A stretch of 64,000 bases of DNA. Origin: Sphingosinicella humi (GTDB lineage: Bacteria; Pseudomonadota; Alphaproteobacteria; Sphingomonadales; Sphingomonadaceae). The notes beneath the pieces were generated by a model. That model saw only the letters and a program-made list of their open reading frames with translations. It did not search any database and was not told the DNA's origin. The stretch lies in NCBI RefSeq assembly GCF_003129465.1, contig NZ_QFFF01000001.1, forward strand, positions 1,845,501-1,909,500, given 5' to 3'. The position numbers and the translations under genes are program-made. Positions 1 to 64,000 of the stretch are shown here, in pieces (the first letter of the stretch is position 1; each line of letters begins with the position of its first letter).

Positions 1-86
1 TTGCCGGGCGTCGGCCGTGACCGCTCCACGGGCCTGAGGGGCTGCCCCGGAGCGTCCAGCTGCATGGCCAGCATCGTTGCGGTCAT
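1..86 (-). CDS. Zinc-type alcohol dehydrogenase, N-terminal fragment (runs off left edge)
   Basis: Only the first 28 codons lie in the window, reading leftward from an ATG at 86-84. The peptide starts MTATMLAMQLDAPGQPLRPV and continues with a VERSRPTPG-like stretch. This matches the opening of AdhA-type zinc-binding alcohol dehydrogenases, and closely resembles the start of the full-length enzyme at 60161-61162 (MQAMQLDAPRKALRLVERPVP). The zinc and NAD domains lie outside the window. It follows the small membrane ORF at 95-241 by 8 bases, so the two are probably co-transcribed. The family call rests on about 28 residues and is moderate. Confidence 0.6.
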   Translation of the reverse strand, partial: MTATMLAMQLDAPGQPLRPVERSRPTPG

Positions 87-94
87 GGGCCCCG

Positions 95-241
95 TTAGGG
101 CGCAGCCATCGCGGCCGCTCCCGGAAAGCCGGCATGCCGAATGTCGGAAGCGCCGAGTTGGCCGATCCGGATCAGGCCCATCACTGCCAGGAGCATCGCG
201 AAGGCGACGGCCAAACGCTCCTTGTCCGCTCTTGTTGCCAT
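95..241 (-). CDS. Small single-pass membrane protein (48 aa), unknown
   Basis: A 48-residue ORF with one hydrophobic segment (about residues 10-28, LAVAFAMLLAVMGLIRIGQL) after a charged N-terminus (MATRADKER). The ATG at 241-239 follows a GGAGA ribosome-binding site about 8 bases upstream, which fixes the start. The stop is 8 bases before the alcohol dehydrogenase fragment, suggesting an operon. No family is recognised. A short membrane protein ahead of a dehydrogenase is plausible, but coding status rests only on the ribosome-binding site, hydrophobic pattern and spacing. Confidence 0.45.
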   Translation of the reverse strand: MATRADKERLAVAFAMLLAVMGLIRIGQLGASDIRHAGFPGAAAMAAP

Positions 242-485
242 CTGCGGGTCTCCTATGCCTTTCGCTCGGGATAAATGACCCTCCCATAGCGCCGACATCC
301 GCAATCCTACCTAATGAACGCAGCGCCGGGGCTTTATGAGCCATGCGCCTGTGCCCGCTCGGCTGAGGAGGCTACGCTCGCCCGGACCTTGGTCGCTAAG
401 GAGATTCCCGGATGGGCGCCCAGGATCAAACATGCGAGTTGTCGCCAGCCAGCGCCGAGCCAACGGCCTTCAAAGGGGACGATAA

Positions 486-908
486 TTGTACTCCAGCATC
501 CTCGTGCCGATTGACCTGGAGGAGCCCAGCTCATGGTCGAAGGCGGCGCCAACGGCGCTCGCGCTGGCTCGCTGCTTCAATGCCCGGCTGACCTTGGCGA
601 CAATTGTCGAGGACAAGGTGGCGGCACGCGCGGCGCAATGGTCATTAATCGCTTACCGGGACCTTCTGTCCTCCGCCCGCGCTCGCCTTGGCGCGCTCGC
701 GGATGAGTTGCGCGGGGCGTCGCCCATGGAAACCCGAGTCGGCACCGGCAACATCAGCGGCGGGATTCTCGACGTGGCAGAGCAGGTCGAAGCCGACATG
801 ATCGTTCTTGCCTCGCATCGCCCGGAGATGCGCGACTGGCTCATTGGAGCGAACGCGTCACGCGTCGTCCGCCACGCCCGTTGCTCGGTGCTGGTGGTGC
901 GGGAATGA
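486..908 (+). CDS. Universal stress protein, UspA family
   Basis: A 140-residue single UspA domain. It begins MYSSILVPIDLEEPSSW, the usual first strand, and ends ARCSVLVVRE, the usual last strand. The start is TTG at 486 with GGGGAC about 5 bases upstream; no ATG gives a full domain. The nucleotide-binding loop is degenerate: where the family has G-x2-G-x9-G, this protein has SHRPEMRDWLIGANAS, with the first glycine pair missing. It may therefore not bind ATP. The P-type ATPase gene follows within 25 bases, so the pair is probably one transcript, and the neighbourhood suggests a low-oxygen or redox-stress role. Confidence 0.85.
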   Translation: MYSSILVPIDLEEPSSWSKAAPTALALARCFNARLTLATIVEDKVAARAAQWSLIAYRDLLSSARARLGALADELRGASPMETRVGTGNISGGILDVAEQVEADMIVLASHRPEMRDWLIGANASRVVRHARCSVLVVRE

Positions 909-930
909 GAGGCTCCCCGGGCCCCCTGTC

Positions 931-3408
931 GTGAAGCGAGGCGTACCTGCAGATCGGGCGCATCTACTCGCAATGCCTCCGAATGAGGGACTTTCCGAAC
1001 AGGAGGCGACGGCATTTCGGAAGCGCTTCGGGAACAACATGATAGCCGAGCAGGCACCTCGGTCGCGAGCGGCGATGGTCCGAGACGCTGCAGGCGATCC
1101 TATGCTGTGGTTCCTGCTGCTGACAAGCGGCCTGTTCGGCCTCTTGGGGCAATATACGGATGCGGCGGTGCTGCTGGTCGCGATCGCGCCATTGACGGGA
1201 ATGGATCTCTATCTCCACCGTCGCACCCAGGCATCGATCGAGGGACTGAGCAGCGTGCTTGCGGGAGAGGCGACCGTCCTGCGCGACGGGGTGCGGGGCC
1301 GGATCGCCGCCGATCAGCTGGTGGCCGGCGACCTCGCCATTGTCGTACCCGGTGAGACCTTTCCAGCCGACGGGGTGATCATTGCCGGCACCGGGCTGCA
1401 GGCGGAGGAGTCCTCCCTGACGGGGGAAGCCTTTCCCGTTGCAAAACATCCGCATCGCGGATCGGCGGCACCCCCCGAGGAAGCGTGGTCCTTCGCCGGC
1501 ACACGGCTCCTGACCGGGGAAGCCCATGTTCGAATCCTGCTGGTCGGCGGCGACACTCTCTACGGTGAGGTCGTAAAGTCGGTCGTCGAGGGTCCTCAGG
1601 GCCGAACGCCTCTTCAGGATGCCGTGGCCCGGCTCGTAAGGATTCTGCTCGCTGCCGCGCTCGCCATCTGCCTCCTGCTCGCTGCGGTGCGGCTGTGGCA
1701 AGGCTTCGGGTGGGTCGATGCCTTCCTCAGCGCCGCCACCCTCGCTGTCGCCGCCATCCCGGAGGAGTTTCCGGTTGTCCTCACCTTTTTCCTCGGCGTC
1801 GGCGTTTACCGGCTCGCCAGGCGAAGAGCGTTGGTGCGCCAAGCCGTCGCCGTCGAGACTATCGGACGCGCATCGGCGATCTGCAGCGACAAGACGGGCA
1901 CCATCACCGAAGGGCGACTTGCGTTCAGCGACGCGGTGCCGGCTACAGCCATGGACGAGAAGTGGCTGATGACGGTCGCCGCCCTTGCTGCGCGAGCTGA
2001 GTCCGGCGATCCGCTCGACTCGGCCATCCTCGAGCGGGCCCCGCCGGCAGGGGCCGGATGGGAGCGAGTGCGCCTATTCCCCTTCACCGAAGATCGCCGC
2101 CGGGAGAGCGCTTTCTGGACAAGGCCCGAAGAGCCGATGCTGGCGGCGATAAAGGGCGCGCCCGAAACGATTCTGGACCTGTGCGACATGAAGACACAGG
2201 AAAGGGACCACTGGCTCGACGTGGTGCGCGGCCTCTCGGCGCAGGGCAAGAAGGTCCTCGGCTGCGGCTGGCTCACTTTCGAGAAAGCGCCGGCGGCGGA
2301 GCCGGAGAGCGGTTTCCGGTTCGCAGGGCTGATCACGGTGACGGACCCGATACGCACTGGCGTCCGCGAAGCGATGGTCGAGGCGCGGCAGGCGGGCATA
2401 CAGGTCGTGATGCTGACGGGTGATCATCTCGAGACGGCGGCTGCGATCGCGAGAGAAGCGGGGCTGGCCGAGGCGCCGGTCCCGATCTCGGGCAATCACC
2501 TTGAGGAAGCGCTCTCGGACTTGGGCGGGGACGAACTGCAGCAATTGAGCGTCGTCGCGCGAGCCAGTCCCACCCAGAAGGTGCTTGTCGTGAAGGCGCT
2601 GCAGCGCTCGGGACGCATCGTCGCGGTCACCGGCGATGGGGTGAACGACGCTCCAGCCCTGCGAGCAGCGGACGTCGGCATCGCTATGGGATTACGCGGG
2701 ACCCGCAGCGCACGGGAAGTCAGCCAGATCGTGCTCATGGACGACAATTTCAGCACGATCGTCGTCGCAATCGCGGAAGGCAGGCAACTCTTCCAGAACC
2801 TCCGGATGAGCTTCGCCTTCCTGCTAATGGTCCATATTCCCCTGGTCGCGACAGCCGCGATCATCCCCTTACTGGGATTTCCGCTGCTCTACCTTCCGGT
2901 CCACATCGTTTGGCTTGAGCTGCTGATCCATCCAGCCGCTATATTGGGCTTTCAGAAACCCGTAGACGACAGTCTCGCGGGGCGAAGTCCAACCCCAGCC
3001 AGCTTTTTCGCCGGATTCGAGTGGGCGGTGATCCTGCTCACCGGCTTGGCCGTCGCTGCGGCGGTACTCACCGTCTTCGTCCTGACAGTGCACGGAGGAG
3101 AAGAAGCTGAACATGCACGTTCGATGGCCTTCGTTACGCTCGTAGTGTCATTGGCGATCCTGCTGCTCACGCTGAGTCGAGGAGGTACTCGCGCGGCATG
3201 GCTGGTGGCACTCTGCGCTTTCGCCTCGGCCTTCGTTTTCATCCGGGTTGAGAGGTTCGCTGCGCTGGCGCATTTGCATGCACTGCAAACGAATGATTGG
3301 GTGGTGGCCCTCCTAGCCGGCATCGTCCCAGGGCTTGGTGCTATCTTTATGTGCTGGAGGCCCGGCCCGGCTCTGACCTCGCCGCACGTCGGATCGTCAC
3401 GTTCTTGA
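931..3408 (+). CDS. Cation-transporting P-type ATPase
   Basis: About 825 residues with a complete P-type ATPase layout: N-terminal cation-ATPase domain (GLSEQEATAFRKRFG), actuator loop (SSLTGEAF, Thr near 164), membrane motif AAIPEEFPVVLTFFLGVG, phosphorylation site CSDKTGTITEG (Asp near 320), KGAPE nucleotide-binding motif, MLTGDH and hinge GDGVNDAP (568-575). Membrane segments follow to the C-terminus. PEEFP replaces the PEGLP of calcium pumps, and the sixth-helix region reads LELLIHP rather than the SERCA-like pattern, so the ion cannot be assigned. The start is uncertain: GTG 931 keeps the usual N-terminal helix, ATG 973 is the alternative. It lies directly downstream of the universal stress gene. 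Confidence 0.88.
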   Translation: MKRGVPADRAHLLAMPPNEGLSEQEATAFRKRFGNNMIAEQAPRSRAAMVRDAAGDPMLWFLLLTSGLFGLLGQYTDAAVLLVAIAPLTGMDLYLHRRTQASIEGLSSVLAGEATVLRDGVRGRIAADQLVAGDLAIVVPGETFPADGVIIAGTGLQAEESSLTGEAFPVAKHPHRGSAAPPEEAWSFAGTRLLTGEAHVRILLVGGDTLYGEVVKSVVEGPQGRTPLQDAVARLVRILLAAALAICLLLAAVRLWQGFGWVDAFLSAATLAVAAIPEEFPVVLTFFLGVGVYRLARRRALVRQAVAVETIGRASAICSDKTGTITEGRLAFSDAVPATAMDEKWLMTVAALAARAESGDPLDSAILERAPPAGAGWERVRLFPFTEDRRRESAFWTRPEEPMLAAIKGAPETILDLCDMKTQERDHWLDVVRGLSAQGKKVLGCGWLTFEKAPAAEPESGFRFAGLITVTDPIRTGVREAMVEARQAGIQVVMLTGDHLETAAAIAREAGLAEAPVPISGNHLEEALSDLGGDELQQLSVVARASPTQKVLVVKALQRSGRIVAVTGDGVNDAPALRAADVGIAMGLRGTRSAREVSQIVLMDDNFSTIVVAIAEGRQLFQNLRMSFAFLLMVHIPLVATAAIIPLLGFPLLYLPVHIVWLELLIHPAAILGFQKPVDDSLAGRSPTPASFFAGFEWAVILLTGLAVAAAVLTVFVLTVHGGEEAEHARSMAFVTLVVSLAILLLTLSRGGTRAAWLVALCAFASAFVFIRVERFAALAHLHALQTNDWVVALLAGIVPGLGAIFMCWRPGPALTSPHVGSSRS

Positions 3409-3487
3409 TGGCTCATGTTGGCTCTAGGGTGCTCACTGAGCAGGAGGCTATTGCGCGACAGTGTCTGTTATCGCTGGCTCAAGGGCA

Positions 3488-3844
3488 TTAATCGGGCGGG
3501 CGGCGGAAATTCGGGTCCTGGAGGGTAAGCATGTAGGCCACAAGCCCATCGACTTCCCGCTCCCGCAAATAGAAGTCCATCTCTCGCGGATAGTTGTGCG
3601 CACCCTCCAGCCAATAGGAGAGCGTCTCCGCTGTGACGCCTTCCTGATTGACGATGACCGGAAAAGGAGGTGCGTTCGAAATCCGCGATATGCCGTAGCG
3701 ACCGACGGCATGGCATTCCGCGCATGATGCCTCAGCAAATGCCCCGCCTTCTACGGCCGTCGCCGATGGCGCCGGCTCCACTGAGGGAAGCGGTTGGCAA
3801 GCTGCCAATAGCAGCGGGAAGCAAAACAGGCTCGCTGGCTTCAA
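3488..3844 (-). CDS. Small c-type cytochrome lipoprotein
   Basis: A 118-residue exported cytochrome c. The start is TTG at 3844, chosen because GGAGG lies 7 bases upstream and it places a lipoprotein signal right at the N-terminus (MKPASLFCFPLLLAAC; lipid-modified Cys16). The haem motif is CAECH at 41-45, and Met89 (PREMDFY) is the likely second axial ligand. The size fits a single-haem class I cytochrome tethered to a membrane facing the periplasm. It is convergent with the P-type ATPase and divergent from the DUF378 gene. It may carry electrons in a low-oxygen respiratory branch, but no partner oxidase is adjacent. Confidence 0.85.
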   Translation of the reverse strand: MKPASLFCFPLLLAACQPLPSVEPAPSATAVEGGAFAEASCAECHAVGRYGISRISNAPPFPVIVNQEGVTAETLSYWLEGAHNYPREMDFYLREREVDGLVAYMLTLQDPNFRRPPD

Positions 3845-3992
3845 GATTTTTCCTCCAATTGTTCCCAGGTCACCATCCGCGGCATGCCATTCTACCAATC
3901 TGAAGCGGGCCTCCATAGCTGTTCGGAACCTGCAGTCTCCAAATGTAATACCGGCGATAGTGCGGGCATCGCACGATTTAAGGAGTGAACCA

Positions 3993-4210
3993 ATGCGCGC
4001 TATTAACGCACTTACGCTTGTGTTGCTGATCGTTGGTGGACTCACTGGGGCCTGGTTGGGCTGTTCGGATTCGACTTGGTCGCGGCTCTCTTTGCCGAAA
4101 TGTCGATATTGAGCCGGATCGTCTATGCGATTGTCGGAGCCTCGGCGCTTTGGCAGCTTATTCCGCTACTCCAAGGCGAGAGGCGCCTGGCGAAAAACCT
4201 AGTCATATAG
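3993..4210 (+). pseudogene. DUF378-family small membrane protein, frameshifted
   Basis: The ATG at 3993 follows AGGAG and gives MRAINALTLVLLIVGGL, the normal opening of DUF378 proteins. The reading frame then slips: the expected Asn-Trp-Gly-Leu-Val continuation reappears only in another frame from 4046 (WGLVGLFGFDLVAALFAEMS) and runs to a stop at 4208-4210 with the usual YAIVGASALWQLIPLLQ tail. Restoring one base near 4044-4045 (AAC in place of AC) repairs the gene. As it stands, translation ends after about 39 codons. It could be a true inactivating deletion or a sequencing error; the intact ribosome-binding site and unmutated remainder suggest the change is recent or artefactual. Confidence 0.8.
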
Positions 4211-4504
4211 GGACGGGGAGAGTGAACGCTGAACCCTCCTTCGTTCGGGGGGGTAGGTGACTTCGCCATTGAAGTGACAGGCGCTCGCAGGCGTCTGTTG
4301 GCCCTGCCTCTGGCACCGCCCTCCAAAGAACCTGTCGCTCGAACATCCGGGTGAAATCCGGGTGAATTGATTTGCGAATGTGCTATATTCTCGGTCTGTT
4401 CCGATGCTTAAACAAGCAAGATCGGTAGAAATCCGTGGATTCTGCTCGTCTTCGCTGCGTTGACATCGCAGGGGGCGCCAATGGCGTCGTCAGAGCCGCG
4501 GCAA

Positions 4505-4556
4505 CGAGATTTCCCAACGATTTGAGTGCCCATTTTTGTCGTCTGCGGGGCACCAC
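4505..4556. repeat. Diverged 52-bp direct repeat, copy 1
   Basis: This segment, with core GAGTGCCCA...TTTGTCG...GGGGCACCA, matches 11709-11760 in the same orientation, differing at about eight positions that all appear to be transitions. No gene is seen between 4211 and 4583 apart from this copy. A promoter-like TTGATT...TATATT lies near 4367-4390, with no clear gene behind it. On the complement, both copies can be read as a similar peptide (GAPQ-T-TK-GTQI-GK), which hints at a relic of a coding sequence such as a transposase, but I do not recognise the family. Confidence 0.7.
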
Positions 4557-4583
4557 TGTTACGAAGCGGGTCCTTGCTCGCGT

Positions 4584-4865
4584 TCATTGTTGCTGAGGCG
4601 CAGTTTGCGCCACGTAGCGTCCGATCAGAATGGCTGCGGGATAAAGGATTACCTCCTCCTCACGAGCATGCGCTGCGAGATTGTCGGCCAAGCGCACATA
4701 ATCCTCGCGTCCGTTGCGCTCAGCGGTGGCGCGAAACCGGGTCAGGGCGTTCCGAATGGCTTCGTGTTCGCGGAGCATCTGAAGCATTTCGCGCTCAAGC
4801 GCGTCCGTCATTGGAAGCACCGTTCGCATTTCCGCCGTCGCCTGTCCTTGAATGAGGCGTATCAA
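4584..4865 (-). CDS. Hemerythrin-like (HHE) small protein
   Basis: About 93 residues carrying part of an HHE helical bundle: REHEAIRNALTRF and NLAAHAREEEVILYPAA resemble the iron-binding helices of bacterial hemerythrin-like proteins. It is shorter than a standard 130-150-residue domain, lacking the first His-containing helix, so diiron binding is doubtful. The TTG start at 4865 overlaps the TGA of the YitT gene (TTGA), which implies translational coupling; internal ATGs at 4829 and 4811 are alternatives. The context (YitT, iron-sulfur repair protein, FNR box) suggests a role in oxygen, nitric oxide or iron stress. It may be a truncated relic. Confidence 0.65.
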   Translation of the reverse strand: MIRLIQGQATAEMRTVLPMTDALEREMLQMLREHEAIRNALTRFRATAERNGREDYVRLADNLAAHAREEEVILYPAAILIGRYVAQTAPQQQ

Positions 4866-5491
4866 TGGCCCGTGTAGCGGCCGGGTTTGTGGAAGACGAT
4901 CAGGACGCCGGCCGCCGCGACGGCGCTCACCACGGAGTAGGCGAACTGTTGCGTCCCCATGTGCAACACGGGCGCCGAGGCGCAGAGAATCAGAGCATCT
5001 CCGATCATCATCGTTCGACCCGCGTTCCAGCCGAACGCTTTGTGCAGAACGAGCGCAAGGATTCCCAGTCCGCCAATGCCGACCTGATGGCGCGCCAGCA
5101 GCAGGAGTCCTACGCCAATCATCGTCCCGCCGACGAGCGCGGCGAAAAGTCCATTCACTTCGCCGATCCGGAACCCGAGTGGCGCCGCGATCGCCAGGAC
5201 CATGATCAGGAGATTGGCCGCGACCGCCTTAACGACGAAGGCCTTGCCCATCGACCTGCCTCCAAGCCCCAGAAAGGGGATGTTCAGCAGGGCGAACAGG
5301 ACGCCGACCGACATGGGGAGGAGATAGGATAGCAGGAGCGCGAGCCCCGCCATGCCTCCCGTCACCAGCCCTGCGGCCTGGAGCATGAGGAGCCCCAATA
5401 CGGCCAGGATGCAGCCGGTCAGAACGGCATATATGTCTTCAAACAACGTGTGTCGGAGGGACGCCGTCTGAACGGATTGCTCTACAGTCAT
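4862..5491 (-). CDS. YitT-family membrane protein
   Basis: A 209-residue integral membrane protein with about five or six hydrophobic helices, including the glycine-rich LQAAGLVTGGMAGLALLLSY and RHQVGIGGLGILALVL stretches typical of YitT/DUF161. The C-terminal DUF2179 domain found in longer homologues is absent. The ATG at 5491 (MTVEQSVQTASL) is preferred over upstream ATGs because the preceding sequence is non-hydrophobic and low in coding character. The molecular function of the family is unknown. The gene is divergent from the thioesterase at 5725, with a perfect FNR-type box between them, and is coupled to the HHE protein downstream. Confidence 0.8.
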   Translation of the reverse strand: MTVEQSVQTASLRHTLFEDIYAVLTGCILAVLGLLMLQAAGLVTGGMAGLALLLSYLLPMSVGVLFALLNIPFLGLGGRSMGKAFVVKAVAANLLIMVLAIAAPLGFRIGEVNGLFAALVGGTMIGVGLLLLARHQVGIGGLGILALVLHKAFGWNAGRTMMIGDALILCASAPVLHMGTQQFAYSVVSAVAAAGVLIVFHKPGRYTGH

Positions 5492-5600
5492 GGAGATATG
5501 TGTACCGGATCTACCAGTGCTGCACTGTCGATGAAGGCCCCCGGGCGGCGAATCCGAAAGCTGCCAGCGCGGACGATGGCAGCGTCGGAGGCGAGGAGCT

Positions 5601-5614
5601 TTGATATGCATCAA
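5601..5614. promoter_or_regulatory. FNR/Anr-type box, perfect TTGAT-N4-ATCAA
   Basis: The 14 bases TTGATATGCATCAA are a perfect match to the FNR/FixK consensus and form a full palindrome. The box lies about 110 bases upstream of both divergent genes (YitT at 5491 and thioesterase at 5725), so it could serve either or both. No FNR-like regulator is encoded in the window. Confidence 0.7.
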
Positions 5615-5724
5615 TGACTCGACGATCGGCATCGCGCCTACTGTAGATTTCTCTTCCTGGCACCATGTGGGAGGGCTGTTGGCGACCCATCCCGGCGGCT
5701 GGACGCGGAGGAGTCAAGCCGCTA

Positions 5725-6138
5725 ATGAGAACAAGGTGCAACGGTAGTCGAAGGATGTTTCGTCACCCCATCCAGATCGCAGCCGCCGATATCGACGACA
5801 TGGGCCATGTGAACAACGCGGTGTATCTGCGCTGGGTACAGGAAGCGGTTGTCGGTTATTGGCGTAAGACGGCCCCTGCCGAATCGGTTGCGGCGCATCT
5901 GTGGGTCGCGCTCAAGCACGAGATCAGTTACCGCCGCCCCACATTCCTCAATGACGTGGTCGTGGCCGATGTGGTCGCGGAGCAGGTGAAGGGCGCGCGC
6001 GCCTTCTTCAGCACGATCATCAGGCGAGGCGAGGATGTGCTCGCCGAGGTGAAAAGCTGCTGGTGCTGCCTGGATGCCGCCACCGGCCGCCCGGCGCGCT
6101 TGGCGCAGGCTGTCGTCGCCCGCTTCATTCCCGAGTGA
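5725..6138 (+). CDS. Acyl-CoA thioesterase, hot-dog (4HBT) fold
   Basis: A 137-residue single hot-dog domain. DIDDMGHVNNAVYLRWVQEA is the classical 4HBT active-site segment with the catalytic Asp in DxMGHVNN; HEISYRRPTFLNDVV is the second conserved strand. These enzymes hydrolyse acyl-CoA thioesters in the cytoplasm; the substrate cannot be told from sequence. The ATG at 5725 has GAGGAG about 11 bases upstream, while ATG 5755 begins nearer the domain and has a ribosome-binding site that is too close. It stands alone on the plus strand, downstream of the FNR-type box. Confidence 0.85.
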   Translation: MRTRCNGSRRMFRHPIQIAAADIDDMGHVNNAVYLRWVQEAVVGYWRKTAPAESVAAHLWVALKHEISYRRPTFLNDVVVADVVAEQVKGARAFFSTIIRRGEDVLAEVKSCWCCLDAATGRPARLAQAVVARFIPE

Positions 6139-6239
6139 TGCTGCATTCGCGGTGTGCCAGCCGCCGGAAGGACTGCTCCAACGAGCGTGTGGAAGTGCTC
6201 TGCAGCCGACCCGTATTGCACAGATGAACACGCCCTGAT

Positions 6240-6253
6240 TTGACCTGGATCAT
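6240..6253. promoter_or_regulatory. FNR-type box upstream of the iron-sulfur repair gene
   Basis: TTGACCTGGATCAT matches TTGAT-N4-ATCAA at eight of ten positions and has the CTGG spacer common in Anr/Dnr sites. It lies 63 bases upstream of the GTG at 6316. Control of RIC/YtfE genes by FNR-family regulators is established in other bacteria, which supports the call. Confidence 0.6.
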
Positions 6254-6315
6254 CGCCAAGGGCGCCCTGCCGGTCCCAGACGATGACGCAAGCAGATCAA
6301 TCGAAGGAATCAGCC

Positions 6316-7002
6316 GTGACACATGTCCAAACCATAGAGCCTCTGGGGCAGCGCAATGTCGGCGAGATCGCCGCCAATATGGCAGGAGCGACGGGCGTTT
6401 TCCGGCGTTTCGGGATCGACTTTTGCTGCCATGGCGACGTTCCGCTCGACGAGGCGGCGCAGGCCCGAGGGATCGAAATCGAATTGCTCCACGGGGCGCT
6501 GTTGGAGCTTGACGGCACCGCAGACGCGTCTGCGATACCGGACGGCACGGCGGAGCTGACCGACCATATCGTCGCGCGTTATCACGAGGTCCACCGGCGT
6601 CAGGTTCCGGAGTTGATCATGCTGTCGCGCAGGGTCGAGCAGGTGCATGCCGGAAAGCCGGGAGTTCCGGCGGGGTTGGCTGACGTCCTCCAGCACGCCC
6701 TCGGCGAATTGGAAGTGCATATGAGGAAGGAGGAGCTGATCCTCTTTCCGGCCATGCGCCGGCAAGGCGCCGGACCGCTGGACGGCCCCATCGCACAAAT
6801 GCGCGAGGATCATGTCGATCATGGCGCATTGCTGGAGCGCATGGCCGAACTGACCGGCGACTTCACGGTGCCGGAGGGCGGCTGCGGTACCTGGCGTGCG
6901 CTGTATGCCGGGGCGATGCAGTTCAGGGACGATCTGATCGAGCACATCCACATCGAGAACAATATCCTGTTTCCACGCTTCGAGAGCCGCGCGGCCTCGT
7001 AA
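6316..7002 (+). CDS. ytfE: Iron-sulfur cluster repair di-iron protein (RIC: YtfE/ScdA)
   Basis: A 228-residue protein with the two RIC parts. The N-terminal DUF542 domain carries FRRFGIDFCCHG (two cysteines near 37-38). A C-terminal hemerythrin bundle supplies His and Glu ligands (ARYHEVHRRQ, ELEVHMRKEELILFP, REDHVDHGALL, HIHIENNILFP). RIC proteins restore iron-sulfur clusters after nitric oxide or oxidative damage. GTG 6316 is preferred because AAGGA lies 8 bases upstream and it matches the usual family start; ATG 6283 would add 11 residues. An FNR-type box precedes it. Confidence 0.92.
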   Translation: MTHVQTIEPLGQRNVGEIAANMAGATGVFRRFGIDFCCHGDVPLDEAAQARGIEIELLHGALLELDGTADASAIPDGTAELTDHIVARYHEVHRRQVPELIMLSRRVEQVHAGKPGVPAGLADVLQHALGELEVHMRKEELILFPAMRRQGAGPLDGPIAQMREDHVDHGALLERMAELTGDFTVPEGGCGTWRALYAGAMQFRDDLIEHIHIENNILFPRFESRAAS

Positions 7003-7101
7003 AGCTACCCTGCGCCTCGAGCATTTTTGACTTTGTCGGATTGGCGCCCAAATGGGTGGGCCGGGCACGTTGCTCGGCCCACCATGTCATGGGAGGTCAA
7101 G

Positions 7102-7410
7102 ATGCCCGATACCCTGGCAGTCCCGGATGCTGTGGCGGCGGCCGCCTTCTGGCGGCTTGTCCGTCACCTGCAGCATCGAACGGATGTGCAGAATGTGGAT
7201 ATGATGGGACGGACCGGCTTTTGCCGCAATTGTCTGTCGAAATGGCTGGAGGAAGCCGCCGAGGAGGGCGGCGCATCGCTCGGCAAGGGGACTGCCCGCG
7301 CGGCTGTCTATGGCATGCCGTACGACGACTGGAAGGCCCGTCACCAGACGGACGCGACGCCGGAGCAGCTGGAGCGAATGCAGCAAAGCGTCGCGCGCAA
7401 TCGGGATTGA
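7102..7410 (+). CDS. DUF1244 family protein
   Basis: A 102-residue protein with the DUF1244 signature: FWRLVRHLQHRTDVQNVDMM, GFCRNCLSKWLEEAAEE and VYGMPYDDWKARHQ. The conserved GFCRNC pair could bind metal or undergo thiol chemistry, but the function of the family is unknown. The ATG at 7102 has a strong GGGAGG 6 bases upstream, overriding an earlier in-frame ATG at 7027. The gene is followed by a clear hairpin at 7431-7460, so it ends its own transcript before the sulfur operon. Confidence 0.88.
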   Translation: MPDTLAVPDAVAAAAFWRLVRHLQHRTDVQNVDMMGRTGFCRNCLSKWLEEAAEEGGASLGKGTARAAVYGMPYDDWKARHQTDATPEQLERMQQSVARNRD

Positions 7411-7430
7411 ACGCCCGATTTGATGAAAAC

Positions 7431-7460
7431 GGGGGCTGCTCCGCCTGATCGGCAGCCCCC
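7431..7460 (+). terminator. Rho-independent-like hairpin after DUF1244
   Basis: GGGGGCTGC (7431-7439) pairs with GCAGCCCCC (7452-7460) over a 12-base loop. The following bases are only mildly T-rich (TTGCGCTTCC). Its position between the DUF1244 stop and the BigR operator separates the two transcription units. Confidence 0.7.
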
Positions 7461-7471
7461 TTGCGCTTCCA

Positions 7472-7500
7472 TTAGATGCTACTAAATTAGCATGATCTAA
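7472..7500. promoter_or_regulatory. Palindromic operator upstream of the ArsR/BigR gene
   Basis: ATGCTA (7476-7481) and TAGCAT (7488-7493) form a perfect inverted repeat around CTAAAT, extended by outer TTAGAT and ATCTAA arms. The site is AT-rich against GC-rich surroundings and ends 11 bases before the ATG at 7512. BigR and SqrR bind AT-rich palindromes at their own promoters, so autoregulation is likely. Confidence 0.7.
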
Positions 7501-7511
7501 TGGAGAGTGTA

Positions 7512-7856
7512 ATGCAGCCTGACCTCGTCAACCAGTTCAGCCGTCACGCCGCCGAGGCAGTGGGCTTGCTAAGGGCATTGGCCAGCGAGCCGCGCCTGCT
7601 CGTGCTCTGCTACCTCGCCGAGGCCGGCGAAATGTCCGCTGGTGAGCTCACGGAGCAGGTGGGCCTCAGCCAATCGGCTTTGTCGCAACACCTCGCCAAG
7701 CTGCGCGAGGAAGAGCTCGTCGCCACCAGGAAGGAGGCCCAGATGGTCTTCTACCGCGTCTGCGATCCGAAGGCAGAGCAGTTGCTCGCGCTTCTCCATG
7801 ACCTCTTCTGCCCAGACCTTGGGCAGGAGAGCGCCACCGGGACCAAGGGAAGTTGA
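7512..7856 (+). CDS. bigR: ArsR-family persulfide-sensing repressor, BigR/SqrR type
   Basis: A 114-residue winged-helix protein: recognition region LTEQVGLSQSALSQHLAKLREEELV, then wing ATRKEAQMVFYRV. Two cysteines lie at 33 (LLVLCYLAE) and 100 (HDLFCPDL), 67 apart, close to the reactive pair of SqrR and BigR that forms a tetrasulfide bridge on persulfide exposure; a third Cys is at 84. ATG 7512 is preferred over 7500 because GGAGAG is well spaced. The operon order below it (persulfide dioxygenase, two YeeE/YedE halves, sulfurtransferase, TauE) matches known BigR operons, so it should derepress these genes when sulfide or persulfide accumulates. Confidence 0.88.
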   Translation: MQPDLVNQFSRHAAEAVGLLRALASEPRLLVLCYLAEAGEMSAGELTEQVGLSQSALSQHLAKLREEELVATRKEAQMVFYRVCDPKAEQLLALLHDLFCPDLGQESATGTKGS

Positions 7857-7858
7857 AA

Positions 7859-8788
7859 ATGGGAATGGACATCAATCTCGAGCGCGCCGCGTCTCAGATC
7901 AATGCGGTGCTGCAGGGGAAGATCCGCACACCGCACGTGGAGGCCTTCTTCGACGAGCCGACCTTCACGGCGAGCTACGTCGTTCACGACCCCGCCACCA
8001 AGGCTGCGGCGATCATCGACAGCGTGCTCGACTTCGATCAGCCGTCGGGACGGACCAGCTTTAAGTCCGCCGACGCCATGATCGCCTATGTCGAGGCGGA
8101 AGGGCTCAATGTCGAATGGCTGCTCGAGACCCACGCGCATGCCGATCACCTCTCGGCCGCGCCCTATCTCCAGGAGAAGTTGGGCGGGAAGCTCGTGATC
8201 GGCGCCGAGATCGTCACCGTGCAGAATGTGTTTGGCAAGATCTTCAACGAAGGCACCCGCTTCGCCCGGGACGGCTCGCAGTTCGACCGCCTGCTCGTCG
8301 ATGGCGACAAGCTGATGATCGGCGAGATCCCCCTGATCGCGCTTCACGTCCCTGGCCACACGCCTGCGGACATGGCGTACATCATCGGCGACGCGGTGTT
8401 CACCGGCGATACCATGTTCATGCCCGATTACGGCTCGGCACGGGCAGATTTTCCCGGCGGTGATGCGCGCCAGCTTTACCAATCGGTGCGCCGCCTGATG
8501 AAGCTGCCGGATCAGAGCCGCGTATTCCTCTGCCACGACTACAAAGCGCCGAACCGCGACGAATATGTCTGGGAAACGACGATGCTCGCCGAGCGGACAG
8601 GTAACGTCCACGTCCACGAGGGCGTCAGCGAGGATGATTTCGTCGAGATGCGCACGCAGCGCGATGCAACCCTTTCGATGCCGAAGCTCATCCTGCCGTC
8701 GATTCAGGTCAACATGCGCGGCGGACGGATGCCGGAGCCCGAGGAAAACGGCGTCAGCTACCTCAAGCTCCCGCTCAACCAGCTCTAA
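7859..8788 (+). CDS. blh: Persulfide dioxygenase, ETHE1-like (Blh)
   Basis: A 309-residue metallo-beta-lactamase-fold enzyme. The iron-binding motif THAHADH is at 91-97; later ligands lie in HVPGHTPADM, FTGDTMF and CHDY. In ETHE1/Blh enzymes a single Fe(II) oxidises glutathione persulfide to sulfite. The ATG at 7859 has AAGGGA 8 bases upstream; the preceding TTG at 7853 overlaps the bigR stop and would add two residues. It is translationally close to bigR, consistent with sensor and detoxifying enzyme being made together. Confidence 0.9.
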   Translation: MGMDINLERAASQINAVLQGKIRTPHVEAFFDEPTFTASYVVHDPATKAAAIIDSVLDFDQPSGRTSFKSADAMIAYVEAEGLNVEWLLETHAHADHLSAAPYLQEKLGGKLVIGAEIVTVQNVFGKIFNEGTRFARDGSQFDRLLVDGDKLMIGEIPLIALHVPGHTPADMAYIIGDAVFTGDTMFMPDYGSARADFPGGDARQLYQSVRRLMKLPDQSRVFLCHDYKAPNRDEYVWETTMLAERTGNVHVHEGVSEDDFVEMRTQRDATLSMPKLILPSIQVNMRGGRMPEPEENGVSYLKLPLNQL

Positions 8789-8803
8789 GCGGAGACGAAA
8801 GTC

Positions 8804-9232
8804 ATGGAAACGATGACGCCATTGATGGCGATTGGCGGCGGCTTGCTGATCGGCACCGCCGCCGCGCTCCTCCTGCTCCTGACCGGCCGCATTGCCGGCG
8901 TCAGCGGAATGGTGGCCACCGCAACGAGGATGGGTGCCGGTGGCACTCCCTGGTCGCAAGCGACGGCCTTTCTCGTCGGCCTGCCGATCGGCGCTGCCTT
9001 GATCGCGCTGGCAGTACGGACGCCGGAGGTGATTGTCACCTCGTCGGTGCCGCTGCTGATCGTCGCGGGCCTCCTGGTCGGCTTCGGAACCCGGCTCGGC
9101 AACGGCTGCACCAGCGGTCACGGGGTCTGCGGAATGGCGCGGCTGTCGCCTCGATCGATCGCCGCCACGGCGACATTCATGGCGAGCGCCGCCGCCACCG
9201 TGTTCATCCTGCGCCACGTGATCGGAGGCTGA
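8804..9232 (+). CDS. YeeE/YedE-family sulfur transporter, first half
   Basis: A 142-residue membrane protein with about four helices and the motif GNGCTSGHGVCGMARLS, whose cysteines are the hallmark of YeeE/YedE channels for thiosulfate-like sulfur species. Full-length YeeE is about twice this size, so this is one half of a two-gene transporter, with the following gene as partner. It lies 15 bases after the persulfide dioxygenase and one base before the next gene's start. Confidence 0.88.
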   Translation: METMTPLMAIGGGLLIGTAAALLLLLTGRIAGVSGMVATATRMGAGGTPWSQATAFLVGLPIGAALIALAVRTPEVIVTSSVPLLIVAGLLVGFGTRLGNGCTSGHGVCGMARLSPRSIAATATFMASAAATVFILRHVIGG

Positions 9233-9233
9233 C

Positions 9234-9674
9234 ATGCGTAAATTTCTTCCGGGGCTGATCGTGGGCGCCATTTTCGGCGCGGGCCTCGCCCTCTCGGACA
9301 TGGTCAATCCGGCGCGCGTGCAGGCGTTTCTCGACGTTGCCGGCGCCTGGGACCCGACCCTGATTTTCGTCATGGGCGCGGCCCTCGTGCCGTCCGCCAT
9401 CGCTTATCGGGTCCGCGGCCGGATGACTCGGCCGCTGCTCGGCGACCGTTTCTCCATACCTGCGAGCCGTACGCTCGACCGCCAGCTACTCATCGGCGCC
9501 GGCATGTTCGGGATCGGCTGGGGTCTCGTGGGCTTCTGCCCCGGACCCGCCGTCGCCGGCCTAGTGCTAGGCGCATGGCAACCGTGGCTGTTCGTCGTCG
9601 CAATGCTCGCCGGAATGACGCTGCACCACGTCTTCACCGCAACTCGGGCCCCTGCGCCCGCATACGAAGGATAA
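9234..9674 (+). CDS. YeeE/YedE-family sulfur transporter, second half (DUF6691-like)
   Basis: A 146-residue membrane protein of about four helices with GFGLxLSDMxNP-like opening (GAGLALSDMVNPARVQAF) and GWGLVGFCPGPAVAG, the second conserved cysteine motif of the split YeeE/YedE transporter. The ATG follows GGAGG and comes one base after the partner's stop, so the two halves should be made in equal amounts. The likely cargo is thiosulfate or a persulfide-derived species. Confidence 0.88.
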   Translation: MRKFLPGLIVGAIFGAGLALSDMVNPARVQAFLDVAGAWDPTLIFVMGAALVPSAIAYRVRGRMTRPLLGDRFSIPASRTLDRQLLIGAGMFGIGWGLVGFCPGPAVAGLVLGAWQPWLFVVAMLAGMTLHHVFTATRAPAPAYEG

Positions 9675-9679
9675 TCACA

Positions 9680-10015
9680 ATGGACCTCACACGACTTTCC
9701 GATCAGCTCGCAACGGGGCCGCAGGTGCGGCCCGAGCAGCTCCGCGAGATTGCCGCCTCTGGCTTCGTCGGTGTCATCAACAACCGGCCGGACGGTGAAG
9801 CCCCCGATCAACCGAGTTCGCTCGAACTCGAGGCTGAAGCGAAGCGGGTCGGTCTTGCCTACTGGCATGTGCCCGTCGTGCCTGGCGCTATGACCGACAG
9901 CGACATCCGCGCCTTTGCCGCCGCCCTCGGCGAGGCGGACGGCCCGGTGCTCGCCTTCTGTCGAACGGGGAACCGGTCGACCGCTCTTTGGAAGGCTTCG
10001 CAGGCGGTCTCCTGA
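9680..10015 (+). CDS. DUF442/TIGR01244-type sulfurtransferase-like protein
   Basis: A 111-residue protein with a phosphatase/rhodanese-like fold. LRLSDQLATGPQVRPEQL-type opening and the P-loop FCRTGNRST near 93-101 supply a catalytic Cys-x4-Arg. In many genomes this domain is fused to, or next to, the persulfide dioxygenase, and it is thought to move sulfane sulfur or handle glutathione persulfide. AAGGA lies about 8 bases before the ATG. It sits 5 bases after the YeeE/YedE pair. Confidence 0.85.
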   Translation: MDLTRLSDQLATGPQVRPEQLREIAASGFVGVINNRPDGEAPDQPSSLELEAEAKRVGLAYWHVPVVPGAMTDSDIRAFAAALGEADGPVLAFCRTGNRSTALWKASQAVS

Positions 10016-10041
10016 CCCTTCGATCGATTGGATAACCAGTC

Positions 10042-10821
10042 ATGCTCGATACCATTCAATATCTGCTTGGAGCCGGATCGGGCGTGCTGGTCGGGTTCGT
10101 CCTTGGTCTGGTCGGCGGCGGAGGCTCCATCCTCGCCGTCCCCCTCATGGTCTATCTGGTGGGCGTCCCCAGTCCGCATGTCGCGATCGGCACCAGCGCG
10201 CTCGCAGTCGCGGCCAATGCGCTGACCGGGCTGCTCAACCACGTGCGCCACGGAAACGTGAAATGGCGATGCTCGCTGGTCTTCGCTGCCGCCGGAATCG
10301 TTGGCGCGTTTGCAGGATCCACCGCAGGGAAGGCGTTCGACGGACAGAAGCTGCTCTTCCTGTTCGCGATCGTCATGGTCGTCATCGGCGTGCTGATGCT
10401 GCGCAACCGACGCCGCGAGGGTGATCCTTCCGTCGTCCTCGGTCGGGAGAACGCACCCAAGCTCGTTGGCTATGGCGCTGGCACCGGATTGTTCTCCGGC
10501 TTCTTCGGCATCGGCGGCGGGTTCCTTATCGTTCCGGGCCTGGTCGCCGCGACCGGCATGCCGATGATCAACGCGGTCGGTTCCTCGCTTGTGGCGGTGA
10601 GCGCGTTCGGACTGACGACTGCCGCGAACTATGCCTTCTCCGGCCTGGTGGACTGGGCGCTCGCGGCTGTCTTCATCCTCGGAGGGATAGCCGGTGGTCT
10701 CATCGGCGCGCGCCTGGCTAAGCGCCTCTCTGGCACGCAAGGTCGCCTGACTACCGTCTTCGCCGGGCTGATCTTCGTCGTCGCCGCCTATATGTTATGG
10801 CAGAGCCCCGCCGTGTTCTGA
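10042..10821 (+). CDS. TauE/SafE-family sulfite/organosulfonate exporter
   Basis: A 259-residue membrane protein with two repeated TauE/SafE halves: GFVLGLVGGGGSILAVPLMVY near the start and GLFSGFFGIGGGFLIVPGLV in the middle, eight or so helices in all. In BigR operons the family member probably exports sulfite made by persulfide dioxygenase, which fits its place downstream of blh. The stop is followed after 9 bases by the ATG of the thioredoxin-fusion gene. Confidence 0.9.
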   Translation: MLDTIQYLLGAGSGVLVGFVLGLVGGGGSILAVPLMVYLVGVPSPHVAIGTSALAVAANALTGLLNHVRHGNVKWRCSLVFAAAGIVGAFAGSTAGKAFDGQKLLFLFAIVMVVIGVLMLRNRRREGDPSVVLGRENAPKLVGYGAGTGLFSGFFGIGGGFLIVPGLVAATGMPMINAVGSSLVAVSAFGLTTAANYAFSGLVDWALAAVFILGGIAGGLIGARLAKRLSGTQGRLTTVFAGLIFVVAAYMLWQSPAVF

Positions 10822-10830
10822 TTGATCATC

Positions 10831-11637
10831 ATGCCTGATGTTGTGACGCTTGGCCCGTTGGCCTTTCCGCTGGAGCGCCTCCTTGCCGTGGGGTTGACGT
10901 GGGCGTTCCTTGCGAGCTCGCTGTGGCTGGTTCGGCATAAGGGGCAGCGGGCGACACGCACGCCGTGGCTATCGCTCGGGATCGGCATCGTGGCTGCTCG
11001 CGTGAGCTTCGTCGTATCGCATTGGGAGTCGTATCGGTCCGACCCGGCAACGGTGCTATACCTCTGGCAAGGTGGGTTCGAACCTCTTGCGGGCATCGTC
11101 GCCGCTGCGGCCGTCCTCGTCGTGGGCATGGGGAGCTTTCGCAAGGCTGCTGGATCTATGCTCGTTCTAGCGGTCGCGAGCGGGATTTGGATCGGCTACC
11201 TTCAATTCGAAGCACAGCGGCCCCGCCCGCCATTCCCCGCAGGAATCCGGCTCGTCGACCTTGCCGGTCGGCCGATGTCGCTGGACGCCCTTCGCGGGAG
11301 GCCGTTTGTGGTCAACCTGTGGGCCTCGTGGTGCGGGCCATGCCGCCGTGAAATGCCGATGTTCGTCGAGGTGGCCTCGACGACGCCGGAGGTTGCGGTG
11401 CTGCTGGTCAACCAAGGCGAGGACCAGCGCCTGATCCAGCGCTTCCTGGAGGATGAGGGGCTGCCTGCCGGGAACATTCTCTCGGATCGCGGCGCGTCTC
11501 TGATGCGGCTGACCGGCAGCTCTGGCCTTCCCACGACTTTTTTCGTGAGACCGGACGGACGCATCGAGGAAACCCACATGGGGGAATTGTCGCGAGCCGC
11601 GTTGCTGCGGGGGATAGACCAGTTGCCTCGATTGTAG
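10831..11637 (+). CDS. Membrane-anchored TlpA-like thioredoxin (Lgt-like N-terminus)
   Basis: About 268 residues. The N-terminal half has four hydrophobic segments with the pattern of prolipoprotein diacylglyceryl transferase-like domains (GPLAFPLERLLAVGLTWAFL; WQGGFEPLAGIVAAAAVL). The C-terminal half is a periplasmic TlpA/ResA thioredoxin domain with WASWCGPCRRE, active cysteines 168 and 171, and a cis-Pro region GSSGLPTTFF. It should reduce or transfer disulfide or persulfide bonds in the periplasm. The Lgt-like part lacks an obvious complete catalytic signature, so it may be only an anchor. It ends the persulfide operon. Confidence 0.82.
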   Translation: MPDVVTLGPLAFPLERLLAVGLTWAFLASSLWLVRHKGQRATRTPWLSLGIGIVAARVSFVVSHWESYRSDPATVLYLWQGGFEPLAGIVAAAAVLVVGMGSFRKAAGSMLVLAVASGIWIGYLQFEAQRPRPPFPAGIRLVDLAGRPMSLDALRGRPFVVNLWASWCGPCRREMPMFVEVASTTPEVAVLLVNQGEDQRLIQRFLEDEGLPAGNILSDRGASLMRLTGSSGLPTTFFVRPDGRIEETHMGELSRAALLRGIDQLPRL

Positions 11638-11708
11638 CGCGGGCCCGACCTTCCGGCCCACTTTCAGACAATCCCCAAGCGAGATCTAGCCCGTCACACG
11701 TGCGGCCG

Positions 11709-11760
11709 CGAAATTTCCCAATGATCTGAGTGCCCACCTTTGTCGCCTGTGGGGCACCAT
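11709..11760. repeat. Diverged 52-bp direct repeat, copy 2
   Basis: Same orientation as the copy at 4505-4556, with about eight transition differences. The rest of 11638-11979 holds no supported gene; a GC hairpin (CCGCGGC...GCCGCGG) lies near 11777-11800 and the gcd ribosome-binding site GGGAGG near 11970. The two copies bracket the FNR-box genes and the persulfide operon. Confidence 0.7.
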
Positions 11761-11979
11761 TCCCGGTCAAAACGGGGCCGCGGCGCGGATGCCGCCGCGG
11801 TCTCTTACATAAACAAGATGCGTTTCCGCGAGGCTCGGCGCCGGCCGGAACTAAATGTGTCGAGTGCCGGTTGAGCGGGAAGGCCGGGATAACCGGGCCA
11901 CGACCGAGCAGGTCGCACGTCGCCTTCCGCGGCACGTCCGCAGGGTGACCGGTCGCAGATCTCCAGGCGGGAGGCCTGA

Positions 11980-14376
11980 ATGCCGGATCCGGTTCATAAG
12001 CGCCGCGCAAGCCGTTCCCTGATAATTGTCCTGTTGGGCGCGCTGTTCGCGCTCATTGGCGTGGTGCTGGCGGTCGGCGGAGCCTGGTTGGCCGCCATCG
12101 GCGGCTCGCTCTATTACCTGCTTGCCGGGCTCGGCCTGGTCGTCTCCGGCTGGTTGTTGATCCGCGGGCGAGTGGCGGGTGTCTGGCTTTACCTGATCAT
12201 ATTCGCGCTCACCATCCTATGGGCGCTCTGGGAAGTCGGCTTCGAGGGATGGGCGTTGGTGCCCCGGATCGTGGGCCCGGCCGTGCTCGCGATCCTGGCC
12301 GTCCTCGCCTTGCCGCTGCTCCGCCCCGAGCGTTGGCGCTGGCGGGGCGCGCTTGCGGGTACGGCTGGCCTTCTCGTCCTGCTGATCGGCGGGTCGGTCA
12401 TCATAGCCGCCAGCGGTCGCAGCTCGGCGGGCCCGCTCCCCGCCTCATTTGCCGCGCCGATGGCCGATCCGGCACTGATGCAGGCCGGCGCCGACTGGCC
12501 CGCTTATGGCGGCACCTACAGCGCGAGGCGCTATTCCCCGCTTGCTCAGATCACGCCGGACAATGTGGCTCGCCTCGAGCGCGCCTGGGTCTTCAACACG
12601 GGCGAGCTCCCGGAGGATCGCTGGGGCGCCGAGACCACTCCGCTCAAGGTCGGCGATTCGCTTTATCTGTGCACCGGCATGGGCGTCATGATTGCGCTTG
12701 ACCCGGTCACCGGCCGTCAGCGCTGGCGCTACGATCCGCAGGTCCCGGAGGAGTGGATCCCCTATACCGCCGCCTGTCGCGGCGTCTCCTATTACGCCGT
12801 GCCTGGCGCCGGCCCTAACAGCCGGTGCGCGGCGCGCATCATCGGCGGCACGCTCGACGGGCGTATCATCGCCGTCGACGCGCGCACGGGCCGGCCCTGT
12901 CCGAACTTTGGCGTCAACGGCCAGGTCGACATCAAGCGCGGCATGGGGCCGGTCTCCCCGGCCATGGTGTCGATCACCTCGCCCCCAACCATCGTTCGCG
13001 GCGTCATCGTGACCGGCCATCAGGTGCTCGACGGGCAGCGCCGGGACGCCCCGTCGGGCGTGATCCAGGGCTTCGACGCCGTCACCGGCGAAACGCGCTG
13101 GGCGTGGGACATGGTGAACCCGCAATGGACCGGCGATCCGCCTGCGGGCCAGATGTATGCGCGCGGCACGCCGAATATGTGGACGATCGCGAGCGGCGAC
13201 GAGCAACTCGGCCTCGTCTATCTACCGATGGGCAATTCGACGGTGGATTATTGGAGCTCAAGCCGGCGGCCGCAGGAGAACGAATTCGCCACCTCGCTCG
13301 TGGCGCTGGACGTCACCACAGGCAGGCCGCGCTGGCACTTCCAAGCGGTGCACAATGATGTCTGGGACTATGATTTCGGCGGCCAGGCGTCGCTCGTCGA
13401 TTTCCCGGTCGGTCAGGGCGTGGTGCCGGCGCTGGTGCTGCCCAGCAAGCAGGGCGACATCTACATCCTCGATCGCCGTACCGGGCGCTCGCTGTTCCCG
13501 GTCCAGGAGCGGCCGGTACCGCAGGGCGGCGTCGAGCCTGCGCAAAGGTCGCCCACGCAGCCCTTCTCCACCTACCACACGCTTGCCTTCCCCAAGCTCA
13601 CCGAGCGCGACATGTGGGGCATGTCGCCGATCGACCAGATGGTTTGCCGTATCCAGTATCGCCGCGCCGTCTACGACGGCCCCTACACGCCGCCGCGCGC
13701 CGACCGGCGGAGCATCCAATATCCGGGCTATAATGGCGGCACCGACTGGGGCGGCGTGGCGATCGATCCGGTGCGCGGTCTGATCATCGCCAACTATAAC
13801 GACATGCCCAATTATGTCCGGCTGGTCCCGCGCGAGGAGGCCGATCGGCTCGGCTGGGCCCCGCGCAGCGAGGCGCGCGGCGGCGACATGGGCAGCGGCG
13901 CGGAAGGGGCCGGCGATCCGCAATGGGGTTCGCCCTATGCGGTTGACGTCAATGCCGGCTGGCGGCTGCCCTTTACGGGCCTGCTCTGCAAGGAGCCGCC
14001 TTATGGAGGCATCCGCGCGATCGACCTTCGCACCGGGCGCACGATCTGGGATCGGCCGCTCGGCACGGCGCGGCGCAACGGCCCATGGGGCATTCCCTCG
14101 ATGCTGCCGATCAACATCGGCACGCCGAACAATGGCGGCGCGGTGGTCACCGCCGGCGGACTCATCTTCATCGCCGCCGCCACCGACGACCTGATCCGCG
14201 CCATCGACATCCGCACCGGTAAGACGGTGTGGCAGGATGCTCTCCCCGCCGGCGGACAAGCCGGCCCGATGGTCTACGAAGCGAACGGCCGCCAATATCT
14301 CGTTATCATGGCCGGCGGCCATCACTTCATGGAGACGCCGATCGGAGATGAAGTCATCGCCTACGCGCTACCATGA
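11980..14376 (+). CDS. gcd: Membrane-bound PQQ-dependent glucose dehydrogenase
   Basis: 798 residues, the usual size of mGDH. Five hydrophobic helices in the first 150 residues anchor it and hold the ubiquinone site; the rest is the periplasmic eight-bladed quinoprotein propeller. DWPAYGGTYSARRYSPLAQI and VARLERAWVFNTGE open the domain, WDYDFGGQ and TDWGGVAIDP are propeller motifs, and it closes DEVIAYALP. It oxidises aldoses such as glucose to lactones, passing electrons to ubiquinone. PQQ synthesis genes are not in the window. GGGAGG precedes the ATG. The downstream sorbosone-dehydrogenase homologue may be a second periplasmic sugar oxidase. Confidence 0.93.
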   Translation: MPDPVHKRRASRSLIIVLLGALFALIGVVLAVGGAWLAAIGGSLYYLLAGLGLVVSGWLLIRGRVAGVWLYLIIFALTILWALWEVGFEGWALVPRIVGPAVLAILAVLALPLLRPERWRWRGALAGTAGLLVLLIGGSVIIAASGRSSAGPLPASFAAPMADPALMQAGADWPAYGGTYSARRYSPLAQITPDNVARLERAWVFNTGELPEDRWGAETTPLKVGDSLYLCTGMGVMIALDPVTGRQRWRYDPQVPEEWIPYTAACRGVSYYAVPGAGPNSRCAARIIGGTLDGRIIAVDARTGRPCPNFGVNGQVDIKRGMGPVSPAMVSITSPPTIVRGVIVTGHQVLDGQRRDAPSGVIQGFDAVTGETRWAWDMVNPQWTGDPPAGQMYARGTPNMWTIASGDEQLGLVYLPMGNSTVDYWSSSRRPQENEFATSLVALDVTTGRPRWHFQAVHNDVWDYDFGGQASLVDFPVGQGVVPALVLPSKQGDIYILDRRTGRSLFPVQERPVPQGGVEPAQRSPTQPFSTYHTLAFPKLTERDMWGMSPIDQMVCRIQYRRAVYDGPYTPPRADRRSIQYPGYNGGTDWGGVAIDPVRGLIIANYNDMPNYVRLVPREEADRLGWAPRSEARGGDMGSGAEGAGDPQWGSPYAVDVNAGWRLPFTGLLCKEPPYGGIRAIDLRTGRTIWDRPLGTARRNGPWGIPSMLPINIGTPNNGGAVVTAGGLIFIAAATDDLIRAIDIRTGKTVWQDALPAGGQAGPMVYEANGRQYLVIMAGGHHFMETPIGDEVIAYALP

Positions 14377-14558
14377 TGCTCATCGAGGCCGCGAGTGAGG
14401 AAGCGGTCAAACATTCCCAGGCCATGATCGTTCGACACACTCCTAAGAACTGACCATTGCTTTTCCGAAACTATGTCGGCGGTGAGACGTTCATCGTGGG
14501 GCTCGGCTCTGCCGGGCTCTGATCCGCGAGGCGGTTACATCAGGATGAGGACGATGCC

Positions 14559-14990
14559 GTGGCAACCACCTTCGAACGACGCCGATTGGGATCGCTGCAC
14601 CCTGTCCATGCGATCCTGCTTGGCTTTCCGTTCCCGCTGTTCCTCGGCGCCTTGCTGAGCGATCTCGCCTACGCCTCCAGCTACGAGATTCAGTGGACCA
14701 ACTTCGCGTCCTGGCTGATCGCCGGCGCGCTGCTGGTCGGGGCGTTTCTCCTGTTGTGGGCGTTGGTCGATCTGCTGCGAGCCAGAAGCGGAGCGAAAGG
14801 GCGCCCGATGCTGTATTTCATCCTCATCCTCGTGATGTGGGCGCTCGGCTTCGTCGATGCGCTGGTCCACGCGATGGACGCTTGGGAGAAAATGCCTGCC
14901 GCGGTGATCCTCTCCGTGATCGTCACAGTGTTGGCGCTCGCGGCCGCCTGGATCGGCTATTCGTCGTATCGCAGTGGAGAGGTGCGGTGA
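14559..14990 (+). CDS. DUF2231-type membrane protein
   Basis: A 143-residue protein with four hydrophobic helices: HPVHAILLGFPFPLFLGALLSDL is the DUF2231 opening, where HPxH and the LSD motif are typical. The start is GTG at 14559 with AGGA upstream. Its TGA overlaps the ATG of the sorbosone dehydrogenase by one base (TGATG), implying coupling. DUF2231 proteins are often paired with sorbosone dehydrogenases; they may serve as electron-transfer or membrane partners, but this is unproven. Confidence 0.8.
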   Translation: MATTFERRRLGSLHPVHAILLGFPFPLFLGALLSDLAYASSYEIQWTNFASWLIAGALLVGAFLLLWALVDLLRARSGAKGRPMLYFILILVMWALGFVDALVHAMDAWEKMPAAVILSVIVTVLALAAAWIGYSSYRSGEVR

Positions 14991-16300
14991 TGCGTTCGAT
15001 CCTCCTCGCCGGCATCGCGGGTTTCTCCATGCTCACCGCCTGCGGCAGCGATCCCGGCCCGACGGCGCAATTCGGCCCCGATCCGACGCTTCCGGAGCCG
15101 AAACGGGGTCTGCTTCCCAACATGACCATCGCCAAGCCCGTCAGCTGGGGCGGCGAGCTTCCGACCGTGCCGCAGGGTTATACGATCCGGGCGATCGCGA
15201 CGGACCTTGCTATTCCGCGGCAGACCCTGGTGCTCCCGAACGGGGACATATTGGTGGCCGAGGGGTCCGGCGGCAGCGCGCCGACGCTGACGCCCAAGGA
15301 TTTCATCGCCGGCCGGATCAAGAAGCTTGGGAAGAGCAGCGTCAAGGGCGGCGACCGGCTGACCCTGCTCCGCGACGCCGACGGGGACGGTGCCTATGAG
15401 GGTCGGGGGATATTCGCCGGCAATCTCAATGCGCCCTACGGCCTCGCTTTCGTCAATGGCGCGATCTACGTCGCCAACCAGGACGCACTCGTGCGCTTCG
15501 ATTATCGCGACGGTCAGACGCAGGCGAGCGGACCGCCAGTCAAGGTGACCGACCTGCCGTCTGCGCTCAATCACCATTGGACCAAGGCGCTGACCGTCAG
15601 CCCCGACGGACGCTTGCTCTATGTCGGCATCGGCTCCAACAGCAATATCACCGAGCGTGGGATGGCGGCGGAAGTCGACCGCGCCGTGGTGTGGCAGATC
15701 GACGCCGCGACCGGCGCTCACAAGCCATTTGCGACCGGTCTCAGGAATCCGACGGCGCTGGCCTTCCAGCCGGGCACGGCCCAGCTCTGGGCGGCTGTCA
15801 ACGAACGCGACGAGATCGGCCCCGACCTCGTGCCGGACTATCTCACCTCGGTGCGAGAGGGCGGCTTCTACGGCTGGCCCTACAGCTATTGGGGCCAGAA
15901 TGTCGACACGCGGGTCCGTCCTCAGAATTCGCAAAAGGTCGCTTCCGCGATCCGCCCCGATTACAGCCTCGGTTCGCACGTCGCGGCCCTGGGCCTGGCC
16001 TTCTCCAGCCCGGTCATGGGCGGGCGCTTCGCCGAAGGGGCGTTCGTCGGTGAACATGGCAGCTGGAACCGCAAGGACCTCGCCGGCTACAAGGTTGTGT
16101 TCGTTCCGTTTCGTGGCGGCAGACCCGCCGGCGATCCAGTCGACTTCGTGAGCGGCTTCCTCAAGGATGGCAAGGCCCGGGGCCGCCCAGTGGGCGTCAC
16201 TCTCGACCCCCGCGGCGCGCTCATCGTAGCCGACGATCTTTCCAACACCGTGTGGCGGGTCACGCCCGCTCGCGTCCCGGACCAAGCGACGCCGGATTGA
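14990..16300 (+). CDS. Sorbosone dehydrogenase-like PQQ lipoprotein
   Basis: 436 residues with a lipoprotein signal (MRSILLAGIAGFSMLTAC, lipobox Cys18). A six-bladed propeller of the soluble-GDH/sorbosone dehydrogenase family follows: GDILVAEGSGG, DADGDGAYEGRGIF, LNAPYGLAF, LRNPTALAFQPGT, ERDEIGPDLVPDYL, GGFYGWPYSYWG and GEHGSWNRKDLAGYKVVFVPF. It likely oxidises an aldehyde or sugar in the periplasm with PQQ. It is translationally coupled to DUF2231 and lies 600 bases from gcd. Confidence 0.9.
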   Translation: MRSILLAGIAGFSMLTACGSDPGPTAQFGPDPTLPEPKRGLLPNMTIAKPVSWGGELPTVPQGYTIRAIATDLAIPRQTLVLPNGDILVAEGSGGSAPTLTPKDFIAGRIKKLGKSSVKGGDRLTLLRDADGDGAYEGRGIFAGNLNAPYGLAFVNGAIYVANQDALVRFDYRDGQTQASGPPVKVTDLPSALNHHWTKALTVSPDGRLLYVGIGSNSNITERGMAAEVDRAVVWQIDAATGAHKPFATGLRNPTALAFQPGTAQLWAAVNERDEIGPDLVPDYLTSVREGGFYGWPYSYWGQNVDTRVRPQNSQKVASAIRPDYSLGSHVAALGLAFSSPVMGGRFAEGAFVGEHGSWNRKDLAGYKVVFVPFRGGRPAGDPVDFVSGFLKDGKARGRPVGVTLDPRGALIVADDLSNTVWRVTPARVPDQATPD

Positions 16301-16489
16301 GACGAGGCCGGCGTTCACCCGATTGGGGTGTCGCTCGCAGTCAGTCGATCGACCGGGGGCACATGGGGCTTATGGGATCGCTCGCGGGGAAGGTTTCCTC
16401 AAGCGCCGCATCCAGAAGATTTTCTTGTCGTTCGCGACCCAAGGACGCCGTGCTGGCCACGGGATCCAGAGCTAAGCTTGCCACTTAGA

Positions 16490-16680
16490 GACTCCTATTT
16501 CAAAAAAGGGATTCACCAATCCTCAATAAAATTCTCTACTTCCGAACTAATTACATAACGAATTTCTAATCGTGTTGTTCCTAAATGATAGAAAAATAGT
16601 TGCTATACTTGAAAGTATTATCAACCGAACTCATCTATGTCTGATGAGTATCATTTCGCTTTTTGATAAATCGGAGTTTC
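16490..16680. other. AT-rich island without a supported gene
   Basis: The 581-base gap between the sorbosone dehydrogenase and the ORF at 16882 contains about 190 bases of strikingly low GC, with runs such as CAAAAAAGGGATT and GATAGAAAAATAGTTG. A TATACT -10-like element lies near 16601-16607. ACTCAT (from about 16630) pairs with ATGAGT eight bases on. No convincing ORF or RNA family is recognised; it may be horizontally acquired or a promoter/sRNA region. Confidence 0.6.
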
Positions 16681-16881
16681 AGCGCCTGACGATCGGCCGC
16701 TAAGCCGGACGCGCGCGTTTCGCCGGCGCGGTTCGGCACGACTAGGGCATCATCCAAGATGTTGGCCCGATGGGCTATTCTTCATTGAGGGTTTCGATGC
16801 CGGGCGAAGATGCTCTTCCGGCTGGAAGAGGTGTTGTTGCGCCTTGGCGGCGCTCATTTTTTGCTGCGAAAGGAAAGTAGA

Positions 16882-17196
16882 GTGGCGACCCGCTATTCAC
16901 GCCAATTTTATTCAAGATCCAGACAACCTTCAGCCACGGCCCTCCGGGTGGGGACGTTGCTCAGCCGATATCCTGATCTGCGCGAGCAGGAGCTCGCGGA
17001 GCTGATCGAGCTCTTCCCCTTCCTGCCGATGCTCGACCTCAGCCTGATGACGGCCGACGACCAGCTGTCGGAAAAGCTCGTCGCGTTCCAAAGGGACCAT
17101 GACAAGCAGCTGAAGGCACCCGTCTCCAGCCTCATCCTGTTCCTGGCCTTTCCGGCGCTGGTCGTGATCGGCTCGCTTTGGTGGGTGCTTACCTGA
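16882..17196 (+). CDS. Hypothetical protein with C-terminal membrane anchor
   Basis: A 104-residue protein: a basic, Ser/Arg-rich N-terminus (ATRYSRQFYSRSRQ), an amphipathic middle (REQELAELIELFPFLPMLD), then a single membrane segment at about 82-103 (SSLILFLAFPALVVIGSLWW). GTG 16882 has AGGA 8 bases upstream and is preferred to earlier starts lacking a site. A strong terminator follows at 17252. It resembles uncharacterised tail-anchored proteins of sphingomonads; function unknown. Confidence 0.65.
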   Translation: MATRYSRQFYSRSRQPSATALRVGTLLSRYPDLREQELAELIELFPFLPMLDLSLMTADDQLSEKLVAFQRDHDKQLKAPVSSLILFLAFPALVVIGSLWWVLT

Positions 17197-17251
17197 GCCG
17201 GGCAGCCGTATTTGAAGAAATTGCGCTCGTTCAGGGGTCGTCTCAATCATT

Positions 17252-17291
17252 GCAGGCCGGAACCAGTTGGTTTCGGCCTGCTTTTGTTTTT
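17252..17291 (+). terminator. Rho-independent terminator
   Basis: GCAGGCCG-type arm (17252 onward) pairs with CGGCCTGC ending at 17281, followed by TTTTGTTTTT. It ends the transcript of the 16882-17196 gene. Confidence 0.85.
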
Positions 17292-17389
17292 CAATCGGCG
17301 AGATTACCGCTGTGGGCGAGCATGGACCGGTGAATAGGTGACGATCGAGGGGTGAGTATGCGACAAATCGGGTCCGGTGAGTAACTGCC

Positions 17390-17992
17390 GTGGCGATGAC
17401 ACAGCAACAGATCCTTCAGCCATATATCGGGAAATGGGCGTGGACCTTGGCCTCCGGCCTCTTCACCATCGTCCTTGCCGTCGTCGCGTTCTATCTGCCC
17501 GTCATTGATTGGATGCCACGAGGCGGTCTCGTCGGCTGGCTGCTGTTTCTGGCGGGCATGGCCGAACTTACCTTCGGCTGGAAGCGTGGCCTGGATGTGG
17601 CCGGCAAAGCGGCGGTCGGGGCCGGGTTGGTAACGGCCGCCGCGGGTGTGCTTTTCATCGCCAACCCGACCGCCGCCTATTTCCCGGTCGCCAACCTGGT
17701 GATGGCCTGGCTATTGCTGAGGGGCGCATGGCTGCTCGTCATGGCCTTTTCGGGTCGTGCTGGGCGCCGGGTGGGCGCTTGGTTGGCGCTGAGCGGGGCG
17801 GCGGACGTCCTACTCGGCGTCTCGCTCCTCGCGGGACTGCCGATCGCGACCGCCGTCAACGCCCTGTTCGGCCCCACCCGCGAGATCGTCGCCCAGTTCG
17901 CTCTCATCCTGGCGGCGAGCTTCCTCGTCACCGGCGTCTCGCAGGTCGCGATCGCCTCCCTTCAGCGCGCTAGATCAAGGGCGGCGGACTGA
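17390..17992 (+). CDS. HdeD-like DUF308 membrane protein
   Basis: 200 residues with six hydrophobic helices in three similar pairs, as in HdeD: WTLASGLFTIVLAVVAFYLP, GWLLFLAGMAELTFGWKRG, GLVTAAAGVLFIANPTAAYF and ASFLVTGVSQVAIASL. HdeD is linked to acid resistance in E. coli, but homologues are mostly uncharacterised. The start is GTG 17390 or ATG 17396; no strong ribosome-binding site decides. It is convergent with the glutamate dehydrogenase gene, leaving only 16 bases between stops. Confidence 0.85.
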   Translation: MAMTQQQILQPYIGKWAWTLASGLFTIVLAVVAFYLPVIDWMPRGGLVGWLLFLAGMAELTFGWKRGLDVAGKAAVGAGLVTAAAGVLFIANPTAAYFPVANLVMAWLLLRGAWLLVMAFSGRAGRRVGAWLALSGAADVLLGVSLLAGLPIATAVNALFGPTREIVAQFALILAASFLVTGVSQVAIASLQRARSRAAD

Positions 17993-18008
17993 CCGCCGCC
18001 CCCACTTT

Positions 18009-21000
18009 TCACGCACCGGATGTCCTGACCAACTCCTCCAACGCGCGATGCGCGATGATGAGCTTGCCGAGGCTCCATGGACCGTCCGACGCTTCGATCT
18101 CGGCGAGGGCATTGCGGGTTTCCTCGACCAAGGTCCGATGCTCCGCCAGCCACCGACCGAGTGTGCTGGAAAGATCGGCATCGCCGGCGCGCGTCCGAAG
18201 GAGCGTGCGGGCGAGCGTCTCCTCGCCGCGGACAAGCTCGCCTGCGATGCGGTCGATCGCCACTCTTTCGAACCGGTCGGCCGGCTCCAACTCCGCCGCG
18301 GCCGATTGCAGCCTTCCCGATCCAATCGCGGCGCGAAGATCGTTGAAGAAAGCTGCGGTCTCCGGCGCCTCGCGCCCGCACTCCGAGGCGAGGTCGATCA
18401 CCGTGATGGCGTCATTCAGCCGGCTCAGGCCCTCAACGGTCTGAGGTAAATCGTTGGCAACGTCGCGCAGCCTGTCCGCGGCCGCGCGATAGGCCTCGAC
18501 CAGGCCGCCGACGGCAGGAGCATGTTCCGCGCTGCGACGCGCCAGCATCTCGGTCTGGCGGCGAAGGGCGGCGGCAAGCGACCGAAAAAGGGCCATCTGC
18601 GTCTCGCTCGAAGCCGAGCTGCCGAGCGCGTGCACGGCCGCCCAATCCCCACTGATGCGGAAGATCGCTCGCGCGGCGACGAAGGCCGTGGCGAGCGTGC
18701 CCGCGTCGCAGCCGAGGCCCGCCATCAGGCGCCAGGCGAAGGTGGGTCCGGTGACGTTGACGATGTCGTTGGCGAGCACGGTCGCCACGATCTCGCGCCG
18801 CAGCCGGTGCTCCTTCATCGCCTCCTCGAAGCGATGCAGCGGCTTGGGGAAATAGTCGCGCAGCGTCGCTTCGAACCAGGGATCGTCCGGCGCCGGCGAC
18901 GCCACGATCGCGTCGAACAGGGCGAGCTTGGAATAGGCCATCAGCACGGCGAGTTCGGGCCGCGTCAACGCCTCTCCATTGGCCTTCCGCTCGGCCAACG
19001 CTTCGGCTCTCGGCAGCCCCTCGACCGCACGATCGAGCCGACCCTGCTTCTCGAATTCGGCGATGAACTCGGCATGGGTGTCGAGGTTCGCGACGGCGTC
19101 CGCCTCGATCAGGCTGAGCGCCAGCGTCTGGTCCCGGTTATGCGCCAGCACCAGATCCGCCACTTCGTCCGTCATCGAGGCGAGCAGCGCGTCGCGGCTC
19201 TCGCGATCCAGCTCGCCCTTCGCCTCCAGCGCGGCGGTCAGGATCTTGATGTTGACCTCGAGGTCCGAGCTGTCGACGCCGCCCGAATTATCGATCGCGT
19301 CGGTGTTGATGCGGCCGCCTGTGCGGGCATATTCGATCCGCGCCGCCTGGGTGAAACCGAGGTTCGCGCCCTCGCCGACGATCGCGACGCGCAGGTCCGC
19401 GCCGTTGACCCGGACGGCGTCGTTGGCCTTGTCGGATGCGTCGGCGTTGGTTTCGCCCGAGCCTTTCACATAGGTGCCGATGCCGCCCATGTAGAGCAGC
19501 TCCGCCGGCGCCTTCAGGATCGCCCGCATCAGCTCGATCGGCGTTGCGCTCTCCATGTCCGTGCCGAGCGCGGCGCGCATCTCCGGCGAGAGCGGGATCG
19601 ACTTCATCGAGCGCGGGAAGACGCCGCCCCCCGCCGAGATCTTCGCCTTGTCATAGTCCTGCCAGGACGAACGCGGCAGCTCGAACAGCCGCTTGCGCTC
19701 GGCCCAGGAGACGGCCGGGTCCGGATCGGGATCGATGAAGATGTCGCGATGGTCGAAGGCGGCGACCAGCCGCGTCTGCTTCGACAGCAGCATGCCGTTG
19801 CCGAACACGTCGCCCGACATGTCGCCGACGCCGACGGCGGTGAACGGTTCCGCCTGAATGTCCTTGCCGCGCTCGCGGAAGTGCCGCTTAACCGCTTCCC
19901 AGGCGCCCCGGGCGGTGATGCCCATCGCCTTGTGATCGTAGCCGGCCGAGCCGCCCGAGGCGAAAGCGTCGCCGAGCCAGAATCCGTAAGAGGCGGAGAC
20001 CTCGTTGGCGATGTCTGAGAAGGTGGCCGTGCCCTTGTCGGCGGCGACCACCAGATAGGGGTCGCTGCCTTCATGCGCGATCACGTTCGGCGGCGGCACG
20101 ACCGCGCCGTCGGCGTCGATATTGTCGGTGACGTCGAGCATCCCGGACAGGAAGGTGCGATAGGCGTCGACGCCTGCCGCTCGCATCTGCTCTGGTCCGT
20201 CGGCCCGCGAGGCGTGCTTGGCGACGAAGCCGCCCTTGGAGCCAACCGGCACGATCACGGCGTTCTTGACCTGCTGCGCCTTGACGAGGCCAAGCACTTC
20301 GCTGCGGAAATCGTCGCGCCGGTCGGACCATCTGAGGCCGCCGCGCGCGACGGGGCCGAAGCGCAGGTGGGAGCCCTCGACATTGGGCGCGGAGACGAAG
20401 ATCTCCCGATAGGGCTTCGGCGCCGACAGGTCGGCCAGCTCCTCGCTGGCGATCTTGAGGGCGATGTGCGGCTTCGGCGCGCCATCGGCGGCTTGCTGAT
20501 AGAAGTTCGTCCGCTTCACCGCGAGGATGAGGGCGAGAATCCGCCGCAGCGCGCGATCGGTGTCGAGGCTCGGGACCTCGTCCAGCAAAGCCTCGATCTC
20601 GGCGCGAAGGCGCTCGCCGGCTTCGTTCCGCTCGTCGGCCGACAGATCGACCGCCGGGTCGAAGCGCGTCCTGAAGAGCTCGAGCAGCAAGGCGGCGATG
20701 CGCGGATGATCGACCAGCGCGGCTTCCTGCACCGCCTGGCTCGGGTCGAGCCCCGTCTGCTGCCGGAAGCGCGCCAGCGCGCGAACGAGCGCCGCCTCCC
20801 GCCAGCTCGTGCCCAGCTCCAGCACCAGCCGGCTGAACCCGTCGCTCTCGGTCTGCCCCGTCCAGGCGGCGATGAACGCCTCCTCGAACGGCCGGGCGAT
20901 GTCACCGAAGACGAGGTCGGCACCGCGCGGATCGTCGACCAGAAACTCGTGGATCCAATAGTCCGTCGGCCCGTCGGCGGGCCTGACGGCATAGCCATCC

Positions 21001-22778
21001 TCGTCGAGCGCCTTGAGGCACATGTCCTGCAGGATCGGAATCACGTCGGCGAGCGGCACGGCCGTCTCGCGGTGATAGAGCTTGAAACGGAAAACGGTCG
21101 GTGCGTCGTCCTCGCGGCGATAGGCGCGGACGGCGATCGGCTGATCTTCCACCATCGCCTCGATCACGGCGATGTCGGCCAATGCCTCCTGGGCGTCATA
21201 TTGCTCGCGATAGCCCGCTCCGAAGGCCCGCACCCACCGCGCCAGCAGCCGGTCGGGCTCGCCGAGGGTGCCGTTGCTGGCGTCGATCGCGGCTTCGAAA
21301 TGGTCGCGCCAGGTCAGGCTGGCGGCGGCGATTGCCGCCTCCAGCTCGTCGAGCGCGGGCTCGCCATGATCGCCCGGCGTCAGCCCGATGATGAAATGGA
21401 TGCGCGCCAGCGGACCGTCGGCGAAGGAGGGGTAGGCGGCGGAGACGCGTCCCCGCCAGGCAGCCGCGAGCATCTCGCCCGCGCGCTCGGAGAAGGTCGA
21501 GTCATAGCGCTCGCGCGGCACGAACAGCAGCGCCGAGACGAAGCGGTCGAACGGGTCGGTCCGCGCCAGCAGCCGCACGCGCGGCCGATCGCGCAGCCGC
21601 GCCACGGCGAGGACGCTCGATGCCAGTTCGCTCTCCTCGACCTGGAACAGCTCGTCGCGCGGATAATTTTCGAGGATGTTCCTCAGCCGCTTCGGATTCG
21701 GCCCGCCGGGGGCGGCCGTCAGCTGCTCGATGACCCGTCGCGTCTTGAGGCGAATGAGCGGCACGTCTCCGCTGGCCTTGTCATAGGCTTCGGCGGTGAA
21801 CAGGCCGAGGAAGCGCACTTCGCCCGACGGCGTCCCGTCGGTGTCGTGCAGCGTCACGCCGACATAGTCGCAATGGACCCGGCGATGGATGCGGGAGCGG
21901 AAGTTCGACTTGGCGACGACCAGGCTCTCCGGCTTCTCGGCCTGGCGGCGGAGCTGCGGGGTGAGCACGGACGGCTCGTTCGCCCGCCGCAGGATGGTAC
22001 GGGCGGGATCGCGCAGGATGCCGAGCCCGTCTTCCGGGGCGTAGAGCGGTTCGTCGGGGGCGAGCGTTCCCTGCGGCGTGCGCGGATAACGGTAGGTGCG
22101 CGTGCCCAGCAGCACGAAGTGATCGGCGCCGAGCCATTCGAGGAAGGCGATCTCTTCCGCCCGCTGGTCATGATCGGCGGCTTCGCTGGCTTGGAGGCGG
22201 GCGATCGTGTCGGCAAGCAGGGACCGCATCGGCGCGAAATCTTCCACCGCGGCGCGTACGTCGGCGAGCGTTTCGGTTAGGCCTTCGACGAGGCGTGTAC
22301 GTCGCGTCTCCGTCGTCGCCGGCAGCACGATCTGGACGATCCGGAGCTGTTCGCCGGGATCGGCGGCTTCTGCGTCCGGGGTCCAGGCACCGGGCACGAC
22401 CGCTGAGAAGATCGCCGAGGCCACGTGGCCTTGTTCCGACAGCTCGGCGACGACGCTGTCCATCTGGAACGGCCGTTCGGTGTCGGCGATCTCAACCAGG
22501 GTCCCCGACAGCGGATCCGCGGGATTGGCCCGCACCCTGACGCGGGGAAGCGGGACCGCCGCCTCGCTCGTCCAGCGCCACAACTCGGCGAAATTATCGG
22601 CAAGCTCGTCCGACGAAAGTCCCGCAAGATCGTTCGGGGCGGCGCCGGCGCCAATCTGTTCGAGGAAAAGCTGCTCGGCGGCGCCGAGCGACCGCCCGAG
22701 GCTGTACTCGAAGCGGGTCCTGACGGCGTCCGGGATGTGGGAGGGGAAGGGGGCGAGAGCGGGCGATACGGAATTCAT
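18009..22778 (-). CDS. gdhB: NAD-specific glutamate dehydrogenase, 180-kDa class
   Basis: 1589 residues, the size of the large L-GDH family. The long N-terminal regulatory region carries ACT-like and BD_NAD-GDH segments (AEEIAFLEWLGADHFVLLGTRTYRY; CDYVGVTL). The catalytic core has VAPNVEGSHLRFGPVARGGLRWSDR-like features, PVGSKGGFVAKHAS, DKGTATFSDIANEVS and GVGDMSGDVFGNGMLLS. It deaminates glutamate to 2-oxoglutarate with NAD+, feeding the TCA cycle. ATG 22778 matches the family start. It stands alone, with rnk upstream. In this window glutamate and 2-oxoglutarate metabolism links to hydroxyproline breakdown, though no co-regulation is visible. Confidence 0.95.
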   Translation of the reverse strand: MNSVSPALAPFPSHIPDAVRTRFEYSLGRSLGAAEQLFLEQIGAGAAPNDLAGLSSDELADNFAELWRWTSEAAVPLPRVRVRANPADPLSGTLVEIADTERPFQMDSVVAELSEQGHVASAIFSAVVPGAWTPDAEAADPGEQLRIVQIVLPATTETRRTRLVEGLTETLADVRAAVEDFAPMRSLLADTIARLQASEAADHDQRAEEIAFLEWLGADHFVLLGTRTYRYPRTPQGTLAPDEPLYAPEDGLGILRDPARTILRRANEPSVLTPQLRRQAEKPESLVVAKSNFRSRIHRRVHCDYVGVTLHDTDGTPSGEVRFLGLFTAEAYDKASGDVPLIRLKTRRVIEQLTAAPGGPNPKRLRNILENYPRDELFQVEESELASSVLAVARLRDRPRVRLLARTDPFDRFVSALLFVPRERYDSTFSERAGEMLAAAWRGRVSAAYPSFADGPLARIHFIIGLTPGDHGEPALDELEAAIAAASLTWRDHFEAAIDASNGTLGEPDRLLARWVRAFGAGYREQYDAQEALADIAVIEAMVEDQPIAVRAYRREDDAPTVFRFKLYHRETAVPLADVIPILQDMCLKALDEDGYAVRPADGPTDYWIHEFLVDDPRGADLVFGDIARPFEEAFIAAWTGQTESDGFSRLVLELGTSWREAALVRALARFRQQTGLDPSQAVQEAALVDHPRIAALLLELFRTRFDPAVDLSADERNEAGERLRAEIEALLDEVPSLDTDRALRRILALILAVKRTNFYQQAADGAPKPHIALKIASEELADLSAPKPYREIFVSAPNVEGSHLRFGPVARGGLRWSDRRDDFRSEVLGLVKAQQVKNAVIVPVGSKGGFVAKHASRADGPEQMRAAGVDAYRTFLSGMLDVTDNIDADGAVVPPPNVIAHEGSDPYLVVAADKGTATFSDIANEVSASYGFWLGDAFASGGSAGYDHKAMGITARGAWEAVKRHFRERGKDIQAEPFTAVGVGDMSGDVFGNGMLLSKQTRLVAAFDHRDIFIDPDPDPAVSWAERKRLFELPRSSWQDYDKAKISAGGGVFPRSMKSIPLSPEMRAALGTDMESATPIELMRAILKAPAELLYMGGIGTYVKGSGETNADASDKANDAVRVNGADLRVAIVGEGANLGFTQAARIEYARTGGRINTDAIDNSGGVDSSDLEVNIKILTAALEAKGELDRESRDALLASMTDEVADLVLAHNRDQTLALSLIEADAVANLDTHAEFIAEFEKQGRLDRAVEGLPRAEALAERKANGEALTRPELAVLMAYSKLALFDAIVASPAPDDPWFEATLRDYFPKPLHRFEEAMKEHRLRREIVATVLANDIVNVTGPTFAWRLMAGLGCDAGTLATAFVAARAIFRISGDWAAVHALGSSASSETQMALFRSLAAALRRQTEMLARRSAEHAPAVGGLVEAYRAAADRLRDVANDLPQTVEGLSRLNDAITVIDLASECGREAPETAAFFNDLRAAIGSGRLQSAAAELEPADRFERVAIDRIAGELVRGEETLARTLLRTRAGDADLSSTLGRWLAEHRTLVEETRNALAEIEASDGPWSLGKLIIAHRALEELVRTSGA

Positions 22779-22892
22779 GCTGCTTGATCCTGGGCTTGCG
22801 GGGGCGAGGCGGCTTCGCGCCTCCTGATCCTCCGCTTGAGCGTGTGCGCTCGGGTAAACGTGCGAACGGTTCGGGCGATGCGCCCGCGTGCC

Positions 22893-23312
22893 TTACGGCG
22901 CGACCGGACGCGTCACGTTCAGGATCTGGAGAACGCGCGGGCGGCCGCTCGGGCAAGGCCAGTCGATCGATTGGCCCTTGCGCAGGCCGATCAGCCCGGC
23001 GCCGATCGGCGTCAGGATCGACACGCGATCGTTTTCGATGTCGGCCTCGGCGGGAAGGACCAGGCGCACCCGGCGGGTGGCGCCCGTCGCCGTTTCGACG
23101 AACTCCACCTCGGAGCCGATCGTCACCACGTCGTCGGGGAGCTCGTCCCTGGCATAGATCTCGGCCCGGTCGATTTCATCGAGCAGCATCTTGGAGAGCT
23201 CGGGTGACCGGCGCTCGATGCTGAGGGCGAGGCCGGCGATAAGGTCGTAGTCCGCGTCGATCAAATGGATCGGCGGCCGTTCCGACGACGCGGATGCGGC
23301 TGTCTGTTGCAT
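22893..23312 (-). CDS. rnk: Nucleoside diphosphate kinase regulator Rnk / GreA-C domain
   Basis: 139 residues. The N-terminal part (PPIHLIDADYDLIAGLALSI, then LLDEIDRAEIYA) is the Rnk coiled region; the C-terminal GreA/GreB-type domain has DVVTIGSEVEFVETATG and SILTPIGAGLIGLRKGQSIDW. Rnk binds RNA polymerase in the secondary channel. It is divergent from the region at 23313-23895. A related protein lies at 38636-39106. Confidence 0.88.
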   Translation of the reverse strand: MQQTAASASSERPPIHLIDADYDLIAGLALSIERRSPELSKMLLDEIDRAEIYARDELPDDVVTIGSEVEFVETATGATRRVRLVLPAEADIENDRVSILTPIGAGLIGLRKGQSIDWPCPSGRPRVLQILNVTRPVAP

Positions 23313-23543
23313 GATATGTCACCATCGAGGCGTTGTCTGGGGTAGGCCTCGATCGGGAGATGCCCATAGCATCCGTCGAGACCCTGTTCTGGATTATGTA
23401 GAAACCCCGAGCCCGACGGCCTTGACGGCTGAGCCCGGGGCTAGGCGCCTGCGACCAGCTGGCCCGAATGGGTGCGATGTCGCTGAAAGGCAGGCTGTAG
23501 GTGCATGTATGAGAGGTGGGCCTCCGCTCGAGGATAGTCAAGC

Positions 23544-23747
23544 ATGAGCAGAGTGCGCGCGCCGATCCTGCGCCAGGCGGTTGCGACAGTTCCTTGGTCG
23601 GCGCTTAAAGAATTGATTTGGAAAGACTATTCACAGTCGCCAAAGACGATGCTTGAATTAAAACCGTCCGAGCCCAGATACAGGATAATGAAGATCAGGT
23701 TCCTCTTGCGACTCCTGGAGTTCGAGCGCGTCCAAATTAGCGTCTAG
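23544..23747 (+). CDS. Possible small basic protein (67 aa), uncertain
   Basis: An ORF with AGGA about 8 bases before the ATG. Its stop is followed directly by a strong GC hairpin (23749-23776), an arrangement typical of a real gene end. The product is basic (SRVRAPILRQAVATVPW; MKIRFLLRLLEFERVQ) and matches no family I know. Base composition in the middle is AT-richer than its neighbours. The rest of 23313-23895 shows no other gene; a GC-rich inverted repeat (CCCCGAGCCC...GAGCCCGGGG) lies near 23405-23440. Confidence 0.3.
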   Translation: MSRVRAPILRQAVATVPWSALKELIWKDYSQSPKTMLELKPSEPRYRIMKIRFLLRLLEFERVQISV

Positions 23748-23748
23748 C

Positions 23749-23776
23749 CGGACGCGGCATCCTGGCCGCGTCCGGA
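23749..23776 (+). terminator. GC-rich hairpin, possible terminator
   Basis: CCGGACGCGG pairs with CCGCGTCCGG over an 8-base loop. No T-run follows on either strand, so termination efficiency is doubtful. It starts one base after the stop of the small ORF at 23544. Confidence 0.5.
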
Positions 23777-23895
23777 GATCCTTCACTTAACTTCTGCGCC
23801 CGCCGGTCGGTGGGACGCGAATTCGAAAAGAATCATTCAGCGCTCACTCCGTCCGGGGGCGAGTAGTTGACTGTGCATGATGAAAGGAAGAAACG

Positions 23896-24087
23896 ATGGA
23901 TACGATCAGCAGGGCTCGGCATTGGCTGGATTTCGTGGGCAACGAGCGCGCCCTCCTCGGCCGCCATCTCAACGGCGCGGTGGTCGCAGCCGACCAGGAC
24001 GTGAGCGATGAGTCCACGCTCCTGCCCCTCCTCGGGATCGGTTTGCTCACCTTGTTCATGCTTGCGGTGGTGATCAGCCCCGTCTGA
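23896..24087 (+). CDS. Small membrane protein (63 aa), unknown
   Basis: A 63-residue protein: polar N-terminal half (MDTISRARHWLDFVGNERAL), then one C-terminal membrane helix at about 43-62 (LPLLGIGLLTLFMLAVVIS). GGAAG lies 7 bases before the ATG, a good site. It stands alone between the small ORF and the MFS gene. No family is recognised. Confidence 0.6.
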   Translation: MDTISRARHWLDFVGNERALLGRHLNGAVVAADQDVSDESTLLPLLGIGLLTLFMLAVVISPV

Positions 24088-24262
24088 ACTACGGCGCGGC
24101 CCACGCGCGGCTTGACCAAGTTCGCGCGGGCCGCCACGCATTCATCCTGATGGAATGCTTCGACCCTGAACCTTGTCCGTCGTCATAACGTTCCTACTCC
24201 CTGGCGGGAATGAGGCACGTCGCTTTGCCCAAGGCAGTACGAGTTGATGCGCGGACAGGATC

Positions 24263-25939
24263 ATGAGTGATATTCCGGAACCGGCGGCCGAGCGTTCGGG
24301 CTCGGCCCTGTCGCCCTTCCGGCACAGCATCTTCCGATCGGTGTGGATCGCCACGCTCGCCTCCAGCTTCGGCGGCATGATCCAGGGTGTCGGCGCCGCG
24401 TGGATGATGGTGGCGTTGGCCGCGTCGGCGCAGATGGTGACCTTGGTGCAGGCCTCGATCACCCTGCCGATCGTGTTGCTCTCGCTCGTCGCGGGCGCGC
24501 TCGCGGACGCCTTCGACCGGCGCAAGCTGATGATCGCCGCGCAGGTCTTCATGCTGGTCGTCTCGGCCATGCTGGCGATCGCGGCCTATATCGACTGGGT
24601 CACCCCCTGGCTGCTGCTCACCTTCACCTTTCTCATCGGTTGCGGCGCCGCGCTCAACGCGCCGGCCTGGCAGGCCTCGGTGGGCGCGATGGTGCCGCGC
24701 GAGGACGTCCCCTCGGCGGTGACGCTCAACAGCATGGGCTTCAATCTCGCGCGCAGCGTCGGGCCGGCCCTAGGCGGCCTGATCGTCGCCGTCGCCGGGG
24801 CCGCCGCGGCCTTCACGATCAACGCCCTCAGCTACATCGGGCTGATCGGCGTCCTCGCCCGGTGGCGACCGGAGCGCGAGGAACGCCTGCTCCCGCGCGA
24901 GCGGTTGGGCAGCGCGATCATGGCCGGTATCCGCTACGTCTCGATGAGCCCGAGCATCAATTCGACGCTCGTCCGCGGCTTCGTGACGGGCACCGGCGCC
25001 AGCGCCGCCTCGGCCCTGTCGCCGCTGATTGCCCGAGACCTGATCGGCGGCGGCCCGGTGACCTATGGCCTGCTCCTCGGTGCCTTCGGCGTCGGCGCGG
25101 TCGCCGCCGCTCTTTGGTCGCACCGGTTGCGCATCGCCTATTCGAACGAGTTGATCGTACGCTTCGCCCTCGCGGCGTCGGCCTTGGGAATGGCCATTTG
25201 CGCGCTCAGTAGCTCGCTGACGCTGACCATGGCGGCGATGCTGCTGTGCGGCGTGGGGTGGGTGCTGGTCGTGTCGATCCTCAACGCCACCGTCCAGATG
25301 TCCGCCCCGCGCTGGGTCGTCGCGCGGGCGCTGTCGCTCTATCAGATGGCGACCTTCAGCGGCATGGCCGGCGGCGCCTGGCTGTGGGGCTATGTCACGG
25401 AAGGGTCGGGCTTGGCGACGGCTCTGCTGATCGCGGCGGCGGTGCAGCTGGGCTGCATCGCCCTCGGTCGCTGGTTCCGTCTGCCGGAAACCGAGGCCAT
25501 GAACCTCGACCTGCTGGGCTTCCCGGAACCGGAAACCGTGGTTCCGGTCCAGGGGCGAACGGGCCCGGTGATCGTCACCATCGAATATCGCATCGCCGAG
25601 GAGGATGTGTTCGCCTTCCTCGCCGCCATGGCTGAGCGGAGGCAGATCCGGCGCCGGAACGGCGCGCGGCGTTGGTCCCTGCTCCGCGACCTCTCCGATC
25701 CCGAGATCTGGCTCGAGCGCTATCACAGTCCGACCTGGACCGAATATGTCCGGCACAACCGGCGCTTCACCCATGACGATGCCGCCATCGGCGAACGCAT
25801 CAGGGCGCTGCATCAGGGGCCGGGCACGCCGGCGGTTCGGCGCCTGATCGAACGCACGACCGGCTTCCCGCCGGATGCCATCGGGCCACATCCTGAGGAA
25901 TGGGCGGCGCCAATGACCGACCAGGGGCGCCTCTCCTGA
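24263..25939 (+). CDS. MFS exporter, enterobactin-exporter-like (MFS_3)
   Basis: 558 residues. The first 410 form a 12-helix MFS core: SIFRSVWIATLASSFGGMIQ, the loop GALADAFDRRKLMIAAQV, LNAPAWQASVGAMVPRED, and TLNSMGFNLARSVGPALGG are typical of MFS_3/EntS. A soluble C-terminal tail of about 120 residues follows, opening TGPVIVTIEYRIAEEDVFAF, with WSLLRDLSDPEIWLERYHS. It matches the extra domain common in this MFS_3 subgroup. The substrate is unknown; the class exports siderophores or drugs. The LysR gene is convergent. Confidence 0.9.
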   Translation: MSDIPEPAAERSGSALSPFRHSIFRSVWIATLASSFGGMIQGVGAAWMMVALAASAQMVTLVQASITLPIVLLSLVAGALADAFDRRKLMIAAQVFMLVVSAMLAIAAYIDWVTPWLLLTFTFLIGCGAALNAPAWQASVGAMVPREDVPSAVTLNSMGFNLARSVGPALGGLIVAVAGAAAAFTINALSYIGLIGVLARWRPEREERLLPRERLGSAIMAGIRYVSMSPSINSTLVRGFVTGTGASAASALSPLIARDLIGGGPVTYGLLLGAFGVGAVAAALWSHRLRIAYSNELIVRFALAASALGMAICALSSSLTLTMAAMLLCGVGWVLVVSILNATVQMSAPRWVVARALSLYQMATFSGMAGGAWLWGYVTEGSGLATALLIAAAVQLGCIALGRWFRLPETEAMNLDLLGFPEPETVVPVQGRTGPVIVTIEYRIAEEDVFAFLAAMAERRQIRRRNGARRWSLLRDLSDPEIWLERYHSPTWTEYVRHNRRFTHDDAAIGERIRALHQGPGTPAVRRLIERTTGFPPDAIGPHPEEWAAPMTDQGRLS

Positions 25940-26010
25940 ACGCCTAGCGCCGATCGGGATGGCCTTGCCGACCTGAACTGGCCGACGGTGCCCACCCGCA
26001 ATTTTCAAGC

Positions 26011-26028
26011 GCGCGCCCGCGGGCGCGC
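26011..26028 (-). terminator. GC palindrome between convergent genes
   Basis: GCGCGCCCGCGGGCGCGC is a perfect palindrome 3 bases after the LysR stop and 71 bases after the MFS stop. On the minus strand it is followed by GCTTGAAAATT, only weakly T-rich, so it is a probable rather than certain terminator. Confidence 0.5.
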
Positions 26029-26031
26029 GAG

Positions 26032-26877
26032 TTACCGCTGATCGGCGGCGATGGTCCTCAAGCCGACCTTCACGCGATCCTGGAACTCCTCTTCCGCCTT
26101 CGCCGAATAGACGGCGTAGATGGAATAGGAGAATTGAGGCGCGTTCCTGACAAGGTTCAGCTGCCCGGTCCGCAAATGGGGCTCGGCCGCTGCCTTGCGA
26201 AAATAGCCGCTGCCGCCCGCCGCAAGGATATACTCCATGGCCAGGGGTCCGAAATTCACCGCCACCGCCGGATTGGCAAGATCCGGGAAAGCAGCGTGAT
26301 GGCTGGCCGCGAAGCCGGGCCCCCAATCCACATGGACATATCCTTGGCGCCAGTCCCCGTCACCGGGTCCGGTCGTGACGGCGATCAGCTTCTCGTCGAG
26401 CAGGAGCTCGCTGACCACGCCCGGGCGGCGCGGCGGCGCATAGACGACCGCGATGTCGAGAACCCCTTCCTGGATTTGATCCATCAGGCGATCGCCGACA
26501 TCGATATGGGCGCGCACGGCGATGTCCGGGCATTCCTCGTGCATCCATTCCAGCAGCTTCTTGAGGAGGGGGTTCCACAGGCTGTGCTCGCCGCCGATCG
26601 TGACAACGGTCTCGCGCCCGGCGGGAAGCGCCACCTGCTGCCGCGCTCGCTCCCAGACCTGGACGAGAGTGACCGCAAACCGCTGGAACTGCTCCCCCGC
26701 CGGCGTCAACCGGACGCCCGCTTTGTTGCGGATGAAGACGGGGCGGTTGAGCTGCTCCTCCAAGACCCGGATCCGGGCGCTGACCGCCGTCTGGGTGAGG
26801 TTCAAATTCGCGGCGGCGGCGACGAAGCTGCCGGTTTTCAATACCTCAAGGAAGGTGCGGGCCGCGCCTATGTCCAT
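26032..26877 (-). CDS. LysR-family transcriptional regulator
   Basis: 281 residues. The N-terminal winged helix reads ARTFLEVLKTGSFVAAAANL then LTQTAVSARIRVLEEQL, a standard LysR DNA-binding region; the substrate domain starts near residue 90 (TVVTIGGEHSLWNPLLKKLL). ATG 26877 is preferred over the TTG two codons upstream. It faces away from the region 26878-27356, where an ORF at 26979-27344 lacks a ribosome-binding site and family match. No target gene is evident. Confidence 0.88.
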   Translation of the reverse strand: MDIGAARTFLEVLKTGSFVAAAANLNLTQTAVSARIRVLEEQLNRPVFIRNKAGVRLTPAGEQFQRFAVTLVQVWERARQQVALPAGRETVVTIGGEHSLWNPLLKKLLEWMHEECPDIAVRAHIDVGDRLMDQIQEGVLDIAVVYAPPRRPGVVSELLLDEKLIAVTTGPGDGDWRQGYVHVDWGPGFAASHHAAFPDLANPAVAVNFGPLAMEYILAAGGSGYFRKAAAEPHLRTGQLNLVRNAPQFSYSIYAVYSAKAEEEFQDRVKVGLRTIAADQR

Positions 26878-27356
26878 GATCAAACTTTTTGCCGATAATG
26901 GACAATAGTATTCATTTGTCTTTGGTTCGGCAATATCTCAGATTTTTTCGCGTGGCAAAAGCTGCGGGATGACCAGCCATGAAGATCGTCACAGGGTCGG
27001 ATTACGCGTTCGGGCGGCGGTGGAACGCAGTGGATGCGGTCCTGTTCTGGTTCAAGAGCGTGGCTCAATGGCTCTGCCGACCCCTGCTTGGGTGGGCCGC
27101 CTATATCTTTCGCCACGGGGTCCCGCCGCCGGCGATGGTGTTTCCCGACTCGCCCAGTAACCGCGCCCAGTTTCCCACTCTCAGCAGCCTCGGGTTCGTC
27201 TTTCCATCAGCATCCGCGTTGGACCTATGGGGCGATGGCGGACGCGTCGACGACCCGTTCGCCGGCGCCCTCCGTGCCGATTCCGCAGGACGCAGTGCGA
27301 AGAACCGGCCCTTGAGTCCGGTTTCGCCTCCTATCGATCGCTAAGGCAACAGGTTC

Positions 27357-27797
27357 ATGCTCATTTCGTCGCTATCCTTTACATGCCGCGCTCCGGCGCC
27401 CCGAAGCTATGGCCGCAAATGCAGCCTCCTTGTCGCGGGTCTGGCGGTGCTCGGCCTCGCGGGCTGCGATTATCAGGGTCAGCGCATAACTGCGGTAGAC
27501 GAGGACCCGCAGGCGGCCGTTCTGGCGGAACGCGCACCCGTCACACTGCCGCCGGCCATTGCGTCTTCTGTCACCTATCGGTGTGCGGATAGTCGGCTGA
27601 TCTATGTCGACTACTTCACCGACGACAGGGCCATGGTGAGGGTGAATGGAGAGGGCGCCCCGGTTATCCTTGCGGGGCAGGGGGATCGGCGATCCTATTC
27701 CGGAAGCGGCTATGCGCTGGATCGCCAGGCGAGCGACATACGCTTCACCTCGCCGGACATCGGCACCGGACTTTGCAAGTCGGGCGTCCCCGCCTGA
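27357..27797 (+). CDS. MliC-like lipoprotein
   Basis: 146 residues. LLVAGLAVLGLAGCDYQG holds a lipobox with Cys37, preceded by an unusually long basic N-terminus, so the true start may be internal although no better codon is evident. The mature part resembles the MliC/PliC lysozyme-inhibitor fold: VTYRCADSRLIYVDYF, VRVNGEGAPVILAG, SGSGYALDRQASDIRF, with a conserved C-terminal Cys (GLCKSG). It probably protects peptidoglycan or stabilises the envelope. It is convergent with secY. Confidence 0.7.
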   Translation: MLISSLSFTCRAPAPRSYGRKCSLLVAGLAVLGLAGCDYQGQRITAVDEDPQAAVLAERAPVTLPPAIASSVTYRCADSRLIYVDYFTDDRAMVRVNGEGAPVILAGQGDRRSYSGSGYALDRQASDIRFTSPDIGTGLCKSGVPA

Positions 27798-27849
27798 GGA
27801 CAATCGGTCAGCCGATCTCCTTTGAGTCCAGCCTGCGCGAATAGCCGGC

Positions 27850-29211
27850 TCAGCGGCTGCCCTTCAGCTTCGCCTTCTTGATGAGGTCGCCATATTGATG
27901 GGCGATGAGGTGGCTCTGGATCTGGGTCACCGTGTCCATCGTGACGTTCACGACGATGATGAGGCTGGTGCCGCCCAGATAGAAGGGAATGCCGGCCCGG
28001 GCGATCAGATATTCGGGGATGAGGCAGGTCAACGTCAGATAGGCGGCGCCCGTCACGGTGATGCGGGTCAGCACGTAATCCAGATATTCCTCGGTGCGCT
28101 TGCCGGGGCGGATGCCGGGAATGAAGCCGCCATAGCGCTTCAAATTATCGGCCGTCTCTTCCGGATTGAACACCACGGCGGTGTAGAAGAAGCAGAAGAA
28201 GGCGATGCCGGCGCCGTAGAGGAACATGTACAGCGGCGCGCCGTGCTGGAGCGCGGTCGTGACCGTGATCAGCATGTCGCCCCAGAAGCTCTCGCCCTGG
28301 ACGCGGTTGCCGGCGAACTGCGCGACCGTCAGTGGCATCAGCAGCAGAGATGAGGCGAAGATCGGCGGGATGACGTTCGCCGTGTTGACCTTGAGCGGCA
28401 AATGCGAGCGCTCGGCCTTCATGCCCGAGTGCATCGTCTGGCGCTTGGGATATTGGATCAGGACCCGACGCTGGCCGAGTTCCATGAAGCAAATGAACAG
28501 GACGAGGATAGCGGCGAAGGCGAGCACGCCGAGGACGAGCAGGGGCGAAAGGCTGCCCGTGCGGCTGCCTTCCAGCGCCTGGGCCACGCCGGTCGGGATC
28601 TGCGCGACGATGCCCGCGGTGATGATGAGGCTGACGCCGTTGCCGACGCCGCGGCTGGTGACCTGTTCGCCGAGCCACATCAGGAACATGGTGCCGCCGA
28701 CCAGGTTCACGACGGCGGTCAGGCGGAACATCCAGCCGGGATCGATCACAGCCGAGCCGCCTTGTCCCGCGCCCCAGCTTTCGAGGCCGACAGCGACGAA
28801 ATAGCCCTGGATGATGCAGAGGAAAACGGTGCCGTAGCGGGTATATTGATTGATCTTCTTGCGGCCGCTCTCCCCCTCCTTTTTCAGCGCCGCGAGGTTG
28901 GGGGACATCGAGGTCGCCATCTGCATGACGATCGAGGCGGTGATGTAAGGCATGACGCCGAGCGCGATGAGGCTCATCCGTTCGAGCCCGCCGCCCGAGA
29001 ACATGTTGAAAAGATCGAGCACCCCGCCCTGAGTCGTCTGGAAGAGTTGATCGAGCGCGCGCGGGTCGATGCCGGGCAGCGGCACGAAGGTGAGCAGCCG
29101 GAAGATGACCAGCGCGCCCAGGGTGAACCAAAGGCGCTTCTTGAGATCGGTGGCCTTGGCGAAGTTCGCCAGGTTGATATTGCCGATCAGTTGTTCGGCA
29201 TGTGATGCCAT
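27850..29211 (-). CDS. secY: Protein translocase subunit SecY, stand-alone
   Basis: 453 residues with ten hydrophobic helices and SecY landmarks: LLTFVPLPGIDPRAL, GVMPYITASIVMQMAT, QYTRYGTVFL, the loop KRQTMHSGMKAERSHLPLKV, NVIPPIFASSLLL and KRYGGFIPGIRPGKRTEEYL. It forms the channel of the Sec translocase in the inner membrane. ATG 29211 (MASHAEQLIGNINL) gives the usual N-terminus. It is not next to ribosomal protein genes or adk, unlike the normal spc-operon secY, so it may be a duplicate or a relocated single copy. Confidence 0.93.
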   Translation of the reverse strand: MASHAEQLIGNINLANFAKATDLKKRLWFTLGALVIFRLLTFVPLPGIDPRALDQLFQTTQGGVLDLFNMFSGGGLERMSLIALGVMPYITASIVMQMATSMSPNLAALKKEGESGRKKINQYTRYGTVFLCIIQGYFVAVGLESWGAGQGGSAVIDPGWMFRLTAVVNLVGGTMFLMWLGEQVTSRGVGNGVSLIITAGIVAQIPTGVAQALEGSRTGSLSPLLVLGVLAFAAILVLFICFMELGQRRVLIQYPKRQTMHSGMKAERSHLPLKVNTANVIPPIFASSLLLMPLTVAQFAGNRVQGESFWGDMLITVTTALQHGAPLYMFLYGAGIAFFCFFYTAVVFNPEETADNLKRYGGFIPGIRPGKRTEEYLDYVLTRITVTGAAYLTLTCLIPEYLIARAGIPFYLGGTSLIIVVNVTMDTVTQIQSHLIAHQYGDLIKKAKLKGSR

Positions 29212-29406
29212 TGCTACGCGCCTCGACCGGGAAAGCCTGCTGGGTTCCACCTGTGTCTGTCAGGGCATTGAGCCGGCAAGACAAACTAATATTATCGCGG
29301 CTAACCCCAAAAAATTTGATAGGTGGCAGCACGGCCGCCGCTGCCGGTCTCAGGGAACCTTTGCACGGCGCCTTCATCAAATGGGGGGAGCAGCCAGGAG
29401 ACGATC

Positions 29407-30966
29407 GTGGGTGAGACCGCCGCCGCAACGGGACCCGATTTTTCGGAGGGTGTGAGGCTGGCAGAATTGCCATTGCACGGCACCCTCGCGGGGCGGGTGA
29501 AGGATGAGCCCGTGCTCCTCACCCGCGTGAATGACGAGCTGTTCGCCGTCGGCGGCGCCTGCACCCATTATGGCGCGCATCTCGCCGCCGGGCTGGTGAC
29601 GGGGGAGACGGTCCGCTGCCCCTGGCACCATGCCTGCTTCAGCCTTCGCACCGGCGCGGCGCTGCGTTCCCCGGCCTTCGATCCGCTGCCTCGATGGAGG
29701 GTGGAGCGCGAGGGGGCTCTCGTCTTCGTGAGGGAAAAGGAGACCGCGCCGGCCCCGGCCGGAACCATGGCGCTGCCCGCCGACATCAGCTCCATGGTCA
29801 TAGTCGGCGGCGGTGCGGCCGGCTTCGCCTCCGCCGATGCGCTTCGCCGCCTCGGCTATGGCGGCCGTCTGACCATGATCAGCAGCGATCGGGACCCGCC
29901 CTGCGACCGCCCCAACCTGTCGAAGGACTATTTGGCGGGCACGGCGCAGGAAGAATGGGTGCCGCTGCGCGATGACGGCTATTATCGGGATCGCGCCATC
30001 GACCTTCGTCTCGATACCGAGATCGTGGCCATCGATGCGCAGGAGCGGACGGCGGTGGCGCGGTCGGGCGAAGCATTCCCGTTCGACCGGCTGCTGATCG
30101 CCACCGGGTCGGAGCCGATCTCGCTCCGTGCGCCCGGTTTCGATCGCCCCAATGTCCACACGCTGCGGTCGTTGGCGGATGCCCGCCACATCATCGAACG
30201 AGCCGAGGCCGGTGCGCGGGCGGCGATCATCGGCTCGAGCTTCATCGGCCTCGAAGCCGCGGCCGCCCTGCGAACGCGGGGCGTGGAGGTCGCCGTGATT
30301 TCACACGCCGAGATTCCGTTCGAGCGGATATTCGGGTCCGAGGTAGGTCGCTTCCTCCAGCGGTTGCATGAGCGGAATGGCGTCCGCTTCCACCTGGGCC
30401 GGACGGCCAGCGAGTTCGACGGCCACGTCCTGACGCTCGACAAGGGCGAGAAGGTCGAAGCGGACTTCGTCCTGGTCGGCGTCGGCGTGGGTCCACGAAC
30501 GGCGCTGGCGGCTTCCCTCGACCTCACGGCCGAGGACGGCATCCCGGTCGACGAATATCTGGAAACCAGCGTCTCCGGCATCTTCGCCGCCGGCGATGTC
30601 GCCAATTATCCGGACCCCCGCTCGGGCCGACGCGGCCGCATCGAACATTGGGTGACCGCCCTCGAACAGGGGCGGATCGCCGCCGCCAACATGCTCGGCC
30701 TGCGCAAGCCCTTCTCCCATGTCCCCTTCTTCTGGAGCGAGCAGTACGGCACCGCGCTTCGCTATGTCGGCCGCGCGCCGCGCTGGGACGAGGTGCGGAT
30801 AGACGGCGACATGGACGCGGGCGCCTTCACCGCGCGCTATTTCGAGAATGGAGAACTGCGTGCGTCCGCCTCCGTCGGAAGGGACCGCGAGAATCTGGAG
30901 GACGAACTCTTCCTTGAATGCGGCCCCGAATCCGCCGAGAACAAATCCTGCCGTGGAAACCAATGA
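29407..30966 (+). CDS. Rieske-FAD reductase, AIF-like (AIFM3 type)
   Basis: 519 residues. The N-terminal Rieske domain has GGACTHYGAHLAAG and RCPWHHACFSL, placing [2Fe-2S] ligands at Cys52, His54, Cys71 and His74. An FAD/NAD reductase follows: MVIVGGGAAGFASADALRRL, DRPNLSKDYLAG, LLIATGSEP, AAIIGSSFIGLEAAAALR, VSGIFAAGDVANYP, and a reductase C-terminal domain. GTG 29407 has AGGAG 7 bases upstream. It resembles ferredoxin reductases of the AIFM3 class; the electron acceptor is unknown. A ferritin-like gene follows by 7 bases. Confidence 0.9.
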   Translation: MGETAAATGPDFSEGVRLAELPLHGTLAGRVKDEPVLLTRVNDELFAVGGACTHYGAHLAAGLVTGETVRCPWHHACFSLRTGAALRSPAFDPLPRWRVEREGALVFVREKETAPAPAGTMALPADISSMVIVGGGAAGFASADALRRLGYGGRLTMISSDRDPPCDRPNLSKDYLAGTAQEEWVPLRDDGYYRDRAIDLRLDTEIVAIDAQERTAVARSGEAFPFDRLLIATGSEPISLRAPGFDRPNVHTLRSLADARHIIERAEAGARAAIIGSSFIGLEAAAALRTRGVEVAVISHAEIPFERIFGSEVGRFLQRLHERNGVRFHLGRTASEFDGHVLTLDKGEKVEADFVLVGVGVGPRTALAASLDLTAEDGIPVDEYLETSVSGIFAAGDVANYPDPRSGRRGRIEHWVTALEQGRIAAANMLGLRKPFSHVPFFWSEQYGTALRYVGRAPRWDEVRIDGDMDAGAFTARYFENGELRASASVGRDRENLEDELFLECGPESAENKSCRGNQ

Positions 30967-30973
30967 CCGCCTG

Positions 30974-31402
30974 ATGGACGCCGACGAGCTGCTGGCAGCC
31001 CTCAACGAGCTGCTCGAAGCCGAGCGGGCCGGGGTGAGAGTGGCGCTTGCCGGCCGCAAGACCGCCTCGACCGAGACGATGGACGCCTTCATGACCAGGC
31101 TTCGCGACGATGAGGCGCGCTGGTGTGCCATGCTGGCCGGCCAGATCGAGCGGCTCGGCGGCTCCGCGTCCAGCCAGTGCGGCGCCTTCTACGACAAGGT
31201 CATGGCGCTGGACGGGACGGTCCAACGATTGAGCCTGCTGAACCGAGGCCAGGGTTGGGTCGTCCGCCGGCTGGAGGCGCTGATTCCGCGCGTGGAGGAC
31301 GAGGTCCTCCGGGCGGACCTGCGCGAGATGGCGGACAGCCATGTCGAGAACATCGCCGCGACGGATCAGGTCATTCTCGACATGCGAAGCGGAGCGGCCT
31401 GA
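30974..31402 (+). CDS. Ferritin-like helical protein (DUF6306-like)
   Basis: 142 residues, almost all helical. LLAALNELLEAERAGVRVAL, MTRLRDDEARWCAMLAGQIE, LNRGQGWVVRRLEALIP and LREMADSHVENIAATDQVIL resemble the four helices of ferritin-like DUF6306 proteins, with acidic residues placed for metal. ATG 30974 is chosen; GTG 30953 would overlap the reductase. It lies directly behind the Rieske reductase, suggesting that it receives electrons or stores iron with it, but this is inference. Confidence 0.65.
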   Translation: MDADELLAALNELLEAERAGVRVALAGRKTASTETMDAFMTRLRDDEARWCAMLAGQIERLGGSASSQCGAFYDKVMALDGTVQRLSLLNRGQGWVVRRLEALIPRVEDEVLRADLREMADSHVENIAATDQVILDMRSGAA

Positions 31403-31419
31403 CACAAGCCGGAGTTGCT

Positions 31420-31923
31420 CTACAACAACCGACTAACCTGGTGCAGGCCGCCGATCAGGACACCATAGACCCCTTGGGCCAGCAGCATCGTCGCCGGCGT
31501 TCCGCCCCCATAGTGGAGGCCGAGAAAGCCGGGCGGCTCCAGCACCGGCCGGGCGACCGGCGCATCGAAATCCGAAGTCATGCGCGGATGGATCAGGGGA
31601 AACAGGGGAAGCGCCGCGACCAGCAGCAGCAGGCCGTGGAGGAGCCCGACCAAGCCGCCCGCCCACCAGTTGAGCAGGTCCAGACTCGCCAGGATCAGGA
31701 AGTAGACGAAGGCGAAGATCCAGCCGCCAATGAAATAGACCGCAAACCCGACGACGGTCGCGACCCTCCTGTCTCCGCTGAAGATCGCGCCGACCATGAA
31801 GGGGATGCTGAGGCGGGAGAGGCCCAGCCCCTGCGCACCCTGCATCAGGCCGGTCATCGCCGCGGTGGCGATGGCGCCCCAGATGATCATCTCGAGGACC
31901 GGGGGCAGGTCGGCCAGGCTCAT
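31420..31923 (-). CDS. Membrane protein coupled to GH15, unknown
   Basis: 167 residues with four or five helices (PVLEMIIWGAIATAAMTGLM, VVGFAVYFIGGWIFAFVYFL, GGLVGLLHGLLLLVAALPLF, ATMLLAQGVYGVLIGGLHQV). The ATG at 31923 overlaps the TGA of the GH15 gene (ATGA), so the two are translationally coupled. It resembles uncharacterised membrane proteins of soil bacteria; no function is assigned. Confidence 0.75.
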   Translation of the reverse strand: MSLADLPPVLEMIIWGAIATAAMTGLMQGAQGLGLSRLSIPFMVGAIFSGDRRVATVVGFAVYFIGGWIFAFVYFLILASLDLLNWWAGGLVGLLHGLLLLVAALPLFPLIHPRMTSDFDAPVARPVLEPPGFLGLHYGGGTPATMLLAQGVYGVLIGGLHQVSRLL

Positions 31924-33755
31924 CGCGAACTCCCTTTCTCCCGCTCTATCGCAAGCGCGGCATTGATGAGCCCGACATGGGTGAAGGCTTGCGGAAAATT
32001 GCCCAGGGCCGCGCCGGTTTCCGGATCGATCTCTTCGGCGAAGAGGCCGATGTCGTTCGCCCGCTCGAGGAGCCGCTCGAACCGGCGCTCGGCGCGTTCG
32101 ACCTCGCCGCGGCGGGCCAGGTTCTCGACCGCCCAGAAGCTGCAGATGCCGAAGGCCCCTTCCGGGCCCGCGAGCCCGTCGCTGGCCGGCTCGTAGCGAT
32201 ACATCAGCCCGTCCACGCTGAGCCGCTCGTCGATCCGCTCGAATGTCGAACGCTGCCTTGGATCGGCGGGATCGCCATAGCCGAGGCACGGCATGAGCAG
32301 GAGCGATGCATCGAGGCGGTCGCCCTCGAACTGGCCGACATAGCTTGACAGGTTTTCATTGAAGCCGCGCGTGTCGATCGCCTCGGCGATGGCGGCGCGT
32401 TCCTCTTCGAAGCGACCGGCCGGGATGTCCATCTCCTGCATCCCGCTGAGCGCCAGCAGTCGATCGAGAGCTACCCAGCACATCAGCTTGGAAAAGCTGT
32501 GATGGCGTTTCCGGTCCCGCATTTCCCAGATTCCATTATCGGGCTGGCGCCAGATTTCGCAGACTGTCCGGCCGAAGCCGGCGAGCAGCTTGAGCTGGTC
32601 CCGCTGCAGAGTTCCGCCTGTCTCGACGAGATCGGCTGCGGCCGCGATGACGCCGCCGTAAACGTCAAGCTGGGTCTGATCGTAGGCGCCGTTGCCGATC
32701 CGCACCGGCCTCGAATCCGCATAGCCGTCGAGATGGGTCAGTTCCGCCTCCGGCAGCCGCACGCGGCCATAGACGTCGTAGACGACGCGCAGCCGCGGCC
32801 GGGTAAGCGCCGTCGCGTGCAGCAACCAGCGCAGGAAGGCATCGGCCTCGCGCCTCAAGCCCAGGCCGGTGAAGGCCCGCATCGTCAGCGCCGCATCGCG
32901 GAGCCAGCAATAGCGATAATCCCAGTTGCGCGTGCCGCCGATCCACTCCGGCAGCGATGTGGTCGGCGCGGCGACGACGGCACCCGACAAGGCAAAGGTC
33001 ATGAGCTTTAGGGTGACGGCGCTTCTCAGCACCGCGTCGCGCCAGGGGCCGGTGCAGGAGCAGCCGTCCGCCCAGCCCTGCCACCAGGCGGCGGTGCGTT
33101 CGACCCGGTCGATGGCGTCGCGGCCGAGCGGAAGCCGCACCGCGATCTCGCCTTTTTCATGGGAGAGCGAGAAGGAAAGCCGCTCGCCCGCGTTAACCTC
33201 GATGCGGCCGGTGACATCGCTTCCGGTCCCGTGAAGCTCCTGGTCGGACCGGAGCAGGAGCAACTCGTTGCGCCATGTGCAAGCCCAATCATGGCCCCGC
33301 CGCCGCAGCTTGAAACGTCCGCGTGCATAGTCCGGCCGCGGCTGCCAGCGGAGGTCGAGAACCACCGATCCCTGGAGCCCTTCGACCAGGCGGACGATCT
33401 CCCGGCGCGGCTCGAAGTTGTGTGCGGAGCCGCCGATGATCATCGCATCGGTAAGTTTCACCGAACCGGTGGCGGTTTCGAATGTCGTCTCCAGGACCGG
33501 GGTCTGGCCGACATAGCGGCGGCTGCAGGTGAACTCGCCTTCGGGCGCGATGCTGAAGCGGCCGCCGACTTGCGGATCGAGTATGGCGGCGAAGACGCTG
33601 GGGCTGGCAAAGTTCGGCAAGCACAGCCAGTCGATCGATCCGCCTTTCGAGACCAGCGCTGCGGAGCGGCAATCCCCTATTAGGGCATAGTCGGAGATCG
33701 GGCTCGTCCTGAGCCCCTTTACCTCAGCCTCCCGCGGTTGCGCGCCTGCCGCCAC
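31920..33755 (-). CDS. Glycoside hydrolase family 15 (glucoamylase/trehalase-like)
   Basis: 611 residues. The N-terminal domain starts SPISDYALIGDCRSAALVSK and GGSIDWLCLPNFASPSVFAA; the (alpha/alpha)6 catalytic part has EWIGGTRNWDYRYCWLRDAA, PDNGIWEMRDRKRHHSFSKL and NLARRGEVERAERRFERLL. In GH15 the acids in GIWE and near the C-terminus act on alpha-glucosides such as trehalose. No signal peptide is seen, so it is probably cytoplasmic, fitting a trehalase. The start is GTG 33755. Confidence 0.9.
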   Translation of the reverse strand: MAAGAQPREAEVKGLRTSPISDYALIGDCRSAALVSKGGSIDWLCLPNFASPSVFAAILDPQVGGRFSIAPEGEFTCSRRYVGQTPVLETTFETATGSVKLTDAMIIGGSAHNFEPRREIVRLVEGLQGSVVLDLRWQPRPDYARGRFKLRRRGHDWACTWRNELLLLRSDQELHGTGSDVTGRIEVNAGERLSFSLSHEKGEIAVRLPLGRDAIDRVERTAAWWQGWADGCSCTGPWRDAVLRSAVTLKLMTFALSGAVVAAPTTSLPEWIGGTRNWDYRYCWLRDAALTMRAFTGLGLRREADAFLRWLLHATALTRPRLRVVYDVYGRVRLPEAELTHLDGYADSRPVRIGNGAYDQTQLDVYGGVIAAAADLVETGGTLQRDQLKLLAGFGRTVCEIWRQPDNGIWEMRDRKRHHSFSKLMCWVALDRLLALSGMQEMDIPAGRFEEERAAIAEAIDTRGFNENLSSYVGQFEGDRLDASLLLMPCLGYGDPADPRQRSTFERIDERLSVDGLMYRYEPASDGLAGPEGAFGICSFWAVENLARRGEVERAERRFERLLERANDIGLFAEEIDPETGAALGNFPQAFTHVGLINAALAIEREKGSSR

Positions 33756-33763
33756 GGCTCTGC

Positions 33764-34231
33764 CTATAGGGCGCCGGGCCCTTCATCGGGAATTCCGACG
33801 CGGTGGCGATAGACGAGGTCGCCGCCGCGCCAGCCGGTGAAAAGCAGGATCAAGACCACCAGTGCGGAGATCGGGAGGCCAATCGACAGGATCGCACTCT
33901 CGGGATCGCCGAGGCGGATCCACAGGTTGAAAATGGAGAGGAGCACCGCGACGAGGTTGCCGATCATGTGCTGCCAGGCATGGGAGAGGGCCCTGACCCG
34001 GCGGTCTCCGAAGAAGTCGGCAAAGCCCGCGAGCGCGGCCGCCAGCGCCATGATGATTCCGGCGCCGAGAAGGTAAAGCGAGGCCGTGGCCCAGAAGGCG
34101 TCGCCGGTTTGCGAGAACAGGATATCGCTCAGCAAAGTCCCGACCAGGAAGGCGATCGGGAAGGGGATAAGCATCGGATGAATTGGATGGGTGGCGATAT
34201 GCGCCGTGCTCTTCGGATTCCCTGGAGTCAT
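33764..34231 (-). CDS. DUF2231-type membrane protein
   Basis: 155 residues with four helices; HPIHPMLIPFPIAFLVGTLL and LSDILFSQTGDAFWATAS are the DUF2231 opening, and an acidic loop FADFFGDRRVRALSHAWQHM follows. AAGGA lies 7 bases before the ATG. It is a paralogue of the gene at 14559-14990. It lies between the oxidase subunit and GH15; DUF2231 proteins may bind haem or take part in redox processes, which would fit, but no evidence is direct. Confidence 0.82.
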   Translation of the reverse strand: MTPGNPKSTAHIATHPIHPMLIPFPIAFLVGTLLSDILFSQTGDAFWATASLYLLGAGIIMALAAALAGFADFFGDRRVRALSHAWQHMIGNLVAVLLSIFNLWIRLGDPESAILSIGLPISALVVLILLFTGWRGGDLVYRHRVGIPDEGPGAL

Positions 34232-34319
34232 TGCACGTCCTTTTCAGCGTGGAACGCGGATTAGACGCCGGCGGGGGCTCCGGGGTTCCCGACTCTGTGG
34301 TGAGCCGGCGCGGGGACTC

Positions 34320-35981
34320 TCAATGCACCTTCGGCAGCGTTTCGAACTGGTGGTAGGGCGGCGGCGAGGACAGCGTCCACTCCAGCGTCGTCGCACCTTC
34401 GCCCCACGGATTGGCCGGAGCCTTCTTGCCGGCGACCAGAGACCAGATGACGTTGACGAAGAAGAACAGCATGCCGACGGCCATGATCATGTAGCCGTAG
34501 GTCGCGACCTCGTTCCATCCGCCATAGGCGTCCGGATAGTCGGGATAGCGCCGCGGCATGCCGTCCAGGCCCAGGAAGTGCATCGGGAAGAACAGCACGT
34601 TGACGCCGATGAAGAAGGTCCAGAAGTGAAGCTGGCCGAGCAGTTCGTTATATTGGCGTCCCCACATCTTGCCGAACCAATAGTACCAGGCGGCGAAGAG
34701 AGCGAACACGGCGCCGAGTGAGAGCACATAGTGGAAATGGGCGACGACATAGTAGGTGTCGTGCATATAGTTGTCGACGCCGCCGTTCGCGACGACCACG
34801 CCGGTGACCCCGCCGATCGTGAACATGAAGATGAAGCCGAGCGCCCAGAGCAAGGGTGTCCGGAACACGAGGGATCCGCCCCACATCGTCGCCAGCCATG
34901 AGAAGACCTTGATGCCGGTCGGCACGGCGATCACCATCGACGCTGCGCTGAAATAGAGCTTGGTGTTCACCGTCATGCCGACCGTGAACATGTGGTGGGC
35001 CCAGACGATGAAGCCGATCGTGCCGATCGCGACGAGCGCATAGACCATGCCGAGATAGCCGAACACCGGCTTGCGGCTGAAGGTGGCGACGACCTGGCTG
35101 ATGATGCCGAAGCCCGGCAAGATCATAATGTACACTTCGGGGTGGCCGAAGAACCAGAAGAGATGCTGGTAGAGCACCGGATCGCCTCCGCCCGAGGCGT
35201 CGAAGAAGGTCGTGCCGAAGTTGCGGTCGGTCAGCAGCATGGTGATAGCGCCCGCCAGCACGGGTAGGGAAAGCAGCAGCAGGAACGCCGTCACCAGCAC
35301 CGACCAGGCGAACAGTGGCATTCTGTGCAGGGTCATGCCCGGCGCGCGCATGTTGAAGATCGTGGTGATGAAGTTGATCGCGCCGAGGATCGAGCTGGCA
35401 CCCGCTAGGTGCACGGAGAAGATGACCATGTCCACGGCGGGGCCTTGATGGCCGCTGGTGGAAAGTGGCGCATAAAGGGTCCAGCCGGTGCCGGCCCCGT
35501 CGCCCATGCCGCCCGGAACGAAGATCGATCCCAACAGCAGCAGGAACGCCGGCGGCAGCAGCCAGAAGCTGACATTGTTCATCCGCGGGAAGGCCATGTC
35601 CGGGGCGCCGATCATCAGCGGCACGAACCAGTTGCCGAAGCCGCCGATCATCGCCGGCATGATCGTGAAGAAGATCATGACAAGGCCGTGCGCCGTCACC
35701 AGGACGTTCCAGAAGTGCAGCGCCTCGTCGAACGAGGCCGCCCCGGACCAGGCCTCCAGATACTGGACGCCCGGCTCCATCAGCTCGAATCGCATCAGCC
35801 CGGAGATCGTCCCGCCGATGATCCCTGCCACGATCGAAAAGATCAGGTAGAGGGTACCGATATCCTTGTGGTTGGTGGACATGAACCAGCGGGCGAAGAA
35901 GCCGGGCCTGTGGCCGGTGGAACCCGCTTCAGTTTTTTGACCGGCGTCGAAAAAGAGAGCGTCGGCGGTCGTATGAGCCAT
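34320..35981 (-). CDS. ctaD: aa3-type cytochrome c oxidase subunit I, orphan
   Basis: 553 residues with 12 helices and all expected ligands: low-spin haem His98 ([10 protein letters not shown]) and His417, CuB His280 cross-linked Tyr284 (GHPEVY), His329-330, haem a3 His415. D-channel Asp128 ([13 protein letters not shown]) and K-channel Lys358 are present, so it is an A-type proton-pumping oxidase. Subunits II and III and assembly factors are absent nearby, so it must borrow them from elsewhere. A MarR-type operator lies 71 bases upstream. Confidence 0.95.
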
Positions 35982-36051
35982 TCCCGCACCTGTTCGTGGA
36001 CGAATGCGGCCCAGTCTCGCAGACCGCCATGCGCGTTAGACATGGTTCAAA

Positions 36052-36072
36052 TATATCGCGATCCGAGATATA
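36052..36072. promoter_or_regulatory. Palindromic operator upstream of ctaD
   Basis: TATATCG-N5-CGAGATATA, with TATATC and GATATA as perfect inverted arms, lies 71 bases before the ctaD start. A near-identical element occurs at 36843-36863, upstream of the small ORF and marR. AT-rich palindromes of this size are typical MarR targets. Confidence 0.65.
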
Positions 36073-36108
36073 GCAAGACCTGTTGCCCGGGCCTTTGCGA
36101 CGGAGGGC

Positions 36109-36504
36109 TCAGTCGAGCTGCGACAGCAGTGAGATGAGGAGGGGGCGAATCCGGCGAAGCTCGTCGCGATGTGTGGTCGAGAGCGAAGCCATGATGTCGC
36201 GCGCCTTGGGGGTGAGCCGCAGGCTGACGCTGCGGCGGTCGTCCTCGTTTCGCACGCGCTCGACCAGTTCGAGCGCCTCCAATCGATCCGCCAGGCCCGA
36301 CACGCTGTGGGGCTGGAGCAACAACGTCTCGGCCAGCTGCCCGATCGTCAGCGCGCCATCTTTCGCGGCCCTGAGGGCGACCAACACCTGGTGCTGCTGG
36401 GGCGTGAGACCCGCCGCCTTGACGACTCGTTCGGTGAAATGGGCGAAGCCTCTGAGTTCCGCCCGAACCGCAGCCATGATCCGATAGTCATTGTCGTCGA
36501 GCAT
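36109..36504 (-). CDS. MarR-family transcriptional regulator
   Basis: 131 residues. The winged helix is intact: LTPQQHQVLVALRAAKDGAL, GQLAETLLLQPHSVSGLADR and LVERVRNEDDRRSVSLRLTP, with the conserved DDRR wing. It should bind the operators at 36052 and 36843 and so control ctaD and its own transcript. The ligand is unknown. A 61-residue membrane protein is encoded just upstream on the same strand. Confidence 0.88.
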   Translation of the reverse strand: MLDDNDYRIMAAVRAELRGFAHFTERVVKAAGLTPQQHQVLVALRAAKDGALTIGQLAETLLLQPHSVSGLADRLEALELVERVRNEDDRRSVSLRLTPKARDIMASLSTTHRDELRRIRPLLISLLSQLD

Positions 36505-36617
36505 CGAAGAGGTCCGCCACGCTCCAGGGAAACTTCCTCTTCAACAAAAGCACCGCTCGATCAACCGCGGCCGGGCCTCAAAGCCCGATTCTGCCACGCC
36601 CCGCTCCCAAACCTTTT

Positions 36618-36803
36618 TCAATACCAGGGGCCGAGTTTGTGATAGGGTTCCGGGTCCGCGCGCGGCGTCCCAGCCTCGTCCGACTTTGGCGGTTGGGGGC
36701 GATCCTTGCCGGGGGCGGCGGGCTGCGTGTTGATGAGCCAGGCGAACAAGATTCCCAAGCCGGCGAGAAAGGCGAGCACATATATCCAGACGAGGGGGAT
36801 CAT
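36618..36803 (-). CDS. Small membrane protein with proline-rich tail (61 aa)
   Basis: MIPLVWIYVLAFLAGLGILF forms one N-terminal membrane helix; the remainder is hydrophilic and proline-rich (PAAPGKDRPQPPKSDEAG). GGGA lies about 8 bases before the ATG. It precedes marR and follows the operator at 36843, so it probably belongs to the MarR regulon. Small single-helix subunits occur in oxidases, but there is no sequence match to support that role. Confidence 0.6.
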   Translation of the reverse strand: MIPLVWIYVLAFLAGLGILFAWLINTQPAAPGKDRPQPPKSDEAGTPRADPEPYHKLGPWY

Positions 36804-36842
36804 ATATTCGTCCCTTGAAAACAGGCGATTGGTTCAGGATCA

Positions 36843-36863
36843 TGTATCGTAATGCGATATATA
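36843..36863. promoter_or_regulatory. Palindromic operator upstream of the small ORF and marR
   Basis: TGTATCG-N5-CGATATATA, the second copy of the element at 36052-36072, lies 40 bases before the ATG at 36803. The two share the pattern T-R-TATCG-N5-CGA-K-ATATA. Confidence 0.65.
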
Positions 36864-36903
36864 ATTCAAGCTTGCGCCATGCGGCGGATTGGGGCCGCAC
36901 TTC

Positions 36904-37899
36904 CTAGCTTTCCAAGGCGAGGAGACGTTCGTGGAGCGGGCGCGGGACCGACACGCCTTCCGCAATTGTTCTGGCGCGCGCTGCATAACGGCGCTCGGAC
37001 GGCAACCGCGCGCCCTGCTCGGCAAACCCACTGAACAGAGCCTCGGCCCAGGCGGTGCCTTGATCGACGCGGCCTCCGGCCATCACGGCGGGATCGAACG
37101 CCATCACCAACTCGCCGTGGCAGGGGGCGAGCTTCAGATCCTCGTCGAACTCCATCGACGCGAGGCTGGTCCGATCGCCGATGAGCGGCCCGGCCATGAG
37201 CTCGATCATCGTCGAAAGCGCCGAGCCCTTGTGACCGCCGAAGGTCAGCATCGCACCGTCCAGCGCTGCGGAGGCATCCGTCGTGGGCGTCCCATCCGGG
37301 CCGAGACCGATGCCTTCCACTATGGGAGTGCCCTCCGACTTGCGCCGGGCGAGCTCGCTGCGCGCCATGGCGCTGGTAGCGAAGTCGAACACATAGGGAT
37401 GTCGCCCCGAGCGCGGCCAGCCGAAGGCGATGGGATTGGTGCCGAGCAACCCCCTAGTGCCGCCTGCGGGCGCGACCCAGGCGTGGCTGGGGGTCATGGC
37501 GAGGGCCGCCAAGCCGAGGTCGGTCAGTGCCTCGACTTCCGGCCACAAGGCCGAAAAATGGAAGCAGTCGTTGATGGCCATGGCCGCTATCCCGCACCGG
37601 CGCGCTTTCTCCACCAGGGAAGGGGTGCCGCGGTCGAAAGCCAAGCGCGAATAGCCATAGCCCGCATCCACCCGGACCAGCGAGGGGGTCACGTCCTCGA
37701 CCTTGGGCTCGGCATCGAGGGACAGCTTGCCCGAGCGGATAGTCATCACGCAGCCGGGCAGGCGGTGCAGCCCGTGCGAGGCGCAGGCGTCCCGCTCGCT
37801 CACCATGATGGTATGCGCCACCGCTTCGGCATGCGCTCGGGACAGACCGGCCCCGCTCAGCACCCGATAAGCCAGCGCGAATATCTCATCGAGCGACAT
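36904..37899 (-). CDS. Ldh_2-family imine reductase, hydroxyproline locus (copy 1)
   Basis: 331 residues of the malate/L-lactate/pyrroline-carboxylate reductase (Ldh_2) family: SERDACASHGLHRLPGCVMT, HFSALWPEVEALTDLGLAAL, TPSHAWVAPAGGTRGLLGTN and NPIAFGWPR. Members such as DpkA/LhpD-type enzymes reduce delta-1-pyrroline-2-carboxylate to proline with NAD(P)H. This fits the trans-3-hydroxyproline dehydratase nearby. ATG 37899 is preferred because the ATCGTATACGAT site at 37944 would crowd a start at 37935. A close paralogue lies at 59072. Other Ldh_2 members act on 2-oxo acids, so the substrate is inferred. Confidence 0.85.
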   Translation of the reverse strand: MSLDEIFALAYRVLSGAGLSRAHAEAVAHTIMVSERDACASHGLHRLPGCVMTIRSGKLSLDAEPKVEDVTPSLVRVDAGYGYSRLAFDRGTPSLVEKARRCGIAAMAINDCFHFSALWPEVEALTDLGLAALAMTPSHAWVAPAGGTRGLLGTNPIAFGWPRSGRHPYVFDFATSAMARSELARRKSEGTPIVEGIGLGPDGTPTTDASAALDGAMLTFGGHKGSALSTMIELMAGPLIGDRTSLASMEFDEDLKLAPCHGELVMAFDPAVMAGGRVDQGTAWAEALFSGFAEQGARLPSERRYAARARTIAEGVSVPRPLHERLLALES

Positions 37900-37943
37900 G
37901 ACCACGATGTCGCTAGTCTCGGAAACCACCACCATCTCCCATG

Positions 37944-37955
37944 ATCGTATACGAT
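37944..37955. promoter_or_regulatory. Predicted GntR operator, perfect palindrome (site A)
   Basis: ATCGTATACGAT is a perfect 12-base palindrome 45 bases before the Ldh_2 start. The same core CGTATAC recurs upstream of the other hydroxyproline genes (41192, 53687, 60127). FCD-type GntR regulators bind short palindromes of this kind, and one is encoded at 49589-50260. Confidence 0.65.
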
Positions 37956-38385
37956 TTTGCAGCCCCTACCATGGCAAGGTCAGGGGTCAAGCCGACAATC
38001 CATGGGAAGTGTTTCTGCATTAGGCACCAGTATTCGGCTGCTCTATTCTTTTTCGAAAAATGGTGGGCTGAAGTGCGCCAGACGGTATTTTGGCGAGCTT
38101 GACACCTAAAAATGGCGAGCCATATTGATTGCATCATGCGTGAAATTCTTCAGATCTTCCGCCCGGAACTGCACCCGGGAAGCAGTACCGCACGCCTATA
38201 GGCCCTGGGCCGGCTCATCCCTGCGGTGGGCGCTTCGACCCGGGGCTGGCGGCAGGACCGGTTTTCGTCCTGCCTGGCGGGGACAAAAAAATCCCCAATC
38301 GGAACAGCCATAGCGTCATCGGTGTCCAACGCCGCCGGGCGTTCCGCATCGTCTGAACGGGGGCTTTCGGATTTGGAGTTGTAGA
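37956..38385. other. Intergenic region with structured elements, no gene
   Basis: No ORF is supported. GGCAGGAC (38251-38258) pairs with GTCCTGCC (38267-38274), followed by GGGGA-CAAAAAAA-TCCCC, a second small hairpin with an A-rich loop. These could be a terminator or the leader of the gene at 38386. A TTGATTGCATCAT sequence near 38125 resembles an FNR box, but with the wrong spacing. Confidence 0.4.
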
Positions 38386-38613
38386 ATGGTTGATGATCGT
38401 TTCATCGTGGAGGCGGATCGCCAGGTAGTCGGTGTCGCGGTCAAGGTTCGCGGCGGTTTCCGGTTTTTCGCCTCCGATCCCGATTTCAATGAGCTGGAAT
38501 CGAAGACCTTCCCGCGCGCCCGCGCGATGGCGAAGCGCGTCGCCGAGCTGGCTCGGGCCCGCCGCGGCTCCAAGCGGCGGACGGGGTCCGAAACGGTAAG
38601 CACGCTTCAGTAG
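38386..38613 (+). CDS. Small basic hypothetical protein (75 aa)
   Basis: A beta-rich N-terminus (VVGVAVKVRGGFRFFASDPD), then a basic helix (FPRARAMAKRVAELARARRG). GGAG lies about 7 bases before the ATG. It resembles small uncharacterised sphingomonad proteins with a FRFFASDP motif. It heads a run of tightly spaced plus-strand genes with the Rnk-like and HemD-like ORFs, so it is probably the first gene of that operon. Function unknown. Confidence 0.65.
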   Translation: MVDDRFIVEADRQVVGVAVKVRGGFRFFASDPDFNELESKTFPRARAMAKRVAELARARRGSKRRTGSETVSTLQ

Positions 38614-38635
38614 CGATCGGCGGAAAGACAAAGAG

Positions 38636-39106
38636 ATGCAGCCCGCACTCCAGCTTTCGTTCGCCGATAGTCTCGGCGGCCTGTGGGCCGCGCTCCACAA
38701 GGACGTGGAGCTGACTATTTGCGAAGACGAAGTTCATTATCTCAGGACCGTCGCCGTCACCCTCGATGACGACGTCACCTCGTGCCTGCTCCTGAGGAAG
38801 CTTCGAATGGCGCACATCGTTTGCAACGCTGAGCTTTCCCGCAAGACCGTGTCGATGAACAGCTATCTCGAGTTCGTCCACAACGGCGGGCCGCCGCAAT
38901 TCTGCCAGCTGATCCATCCGTCGCCTCACGCGCCCGCCTACGGGCTGCCGATCACCTCCCTTTTGGGGGCGGGGCTCATCGGGCTGCGCAGCGGCCAGAC
39001 CATCTTGTGGCCGGATGAACGCGGCACGCTGTGCGATTTGACGATCGTCCAGGTCGAGAAATGTCCCGGCCTGACGGACTGGCTCGGCCCGAGGTCACCA
39101 TCATGA
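38636..39106 (+). CDS. Rnk/GreA-C-terminal-domain-like protein
   Basis: 156 residues. The C-terminal third (PITSLLGAGLIGLRSGQTIL, then WPDERGTLCDLTIVQVEK) matches the GreA/GreB/Rnk C-terminal domain, close to the Rnk protein at 22893. The N-terminal part (ALQLSFADSLGGLWAALHKD) lacks the Rnk coiled region and is unlike GreA. It may bind RNA polymerase but lacks the finger needed for cleavage stimulation. Its TGA overlaps the next ATG by four bases. Confidence 0.7.
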   Translation: MQPALQLSFADSLGGLWAALHKDVELTICEDEVHYLRTVAVTLDDDVTSCLLLRKLRMAHIVCNAELSRKTVSMNSYLEFVHNGGPPQFCQLIHPSPHAPAYGLPITSLLGAGLIGLRSGQTILWPDERGTLCDLTIVQVEKCPGLTDWLGPRSPS

Positions 39107-39948
39107 ACGACACGCCCGCTCGACCGCTCTTTCTCTGGGTGACGCGATCCGCGCCCTTCAATCACGAGACCGCGGAACATCTTCAGGCGGCGGGGCATAA
39201 CCCGTTGAAGCTTCCCGTGCTGCACACGAGGCCGCTCGAGCACGACAGGGTCTCGGCTGACGTGGACGCGCTCGTCTTCACCAGCCCGAACGGCGTTCGC
39301 CATCATCGGTTCTGCGAGTCATTGGCGGGAACTCCGGTATTCGCGGTCGGCGATCGGACGGCAAAGCTCGCTCGCGATGCCGGCTACGCGAATGTCACTT
39401 CGGCCGGCGGCGATGTCGTCGATCTCTACGACCTCATTCGCACGCGCCTGGTGCCTCCGGCCCGAATCGTCCACCTCTCCGCGGCTGCGCCCGCAGGGGA
39501 CTTGGTTGGGCAGCTTCGCCAGGTCGGGTTCGACGCCGAGAGGCGGTCCGTCTACGAAAGCGTCGACACGGAATTTGACCAGCTCAGGCCTGCTTTGGCG
39601 GCGCTGCCCTGGGTTGACGGCGTCATCATCCACTCTCCACGCGCGGGCAAGCGTGTCGCGTCCTTCCTGGCCGATCTCAGCGGTCGCTGGAACGGTGCGG
39701 CCTATTGCATTTCGGAGGCGGCGGCCGCGCCTCTAAAGGGCCTTGGCGGGGTGCGCACCGAGGTCGCTCGGCGGCCCAACGATCGTGCATTGCGGGATCT
39801 CGTCGTGGCGACGATGAACGAGGATCAGGACAAAGACCCTTCGGACAAGACGTCCACGCCAGGACAGGGCGTCGTGGTCCCGTTTCGCCGGCCCAACCTG
39901 CCTCCCGCTCCCCATCCCGACGATCCGACACCCCCGAGCGCGGCATGA
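39103..39948 (+). CDS. hemD: Uroporphyrinogen-III synthase-like protein
   Basis: 281 residues. LFLWVTRSAPFNHETAEHLQ, DALVFTSPNGVRHHRFCESL, VFAVGDRTAKLARDAGYANV and IHSPRAGKRVASFLADLSGR follow the HemD two-domain fold. A proline-rich, disordered tail follows (PPAPHPDDPTPPSAA). HemD enzymes are weakly conserved, so function is plausible but not certain. It does not neighbour hemC, the usual partner, and may be a second copy. It overlaps the upstream gene by ATGA and the downstream 41-aa ORF likewise. Confidence 0.75.
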   Translation: MNDTPARPLFLWVTRSAPFNHETAEHLQAAGHNPLKLPVLHTRPLEHDRVSADVDALVFTSPNGVRHHRFCESLAGTPVFAVGDRTAKLARDAGYANVTSAGGDVVDLYDLIRTRLVPPARIVHLSAAAPAGDLVGQLRQVGFDAERRSVYESVDTEFDQLRPALAALPWVDGVIIHSPRAGKRVASFLADLSGRWNGAAYCISEAAAAPLKGLGGVRTEVARRPNDRALRDLVVATMNEDQDKDPSDKTSTPGQGVVVPFRRPNLPPAPHPDDPTPPSAA

Positions 39949-40070
39949 ACACGCATCCATCGGCGCCGCGCCCCAATGGGTGCCTGACCCAGGCCATCAT
40001 CCTGCTGCTGTTTCTGGCGATGTTCTTCCTGGCCTCGGCGCTGCTCCCCGCCGGCGAGGCCCTGCCCTGA
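39945..40070 (+). CDS. Small single-helix membrane protein (41 aa)
   Basis: The ATG at 39945 overlaps the HemD-like stop (ATGA). MNTHPSAPRPNGCLTQ is followed by a membrane helix, AIILLLFLAMFFLASALLP. Four-base overlap, hydrophobic pattern and placement argue for a real gene despite its size. Its role is unknown. Confidence 0.5.
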   Translation: MNTHPSAPRPNGCLTQAIILLLFLAMFFLASALLPAGEALP

Positions 40071-40076
40071 CGCCTG

Positions 40077-41117
40077 TCAGTCGCCTGCGCCCACCTGTGC
40101 GCCGAAACGAGCCGGCAAGGTGAAGCCGAGGCCGAGCGGGTCGTCGGCATGAATTTCGAAAACCGCCGTCCCACTACAGGCGGACCGGCCGGATACGCGC
40201 GCGCGGACGGCGCCCGACACCGGAGCGTCCAATAGCTCGATCACGCTTCCGCTGAAGGGAATTCCGGTGGGGCCAAAGAAGCGGCGTTCGACGCCGGGCG
40301 CAATGAGTCCGCGCGCATGATCCCGCGCCAGCCGCGCGGTGACGCCGCTGCCGGTGGGGCTGCGGTCGATCTGGCCGTCCGCGAAGACGCAGAGATTATA
40401 GGTCGGCTCAGGCGGCGGCGCGTCGTCGGTCAGAATCGTGCCGTAGAGGAAGCCCAGATCCTCCGCCTCGGGATGGACAATGTCGAGCGCTTTTCGGGCC
40501 GCGTCGGTAAGCGCGGCCGCGGCCGCGACCAGTCGGTCGAGCGGCGTCTCGAAGAAGTCGAGTCCGAGGCGGGACGCCGGCAGCACTGCGTAGAAGGCGC
40601 CGCCATAAGCGAGATCGAACGTGACCGATCCAAGGCCGGGGACATCGAGCTGAACGTCGGTCTGGCTGAGGAAGGCAGGCACGCTGTCGAAGGCCGTGGC
40701 GGTGACTCGGCCATCTTCGACCCGGCATCGGACGTCGACCACGCCGCAGGGGAGTTCCAGCGCGAATCGGGTCTCTGGCTCCACGGCCGGCAGGCGGCCG
40801 CTCTCCACCAGCCATTGGCCGAGCGCGATCGTCGCATGGCCGCACATGGTGCTGTAGCCCTCGCCGTGGGTGAACAGGGCGGCAAAGTCGGCGCGCGGAT
40901 CGCTCGGCTGGACCGGGATCACGCCATACATGCCGGCATGCCCCCGCGGCTCCAGCATCAGGGCTCGGCGAAGGTCGTCGTGGAGTCGCCGCGCCTCCTG
41001 GCGCTTGTCGAGGATCGTGGCGCCGGAAAGCTCCGGATAGCCGCCGGTGACGATGCGCACCGGCTCCCCGGCGGTGTGCATGTCGGTAACGAAAAGCCGC
41101 CTCACATCTGAGTTCAT
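40077..41117 (-). CDS. lhpH: trans-3-hydroxy-L-proline dehydratase (proline racemase family)
   Basis: 346 residues. Catalytic positions are Cys92 (TMCGHATIALG) and Thr255 (RSPTGSGVTAR). Proline racemases and 4-hydroxyproline epimerases have Cys at both; Thr in the second place is the mark of trans-3-hydroxyproline dehydratases, which yield delta-1-pyrroline-2-carboxylate. ATG 41117 follows AAGGAG. It is divergent from the TonB receptor, sharing the operator near 41190. The product would be reduced to proline by the Ldh_2 enzymes. Confidence 0.85.
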   Translation of the reverse strand: MNSDVRRLFVTDMHTAGEPVRIVTGGYPELSGATILDKRQEARRLHDDLRRALMLEPRGHAGMYGVIPVQPSDPRADFAALFTHGEGYSTMCGHATIALGQWLVESGRLPAVEPETRFALELPCGVVDVRCRVEDGRVTATAFDSVPAFLSQTDVQLDVPGLGSVTFDLAYGGAFYAVLPASRLGLDFFETPLDRLVAAAAALTDAARKALDIVHPEAEDLGFLYGTILTDDAPPPEPTYNLCVFADGQIDRSPTGSGVTARLARDHARGLIAPGVERRFFGPTGIPFSGSVIELLDAPVSGAVRARVSGRSACSGTAVFEIHADDPLGLGFTLPARFGAQVGAGD

Positions 41118-41182
41118 CAATCCGCTCCTTTGCCATTTCGACCTGTGGTGCGCCCGCTATTGACAGGGGTCAAGTGACGTAT

Positions 41183-41201
41183 ATCGTATTTCGTATACAT
41201 T
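41183..41201. promoter_or_regulatory. Predicted GntR operator between dehydratase and TonB receptor (site B)
   Basis: ATCGTATTTCGTATACATT contains CGTATAC at 41192-41198 and a second CGTAT half-site at 41185. It lies 66 bases before the dehydratase start and about 100 bases before the receptor start, so one site could serve both directions. Confidence 0.6.
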
Positions 41202-41301
41202 AAACGACCGCAAGATTCGGCGGGACGTGCGGGTGAAACCCCGGCGCGAACCACGGATGAAAAAGCGCGGCAAAAACATAAGGTTCTCAAGGGGAGACAT
41301 C

Positions 41302-44256
41302 ATGAAGGGTTCCAGCAAAAGACTATTTTCGTGTCGCCGCGCCTTGATGGCGACATCGTTCCTGTGCGGTGCTGCAATCGTCGCTCCGGCCGCGCTCGCG
41401 CAGGAGGCGCCGGCGCCGGCGGCGGAGCCGATTGGAGCCGCCGAAGTGGCGCCCTCGGAAGGCGCCGCGATCGTCGTCACCGGCTCGCGCTTGATCCGCA
41501 GCGATCTCGCTGCGCCGAGCCCGCTGACTGTGGTCGGCGAAAGCGACGTTAAGCTCTCGGGCAGCGTCACTCTCGAAAACACGATCAACGAATTTCCCCA
41601 GCTGTCGTCGGGCAACACGTCGAACGTCAACAATGGTGGCGGATCGGGCGTGCTGACCGCCAACCTGCGCGGCCTCGGCGCGACGCGGACACTGGTGCTG
41701 GTCAACGGCCGCCGCTTCATTCCGGCCAACTCGGACGGCCAGGTCGACCTCTCGTCCATTCCGGACGCGCTCATCAAGCGGGTCGAGATCATCACCGGCG
41801 GCGCCTCGGCGGTCTACGGCTCCGACGCGATTGCCGGTGCCATCAACTTCATCCTCGACGACAGCTTCGACGGTGTCGAAGCGAGCTACCAATATGGGCA
41901 GACCTTCCGGGACGACGGCGCCTCGCACAAGATCGACCTCACCGTCGGCTCCAACCTGGAGGATGGCCGCGGCAACGTCACCGTGTCGGGCTCCTACACG
42001 AAGCGTGATCCGATCTTTCAGTCGGGCCGCGCCTTCTCCCGCGTGCCGCTCGACACGATCAACGGTGAGCTGGTCCCCGGCGGCTCCAGTGCCATTCCCG
42101 GCACCCGCATCAGCCTCAGCAGCTCCCAGCGCGACCAGCTGGTCGGAGTGGACCTGACGCCGAGCGGTGCCTGCACCTCGATCACCGGCATCCGCTTCGG
42201 CGAGAACGGGCAGGTCCTCCCCTATTGCAACCCGGAGGACGCCTATAACTATTCGTCCTTCAACTATCTGCAGCGCCCGCTCGAGCGCTTCCAGGTGTCG
42301 ACGCTCGCCCGCTACGAGATCTCAGACGCGGTCGAGCTCTATGGCGAGGCCTATTACGTCAACACTCGCAACCGCTCCCAACTCGCGCCGGCGTCGGAGA
42401 CCCCGCTGACGCCGGGCGCGGGCAGCGGCACGCTGCTGATCCCCAACTACGCGACCAATTCCAGCCTGCTCCCGGCGGTTCGCGACTTCTTCACCAACAA
42501 TGCCGCGATCTTCGATCCGGACGGCGACGGCACCGCCGCCGTGATCGGCGCGGGCCGCCGCTACAGCGAGGTTGGACCGCGCGAGAACGATTATGAGCGC
42601 AACGCCTTCAGCCTCACCACCGGCCTGCGCGGATCGTTCGAGATGATCGGGCGCGACTGGAATTACGACAGTTTCTTCCAGTATCAGCGCAACCGCACCG
42701 ACACGCGGACGACCAACTACATCTCGCAGACCCGCCTCAGCCAGGGTCTCGACACGATCGTCGACGCCGACGGCAATATCGTCTGCCGCAACCAGACGCT
42801 GGGCTGCGTGCCGGTCAACATCTTTGGCCTCGACACCATCAGCCCGGAGGCGGCCGCCTTCATCACGCCGGTGAGGGCGAGCGACGACCGTTTCACCCGT
42901 ACGATGATGGGCGGCTCGCTGAGCGGCACTCTGTTCGACCTGCCGGCCGGGCCGGTGGCGCTCGCGCTCGGCAGCGAGTATCGCAAGGATCGTTACGTCT
43001 TCAATCCGAGCCCGCTCGACATTGCGCGTGAATACGGCTCGGTGTCGCAGTCGCCGGTCGAGGGCAGCACCAACGTCTCCGAAGTGTTCGGCGAACTGCG
43101 CATCCCGATCCTCGCCGACATGGCCTTTGCCGACGAACTCGCGATCGAGGGCGCCGCGCGCTACTCCGATTATGGTGGCGACAGCAGCGCGGTGGGCGGC
43201 GTTTTCACCTGGAAGGTCGGTGCCGAATATGCGCCGGTCGACTGGATCCGCTTCCGCTCGGCGTTCAACCGAGCCATCCGCGCGCCCACCATCAATGAGC
43301 TGAAGGATCCGATCAACACGGGCTTCACCTCGGGCGAGGATCCTTGCATCGCCTCGCGCAATCCGACCCAGGCCCAGCAGGACCTCTGCGTCGCCCAGGG
43401 TGTCGCACGGGCGGACCTTCCGACCTTCACTCAGGCGAACGTCGGCTTCGATGCCCGGACTGGAGGCAACCCGAACCTGACCGAGGAGCGTTCGAAGACG
43501 TTCACCGTGGGGGCAGTGATCTCGCCGCCCTTCATCCCAAACCTCAACCTCACAGTCGATTATTTTAACGTCACGGTCGACGACGCGATCGCGCGGATCA
43601 ACGCCAACCAAACGTTGAACGACTGCTTCACGACGCTGGATCAGAATTCGGCGACTTGCCGGGCGATCAACCGTTTCCCGAACGGCCAGATCAATTTCGT
43701 GTCGACCCAGCTCAGCAATATCGGTTCGCTGAAGGTTGAAGGCGTCGACGCGCAAGTCGATTACCGGATGGACCTGCCGTTCGGCCAGATCGGGGGCGAC
43801 AATGCCACGCTCGCGCTCAGCGCCGTGGCCAGCTTCCTGTTCGAGCGGTCGACGCAAGTGATCGCCGATCAGGATCCGCTCGATTGCGCCGGTCATTTCG
43901 GCGGCGGCTGCACGGGCAACGGGGTGTTCGCTTCGCCGGACTTCAAGCTGAACCTGAGCTCGACTTACGCTAGCGGCCCACTCTCCGTTCGGCTGGCGGG
44001 CCGGATGATCGGCGACATGAAGCTTTACCCAGGCATCATCGCTGCGGTCGAGAGCGCGCCGGCGCAGTGGTATTTCGACGCCGCATTCACCGCTGAGGTG
44101 ACGGAGGAGGTCGAGTTGTTCGGCGGCATCGACAATCTCTTCGACAACCAGCCGCCGATTCTCGGCACGGCGATCTCCGCCGATACCAATACCGACCCAT
44201 CCCTCTACGATGTCGTCGGCCGCCGCTTCTTCCTGGGAGCACGGCTGAGGTTCTGA
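41302..44256 (+). CDS. TonB-dependent outer membrane receptor
   Basis: 984 residues. A signal peptide ends at AALAQEA; the plug starts AIVVTGSRLIRSDLAAPSPL, with VLVNGRRFIPANSD and KRVEIITGGASAVYGSDAIA, and a beta barrel follows to the terminal Phe (FFLGARLRF). AAGGGGAG precedes ATG 41302. It belongs to the sphingomonad and xanthomonad group of large receptors for sugars or peptides. Genes downstream (amidohydrolase, DUF885 peptidase) and its operator tie it to hydroxyproline use, so peptides or glycopeptides are likely substrates. The substrate is inferred from context. Confidence 0.93.
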   Translation: MKGSSKRLFSCRRALMATSFLCGAAIVAPAALAQEAPAPAAEPIGAAEVAPSEGAAIVVTGSRLIRSDLAAPSPLTVVGESDVKLSGSVTLENTINEFPQLSSGNTSNVNNGGGSGVLTANLRGLGATRTLVLVNGRRFIPANSDGQVDLSSIPDALIKRVEIITGGASAVYGSDAIAGAINFILDDSFDGVEASYQYGQTFRDDGASHKIDLTVGSNLEDGRGNVTVSGSYTKRDPIFQSGRAFSRVPLDTINGELVPGGSSAIPGTRISLSSSQRDQLVGVDLTPSGACTSITGIRFGENGQVLPYCNPEDAYNYSSFNYLQRPLERFQVSTLARYEISDAVELYGEAYYVNTRNRSQLAPASETPLTPGAGSGTLLIPNYATNSSLLPAVRDFFTNNAAIFDPDGDGTAAVIGAGRRYSEVGPRENDYERNAFSLTTGLRGSFEMIGRDWNYDSFFQYQRNRTDTRTTNYISQTRLSQGLDTIVDADGNIVCRNQTLGCVPVNIFGLDTISPEAAAFITPVRASDDRFTRTMMGGSLSGTLFDLPAGPVALALGSEYRKDRYVFNPSPLDIAREYGSVSQSPVEGSTNVSEVFGELRIPILADMAFADELAIEGAARYSDYGGDSSAVGGVFTWKVGAEYAPVDWIRFRSAFNRAIRAPTINELKDPINTGFTSGEDPCIASRNPTQAQQDLCVAQGVARADLPTFTQANVGFDARTGGNPNLTEERSKTFTVGAVISPPFIPNLNLTVDYFNVTVDDAIARINANQTLNDCFTTLDQNSATCRAINRFPNGQINFVSTQLSNIGSLKVEGVDAQVDYRMDLPFGQIGGDNATLALSAVASFLFERSTQVIADQDPLDCAGHFGGGCTGNGVFASPDFKLNLSSTYASGPLSVRLAGRMIGDMKLYPGIIAAVESAPAQWYFDAAFTAEVTEEVELFGGIDNLFDNQPPILGTAISADTNTDPSLYDVVGRRFFLGARLRF

Positions 44257-44266
44257 TGTTCCCCCC

Positions 44267-44300
44267 GCGCCGCCGGTCCCCCCGGCGGCGCATTTCTTTT
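44267..44300 (+). terminator. Hairpin with T-run after the TonB receptor
   Basis: GCGCCGCCGG (44267-44276) pairs with CCGGCGGCGC (44282-44291), then ATTTCTTTT. It lies 10 bases after the receptor stop and 20 before the next start, so it could lower expression of downstream genes relative to the receptor. Confidence 0.75.
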
Positions 44301-44319
44301 GGGAAGAGGATTGTCGAAG

Positions 44320-45963
44320 ATGAAGAATGTTCGCAGCCGATTGATGCGCTCCCTAGGCGCCACCGCCCTGCTGGCCGCGATGGTGGCCGCCCCCCTTCCG
44401 GCCGCGCCCGGCGCGTCGGTTCCGGATCCGATCCCTGCCCGCACCGAAGGGATCGGTCCTTATCAGCGGATCGTCCTCCGCAACGTCACCATCGTCAACG
44501 GCACGGGCGCGCCTGCGCAGGGGCCTTATGACATCGTCCTCTCGGGCGACCGCATCGCCGAGATCAAATCGATCGGTTCGCCAGGCGCCATTGACGAAAA
44601 TCGCCGCGCCGCGCCCGGCGATCATGAGATCGACCTCACCGGCCATTATGTCCTGCCCGGCTTCGTCGACTCCCACGTCCATCTGCACAGCCTGGAGGAC
44701 GGCCAGAACGTCCCCTCCGAATATGTGCTGAAGCTGTGGCTGGCGAACGGCGTCACGTCGGTACGCGACGTCGGCAGCAGCGGGCGCCCGATCGAATGGC
44801 TGGTCGACATCAAGCGCCGCAGTGCTGCCAACGAAATCGTCGCACCCCGCATCGACATCTATCCGATGTTCCAGGACATCCTCGACAAGCCGGTCAACGA
44901 TCCGGAGATGGCGCGCCACGCCGTGCGCGAGGCCAAGCGTCGCGGCGCCGACGGCATCAAGTTCATCGGCGGCGAGGAGGATGTGCTCTACGCCGCGCTC
45001 GACGAAGCCGAGAAGGTCGGCCTCAGGACGACCATGCACCATGCCCAGCAGGTGGTCGCCTATGCCGACGTGCTCCGCACCTCCGCCCACGGCCTCGACT
45101 CGATGGAGCATTGGTACGGCCTTCCCGAAGCCATGTTCACCGATCGCTCGGTCCAGGATTGGCCGACCGATTATGTGAACAATGACGAGCAGATGCGCTT
45201 CGGCGAGGCCGGACGTCTTTGGAAGCAGGCGGCCGAGCCCGGCTCCGACGCCTGGAACAAGGTGATGGACACGTTGCTGGAGCGCGATTTCGTGCTCAGC
45301 CCCACCTTCACCGCCTATCTCACCAGCCGCGACTTCATGCGCATGAGCCGCGCCACCTGGCACGACGAATATACGCTGCCGTCGCTGTGGGACTGGTATC
45401 GCCCCAGCCGCACCAATCACGGTTCCTACTGGTTCGACTGGACCACCGAGGACGAGATGGCGTGGAAGGAGAATTACCGTCTCTGGATGCGCTTCGTAAA
45501 CGACTACAAGAACCGGGGCGGCACCGTGACGGTGGGGAGCGACAGCGGCTTCATCTACAATCTCTACGGCTTCGGCTACACTCAGGAGATGCTGCTGCTG
45601 CGCGAGGCCGGCTTCAGCCCGCTGGAGGTGATCCACGCCGCCACGCAGGCAGGCGCGGAGGCGCTCGGCCATGAAAACGAACTCGGCACCATCCGCGTCG
45701 GCCGCAAGGCGGACCTCGTCATCGTGGACGGCAACCCGATCGCGAACCTGAAGCTGCTGTTCGGCACCGGCACGGTCAAGCTCAACGACGAGACCAAGCA
45801 GGTCGAGCGCGTCGGCGGCATCCGCTACACGGTCAAGGACGGCATCATCTACGACGCGCGCGAACTGCGCGCGGAGGTGCGCGACATGGTGGCGCGGCAG
45901 AAGACGGAGCGGAACATTCCGGCCGGCCCGATGAAGATCGAGGCGGTCGACCTCACCCGATAA
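44320..45963 (+). CDS. Exported amidohydrolase-family peptidase
   Basis: 547 residues with a signal peptide (MKNVRSRLMRSLGATALLAA to PLPAAPGA). It has the amidohydrolase fold: metal motif DSHVHLHS (His119, His121), DGIKFIGGEEDVLY, a later His pair MHHAQQVVAY, and GSDSGFIYN. Members include imidazolonepropionase-like enzymes and Xaa-Pro dipeptidases, and the nearest role here is hydrolysis of imino-peptides outside the cytoplasm. It lies between the TonB receptor and a DUF885 peptidase. The substrate is not shown by the sequence. Confidence 0.8.
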   Translation: MKNVRSRLMRSLGATALLAAMVAAPLPAAPGASVPDPIPARTEGIGPYQRIVLRNVTIVNGTGAPAQGPYDIVLSGDRIAEIKSIGSPGAIDENRRAAPGDHEIDLTGHYVLPGFVDSHVHLHSLEDGQNVPSEYVLKLWLANGVTSVRDVGSSGRPIEWLVDIKRRSAANEIVAPRIDIYPMFQDILDKPVNDPEMARHAVREAKRRGADGIKFIGGEEDVLYAALDEAEKVGLRTTMHHAQQVVAYADVLRTSAHGLDSMEHWYGLPEAMFTDRSVQDWPTDYVNNDEQMRFGEAGRLWKQAAEPGSDAWNKVMDTLLERDFVLSPTFTAYLTSRDFMRMSRATWHDEYTLPSLWDWYRPSRTNHGSYWFDWTTEDEMAWKENYRLWMRFVNDYKNRGGTVTVGSDSGFIYNLYGFGYTQEMLLLREAGFSPLEVIHAATQAGAEALGHENELGTIRVGRKADLVIVDGNPIANLKLLFGTGTVKLNDETKQVERVGGIRYTVKDGIIYDARELRAEVRDMVARQKTERNIPAGPMKIEAVDLTR

Positions 45964-45985
45964 GAGGATGCAAGGAGGGCATATA

Positions 45986-47773
45986 ATGAAGACCATATCC
46001 TGGGCCGCGATGGCGACGGCCCTCATGATCGCCGCGCCGGCAGCACCCGTCTGGGCCCAGCCGTCGGCCGGCGCGGCGCAAACGGTTCCGGGCAGCGCCG
46101 ACGCGCGGCTGAAGGCGCTGTACGACGCCGAGTGGGACTGGCGCGAGAAGGAAATGGCGCGCGAACCGGGCGAGGACGGGCGCGGCGCTACGGCCGACCA
46201 CCTCCCCCGCGTCGACGCGGCGACCCAGCAGCGTCGGCTCGAATATTGGACGAACGTTCTCTCCGAGTTGGGCAAAATCCCGCGCGACCAGCTGTCTCCC
46301 GAGGAAAAGATCAACGCCGAGGTGTTCGAGACGATCATCACGGCGTTCGTCAACGACATACGCTTCAAGACCTATGAGGCGCCGTTCAACTCCGACAGCT
46401 TCTTCTGGACTGACTTCAGCCCGCGCGAAGGCTTCCAGGATGCCGACGAATATCGGCGTTATCTGGGGCGCCTCAAGGACGTGCCGCGCTACTTTGCCGA
46501 GCAGACCGCCAACATGCGCGCCGGCCTCGCCCGCGGCTTCACCGTGCCCAAGGTGTCGGTGACCGGCCGCGACAAGACGATCGAGCCTTACACCAAGGCC
46601 GACGAGACCAATCCGCTTTACGTCCCCTTCCTGCAAATGCCGTCGAATATTCCGGCGGCGGAGCAGGAGCGACTGAAGGCCGAGGCCAAGCAGGTCATCG
46701 CGCAACAGGCGGTGCCCGCTTATACCGAGCTCCTCTCCTTCATCCGTGACGAATATCTGCCGAAGGCGCGGACGAACATCAGCGCGTCCTCGCTGCCGGA
46801 CGGCAAGGCCTATTACCAGGCGATGATCGAGAAGTTCACGACGCTGAAGCTGACGCCCGAGGAGATCCACAAGATCGGCCTAAGCGAAGTGGCTCGGATC
46901 ACGGCCGAGATGGAGGCGACGAAGAAGAAGGCGGGCTTCAACGGCACGCTCGGCGAGTTCCGGCACTTCCTGAAGACCGATCCGCAATTCTACGCCAAGA
47001 CGCCGCACGAACTAATCGCCGAGGCCTCCTATTGGGTGAAGAAGGCGGATCTGAAGCTCAAGGACACGATCGGCTTCCTGCCCCGCTTCCGCCACGGCAT
47101 CCTGCCGGTGCCCGAGGCGTTGGCGCCAATCTACACCGGTGGACGCGGCGGTCTCGAAAGCTGCCTGTTCAACACGTACAACCTACCGGCGCGCCCGCTC
47201 TACACCCTGCCGTCGCTCGCGCTGCACGAATGCACCCCGGGGCATAGCTTCCAAGGGGCGCTCGCCCTCGAAGGACCCCCGCGTCCGGCTTTCCGTAACG
47301 CCACCTATTTCTCAGGCTATGGCGAGGGCTGGGGCCTCTATACCGAATGGCTTGGCACCGTGATGGGCATTTACGAGACGCCCTATCAGGAGTTCGGCCG
47401 CCACACCTACGAGATGTGGCGCGCCGTCCGGCTCGTGGTCGACACCGGCATCCACCATTATGGCTGGAGCCGCGAAAAGGCGCTCGACTATATGAAGGCC
47501 AATCTGGCCCTCTCGGATCATGAGATCACGACCGAGGTCGACCGCTACATTGCCTGGCCGGGACAGGCCGTTTCCTACAAGCTGGGCGAGCTCCAGATCC
47601 GCCGCCACCGCCGCGAGGCGGAGCAGGCGCTCGGGCCGAAGTTCGACCAGCGCAAGTTCCACGACGCGATCCTCCAGATCGGGTCGGTGCCGTTGCCGGT
47701 GCTGGAGGAGAGGATGAAGCAGTTCATCGCCGATGGCGGCGAGAACCCGCCCATGACCGCCGCTGCCCCCTAA
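45986..47773 (+). CDS. Exported DUF885 metallopeptidase
   Basis: 595 residues with a signal peptide (MKTISWAAMATALMIAAPAA to VWAQ). DUF885 zinc site: HECTPGH at 414-420 with downstream GYGEGWGLYTEWLG; the family core also includes RPLYTLPSLALHECTPGH-type context. AAGGAGG 7 bases before ATG is a strong site. DUF885 proteins are zinc peptidases related to carboxypeptidase Taq-like folds. Placement in the receptor operon suggests digestion of imported peptides in the periplasm. A strong terminator follows. Confidence 0.88.
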   Translation: MKTISWAAMATALMIAAPAAPVWAQPSAGAAQTVPGSADARLKALYDAEWDWREKEMAREPGEDGRGATADHLPRVDAATQQRRLEYWTNVLSELGKIPRDQLSPEEKINAEVFETIITAFVNDIRFKTYEAPFNSDSFFWTDFSPREGFQDADEYRRYLGRLKDVPRYFAEQTANMRAGLARGFTVPKVSVTGRDKTIEPYTKADETNPLYVPFLQMPSNIPAAEQERLKAEAKQVIAQQAVPAYTELLSFIRDEYLPKARTNISASSLPDGKAYYQAMIEKFTTLKLTPEEIHKIGLSEVARITAEMEATKKKAGFNGTLGEFRHFLKTDPQFYAKTPHELIAEASYWVKKADLKLKDTIGFLPRFRHGILPVPEALAPIYTGGRGGLESCLFNTYNLPARPLYTLPSLALHECTPGHSFQGALALEGPPRPAFRNATYFSGYGEGWGLYTEWLGTVMGIYETPYQEFGRHTYEMWRAVRLVVDTGIHHYGWSREKALDYMKANLALSDHEITTEVDRYIAWPGQAVSYKLGELQIRRHRREAEQALGPKFDQRKFHDAILQIGSVPLPVLEERMKQFIADGGENPPMTAAAP

Positions 47774-47797
47774 GGCAGCCGTTTCGAGCCAAAAGCG

Positions 47798-47837
47798 CTG
47801 CGCCGGCCGTCTCCCCGACGGCCGGCGCAGTTGTTTT
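47798..47837 (+). terminator. Strong Rho-independent terminator
   Basis: A 14-base perfect stem, CTGCGCCGGCCGTC with GACGGCCGGCGCAG, around TCCCC, followed by TTGTTTT. It ends the TonB receptor operon. Confidence 0.9.
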
Positions 47838-47929
47838 CGGGTGAAGCGCAGCGGGGGCTCCAAAGCGACGCGGAAACTGAGAGTGACCCGGCGCCAACAT
47901 CCGCGCCCTCTCAATCCTTCATCAGACAC

Positions 47930-48030
47930 CAACCATCCGTTACCCAGCGAAGGCCGGGTTCAGACGGTGTCGGTCGCGACCGCTGCATGGATGCCAGCCT
48001 TCGCGGACATGACGCCGGTGTAGGTGCTCG
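47930..48030. repeat. Degenerate REP-like element
   Basis: CCAGCGAAGGCCGGG near 47943 and GGATGCCAGCCTTCGCGGACATGACG near 47992-48017 in form resemble the dispersed GCGAAGGCCGG...CCGGCCTTCGC palindromes common in sphingomonads. It lies in a 341-base gap between two convergent operons. The resemblance is by eye. Confidence 0.4.
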
Positions 48031-48060
48031 GTCGGCGCGACCTCCACTGCTGTGGGCCAC

Positions 48061-48088
48061 AAAAAAGGGGCGGCCCGTAGGCCGCCCC
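48061..48088 (-). terminator. Rho-independent terminator of the permease operon
   Basis: On the minus strand GGGGCGGCC and GGCCGCCCC form a 9-base stem with loop TACG, followed by TTTTTT. It lies 27 bases after the permease stop. Confidence 0.9.
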
Positions 48089-48114
48089 TTCGTTTCCTGC
48101 GCTCTGCGCCGAGA

Positions 48115-49551
48115 TCAGGATCGTTCGACCGCGAGGATGTCGCGGGTGAGCATGCTCCGCGCGCGGCCGTAGAGCAGATAGACTGCAAGGCCGATCGCGT
48201 TCCAGGCGACGAAGCGCATCAGGGTGATCTCCGGCAGGCTGAGCATGAGATAAGCGCAACCCACGATCGCGAGCGTGCCCACCACATAGGGCTGCGGGCA
48301 GCGGAACACGCGCGGCAGATCGGGCTGCGTTTTCCTCAGGATCATCAGGCAGGCGCCGACCGCGATGAAGGCGAGCAGCGTCCCGGCATTGGCGAGCTCC
48401 GCCAGGTCGCCGATCGTGAAGAAGCCGGCGAAGGCGGCGACGAACAGGCCGGTGAGGCCGGTGATGAGCACCGGCGAGCCGGTCCGCGGCGACACCTTGC
48501 TCGCCCAGCGCGGCAGCAGCCCGTCGCGCGACATGACGAAGAAGATGCGGCTCTGGCCGTACATCATCACCAGGATCACCGACGGCAGCGCAACGATCGC
48601 CGCCAGCGCCACTGCGGACGCCGCGAACGGATGATCGAGCGCGCGCAGCACGAAGGCGAGCGGTTCGGCGGAGTCGGCGAGCACCGTGTAGCTGATCGCG
48701 CCGACCGCGCCGATCGCGACCAGCATGTAGATCGAGGTCGCCGTCAGCATCGATCCGATGATGCCGATCTTGAGGTCGCGGGACGGATTCTTCGCTTCCT
48801 CGGCCGATGTCGCGACCGCGTCGAAGCCGTAGAAGGCGAAGAAGACGATCGCCGCCGCCGCCATCACGCCGCGAGTCTCCCCGTCCTGCACAACGCTGCC
48901 GAAGCCATAGGGCATGAAGGGCGTCAGGTTGGCGGAGTCGAAGGCTGGGAGAGTGAGCGCTACAAATACGCCGAGCGCGGCGAGTTTGATAACGACGAGG
49001 AAGATGTTGAAAGTCGCGCTTTCCCGCGTGCCCGCCATCAGCATTCCGGCAATGGTCAGCGCCACCAGCACCGCGGGGAGGTTGACGATGCCGCCTTCAT
49101 GGGGCCCCACTAGCAAGAGGGGTGGAAGATGTATTCCCGCCGCCTCGAGCCAGCCGACCAGATAGGCGGACCAGCCGACCGCCACCGCGCTGCAGGCCAC
49201 CGAATATTCGAGGATGAGGCTCCAGCCGACGATCCAGCCGAGCGTCTCGCCCAGCACGGAATAGGTATAGGTGTAGGCGCTGCCCGAGGTGGGAATCATC
49301 GTCGCCAGCTCGGCATAGGCGAGCGCCGCGCAGGCGCAGACCGCGCCGGCGATGGCGAAGGCAAGGATCACCGCGGGCCCCGCCCGGTCCGCCCCGACCC
49401 CGGTCAGCGTGTAGATGCCGGTGCCGACGATCGCTCCGACGCCCAACGCCACGAGATGAGGCCAGCTGAGGGTTTTCCTTAATACTCGGTCGGGCTCGAG
49501 CGTGCCGTCGGCGTGCAACGGCTTGCGCGGGCCAAAGATACTTTGCGCCAC
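48115..49551 (-). CDS. APC-superfamily amino acid permease
   Basis: 478 residues with 12 or more helices. LSWPHLVALGVGAIVGTGIY, IPTSGSAYTYTYSVLGETLG, FYGFDAVATSAEEAKNPSRD and GQSRIFFVMSRDGLLPRW are APC landmarks. The start is GTG 49551 with AGGA upstream. It is the last gene of the operon dapA-like, epimerase, semialdehyde dehydrogenase, gntR, permease, so hydroxyproline or proline uptake is the likely job. The substrate is inferred from the operon. Confidence 0.88.
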   Translation of the reverse strand: MAQSIFGPRKPLHADGTLEPDRVLRKTLSWPHLVALGVGAIVGTGIYTLTGVGADRAGPAVILAFAIAGAVCACAALAYAELATMIPTSGSAYTYTYSVLGETLGWIVGWSLILEYSVACSAVAVGWSAYLVGWLEAAGIHLPPLLLVGPHEGGIVNLPAVLVALTIAGMLMAGTRESATFNIFLVVIKLAALGVFVALTLPAFDSANLTPFMPYGFGSVVQDGETRGVMAAAAIVFFAFYGFDAVATSAEEAKNPSRDLKIGIIGSMLTATSIYMLVAIGAVGAISYTVLADSAEPLAFVLRALDHPFAASAVALAAIVALPSVILVMMYGQSRIFFVMSRDGLLPRWASKVSPRTGSPVLITGLTGLFVAAFAGFFTIGDLAELANAGTLLAFIAVGACLMILRKTQPDLPRVFRCPQPYVVGTLAIVGCAYLMLSLPEITLMRFVAWNAIGLAVYLLYGRARSMLTRDILAVERS

Positions 49552-49588
49552 TTCGGTGTTCCTCTTTCCTGGATTTTTATGCGGCCGG

Positions 49589-50260
49589 CTATTCCGGCTT
49601 CTGCTCTTTGCGTTCCGCCGACAGCTGCCGGCGCAGATCCTCCAATGTTTGTTCGATATGGGTGCGCGTCAGCGACGCGGCGGTCCTGCCGTCGCGGGCC
49701 AGCCAGCGCTCCAACATGCTGCGGTGCTCGTCGATCGCGCGTTCGTCGCGTCCCGAGGGCTCCAGATGCTTGCGGACATAGCGCTCCGAAAGGATGTGGA
49801 GCCGCTCGATGATGCTGAACGTGATCGGCTGGCCGGCCGGCCGCACGAGCGCGAGGTGGAAGGCGCGGTTGAACGCGCCGACGCTCTCGCCGCGGGCGTC
49901 GGTCACCCGGTCGAGCTCGGCCAGCGCCTGGCGGGCGACCGCCTGCTCATCGTCCTTCGCCTGCTCGGCCGCCAAGGCCACCGCATCGGGCTCCAGCTTC
50001 AACCTCAAGGCGTAGACTTCCTCGGCCTCCTGCGTCGACAGCGGCCGAACGAAGAAGCCGCGGTTCGCCTGGGAGCGGATCAGTCCTTCCTGTTCCAGCC
50101 GGGTCAGCGCCTCGCGGAGCGGGATCTTGCTGACGCCGAGTTCCGCCGCCAACGCGTCCTGGCGGATCGGCAGATCGGCGGTGACCTCGCCGGAAAGAAT
50201 TCGGTCGCGCACCAGCTCGACGAGCTGGTCGGAAAGATTGCGGACGACAATGCTGCTCAT
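49589..50260 (-). CDS. GntR-family regulator, FCD subfamily
   Basis: 223 residues. The winged helix reads RDRILSGEVTADLPIRQDAL, LAAELGVSKIPLREALTRLE and GLIRSQANRGFFVRPLS; a C-terminal all-helical FCD domain follows (ALNRAFHLALVRPAGQ-type; HRSMLERWLARDG). FCD regulators sense organic acids or amino acids. It lies 7 bases after the semialdehyde dehydrogenase gene, inside the operon it likely controls, and is the only regulator in the locus. It is the best candidate to bind the ATCGTATACGAT-like sites. Confidence 0.9.
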   Translation of the reverse strand: MSSIVVRNLSDQLVELVRDRILSGEVTADLPIRQDALAAELGVSKIPLREALTRLEQEGLIRSQANRGFFVRPLSTQEAEEVYALRLKLEPDAVALAAEQAKDDEQAVARQALAELDRVTDARGESVGAFNRAFHLALVRPAGQPITFSIIERLHILSERYVRKHLEPSGRDERAIDEHRSMLERWLARDGRTAASLTRTHIEQTLEDLRRQLSAERKEQKPE

Positions 50261-50267
50261 GAAGCGA

Positions 50268-51707
50268 TCATAACGCTTTTTGGTAGCTTGTCTTCAATAT
50301 CGTATAAAATGTACGTGCGGCGCGGCCTTGCTCGCGCGGACCGTAGCTGGAGGCGCCGGTGCCGCCAAACGGTGCGTGATAATCGACGCCGGCCGTGGGC
50401 AGGTTCACCATCAGCATCCCGGCGCGGGCGCGACGCTTGAACTCCTCGGCGTGGAGCAGCGAGCGCGTGCAGATGCCGGCGGACAGGCCGAAGCGGTTGC
50501 CGTTCAGCGTTTCGATCGCCTCATCGAAGCCGTTTACACGGATGACGCCGGCGACCGGGCCGAAAATCTCCTCCTGGCCCAGCGTGCTGGCGGTCGAGAC
50601 ATTGTCGAACAGCGTCGGCGCGTAGAAGCAATGCTCCATCTCCGCGGCGCTGCCACCGAAGAGGGGCTTCAGCCCGGTGCCTTCGACCTCGGCCACCTGG
50701 CGGGCGATGAGCTGCTTCTGGCGCGGCGCGGCGAGCGGTCCGACCTGGGTGGCCGGATCGCGCGGGTCGCCGATCTTGAGGGTCGCGACCTTCGCCTTCA
50801 CCGCCTCGACGAAGCGGTCGGCGATCGCTTCCTCGACGATGATGCGCGACGTGGCCGTGCAGCGTTGCCCGGCCGCGAAGAAGGCGCCGTTCACGGCGCA
50901 GTCGACGGCATTGTCCAGATCGGCATCGGCCATGACGATGAGACCGTTCACACCGCCCATCTCCAGTTGCACCCGGACGGAACGCTGAGCGGCGGCGAGG
51001 CGGACGCGCTCGCCGGTCGCGACCGATCCGGTGAAGCTGATCGCGTCGACTCCGTCGGCTTCGGTCAGCGCCTTGCCGGCGCCACCGGCGCCCAGCAGCA
51101 TGTTGACGCTGCCGGCGGGGAGGCCGCTTTCCGCGATGATCTTCATCAGCGCGTCGGCGGTAGCGGAGGAGATTTCCGACGGCTTCCACACCACCGCGTT
51201 GCCGAAGGCGAGCGCCGGGGCGATCTTCCAGGCCGGGATGGCGATGGGGAAATTCCAGGGCGTGATCGCCGCGACGACACCGACGGGCGCGTAGTCGACC
51301 TCGACGGTCGCGCCGGGGCGGGTGGAGGCGAAGCGTTCGCCGACATTACGCAGCGTCTCGCCGGCGAAGAAGTCGAACAGCCGGGCGGCCCGCATCACCT
51401 CGCCCTTGGAATCGCCCAAGGTCTTGCCGGTCTCGCGGGCGATGAGCAGCGCCAGGCGGTCGGCCTCGGCGGCGAGGGCGCGGCCGATACGGGCGAGCGC
51501 ATCGGCCCGCGCCTCGATGCCGGCCGAAGCGAGCGCATCGACGGCGCCGCGCGCGGCGGCCACCGCCTCGGCGACGAGGTCCGGCGCCGCTTCCGGGCCT
51601 TCGACGCGAAGATCGTCCGGCAGGGCAGGGTTGCTCTGTTCGAAGGCGGTGGAGCCGGTGACGGCGCGGCCGGCGACGTGGTGGGAAAGGGTGATGGTCT
51701 CGGTCAT
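50268..51707 (-). CDS. 2,5-dioxovalerate (alpha-ketoglutaric semialdehyde) dehydrogenase
   Basis: 479 residues of the aldehyde dehydrogenase superfamily. [37 protein letters not shown] and catalytic Cys283 (GQRCTATSR) and Glu249 (VQLEMGGVN) are present. In hydroxyproline catabolism this class oxidises alpha-ketoglutaric semialdehyde to 2-oxoglutarate. GAGGA precedes the ATG. It lies 9 bases after the epimerase gene in a five-gene operon. The assignment within the superfamily rests on context. Confidence 0.88.
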
Positions 51708-51716
51708 GTTTCGTCC

Positions 51717-52715
51717 TCAGACGACCGAGAAGCCGGCCCAGAAGGGGTCTTCGCGGTCGATCCAGATGGTGTTGAAGCCGGTGGCAATGGCGGAGCCTTC
51801 GATCGACGGCACAATCGCCGGCTGGTCGCCGATGCTCGTCTCTTCCTCGATCCGGCCGGTGAAGCGACTGCAGATATAGCTTTCGTGAACGAAGCTGTCG
51901 CCGGCCTTGAGGCGCCCGGTGGCGTGGAGATGGGCGAGACGCGCGGACGTGCCGGTGCCGCAGGGGCTGCGGTCGATCGCGCGCTCGCCGTAGAAGACGG
52001 CGTTGCGGCCGTCGGCGCCTTCGCCCTTGGGCTTGTCGGCCCAGAGCACGTGGCTGACGCCGCGGATGCTAGGCTCCAGCGGATGCGCCGGCTCATAGGC
52101 GGCGCGGACGAGCTCGCGGATCGTGCGGCTCAGCTCGACGATGCGCGAGGCCCCCAGGTCGTCGAGGCTCGTATAGGGTCCCTGCGGTTCGACGATGGCG
52201 TAATAGTTGCCGCCATAGGAAACATCGAGCGTCAGCGGCCCGAAGCCGGGCACGTCGATCTCGATGCCGCGCTTGGCGAGATAGGCGGGAACGTTGCGGA
52301 TCTTGACCGACCGCACACGGTCGCCCTCGGCCTTATAGTCGATGTCGATGATGCCCGCCGGCACTTCGATGCGGAGCTTGCCCGGCTGGCGGGGCGTGAT
52401 GAGGCCATGCTCGAGGCCGAACGTCACCAGGCCGATGGTGCCGTGGCCGCACATCGGAAGGCAGCCGCTCGTCTCGATGAAGAGGATGCCGCAGTCGGCG
52501 TCCTCGCGCGTCGGCGGATAAAGAAAGCCGCCGGACATCATGTCGTGTCCGCGCGGCTCGAAGCAGAGGCCGGTCCGGATCCAGTCGAAGCGGGCGAGGA
52601 AATCCTGGCGCCGCTCCGCCATCGTCTCGCCTCGAAGCAGCGGCGCCCCGCCCGCCACGAGGCGGACGGGGTTGCCGGCCGTATGACCGTCTATGCAGAA
52701 GAAGGTGTGCTTCAT
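51717..52715 (-). CDS. hypE: 4-hydroxyproline epimerase
   Basis: 332 residues of the proline racemase family. Both catalytic cysteines are present: Cys89 (PMCGHGTIGL) and Cys252 (RSPCGTGTSAR), as in 4-hydroxyproline epimerase, which interconverts trans-4-hydroxy-L-proline and cis-4-hydroxy-D-proline. The alternative, proline racemase, is made unlikely by the D-hydroxyproline oxidase and DapA-type deaminase beside it. It differs from the paralogue at 40077 exactly at the second catalytic residue. Confidence 0.9.
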   Translation of the reverse strand: MKHTFFCIDGHTAGNPVRLVAGGAPLLRGETMAERRQDFLARFDWIRTGLCFEPRGHDMMSGGFLYPPTREDADCGILFIETSGCLPMCGHGTIGLVTFGLEHGLITPRQPGKLRIEVPAGIIDIDYKAEGDRVRSVKIRNVPAYLAKRGIEIDVPGFGPLTLDVSYGGNYYAIVEPQGPYTSLDDLGASRIVELSRTIRELVRAAYEPAHPLEPSIRGVSHVLWADKPKGEGADGRNAVFYGERAIDRSPCGTGTSARLAHLHATGRLKAGDSFVHESYICSRFTGRIEEETSIGDQPAIVPSIEGSAIATGFNTIWIDREDPFWAGFSVV

Positions 52716-52740
52716 GCGTCAGCCACGCAGCTGGATGGAA

Positions 52741-53661
52741 TCATGCGGCGGCCTTGGTGAGCGTCGGCCGCGTGGCCGCGCATTTCTCGACCATGGCGAT
52801 TACGTCCGCGCGACGGGCACCGCTCAAGGGCAGACGCGGCATGCGGACCCGCTCGGAACCGCGGCCCATGATCTGCTCGGCGAGCTTGATCGACTGGACG
52901 AGGTCCGGATCGGAATCGAGGTGAAGGAGCGGCATGAACCAGCGGTAGATGCGCCGGGCCTCCTCGAAGTCGCCGCGCTCGAACGCGGCGATCAGCGCCA
53001 CCGACTCTTGCGGGAAGGCGCTGGTCAGGCCGGACACCCAGCCGCTCGCGCCGAGCAGCATCGCCTCCAGCGCGACGTCGTCCAGCCCGGCCATGATCGT
53101 GTAGCGATCGCCGAAGCGGTTGATGACGTCGGTGATGCGCCGCGAATCCGGGGCGCTTTCCTTGATGGCCACGACATTGGGGATGTCGGCCAGCTTCTCC
53201 AGCGTCTCGAAATCGATCGACACGCGATAGGCCGGCGGGTTGTTGTAGAGCATGACGGGGAGCGAGGTCGCCTCGGCGACCGCCTTCAAATGGGCGAACA
53301 GCTCCTCGGAGGTTGGCACATAAACCATCGCTGGCAGCACCATCAGCGCGGTCATGCCGATGGCCTCGGCGTCCTTGGCATATTGGACGGCCCGATCGGT
53401 GTTGAGCTCGGACACGCCGGTGATGAGCGGCACCTTGCCGCCAAGCGCCTCGACGGCGCCGCGGAGCACCGCCCGCTTCTCCTCCGGCAGCAGCGAGTTG
53501 TTCTCGCCGACGGTGCCGAGCAGCACCAGCCCGTCCACGCCGTCCTCCACGAGGGCGGTCTGAACACGCTGGGTAGCGTCGAGGTCGACCGACGAATCGG
53601 CTGCGAATTGGGTGGTGGCGGCGGGATAGACGCCCTGCCACATGGGTCTTGACGAACTCAC
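52741..53661 (-). CDS. DapA-family 1-pyrroline-4-hydroxy-2-carboxylate deaminase
   Basis: 306 residues of the class I aldolase DapA family. Schiff-base Lys167 (NVVAIKESAPD), Tyr139 (VMLYNNPPAY) and the GTVGENNSLLPEEK loop are intact. In the hydroxyproline pathway this enzyme removes ammonia and water to give alpha-ketoglutaric semialdehyde. GTG 53661 is preferred over ATG 53643 because GGAGG is well spaced. It is the first gene of the operon and divergent from the D-hydroxyproline oxidase. Dihydrodipicolinate synthase is excluded by context rather than by residues. Confidence 0.87.
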   Translation of the reverse strand: MSSSRPMWQGVYPAATTQFAADSSVDLDATQRVQTALVEDGVDGLVLLGTVGENNSLLPEEKRAVLRGAVEALGGKVPLITGVSELNTDRAVQYAKDAEAIGMTALMVLPAMVYVPTSEELFAHLKAVAEATSLPVMLYNNPPAYRVSIDFETLEKLADIPNVVAIKESAPDSRRITDVINRFGDRYTIMAGLDDVALEAMLLGASGWVSGLTSAFPQESVALIAAFERGDFEEARRIYRWFMPLLHLDSDPDLVQSIKLAEQIMGRGSERVRMPRLPLSGARRADVIAMVEKCAATRPTLTKAAA

Positions 53662-53684
53662 TGGGTCCTCCGTTGCATGTCAAT

Positions 53685-53700
53685 TTCGTATACGGTATAT
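53685..53700. promoter_or_regulatory. Predicted GntR operator in the divergent promoter (site D)
   Basis: TTCGTATACGGT (53685-53696) matches ATCGTATACGAT at ten of twelve positions; GGTATATGAT follows as a weaker half-repeat. It lies 24 bases before the dapA-like start and 14 before the oxidase start, covering both promoters. Confidence 0.65.
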
Positions 53701-53709
53701 GATCCCGCG

Positions 53710-54999
53710 ATGCCAAGCAAAAAAACCGGGGCGCCGAAAACGGCCATCGTCATCGGCGGTGGAATCGTAGGACTCTGCTGCGCTTTTCGTCTGCAATCGC
53801 GCGGTATTAGCACAACCCTCGTCGATCCACAGCCGGAGCGGCGCGGGGCTTCGTGGGGCAATGCCGGCCATATCGCCGTGGAGCAGGTGGAGCCGCTGGC
53901 TTCTCTGGCGACGGTGAGGAGCATGTGGCGACGCCTGTTCTGGCGGGGCGGGGCCCTGTCGCTGCCGATGCGGGAGGTTGCCGCCTGGCTTCCTTTCTCC
54001 CTGCGCCTGCTCGGGGCCGCGAGGCCGGCTCGATTTGCCGCCGGCAAGGCCGCGCTGGCTGCGCTCCTCAGCGAGGCGATGCCGGCCTGGACGCGGCTTC
54101 TCGGGGAGGCGAGCGCGCCGGAGCTGCTGCTGAGCCAAGGTCATTTCATCGTCTGGGAAACACCCGAAAGCGCCGCGAGAGGCCGCGCCGCATGGGCCGC
54201 CGCGGACACCGGAACGACCCGCTTCAGGGACGTGACGCCGGAAGAGATGGCGCAGCTCACCGCGCTGACGCAAAGGCCGCCCGCCGGGGCGATCCGCTTC
54301 GAAGGCAGCGGCCAGATCAGTGACCTCGGTGAACTCGCCAAGCGGCTGGGGACTGCGTTCGAGCAACTGGGCGGGCGCCAGCGTCATGCGCGCGTGGACC
54401 GGCTCCACGTCCTAGAGGGCAGGGCGGTGCCTCGGCTCGACACGGGCGAGGAGCTGCGCGCCCACGCTGTTGTGCTCGCCGCGGGCGCGGCCTCGGGCGC
54501 GCTCCTGCGGCCGCTCAGCGAGACGGTGCCGATCATCGCCGAGCGCGGCTATCACATCCAGTCGGCCGAAACGGAATGGCCGGAGGACATGCCGCCGGTC
54601 GTCTTCGAGGACCGGTCGATGATCGTCACTCGTTTCCGCTCGGGCCTGCGAGCGGCGAGCTTCGTCGAGTTCGGGCGCGCCGACAGCCCGGGCGATGTTC
54701 GCAAATGGGCGAGGCTGCGGGATCATGTGCAGGCGCTCGGCCTTCCTTTCCGTCTGCCCGGAGAGCCCTGGATGGGCGCGCGGCCGACTTTTCCCGACTA
54801 TCTGCCCGCCATCGGCCGCAGCCGACGCGCCGAAAATCTCTTCTATGCTTTCGGGCACCAGCATCTCGGTCTCACCCTGGCGCCCGTCACCGGCGAGGCC
54901 GTGGCGGCGATGGTCAATGGCGACGCACCCGCCGTGGACGTCGCGCCATTTGCGCTGGAGCGATTCCAAAGACACAGTCCCGCCAAGGAGTCTCGATGA
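53710..54999 (+). CDS. D-hydroxyproline dehydrogenase/oxidase (DAO family)
   Basis: 429 residues. FAD-binding AIVIGGGIVGLCCAFRL at the N-terminus (GxGxxG 16-21), then GNAGHIAVEQVEPLAS; C-terminal GHQHLGLTLAPVTG is the DAO signature. In the pathway it oxidises cis-4-hydroxy-D-proline to the pyrroline. ATG 53710 is fixed by the family start. Its TGA overlaps the ATG of the GH127 gene (ATGA), coupling amino-acid oxidation to arabinosidase synthesis. Other D-amino acids remain possible substrates. Confidence 0.87.
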   Translation: MPSKKTGAPKTAIVIGGGIVGLCCAFRLQSRGISTTLVDPQPERRGASWGNAGHIAVEQVEPLASLATVRSMWRRLFWRGGALSLPMREVAAWLPFSLRLLGAARPARFAAGKAALAALLSEAMPAWTRLLGEASAPELLLSQGHFIVWETPESAARGRAAWAAADTGTTRFRDVTPEEMAQLTALTQRPPAGAIRFEGSGQISDLGELAKRLGTAFEQLGGRQRHARVDRLHVLEGRAVPRLDTGEELRAHAVVLAAGAASGALLRPLSETVPIIAERGYHIQSAETEWPEDMPPVVFEDRSMIVTRFRSGLRAASFVEFGRADSPGDVRKWARLRDHVQALGLPFRLPGEPWMGARPTFPDYLPAIGRSRRAENLFYAFGHQHLGLTLAPVTGEAVAAMVNGDAPAVDVAPFALERFQRHSPAKESR

Positions 55000-57368
55000 T
55001 CACCGACTGGAAACCCAGCCGCCGCCTCCTTCTCGCGAGCGCCGCCGTGGCCGCCCTTATCCCGGTGGTGGCCTGGGCGCGCGGGATTGCATCTCCCAGA
55101 TCCGCTGCGGCGACGCCCTTTCCGCTGTCGCGGGTGCGGTTGCTGCCGTCGCCCTTCCTGACGGCGATCGAGGCCAATCGCGCCTATCTGCACCGGCTGG
55201 AGCCCGATCGGCTGCTCCACAATTTCCGGACGAGCGCCGGCCTCGAGCCGAAGGGCGAGGTCTATGGCGGCTGGGAAAGTGACACCATCGCCGGCCATAC
55301 GCTCGGCCACTATCTCTCAGCCCTCTCGCTGATGCACGCCCAGACCGGCGACGAGGAATGCCGCCGCCGGGTCGACTATATCGTCGACGAGCTCATCGAG
55401 GTGCAGAAGGCGCATGGCGACGGCTATGTCGCCGGCTTCACTCGCAAGCGCGGCGACATCGTCGAGGACGGCAAGCTTCTCTTCCCGGAGCTGATGCGCG
55501 GGGACATCCGCTCCTCGGGCTTCGACCTCAACGGCTGCTGGGTGCCCTTCTACAATTGGCACAAGCTCTATGCCGGCCTGTTCGACGCCCAGACCCTCTG
55601 TGGCAACGAAAAGGCGATCGGCGTCGCTACCGGCCTCGGCCATTATATCGACGGGGTTTTCGCCGCCCTCGATGACGATCAGGTCCAGACGGTGCTCGAC
55701 TGCGAGCATGGCGGCATCAACGAAAGCTTCGCCGAGCTTTATGCCCGCACCGGCGAAAAGCGCTGGCTCCGCCTCGCCGAGCGGCTGCGGCACAGGAAGA
55801 TCCTCGATCCGCTGAGCCAAGGGAAGGACGTCCTTCCCTGGATCCATGCCAACACCCAGATTCCCAAGCTGATCGGCCTCGCCCGCCTGCACGAGCTGAC
55901 CGGCGATCCCGCCGATGCTTCGGCAGCGCGCTTCTTCTGGGAAACGGTGACGCGCGACTACAGCTACGTCATCGGCGGCAATGCCGACCGCGAATATTTC
56001 CCGGAGCCTCGCACCGTCTCCAAGCACATCACCGAGCAGACCTGCGAGAGCTGCAACACCTACAATATGCTGAAGCTGACCCGGCATCTCTATAGCTGGT
56101 CGCCGGACGCGCGCCTGTTCGACTTCTACGAGCGGGCGCACATCAATCACATGCTTGCCCATCAAAATCCGGAGACCGGCGGCTTCGCCTATATGGTGCC
56201 GCTGATGTCGGGCTCGCATCGCAGCTTCTCGTCGGACTTCGACCATTTCTGGTGCTGCGTCGGCACCGGCATGGAGACCCATTCCAAGCATGGCGAGAGC
56301 ATTTGGTGGCAGGCGGGGGACCGGCTGATCGCCAACCTCTTCATCCCCTCCCGCCTCGACTGGCAGGAGCGCGGGGCGACGGTGGCGATGGAGACCGCCT
56401 ATCCGTTCGGCGAGGAAGTGACGCTGAAGCTGGAGGCGCTCGCCACGCCCTCGACCTTCGCCATCGCTCTGCGCGTGCCGGGCTGGTGCGAGGGCATGAC
56501 GATCGCCGTCAATGGCGAGGCGCAGCCGGCGAGGGCCGAGGGCGGCTATGCCGTTGTCCGCCGCCGTTGGAAGAAAGGCGACCGGCTGACCCTCACGCTG
56601 CCGATGAAGCTCCGTGCCGAAGCTACTGTGGACGATCCTTCGACGATCGCGCTTCTCCACGGCCCGGTCGTGCTCGCGGCCGACATGGGCCCCGCTGACC
56701 AGCCCTTCGAAGGCACCGCTCCGGCGCTGGTCGCGGCGAACGTGCTGGACGGTTTCGCCCCCGTCGAGGTGTCGGAAAAGTGCTTCCGCACGGCCGGCAT
56801 CGCGCGGCCCGCCGATCTCGCCTTCGCGCCCTTTTATGAGCAGCGCGATCGTCGCACGGCCGTCTATTTCCGCAAGTTCACGGACGCCGAATGGAAGGTG
56901 GCGGAGGCGGCTTATGCGGCTGAGCAGGCGCGGCTCAAGGACCTGGAGGCGCGTTCCGTCGACGTCATGCATCTCGGCGAGATGCAGCCGGAGCGGGATC
57001 ACGAGCTCACCTCCAAGAACTCCTATCCCGTCACCTATCGCGGCCGTCATGGGCGCGACGCGCGCGCCGAGGGATTCTTCCAGTTCCGGATGAAGTCGAG
57101 GTCAGGCCCGCTCGTGCTCCAGGCGACCTATTGGGGCGAGGAGCGCAACAAGCATTTCGACATCAAGATCGACGGCACGACCATCGCCACCCAGCGCCTC
57201 GACGGCGACCGGCCGGGCGAGTTCTTCACCGTCGACTATCCGGTTCCCGAGACGCTGACGAAGGGCAAGGACCAGGTCATGGTCCGCTTCGAGCCCGTCG
57301 CCGGCCCCAATCGCTGCGGCCCCGTCTTCGGCGTCCGGCTCTTCACCCCCAAATCCACCGTCGCCTAG
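54996..57368 (+). CDS. GH127 beta-L-arabinofuranosidase (DUF1680)
   Basis: 790 residues. A Tat-like signal (PSRRLLLASAAVAALIPVVA) precedes the DUF1680 barrel: GWESDTIAGHTLGHYLSALS, CWVPFYNWHKLYAGLFDA, HGGINESFAELYARTGEKRW. The HypBA1 active site aligns with Glu333 as putative acid/base, Glu351 and Cys353 (TCESCNTYN) as metal ligands, and Cys420-Cys421 (FWCCVGTGMETHS), the nucleophile pair. HypBA1 removes L-arabinofuranose from hydroxyproline-linked arabinan of plant extensins. Coupling to the D-hydroxyproline oxidase fits this. Substrate specificity is inferred; some GH127 members have other targets. Confidence 0.9.
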   Translation: MITDWKPSRRLLLASAAVAALIPVVAWARGIASPRSAAATPFPLSRVRLLPSPFLTAIEANRAYLHRLEPDRLLHNFRTSAGLEPKGEVYGGWESDTIAGHTLGHYLSALSLMHAQTGDEECRRRVDYIVDELIEVQKAHGDGYVAGFTRKRGDIVEDGKLLFPELMRGDIRSSGFDLNGCWVPFYNWHKLYAGLFDAQTLCGNEKAIGVATGLGHYIDGVFAALDDDQVQTVLDCEHGGINESFAELYARTGEKRWLRLAERLRHRKILDPLSQGKDVLPWIHANTQIPKLIGLARLHELTGDPADASAARFFWETVTRDYSYVIGGNADREYFPEPRTVSKHITEQTCESCNTYNMLKLTRHLYSWSPDARLFDFYERAHINHMLAHQNPETGGFAYMVPLMSGSHRSFSSDFDHFWCCVGTGMETHSKHGESIWWQAGDRLIANLFIPSRLDWQERGATVAMETAYPFGEEVTLKLEALATPSTFAIALRVPGWCEGMTIAVNGEAQPARAEGGYAVVRRRWKKGDRLTLTLPMKLRAEATVDDPSTIALLHGPVVLAADMGPADQPFEGTAPALVAANVLDGFAPVEVSEKCFRTAGIARPADLAFAPFYEQRDRRTAVYFRKFTDAEWKVAEAAYAAEQARLKDLEARSVDVMHLGEMQPERDHELTSKNSYPVTYRGRHGRDARAEGFFQFRMKSRSGPLVLQATYWGEERNKHFDIKIDGTTIATQRLDGDRPGEFFTVDYPVPETLTKGKDQVMVRFEPVAGPNRCGPVFGVRLFTPKSTVA

Positions 57369-57379
57369 GGAGACGCCCG

Positions 57380-57856
57380 ATGAGAAATGCCCTTCTGGCC
57401 TGCGCGGCCCTTTTCCTCGCCGTTCCGGCCGTGGCGCAGCCGCCCGAACGTCCCTGGCTCGCCGGCGTCAACGAGGAGGCGGAGAAGGCCGCCATCCGCG
57501 ACGTCATCGCTCGCATGGAGGCGGCTTGGAACCGCGGTGACTTCAGGGGCTATATGGAAGGCTTCGCCAACCCCGACGTCATTTTCGTGTCGCGCGGCCA
57601 GTTCCAGAAGGACTGGCAGGGCACGCTCGATCATTACATCCGCGATTATGGCGCGTCGGAGGATACGCGCGGCAAGCTCCACTTCTACGACATCCGCATC
57701 GAGATGCTGGCGCCGGACACCGCGCAGCTGATCAGCCGCTACACGCTTGATAGACCGAAGGATCGGCAGGACGGCATCAACACCCGCCTCATGCGCAAGC
57801 GCGACGGAAAATGGGTCATCGCGCTCAACCACGTGTCCTCGGTGGTAACGCCCTGA
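57380..57856 (+). CDS. Exported SnoaL/DUF4440-like protein
   Basis: 158 residues with a signal peptide (MRNALLACAALFLAVPAVAQ). The mature part is an NTF2-like fold (AAIRDVIARMEAAWNRGDFR; IFVSRGQFQKDWQGTLDHYI; RLMRKRDGKWVIALNHVS). AGGGAG lies before the ATG. Family members bind small molecules or act as isomerases or accessory subunits. It ends the oxidase-GH127 operon, but its part in the pathway is unknown. Confidence 0.78.
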   Translation: MRNALLACAALFLAVPAVAQPPERPWLAGVNEEAEKAAIRDVIARMEAAWNRGDFRGYMEGFANPDVIFVSRGQFQKDWQGTLDHYIRDYGASEDTRGKLHFYDIRIEMLAPDTAQLISRYTLDRPKDRQDGINTRLMRKRDGKWVIALNHVSSVVTP

Positions 57857-57866
57857 CAGTCCTTCA

Positions 57867-57948
57867 CCCCGGCGAAAGCCGGGGCCCAAGAACACCGCCG
57901 TGTTCGATCCTGTGAAACCGTGTTCTTGGGTCCCGGATCGAGTCCGGG
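57867..57948. repeat. REP-like compound palindrome
   Basis: CCCCGGC-gaaa-GCCGGGG (57867-57884), then a long inverted pair GGGCCCAAGAACAC (57882-57895) with GTGTTCTTGGGTCCC (57920-57934), and CCCGGA...TCCGGG (57932-57948). It lies between two convergent operons and could stop transcription from both. Similar elements are dispersed in sphingomonad genomes. Confidence 0.7.
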
Positions 57949-57968
57949 ATGACGTGTAGGCGAAAACC

Positions 57969-59048
57969 CTACTTCCCCTCCGTCCGCGCCAGCAGGTCGA
58001 TCAGCTCGTCCTTCCAGAACTTCGCCCAGGTGTGGGTCGAATGGCCGCGGGTGTCGTCGGTCGCCTTGATGAGGACGTAGCGCGCGTTCGGCATCCGCGC
58101 GGCTGCCTTTTCGGCGATGCCATAGTCCCAGGGGTTGATGAAGTCGTCGGACGAATTGACCCAGGTGATCGGGGTGGTGATCTTCTCCAGCCCCGGCCAG
58201 GGATTGTAGTTCCGCGAGGAATCGAACTGGTAGATCATGTCGTTGGCGTCGAGGCTCTTGATGCTCGCCTCGATCCGCTCGACGATATAGGCGTCCGCCT
58301 TCTCGCGGGTGCCATATTCCTTCTGGAGATTGAGCGGGGCGAAGCCGACCACCTGCAAGAGGCTCGCCGCGGTGCGCAGGCCAAGCACCGGCTGCGTCTC
58401 ATAGTCGCCGCCGTTCCAGGCCGGGTCCGCCTTGATCCCTTCGATGACGAGCTTGCGCCACATGCGGTTGTGGCCGGCGATCTCGGTCGGAAGGCACGCC
58501 ATCGGCATCATCGCCTGGACGAAGTCCGGCCAGCGCTCGCCCCACATGAAGCCGTGCATGCAGCCCATCGAGGTGCCCATCATCAGCCTCAGCCGATCGA
58601 CCTTCAGCCCTTCGGTGAGCATCCGGTGCTGCGCCTCGATCATGTCGGCATAGTCATAGTCGGGAAAGTCCATGGCGAGGCCGTCGCTGGGCTTGGACGA
58701 TTTCCCGTGGCCGATATTGTCGGGAAGGATGATGTAATAGCGACTGATGTCGAGCGGCTGGCCCGGCCCGAACAGCTCGGTGAATTGCGGCCGCAGGAAG
58801 GAATGGCCGCTGCCGCCGGTGCCGTGGAGTACCATCACCGCGTTGGTGACGCGCCCGTCGGCGTCGCGCTTGGGCGTGCCCAAGGTGGAGACATGGATGC
58901 GCAGCTTCTCCATCGTCTCGCCGGTGCCGAAGCGGAAATCGTCGAGGACGATGTCCTGCTCCTTGACCTCAGAGGCATAGTCCGTCTGGGCGGCGGCGGG
59001 GGCCGCGAGGAAGAGCAGGGCGGCGAGGGCAGCTTTCGATAGGCGCAT
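57969..59048 (-). CDS. Exported alpha/beta hydrolase, MetX-like
   Basis: 359 residues with a signal peptide (MRLSKAALAALLFLAAPAAA). The fold matches homoserine O-acetyltransferase-like hydrolases: nucleophile Ser in GTSMGCMHGFMWGERW, acid Asp in NSSDDFINPWDY, His in RGHSTHTWAKFW. An acetyl-CoA-dependent role is unlikely in the periplasm, so it probably acts as an esterase or amidase on exported material. ATG 59048 is preferred because GGAG is 6 bases upstream. It follows the Ldh_2 gene by 23 bases in the same operon. Confidence 0.82.
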   Translation of the reverse strand: MRLSKAALAALLFLAAPAAAQTDYASEVKEQDIVLDDFRFGTGETMEKLRIHVSTLGTPKRDADGRVTNAVMVLHGTGGSGHSFLRPQFTELFGPGQPLDISRYYIILPDNIGHGKSSKPSDGLAMDFPDYDYADMIEAQHRMLTEGLKVDRLRLMMGTSMGCMHGFMWGERWPDFVQAMMPMACLPTEIAGHNRMWRKLVIEGIKADPAWNGGDYETQPVLGLRTAASLLQVVGFAPLNLQKEYGTREKADAYIVERIEASIKSLDANDMIYQFDSSRNYNPWPGLEKITTPITWVNSSDDFINPWDYGIAEKAAARMPNARYVLIKATDDTRGHSTHTWAKFWKDELIDLLARTEGK

Positions 59049-59071
59049 GAACATCTCCGATCGGAACAAGG

Positions 59072-60100
59072 CTAGGCTGAAAGCGGCTTGTCGAGCAACG
59101 CCTGGATATCGTCGAGCAGGCGGGCCGGGATCAGCACGCCCTCCTGTAGGCTTCGCGTCCGCGCCTCGTATCGGCGCTGCGAGGGGAGGCGCGCGCCCTG
59201 GGCGGTGATGCCTTCGAACAGATGCTCCGCCCGCGCCAGATGCTCGGCCGCGGCCGAGCCGAGGAAGCCGGCGGGATCGATGGCGATGATGAGCTCGCCG
59301 CCGAACGGGGAGGCCTTGGCGCCGTCGTCCGCGGCGAGGGAGTCCGCGCTGGTGAGATCGCCGATCAGCGGGCCGGCGATGAGCTCCACCATCGCCGCCA
59401 GCGCCGACCCCTTGTGGCCGCCGAAGGTCAGCATCGATCCGGCCAGCGCCTCGCCGGCGTCGGTCGTGGGCTGCCCCTGCGGATCGAGGCCCCAGCCGAG
59501 GGGAATCGGCTTGCCCTCGCGCCGGTGCAGCTCGATCTCGCCGCGCGCCACCGCGCTGGTCGCGAAATCGAAGACGAACGGATGCTCGCCAGGCCGTGGC
59601 CAGCCGAAGGCGATGGGATTGGTGCCGAAGATCGGCGCGGTGCCGCCGGCCGGCGCTACCCAGGCGTGGCTGGGGGTGAAGGCGAACGCCACCAGGCCGT
59701 CACCGGCAAGCGTCTCGACCTCGGGCCAGAGCGCCGCGAAATGGACGCTGTTGTTGACCGCCAGCGCGGCGATGCCGCAGCGCTTGGCCTTGTCGATGAG
59801 GATCGGACGCCCTTCCTCGAATCCGATCTGCGCGTAGCCGCCCTTGCCGTCGACCCGCACCAGGGCAGGGGCAATGTCGTGCACCTCGGGCTCCGCGTCG
59901 ACGACCACCTTTCCTTCCCGGATGGTGTGCGCGCAGACGAGCAATCGATAGATGCCGTGCGACGTGCAACCGTCGCGCTCGCCGGCGACCATCGTCTCCG
60001 CGACCGCCTTCGCCTGACGTTCGCCGAGGCCGAAATGCGTGAGCACCGTCAGCGCGAGGTCGCGGACCTCGGCCAGTGCCAATCTCTTGTGACTAGCCAT
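59072..60100 (-). CDS. Ldh_2-family imine reductase, hydroxyproline locus (copy 2)
   Basis: 342 residues, paralogous to copy 1 at 36904: GERDGCTSHGIYRLLVCAHT, HFAALWPEVETLAGDGLVAF, FTPSHAWVAPAGGTAPIFGT and NPIAFGWPRPGEHPFVFDFA. It would reduce delta-1-pyrroline-2-carboxylate or a related imine or keto acid with NAD(P)H. GGAGG is five bases before the ATG at 60100, better than the ATG at 60103. The site at 60125 lies 25 bases upstream. Confidence 0.85.
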   Translation of the reverse strand: MASHKRLALAEVRDLALTVLTHFGLGERQAKAVAETMVAGERDGCTSHGIYRLLVCAHTIREGKVVVDAEPEVHDIAPALVRVDGKGGYAQIGFEEGRPILIDKAKRCGIAALAVNNSVHFAALWPEVETLAGDGLVAFAFTPSHAWVAPAGGTAPIFGTNPIAFGWPRPGEHPFVFDFATSAVARGEIELHRREGKPIPLGWGLDPQGQPTTDAGEALAGSMLTFGGHKGSALAAMVELIAGPLIGDLTSADSLAADDGAKASPFGGELIIAIDPAGFLGSAAAEHLARAEHLFEGITAQGARLPSQRRYEARTRSLQEGVLIPARLLDDIQALLDKPLSA

Positions 60101-60124
60101 CATTACCTCCGAAGAGGGCGGTAT

Positions 60125-60136
60125 ATCGTATACAAA
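60125..60136. promoter_or_regulatory. Predicted GntR operator upstream of Ldh_2 copy 2 (site E)
   Basis: ATCGTATACAAA shares the first nine bases with the palindrome at 37944. It lies in the 60-base gap between the alcohol dehydrogenase stop and the Ldh_2 start, 25 bases before the ATG. Confidence 0.6.
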
Positions 60137-60160
60137 TCTCCCGGCAAGTCCGGCATGTGC

Positions 60161-61162
60161 TCAGCCGCCAGGCGTAAGCACGGCCGCGCCCTCGATCTTG
60201 CCGGCGCGGAGCCGGGCCAGCGCTTCGTTCGCCTGACCCAGCGGGAAGGCCTCCGTCGAGACGCGGATTGGAGCTTCGGCGGCGATGCGGAAGAAGTCGC
60301 GGCCATCTGCACGGGTGAGGTTGGCGACGGAGCGGATCGACCGCTCTTCCCACAGATCGCTATAGGGAAAGGCGGGAATGTCGCTCATGTGGATGCCCGC
60401 GCAGACGATGCGGCCGCCTTTGCGCACGGCCTTCAAGGCAAGGGGAACCAGCGCGCCAACCGGGGCGAAGATTATGGCGGCATCAAGCGGCGCGGGCGGC
60501 CTTTCGTCCGAACCGCCGGCCCAGACGCAGCCGAGATCGAGGGCGAAGCGCTGGCCCTCGTCGTCGCCGGGGCGGGTGAAGGCGAAGACCTCGCGGCCCT
60601 GCCAACGGGCGACTTGCGTCAGGATGTGCGCGGCCGCGCCGAAGCCGTAGAGGCCGACGCGGCGGGCCTCTCCCGCCGCCACGAGCGAGCGGTATCCGAT
60701 GAGGCCGGCGCATAGCAGCGGGGCGGCTTCCACGTCATCATAGGCCGCCGGGATCGCAAAGCAGAAGCGGGCATCGGCGATGGCGTGGCTGGCGAAGCCG
60801 CCGTCGCGGCTGAAGCCGGTGAAGGTGGGGCGATCGCAGAGATTCTCCCGATCCTCGCGGCAATAGAGACAGGCGCCGCACGTCCCGCCCAGCCACGGGA
60901 CCCCGACACGCTCGCCGATCGAGAAGCCCGTCGCGGCATCCCCCGCCGCCAGCACTCGCCCGACGATCTCATGCCCGGGCACGATGGGCAGCTGCGACCG
61001 GATGTCGCCATCGACGATGTGGAGATCGGTCCGGCAGACGCCGCAGGCGGAAATCTCGATCAGCAGATCGTTGGGCCGGGGCTCGGGAACCGGACGCTCG
61101 ACGAGGCGCAGCGCCTTGCGTGGCGCGTCGAGCTGCATCGCCTGCATGACCGCCTTGGACAT
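60161..61162 (-). CDS. Zinc-binding alcohol dehydrogenase (AdhA type)
   Basis: 333 residues. Catalytic zinc ligand segment SACGVCRTDLHIVDGD, GHEIVGRV, structural zinc loop GGTCGACLYCREDRENLCDR, and NAD fold VGLYGFGAAAHILTQVARW. It oxidises alcohols or reduces aldehydes. It is downstream of DUF3297 and upstream of the Ldh_2 gene. The N-terminus resembles the fragment at 1-86. Its part in the locus is not evident; it could act on an aldehyde from hydroxyproline or threonine-like breakdown. Confidence 0.9.
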   Translation of the reverse strand: MSKAVMQAMQLDAPRKALRLVERPVPEPRPNDLLIEISACGVCRTDLHIVDGDIRSQLPIVPGHEIVGRVLAAGDAATGFSIGERVGVPWLGGTCGACLYCREDRENLCDRPTFTGFSRDGGFASHAIADARFCFAIPAAYDDVEAAPLLCAGLIGYRSLVAAGEARRVGLYGFGAAAHILTQVARWQGREVFAFTRPGDDEGQRFALDLGCVWAGGSDERPPAPLDAAIIFAPVGALVPLALKAVRKGGRIVCAGIHMSDIPAFPYSDLWEERSIRSVANLTRADGRDFFRIAAEAPIRVSTEAFPLGQANEALARLRAGKIEGAAVLTPGG

Positions 61163-61186
61163 GCCGGCCAGCTTAGCAGAATGGCG

Positions 61187-61456
61187 TTATTCTGGCGCCT
61201 TGTCTTCGTCGGCCTTGGCGGCGTCCTGGAAATAGGGCTCGACCGGGCCGGAGAGCTTCACGGTCATCGGCTGGCCGTAGCGGTCGAGGCTGCGGCCGGC
61301 GGGGACGCGGATCCAGCCTTCCGAGACGCAATATTCCTCGACGTTCGTCTTTTCCTGCCCCTTGAATCGGATGCCGACGCCGCGCCGGAGCATCTCGGCG
61401 TCGAAATAGGGGCTGCGCGGATTGAGCGAGAGGCGATCGGGGGGCGTATCGGTCAT
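61187..61456 (-). CDS. DUF3297 family protein
   Basis: 89 residues. LSLNPRSPYFDAEMLRRGVG, RFKGQEKTNVEEYCVSEGWI and DRYGQPMTVKLSGPVEPYF match the DUF3297 family, whose function is unknown. It is in the run from DUF885 to alcohol dehydrogenase, with a 24-base gap to the latter. No specific link to hydroxyproline is visible. Confidence 0.88.
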   Translation of the reverse strand: MTDTPPDRLSLNPRSPYFDAEMLRRGVGIRFKGQEKTNVEEYCVSEGWIRVPAGRSLDRYGQPMTVKLSGPVEPYFQDAAKADEDKAPE

Positions 61457-61498
61457 GGCGCGGCTCTTTGGCCCTCCGACCCCGGCCCCGTCAAGCTT

Positions 61499-62647
61499 TC
61501 ACCAGCCGTTGAAGCGCGGCCAGCGGCCGGTCACCGCGCCGTCGGGCCCGAGCACATGATAGGCGTCGAACTGGCTCGCGGTGGCGCAGGCATGGTTGGG
61601 AAGAATGCGGAGCTGGGTGCCGACCGGCAGGTCGGGGAGCACAGCACCGGAGCCGGGGCGGACGGCGATGATGCCATGCTCCTGGTTGGCGCTGGTCATG
61701 ATGAGATCGGGCCAGGGGAGGCCGCTCGCGTCGCAGACGAGGCCGTAGCCCTGGTCCACCGCTTGGTTCGCCGTGCCCCGGTCGCGCGACATCGCCATCC
61801 AGCCGGCGTCGACCAATATCCAGCCCTTGTCCTGCTGGTGGCCGATGACGGTGGCGAGCACCGAGAGGGCGATCTCATCGATTGAGCAGACGCCGAGGCC
61901 CGCCATGACGAGATCGAAGAAGTGATAAACGCCGGCGCGGACCTCGGTGATACCGTCCAGGTCTTTCGTGTTGAGGGCGGTCGGCGTCGAGCCGATGCTG
62001 GCGACCGGCGCCTCGAAGCCGGCGGCACGAAGCGTCGCAGCGGCGGCGAGGGTGGTCTCGCGCTCCCGCCTCGCCGCCTCGCCAAGCTCGGCTTGGCTGC
62101 GGGCGTCGTAGGAGCCGCCATAATGGGTCATCACCCCGCGCGGCACGGCTCCGCCCGACGCCAAGGTGCGGGCGATCGCGATGAGCCGGTCCCTATCCTC
62201 CGGCGGCACGCCACCCCGGTGGCCGTCGCTGTCGATCTCGATCAGCACCGGGATGGGCTCGCCCGAAGCCCGCGCCGCCGCGGCAATCGCTTCGGCGGCG
62301 ACGAGATTGTCGGTGATGATGGTGAGGTCGATCTCCCGTCGCCTGATCTCGATCACCCGATCGAGCTTCGCCTGCGCGATGCCGACCGCGTACAAAATGT
62401 CCGTGATGCCGGCCTCGGCGAAGCGCTCGGCCTCCAGCAGTGTCGAGACGGTGATCGGTCCGTTCGACCCGCCGAGCACGCGCCGGGCGACCTCGATCGA
62501 CTTCGCCGTCTTAAGGTGCGGGCGCAGGACGACGCCGTCACCGGCCTCGGCCAGTTGCGCACGCATCCGCTCGATATTGCGTTCGAGCTTCGCCGGGTCG
62601 AGCAGCAACGCCGGCGTTTCGATCGTCTCCAGCGGCTGCTCGTCCAT
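61499..62647 (-). CDS. DSD1-family PLP enzyme (D-threonine aldolase/D-serine dehydratase-like)
   Basis: 382 residues. PLP Lys46 lies in VLRPHLKTAKS; the alanine-racemase-type barrel follows (EIDSDGHRGGVPPEDRDRLI; GSTPTALNTKDLDGITEVRA); zinc ligands lie in LPNHACATASQFDAYHVL near 352-354. Members act on D-threonine, D-serine or 3-hydroxy-D-aspartate. Next to DUF885 and dehydrogenase genes it may handle D-hydroxy-amino acids from peptides, but the substrate cannot be fixed. ATG 62647 matches the family start. Confidence 0.87.
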   Translation of the reverse strand: MDEQPLETIETPALLLDPAKLERNIERMRAQLAEAGDGVVLRPHLKTAKSIEVARRVLGGSNGPITVSTLLEAERFAEAGITDILYAVGIAQAKLDRVIEIRRREIDLTIITDNLVAAEAIAAAARASGEPIPVLIEIDSDGHRGGVPPEDRDRLIAIARTLASGGAVPRGVMTHYGGSYDARSQAELGEAARRERETTLAAAATLRAAGFEAPVASIGSTPTALNTKDLDGITEVRAGVYHFFDLVMAGLGVCSIDEIALSVLATVIGHQQDKGWILVDAGWMAMSRDRGTANQAVDQGYGLVCDASGLPWPDLIMTSANQEHGIIAVRPGSGAVLPDLPVGTQLRILPNHACATASQFDAYHVLGPDGAVTGRWPRFNGW

Positions 62648-62657
62648 GGCTGTCACC

Positions 62658-64000
62658 TCAGCGCTGCGCCTCCGCAATATAGGCATCGATCTGCGCTTCC
62701 AACACGTCGAGCGGGAGCGATCCGTTCTCCAGCACGGCGGCGTGGAAATCGCGCACGTCGAACTTGTCACCGAGCGCCTTCTCCGCCTTGGCCCGCAGCT
62801 CCAATATCTTCAGCTGGCCGATCTTGTAGCTCGTCGCCTGGCCGGGATTGTTGATGTAGCGCTCCACTTCCTTGACGATGTCGCGCTCGGAGAGGAGCGA
62901 ATTCTCCCGGAAATACTCGATCGCTTGCTCGCGGCTCCAGCGCTTGTGGTGGAGGCCGGTGTCGGTGACGAGGCGGACTGCACGCCAGAGCTCGAGCGAG
63001 AGGCGCCCGAAGTCCGAATAGGGATCCTGGTAGAAACCCATCTCCTTGCCGAGCTTCTCCGAATAGAGGCCCCAGCCTTCGCCATAGGCGCCGTAGCCGC
63101 CGAACCGGCGGAACTTGGGAACGTTCGGCAGCTCCTGGGCGAGCGCGGACTGGAAATGATGGCCCGGCGCGCCCTCATGATAGCTGATCGCCTCGATCTG
63201 GGGTTTGAGCACCTGCGTCATGTCGGCGAGGTTGACGTAATAGATGCCGGGGCGGGAGCCGTCGGGCGACGGGCGGTTGTAGAAGGCGACCGCGGCCGTC
63301 TCCTCCCGCCACTTCTCGACGGCGCGGACCTCCAGCGGCGCCTTGGGCAGGCGCCGGAAATATTGCGGCGCCACCCCCATCACCTGATCGATGTAGGCGT
63401 TGGCCTCCTTCAGATACTGCGCCCGGCCCGCTTCGGTGTTGGGGAAGTGGAACTGCTCGCCGGTCTTGAGATGCTCGAAGAACTGCTGGAGCGTGCCCTT
63501 GAAGCCCACCTTCGCCTTGATCGCTTCCATCTCGCCATGGATGCGCGCGACCTCGTCGAGGCCGATCTGGTGGATTTGGTCGGCGCTGAGGTCGGTGGTG
63601 GTCGAATAGCGAAGCTGGCTCGCATAATATTCGGCGCCGCGCGGCAGGTCCCAGGCGCCGTTATTGTCGGTCGCCAGCGGTTCGATCGCGTCGAGGGCGG
63701 CGAACATGGTGTCGTAGCCGCGCTTGAACGGGCCGGTCAGCGCCGCGGAAGCCTCGGCGATCAGCCGCTCCTTAACCTCGGGCGGAGCGGTGAGGGCGCT
63801 CACCTTCTTCTTGAAGTCGGCAAAGAGGGTGCTGTCGGGGCCATCGGTGAAGGGCGCGCCGGTGATGACCTTCTTCGCATCGGCGCGGGCCGGCTCGAAA
63901 TTGAGCTTGGGCGGGACGATGCCCATCTCGGCTTGGCGGCGGACGTTGGCCGAGACTTCGCTCATCACCCGCTCGACCTCCTTCAGACGCGAGATATAGG
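62658..64000 (-). CDS. DUF885 metallopeptidase, 5' part outside window
   Basis: At least 447 residues, reading in from the right edge: the frame is open upstream of 63968 (ISRLKEVERVMSEVSANVRR), so the start lies outside. HEGAPGHHFQSAL is the zinc motif, and FGGYGAYGEGWGLYSEKLGK and WRAVRLVTDTGLHHKRWSRE follow as in the paralogue at 45986. It leads an operon with the DSD1 enzyme (10-base gap), DUF3297 and alcohol dehydrogenase. Peptide hydrolysis is the family role. Confidence 0.87.
   Translation of the reverse strand, partial: YISRLKEVERVMSEVSANVRRQAEMGIVPPKLNFEPARADAKKVITGAPFTDGPDSTLFADFKKKVSALTAPPEVKERLIAEASAALTGPFKRGYDTMFAALDAIEPLATDNNGAWDLPRGAEYYASQLRYSTTTDLSADQIHQIGLDEVARIHGEMEAIKAKVGFKGTLQQFFEHLKTGEQFHFPNTEAGRAQYLKEANAYIDQVMGVAPQYFRRLPKAPLEVRAVEKWREETAAVAFYNRPSPDGSRPGIYYVNLADMTQVLKPQIEAISYHEGAPGHHFQSALAQELPNVPKFRRFGGYGAYGEGWGLYSEKLGKEMGFYQDPYSDFGRLSLELWRAVRLVTDTGLHHKRWSREQAIEYFRENSLLSERDIVKEVERYINNPGQATSYKIGQLKILELRAKAEKALGDKFDVRDFHAAVLENGSLPLDVLEAQIDAYIAEAQR

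Follow-up and report, generated by a model that had tools for sequence, protein, structure and literature searches.

We suspect that the gene cluster at positions 36904-64000 of the window (the whole stretch of DNA analysed, 64,000 nucleotides of Sphingosinicella humi) is a hydroxyproline-scavenging regulon with an added sugar-removing step, in which a GH146-type enzyme would act on hydroxyproline-linked arabinose. We consider this reading likely. An earlier sequence-only reading of the stretch, partly supported overall, had named these genes, and all are present in Pfam and NCBIfam scans; by the co-occurrence and operator counts, their grouping goes far beyond chance. Gene order, conservation of the cluster in other genera and a shared operator speak strongly for its central proposal, one regulon uniting arabinose removal with full hydroxyproline breakdown.

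Hydroxyproline genes and their operator

Based on sequence scans, the trans-4-hydroxyproline pathway is complete in the cluster, with the epimerase as the only member that passes an equivalog cut-off. Two divergent gene rows start from one short region that contains an operator. On the - strand lie a DapA-family 1-pyrroline-4-hydroxy-2-carboxylate deaminase (52741..53661; PF00701 1.6e-57), a 4-hydroxyproline 2-epimerase of the Pro_racemase family with a Cys/Cys pair (51717..52715; NF010578 2.6e-162, 539.6 bits, cut-off 376), a dehydrogenase (ALDH) best modelled as alpha-ketoglutarate semialdehyde dehydrogenase (50268..51707; PF00171; NF042993 418 bits, cut-off 770), a GntR/FCD regulator (49589..50260; PF07729, PF00392), which is likely the repressor of the cluster, and, as the last gene, an APC-family amino acid permease (48115..49551; PF13520). 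The + strand row begins with a putative FAD-dependent D-hydroxyproline oxidase/dehydrogenase (53710..54999; DAO PF01266 1.5e-48), for which the best NCBIfam model, D-amino acid dehydrogenase, falls below its cut-off. An ATGA overlap translationally couples the GH146 gene (54996..57368) to it, and a DUF4440/SnoaL-like protein (57380..57856; PF14534 4.6e-12) follows as the third gene.

The cluster genes appear to share an operator with the consensus ATCGTATACNGTATA; scans find it before the genes, as in HypR-type regulons. Its strongest copy, TTTCGTATACGGTATA at 53684..53699 between the divergent operons (matrix score 26.0), occupies the same place in most relatives displayed. Because this operator falls inside the first codons of the open reading frame listed from 53677, the analysis suggests that the oxidase starts near 53710. 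Other sites lie upstream of Ldh_2 copy b (60122..60139; 19.8; a TCGTATAC place), upstream of Ldh_2 copy a (the palindrome ATCGTATACGAT, 37941..37958; 18.5; both strands match TCGTATAC), between the divergent dehydratase and TonB receptor genes, where two operator-like sites overlap (41175..41204; 17.0 and 16.6; TCGTATAC at 41191), and, weakly, just upstream of the GntR gene (50296-50313; 15.5). In the 3.03 Mb genome, TCGTATAC occurs at 7 distinct places, 4 of which precede cluster genes, and the remaining 3 are inside open frames. Two observations count against the regulon reading: a site outside the cluster and within an open frame (C1:94445) scores 17.1 too, and in the window the operator lies 1.3 kb upstream of the GH146 gene, ahead of the whole operon.

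Uptake and peptide cleavage may involve three + strand genes. The first encodes a TonB-dependent receptor (41227..44256; PF00593, PF07715), a putative importer of hydroxyproline (glyco)peptides with homologues (51-63%) at GH146 loci L013, L016, L049, L056 and L061 and one (56%) in Sphingobium SYK-6. The second is an exported, possibly prolidase-like amidohydrolase (44299..45963; PF01979; 70% homologue in SYK-6) that weakly matches Xaa-Pro dipeptidase/prolidase models and structures, and the third an exported DUF885 protein (45968..47773; PF05960 3.9e-144), a putative metallopeptidase whose solved relatives carry no functional name. A predicted trans-3-hydroxy-L-proline dehydratase of the Pro_racemase family (40077..41120, - strand) has the same Cys/Thr pair as its best solved relative, the T3Hyp dehydratase 7qpo (307 bits), and scores below the NF045511 cut-off (275 bits, cut-off 540). 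Since it occurs in only 3/149 family genomes, the 3-hydroxyproline branch would be accessory. Both Ldh_2 reductase genes, copy a (36904..37935; PF02615 1.5e-83) and copy b (59072..60103), are on the - strand. Copy b is likely a 1-pyrroline-2-carboxylate reductase; its best solved relative, 1wtj/2cwf (238 bits), is a delta1-piperideine-2-carboxylate reductase. Two bases downstream of it, and probably co-transcribed, is the gene for an alpha/beta hydrolase with an exported-looking N-terminus (57969..59069, - strand; PF00561), whose SYK-6 copy has an operator ~130 bases upstream.

The regulon had been drawn as far as 64000. This holds up to ~60.1 kb, where it probably ends, because the ADH (60161-61162) and D-serine dehydratase-like (61499-62770) genes match nothing in 79 relatives' GH146 loci (0/79), and a matrix scan of the window and flank L003 found no operator scoring at least 9 past 60139. 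A HemD gene (39031-39948, + strand) inside the stretch looks unrelated.

The predicted arabinofuranosidase and its possible substrates

The enzyme encoded at 54996..57368 (+ strand) is predicted to be a GH146-like beta-L-arabinofuranosidase, with PF07944, PF20736 and PF20620, a DUF6805/CBM35-like C-terminal domain and, judged by eye, a twin-arginine-looking N-terminal signal, SRRLLLAS. It had been filed as a GH127 with the HypBA1-type Cys pair; the pair is present, but the family is wrong, and the architecture is that of BT0349, a GH146 of Bacteroides thetaiotaomicron. In sequence searches BT0349 (5opj) scores 501.7 bits and Bll3HypBA1 185.1, against 88.6 for the best GH127 (4qjy) and 55.5 for HypBA1. 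Foldseek gives the same order (5opj 1.1e-68 and the next GH146 entry 1.9e-38; best GH127 2.7e-31, HypBA1 5.6e-27), with 36% identity to BT0349 and only 17-18% to HypBA1 entries. In a Pfam scan of the protein, PF20737 (Glyco_hydro127C) was not found and DUF6805 stands in its place. We therefore rejected a HypBA1-type GH127 identity, as HypBA1 is not nearest and Glyco_hydro127C is absent; by sequence and fold the protein is nearer to characterised GH146 (clan GH-P) than to GH127. E333, E351, C353, C420 and C421, which align to BT0349, are invariant across 27 aligned sequences and provide a Cys3-Glu Zn site and an acid/base Glu at what we take to be its GH146 position. The Zn-site residues follow a 2024 paper (PMC10850190), which assigns to GH146 both XeHypBA1 and Bll4HypBA1, enzymes that cleave Araf-beta-Hyp.

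Because these two hydroxyproline-arabinosidases belong to GH146, the family assignment favours the idea that the window enzyme probably clips arabinose off the hydroxyproline of plant wall proteins. Membership alone does not imply such a substrate, since the BT0349 locus is one for pectin (RG-I) and Bll3HypBA1 is beta-1,3-specific on arabinogalactan proteins (AGPs) and arabinan. As judged from sequence, extensin-like arabinosides would be the likeliest substrate, with AGPs as the main rival; short Hyp-arabinosides and green-algal hydroxyproline-rich glycoproteins are further alternatives to extensin.

It is improbable, though the strongest of the competing explanations, that GH146 takes beta-1,3-Araf off AGPs, which are hydroxyproline-rich too, and that the regulon eats AGP backbones, also a source of hydroxyproline, instead of extensin. 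Such linkages on AGP are cleaved by Bll3HypBA1, according to PMC10850190. However, no galactanase was present among the genes scanned from 29.3 kb to the window end, and no GH43 match was found in the genome. In addition, W182, invariant in the 27 sequences, probably corresponds to BT0349 W162 (the numbering match is ours), where Bll3HypBA1 has Phe/Ile.

Conservation in related genomes

In a family sample of 149 genomes, with close GH146s defined as those of at least 58% (a line drawn after seeing the data), the epimerase is present in 10/10 genomes with a close GH146 versus 17/149 overall (Fisher 1.8e-11; 10 genera, without phylogenetic correction). It lies within 10 kb of the close GH146 in 9 and on another contig in 1. 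With any GH146/127 match as the criterion, 11/16 genomes have the epimerase (p 3.2e-9); G045 and G091 encode full-length GH146s of 49-53% and lack it. The reverse association is weaker, with a close GH146 in 10 of the 17 epimerase genomes and none in 7.

We also compared 79 GH146 loci of relatives with fetched flanks. An epimerase of at least 55% is in the flank at 26 loci and was not found at 53, with 18/79 loci shorter than 20 kb; an M24 prolidase-like gene accompanies 21 of the 26. Homologues occur for the deaminase (27/79 loci), GntR regulator (25/79), permease (17/79), alpha/beta hydrolase (6/79), DUF4440 protein (4/79) and ALDH (2/79). Directly 3' of GH146, 9/79 loci have a GH43-cluster gene (of these, L037 was examined with Pfam). 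The sequence-only reading had advised a search for the same gene set in other sphingomonads: Sphingobium SYK-6 has most of it within 33 kb, and no ALDH homologue was found in the 40 kb searched.

A matrix trained on 11 sites from deaminase/oxidase promoters finds operators before GH146 at 40/79 loci, against 0 or 1 for 40 column-shuffled matrices. Such sites occur at 23/26 loci with the epimerase and also at 17/53 without a neighbouring one. Of the 9 further genomes in the family sample that encode a close GH146, 8 have them as well. The motif TCGTATACNGTAT is present in 10/17 epimerase genomes versus 8/132 others (p 5e-7). In a FastTree of 100 rows, a single clade of 74 rows (support 99) contains all 52 operator-labelled GH146s.

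These counts bear on a second, rather less probable alternative, in which GH146 would act on arabinan or pectin and be in the operon by coincidence or via plant debris supplying both substrates, and the regulon would be a general scavenger of hydroxyproline or collagen peptides. A trans-3-hydroxyproline dehydratase fits collagen, and an RG-I locus holds the BT0349 gene. Alteromonadales HypR regulons carry collagenases and peptidases, as PMC5343134 reports. Yet in the 149 genomes a close GH146 always comes with the epimerase and the reverse does not hold, the operator precedes GH146 even where no epimerase is adjacent, and no arabinan enzyme is among the cluster genes scanned.

Known systems and the fate of the sugar

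By gene content, and not by comparison of regulator or motif, the cluster resembles the HypR regulon of Sinorhizobium meliloti and other Proteobacteria: a GntR regulator, epimerase, oxidase, deaminase and alpha-ketoglutarate semialdehyde dehydrogenase. Peptidases are further members, joined in several Alteromonadales by a TonB transporter (PMC5343134). The section of that paper on regulon members names no glycoside hydrolase, whereas in the window GH146 belongs to the regulon. The XeHypBA1/XeHypBA2/XeHypAA system of Xanthomonas euvesicatoria is similar in that a secreted beta-L-arabinofuranosidase acts on Araf-beta-Hyp in a host that cannot use L-arabinose; the abstract and Discussion of PMC6085000 mention no hydroxyproline catabolic genes, which here share the operon, and here no GH43 was found. 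HypBA1/HypBA2/HypAA and Bll4HypBA1 of Bifidobacterium longum likewise take beta-L-Araf oligosaccharides off hydroxyproline-rich glycoproteins, but bifidobacteria use the arabinose, unlike the probable case here, and their HypBA1 is a GH127 scoring only 55.5 bits. BT0349 shares fold, domain order and a C-terminal jelly-roll domain and differs in its RG-I pectin locus.

The earlier claim of a dedicated extensin-use system exceeds the evidence. Terminal alpha-1,3-arabinose is normally taken off Ara4-Hyp by a GH43. In this genome the extensin-degrading set (HypAA, HypBA2, HypBA1) lacks that GH43 alpha-1,3-arabinofuranosidase, for which no match was found, and this way of trimming Ara4-Hyp would be closed. 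The genome scan also found no match to AraA and only one IlvD/EDD protein, with no second. In view of these three negative results, the sugar is probably removed to reach hydroxyproline and probably not eaten by the strain, although other arabinose pathways are possible. That arabinose is eaten too is the least probable alternative: the oxidative L-arabinose route ends at alpha-ketoglutarate semialdehyde, where both pathways would meet, and the operon has a gene resembling the dehydrogenase of that compound, but with one IlvD/EDD and no AraA match neither standard route looks complete.

In the scavenging regulon that we favour, GntR would act as a repressor that hydroxyproline, or a compound made from it, relieves. 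The TonB receptor would admit hydroxyproline-containing glycopeptides, exported GH146 would take beta-L-arabinofuranose off the hydroxyproline, the exported DUF885 protein and amidohydrolase would free hydroxyproline from peptides, and the APC permease would import it. L-hydroxyproline could then be converted via D-hydroxyproline, pyrroline-4-hydroxy-2-carboxylate and alpha-ketoglutarate semialdehyde to alpha-ketoglutarate, while trans-3-hydroxyproline may be dehydrated and then reduced to proline. Arabinose would be the obstacle and the amino acid the food, the sugar being stripped to reach hydroxyproline.

Removal of arabinose from hydroxyproline and breakdown of hydroxyproline are each known; we did not meet their joining in the literature covered. 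It offers a large clade of GH146 enzymes a substrate that can be put to the test, and the operator is a means to find further regulon members, with Sphingobium SYK-6 as a known strain carrying most of the set. A broader reading, which we hold to be evenly balanced, is of a protein-utilisation regulon that is widespread in Alphaproteobacteria and strips glycans for the sake of amino-acid nutrition: a single family of operators would govern TonB uptake, GH146, prolidases and hydroxyproline catabolism, and the arabinose coat of plant or green-algal hydroxyproline-rich glycoproteins would be discarded. This reading also includes DUF5695, a candidate new carbohydrate-active enzyme that would accompany GH146 in the regulon of some Sphingomonas. 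Why a bacterium should have hydroxyproline-arabinosidases is a question raised by the authors of PMC6085000. The joining suggests what bacteria unable to eat arabinose might gain from such enzymes, and the widespread regulon, if real, would offer an answer to why arabinose-nonusing xanthomonads keep them.

Gene content and the identity of the glycosidase

Within the window (G000:C1:1845501-1909500 of the 3.03 Mb host genome), the region at 36.9-60.1 kb encodes a complete trans-4-hydroxyproline pathway, comprising 4-hydroxyproline epimerase, D-hydroxyproline oxidase (DAO), a DapA-type deaminase and an aldehyde dehydrogenase (ALDH). Also encoded there are a trans-3-hydroxyproline (T3Hyp) dehydratase, two Ldh_2 reductases, an APC permease, a GntR/FCD regulator, a TonB receptor, an exported amidohydrolase, an exported DUF885 protein and a glycosidase. 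Domain and model searches thus recover the gene set named in the sequence-only reading, with functions in the cluster predicted from sequence. The epimerase scores above its NCBI equivalog cut-off with profile models; for the T3Hyp dehydratase and ALDH the best models fit the function, with scores below the cut-offs. The closest solved structure to Ldh_2 copy b is delta1-piperideine-2-carboxylate reductase, and this copy would be a fitting partner for the T3Hyp dehydratase.

Two gene rows diverge from one short region, DapA-epimerase-ALDH-GntR-APC on the minus strand versus DAO-glycosidase-DUF4440 on the plus strand. The DAO stop overlaps the start of the glycosidase gene (54996-57368, plus strand) in the sequence ATGA, and 12 bases separate the glycosidase stop from the DUF4440 start. 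Between DUF4440 and the alpha/beta hydrolase gene, the stretch at 57850-57990 is, by eye, rich in inverted repeats (CCCCGGC..GCCGGGG and CCCGGAT..GTCCGGG types) and looks like a dispersed repeat.

The glycosidase had been taken for a HypBA1-type GH127, an identity that is ruled out by sequence scores, domain content and predicted fold, all of which point to GH146. Its nearest solved relative is BT0349, the enzyme on which GH146 was founded (501.7 bits); Bll3HypBA1, another GH146, follows at 185.1 bits, with the best GH127 at 88.6 bits and HypBA1 at 55.5. A fold search with the predicted model (mean pLDDT 91) gave the same order (BT0349 1.1e-68, Bll3HypBA1 1.9e-38, best GH127 2.7e-31, HypBA1 5.6e-27), and the C-terminal part of the model is CBM35-like. 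Zn ligands E351, C353, C420 and C421 and the acid/base E333 are unchanged across 27 aligned relatives, and the nearest named GH146 is from Sphingosinicella (78%).

A shared operator

The core of the operator, TCGTATAC, occurs at seven distinct places genome-wide; a backward control gave 20 and 28 matches. Four of the seven lie in the cluster (before Ldh_2 a, in the T3Hyp dehydratase-TonB gap, in the DapA-DAO gap and before Ldh_2 b), and each of the remaining three falls within an open reading frame; one of these scores 17.1 with the operator matrix. The DapA-DAO gap of relatives holds the same type of site, and 11 such sites were used to build the operator matrix, with GH146 upstream regions held out. 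GntR is linked to the ATCGTATACNGTATA sites by gene neighbourhood only, as their putative binding protein.

The scan covered 79 loci, chosen as the best among 373 GH146 relatives, each with up to 10 kb of flank. Sites scoring at least 16, a line chosen after inspecting the results, were found upstream of GH146 in 40 of them: 23 of the 26 that carry an epimerase (identity 55% or higher) and 17 of the 53 others. These are counts for tblastn-based gene starts; ORF-based starts gave 38/79. Neither 40 column-shuffled matrices nor ten base-shuffled sets matched more than 0 or 1 loci. The scored stretch holds no site in three epimerase loci (L015, L056 and L071), and in L056 a site lies farther upstream, at 4080. 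Of the nine further family genomes whose GH146 is close, eight have the operator in front of the gene; in the phylum sample it precedes 3/11, the three nearest (11/20 with the family genomes). Among 149 family genomes, TCGTATACNGTAT occurs in 10 of the 17 with the epimerase versus 8 of the 132 others, and its backward control matches in 3.

In a FastTree phylogeny of 100 GH146s, all 52 operator-labelled rows fall in one 74-row clade (support 99), with the window's own GH146 labelled through its operon; none of the other 26 is labelled. The label requires 9 changes on the tree, with one long branch (L099) unsure. The record L031, titled Bacillus sp. 2B10, has a sphingomonad-type cluster and groups within Sphingomonas in an earlier GH146 tree; it is probably misnamed or contaminated. 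GH146 is present twice in both Asticcacaulis machinosus and A. endophyticus (L032 and L057; L036 and L068); every copy has the operator, and in each species one copy sits beside the hydroxyproline (Hyp) genes.

The alcohol dehydrogenase-type gene ADH (60161-61162) and the D-serine dehydratase-like gene (61499-62770) were rejected as regulon members, as each has 0/79 matches in the relatives' loci and no operator. Across 61499-64000 and the flank L003:5159-12583, a D-serine dehydratase/D-threonine aldolase-like gene has as neighbours a tandem pair of DUF885 genes and a large sensor kinase with PAS/GAF domains; the matrix scan found no operator in this region.

Conservation in relatives

Besides the 26 epimerases, the 79 best of 373 GH146 loci hold homologues of DapA (27), DAO (27), GntR (25), Ldh_2 (25), APC (17) and DUF885 (37), where further copies DUF885b/c cross-match with DUF885a in the same loci and a homologue search cannot separate them. 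A gene like M24 prolidase, with best solved relatives named proline dipeptidase, accompanies the epimerase in 21 of its 26 loci.

Most of the gene set recurs in Sphingobium sp. SYK-6, which carries within about 33 kb APC, GntR, epimerase, DapA, DAO, one Ldh_2, GH146, DUF885, DUF4440, an alpha/beta hydrolase, amidohydrolase, TonB receptor and T3Hyp dehydratase; the 40 kb searched held no homologue of the window's ALDH, ADH or D-serine dehydratase-like gene. Across the 149 family genomes the epimerase is found in 17 and a GH146 of at least 58% identity, a line chosen post hoc, in 10. All ten have the epimerase; in nine it lies at most 10 kb away, and in the remaining one it is on a different contig (10 genera; Fisher 1.8e-11, uncorrected for phylogeny). 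Counting any match instead, the overlap is 11/16 (p 3.2e-9); G045 and G091 have a full-length GH146 of 49-53% and lack the epimerase. The dependence runs one way only, because 7 of the 17 epimerase genomes lack a close GH146. Two sampled genomes of the window's genus (G053, G129) have neither. The spread over ten genera, together with the tree, makes shared ancestry a weaker factor but does not cancel it.

In a phylum sample of 398 genomes, GH146 is found in 13, the epimerase in 51 and both in 6. Six genomes have a best GH146 of at least 47%: in four of these, the window's own among them, it reaches 54% or more and the epimerase lies no farther than 13 kb away, and the other two (53%, 47%) lack the epimerase. 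Two genomes (G272, G459) have both genes far apart or on different contigs. The link therefore holds 4/4 among near GH146s and fails for more distant ones, which confines the claim to one clade. Outside Proteobacteria, GH146, GH127, an epimerase-family gene and DapA occur together in L071 (Bacteroidetes, 57% epimerase) and L078 (Armatimonadetes, 37% relative), both without an operator in the matrix scan.

The system is fuller in relatives than in the window. In 9/79 loci, eight of them Asticcacaulis, the gene immediately after GH146 is of the GH43 cluster, and L016 has a POT-family transporter. In ten loci (L021, L022, L024, L026, L028, L031, L035, L038, L041 and L070) a DUF5695-cluster gene stands divergently opposite GH146 with the operator in between (e.g., L026:7124-9943). 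For this group the Pfam scan covered a single member, L061, and the moderate L026 model (pLDDT 69) has a fold like polysaccharide lyase BACCELL_00875, making DUF5695 a candidate for a new carbohydrate-active enzyme within the regulon.

Proposed role and known systems

From arrangement, conservation and the operator, we infer that arabinose removal and Hyp breakdown are joined in one regulon. In this scenario, Hyp-containing glycopeptides would enter through the TonB receptor, GH146 would take off beta-L-arabinofuranose, and DUF885 and the amidohydrolase (M24 prolidase in relatives) would free Hyp, which the permease would import for conversion to alpha-ketoglutarate. Hyp or a Hyp product may lift repression by GntR.

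Extensin is one candidate substrate, and an AGP or a green-algal Hyp-rich glycoprotein may serve instead. Within GH146, XeHypBA1 mainly cleaves Araf-beta-Hyp and Bll4HypBA1 is reported to act on Araf-beta-Hyp of Hyp-rich glycoproteins; the family also contains arabinan and AGP enzymes (PMC10850190). GH127 was earlier proposed for Hyp-rich algal glycoproteins in Latescibacteria (PMC4454575). That arabinose catabolism meets the Hyp route at the same semialdehyde is unsupported, with no AraA found in the host genome and one IlvD/EDD protein only. Because of these results, and because no GH43 was found there, arabinose is probably waste for this strain. For Xanthomonas euvesicatoria, which likewise cannot use L-arabinose, the authors raise the question of why such enzymes are kept (PMC6085000).

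The HypR regulon comprises a Hyp pathway together with peptidases and a TonB transporter, to which Alteromonadales add collagenases; its description, in the available text, names no glycosidase (PMC5343134), unlike the regulon proposed here with its GH146. No title or abstract found joins GH127 or GH146 with Hyp catabolism, in literature covered mostly as titles and abstracts with few subscription papers. Hyp-arabinosidases are already known as enzymes; what is new is their proposed joining with Hyp breakdown under one switch.
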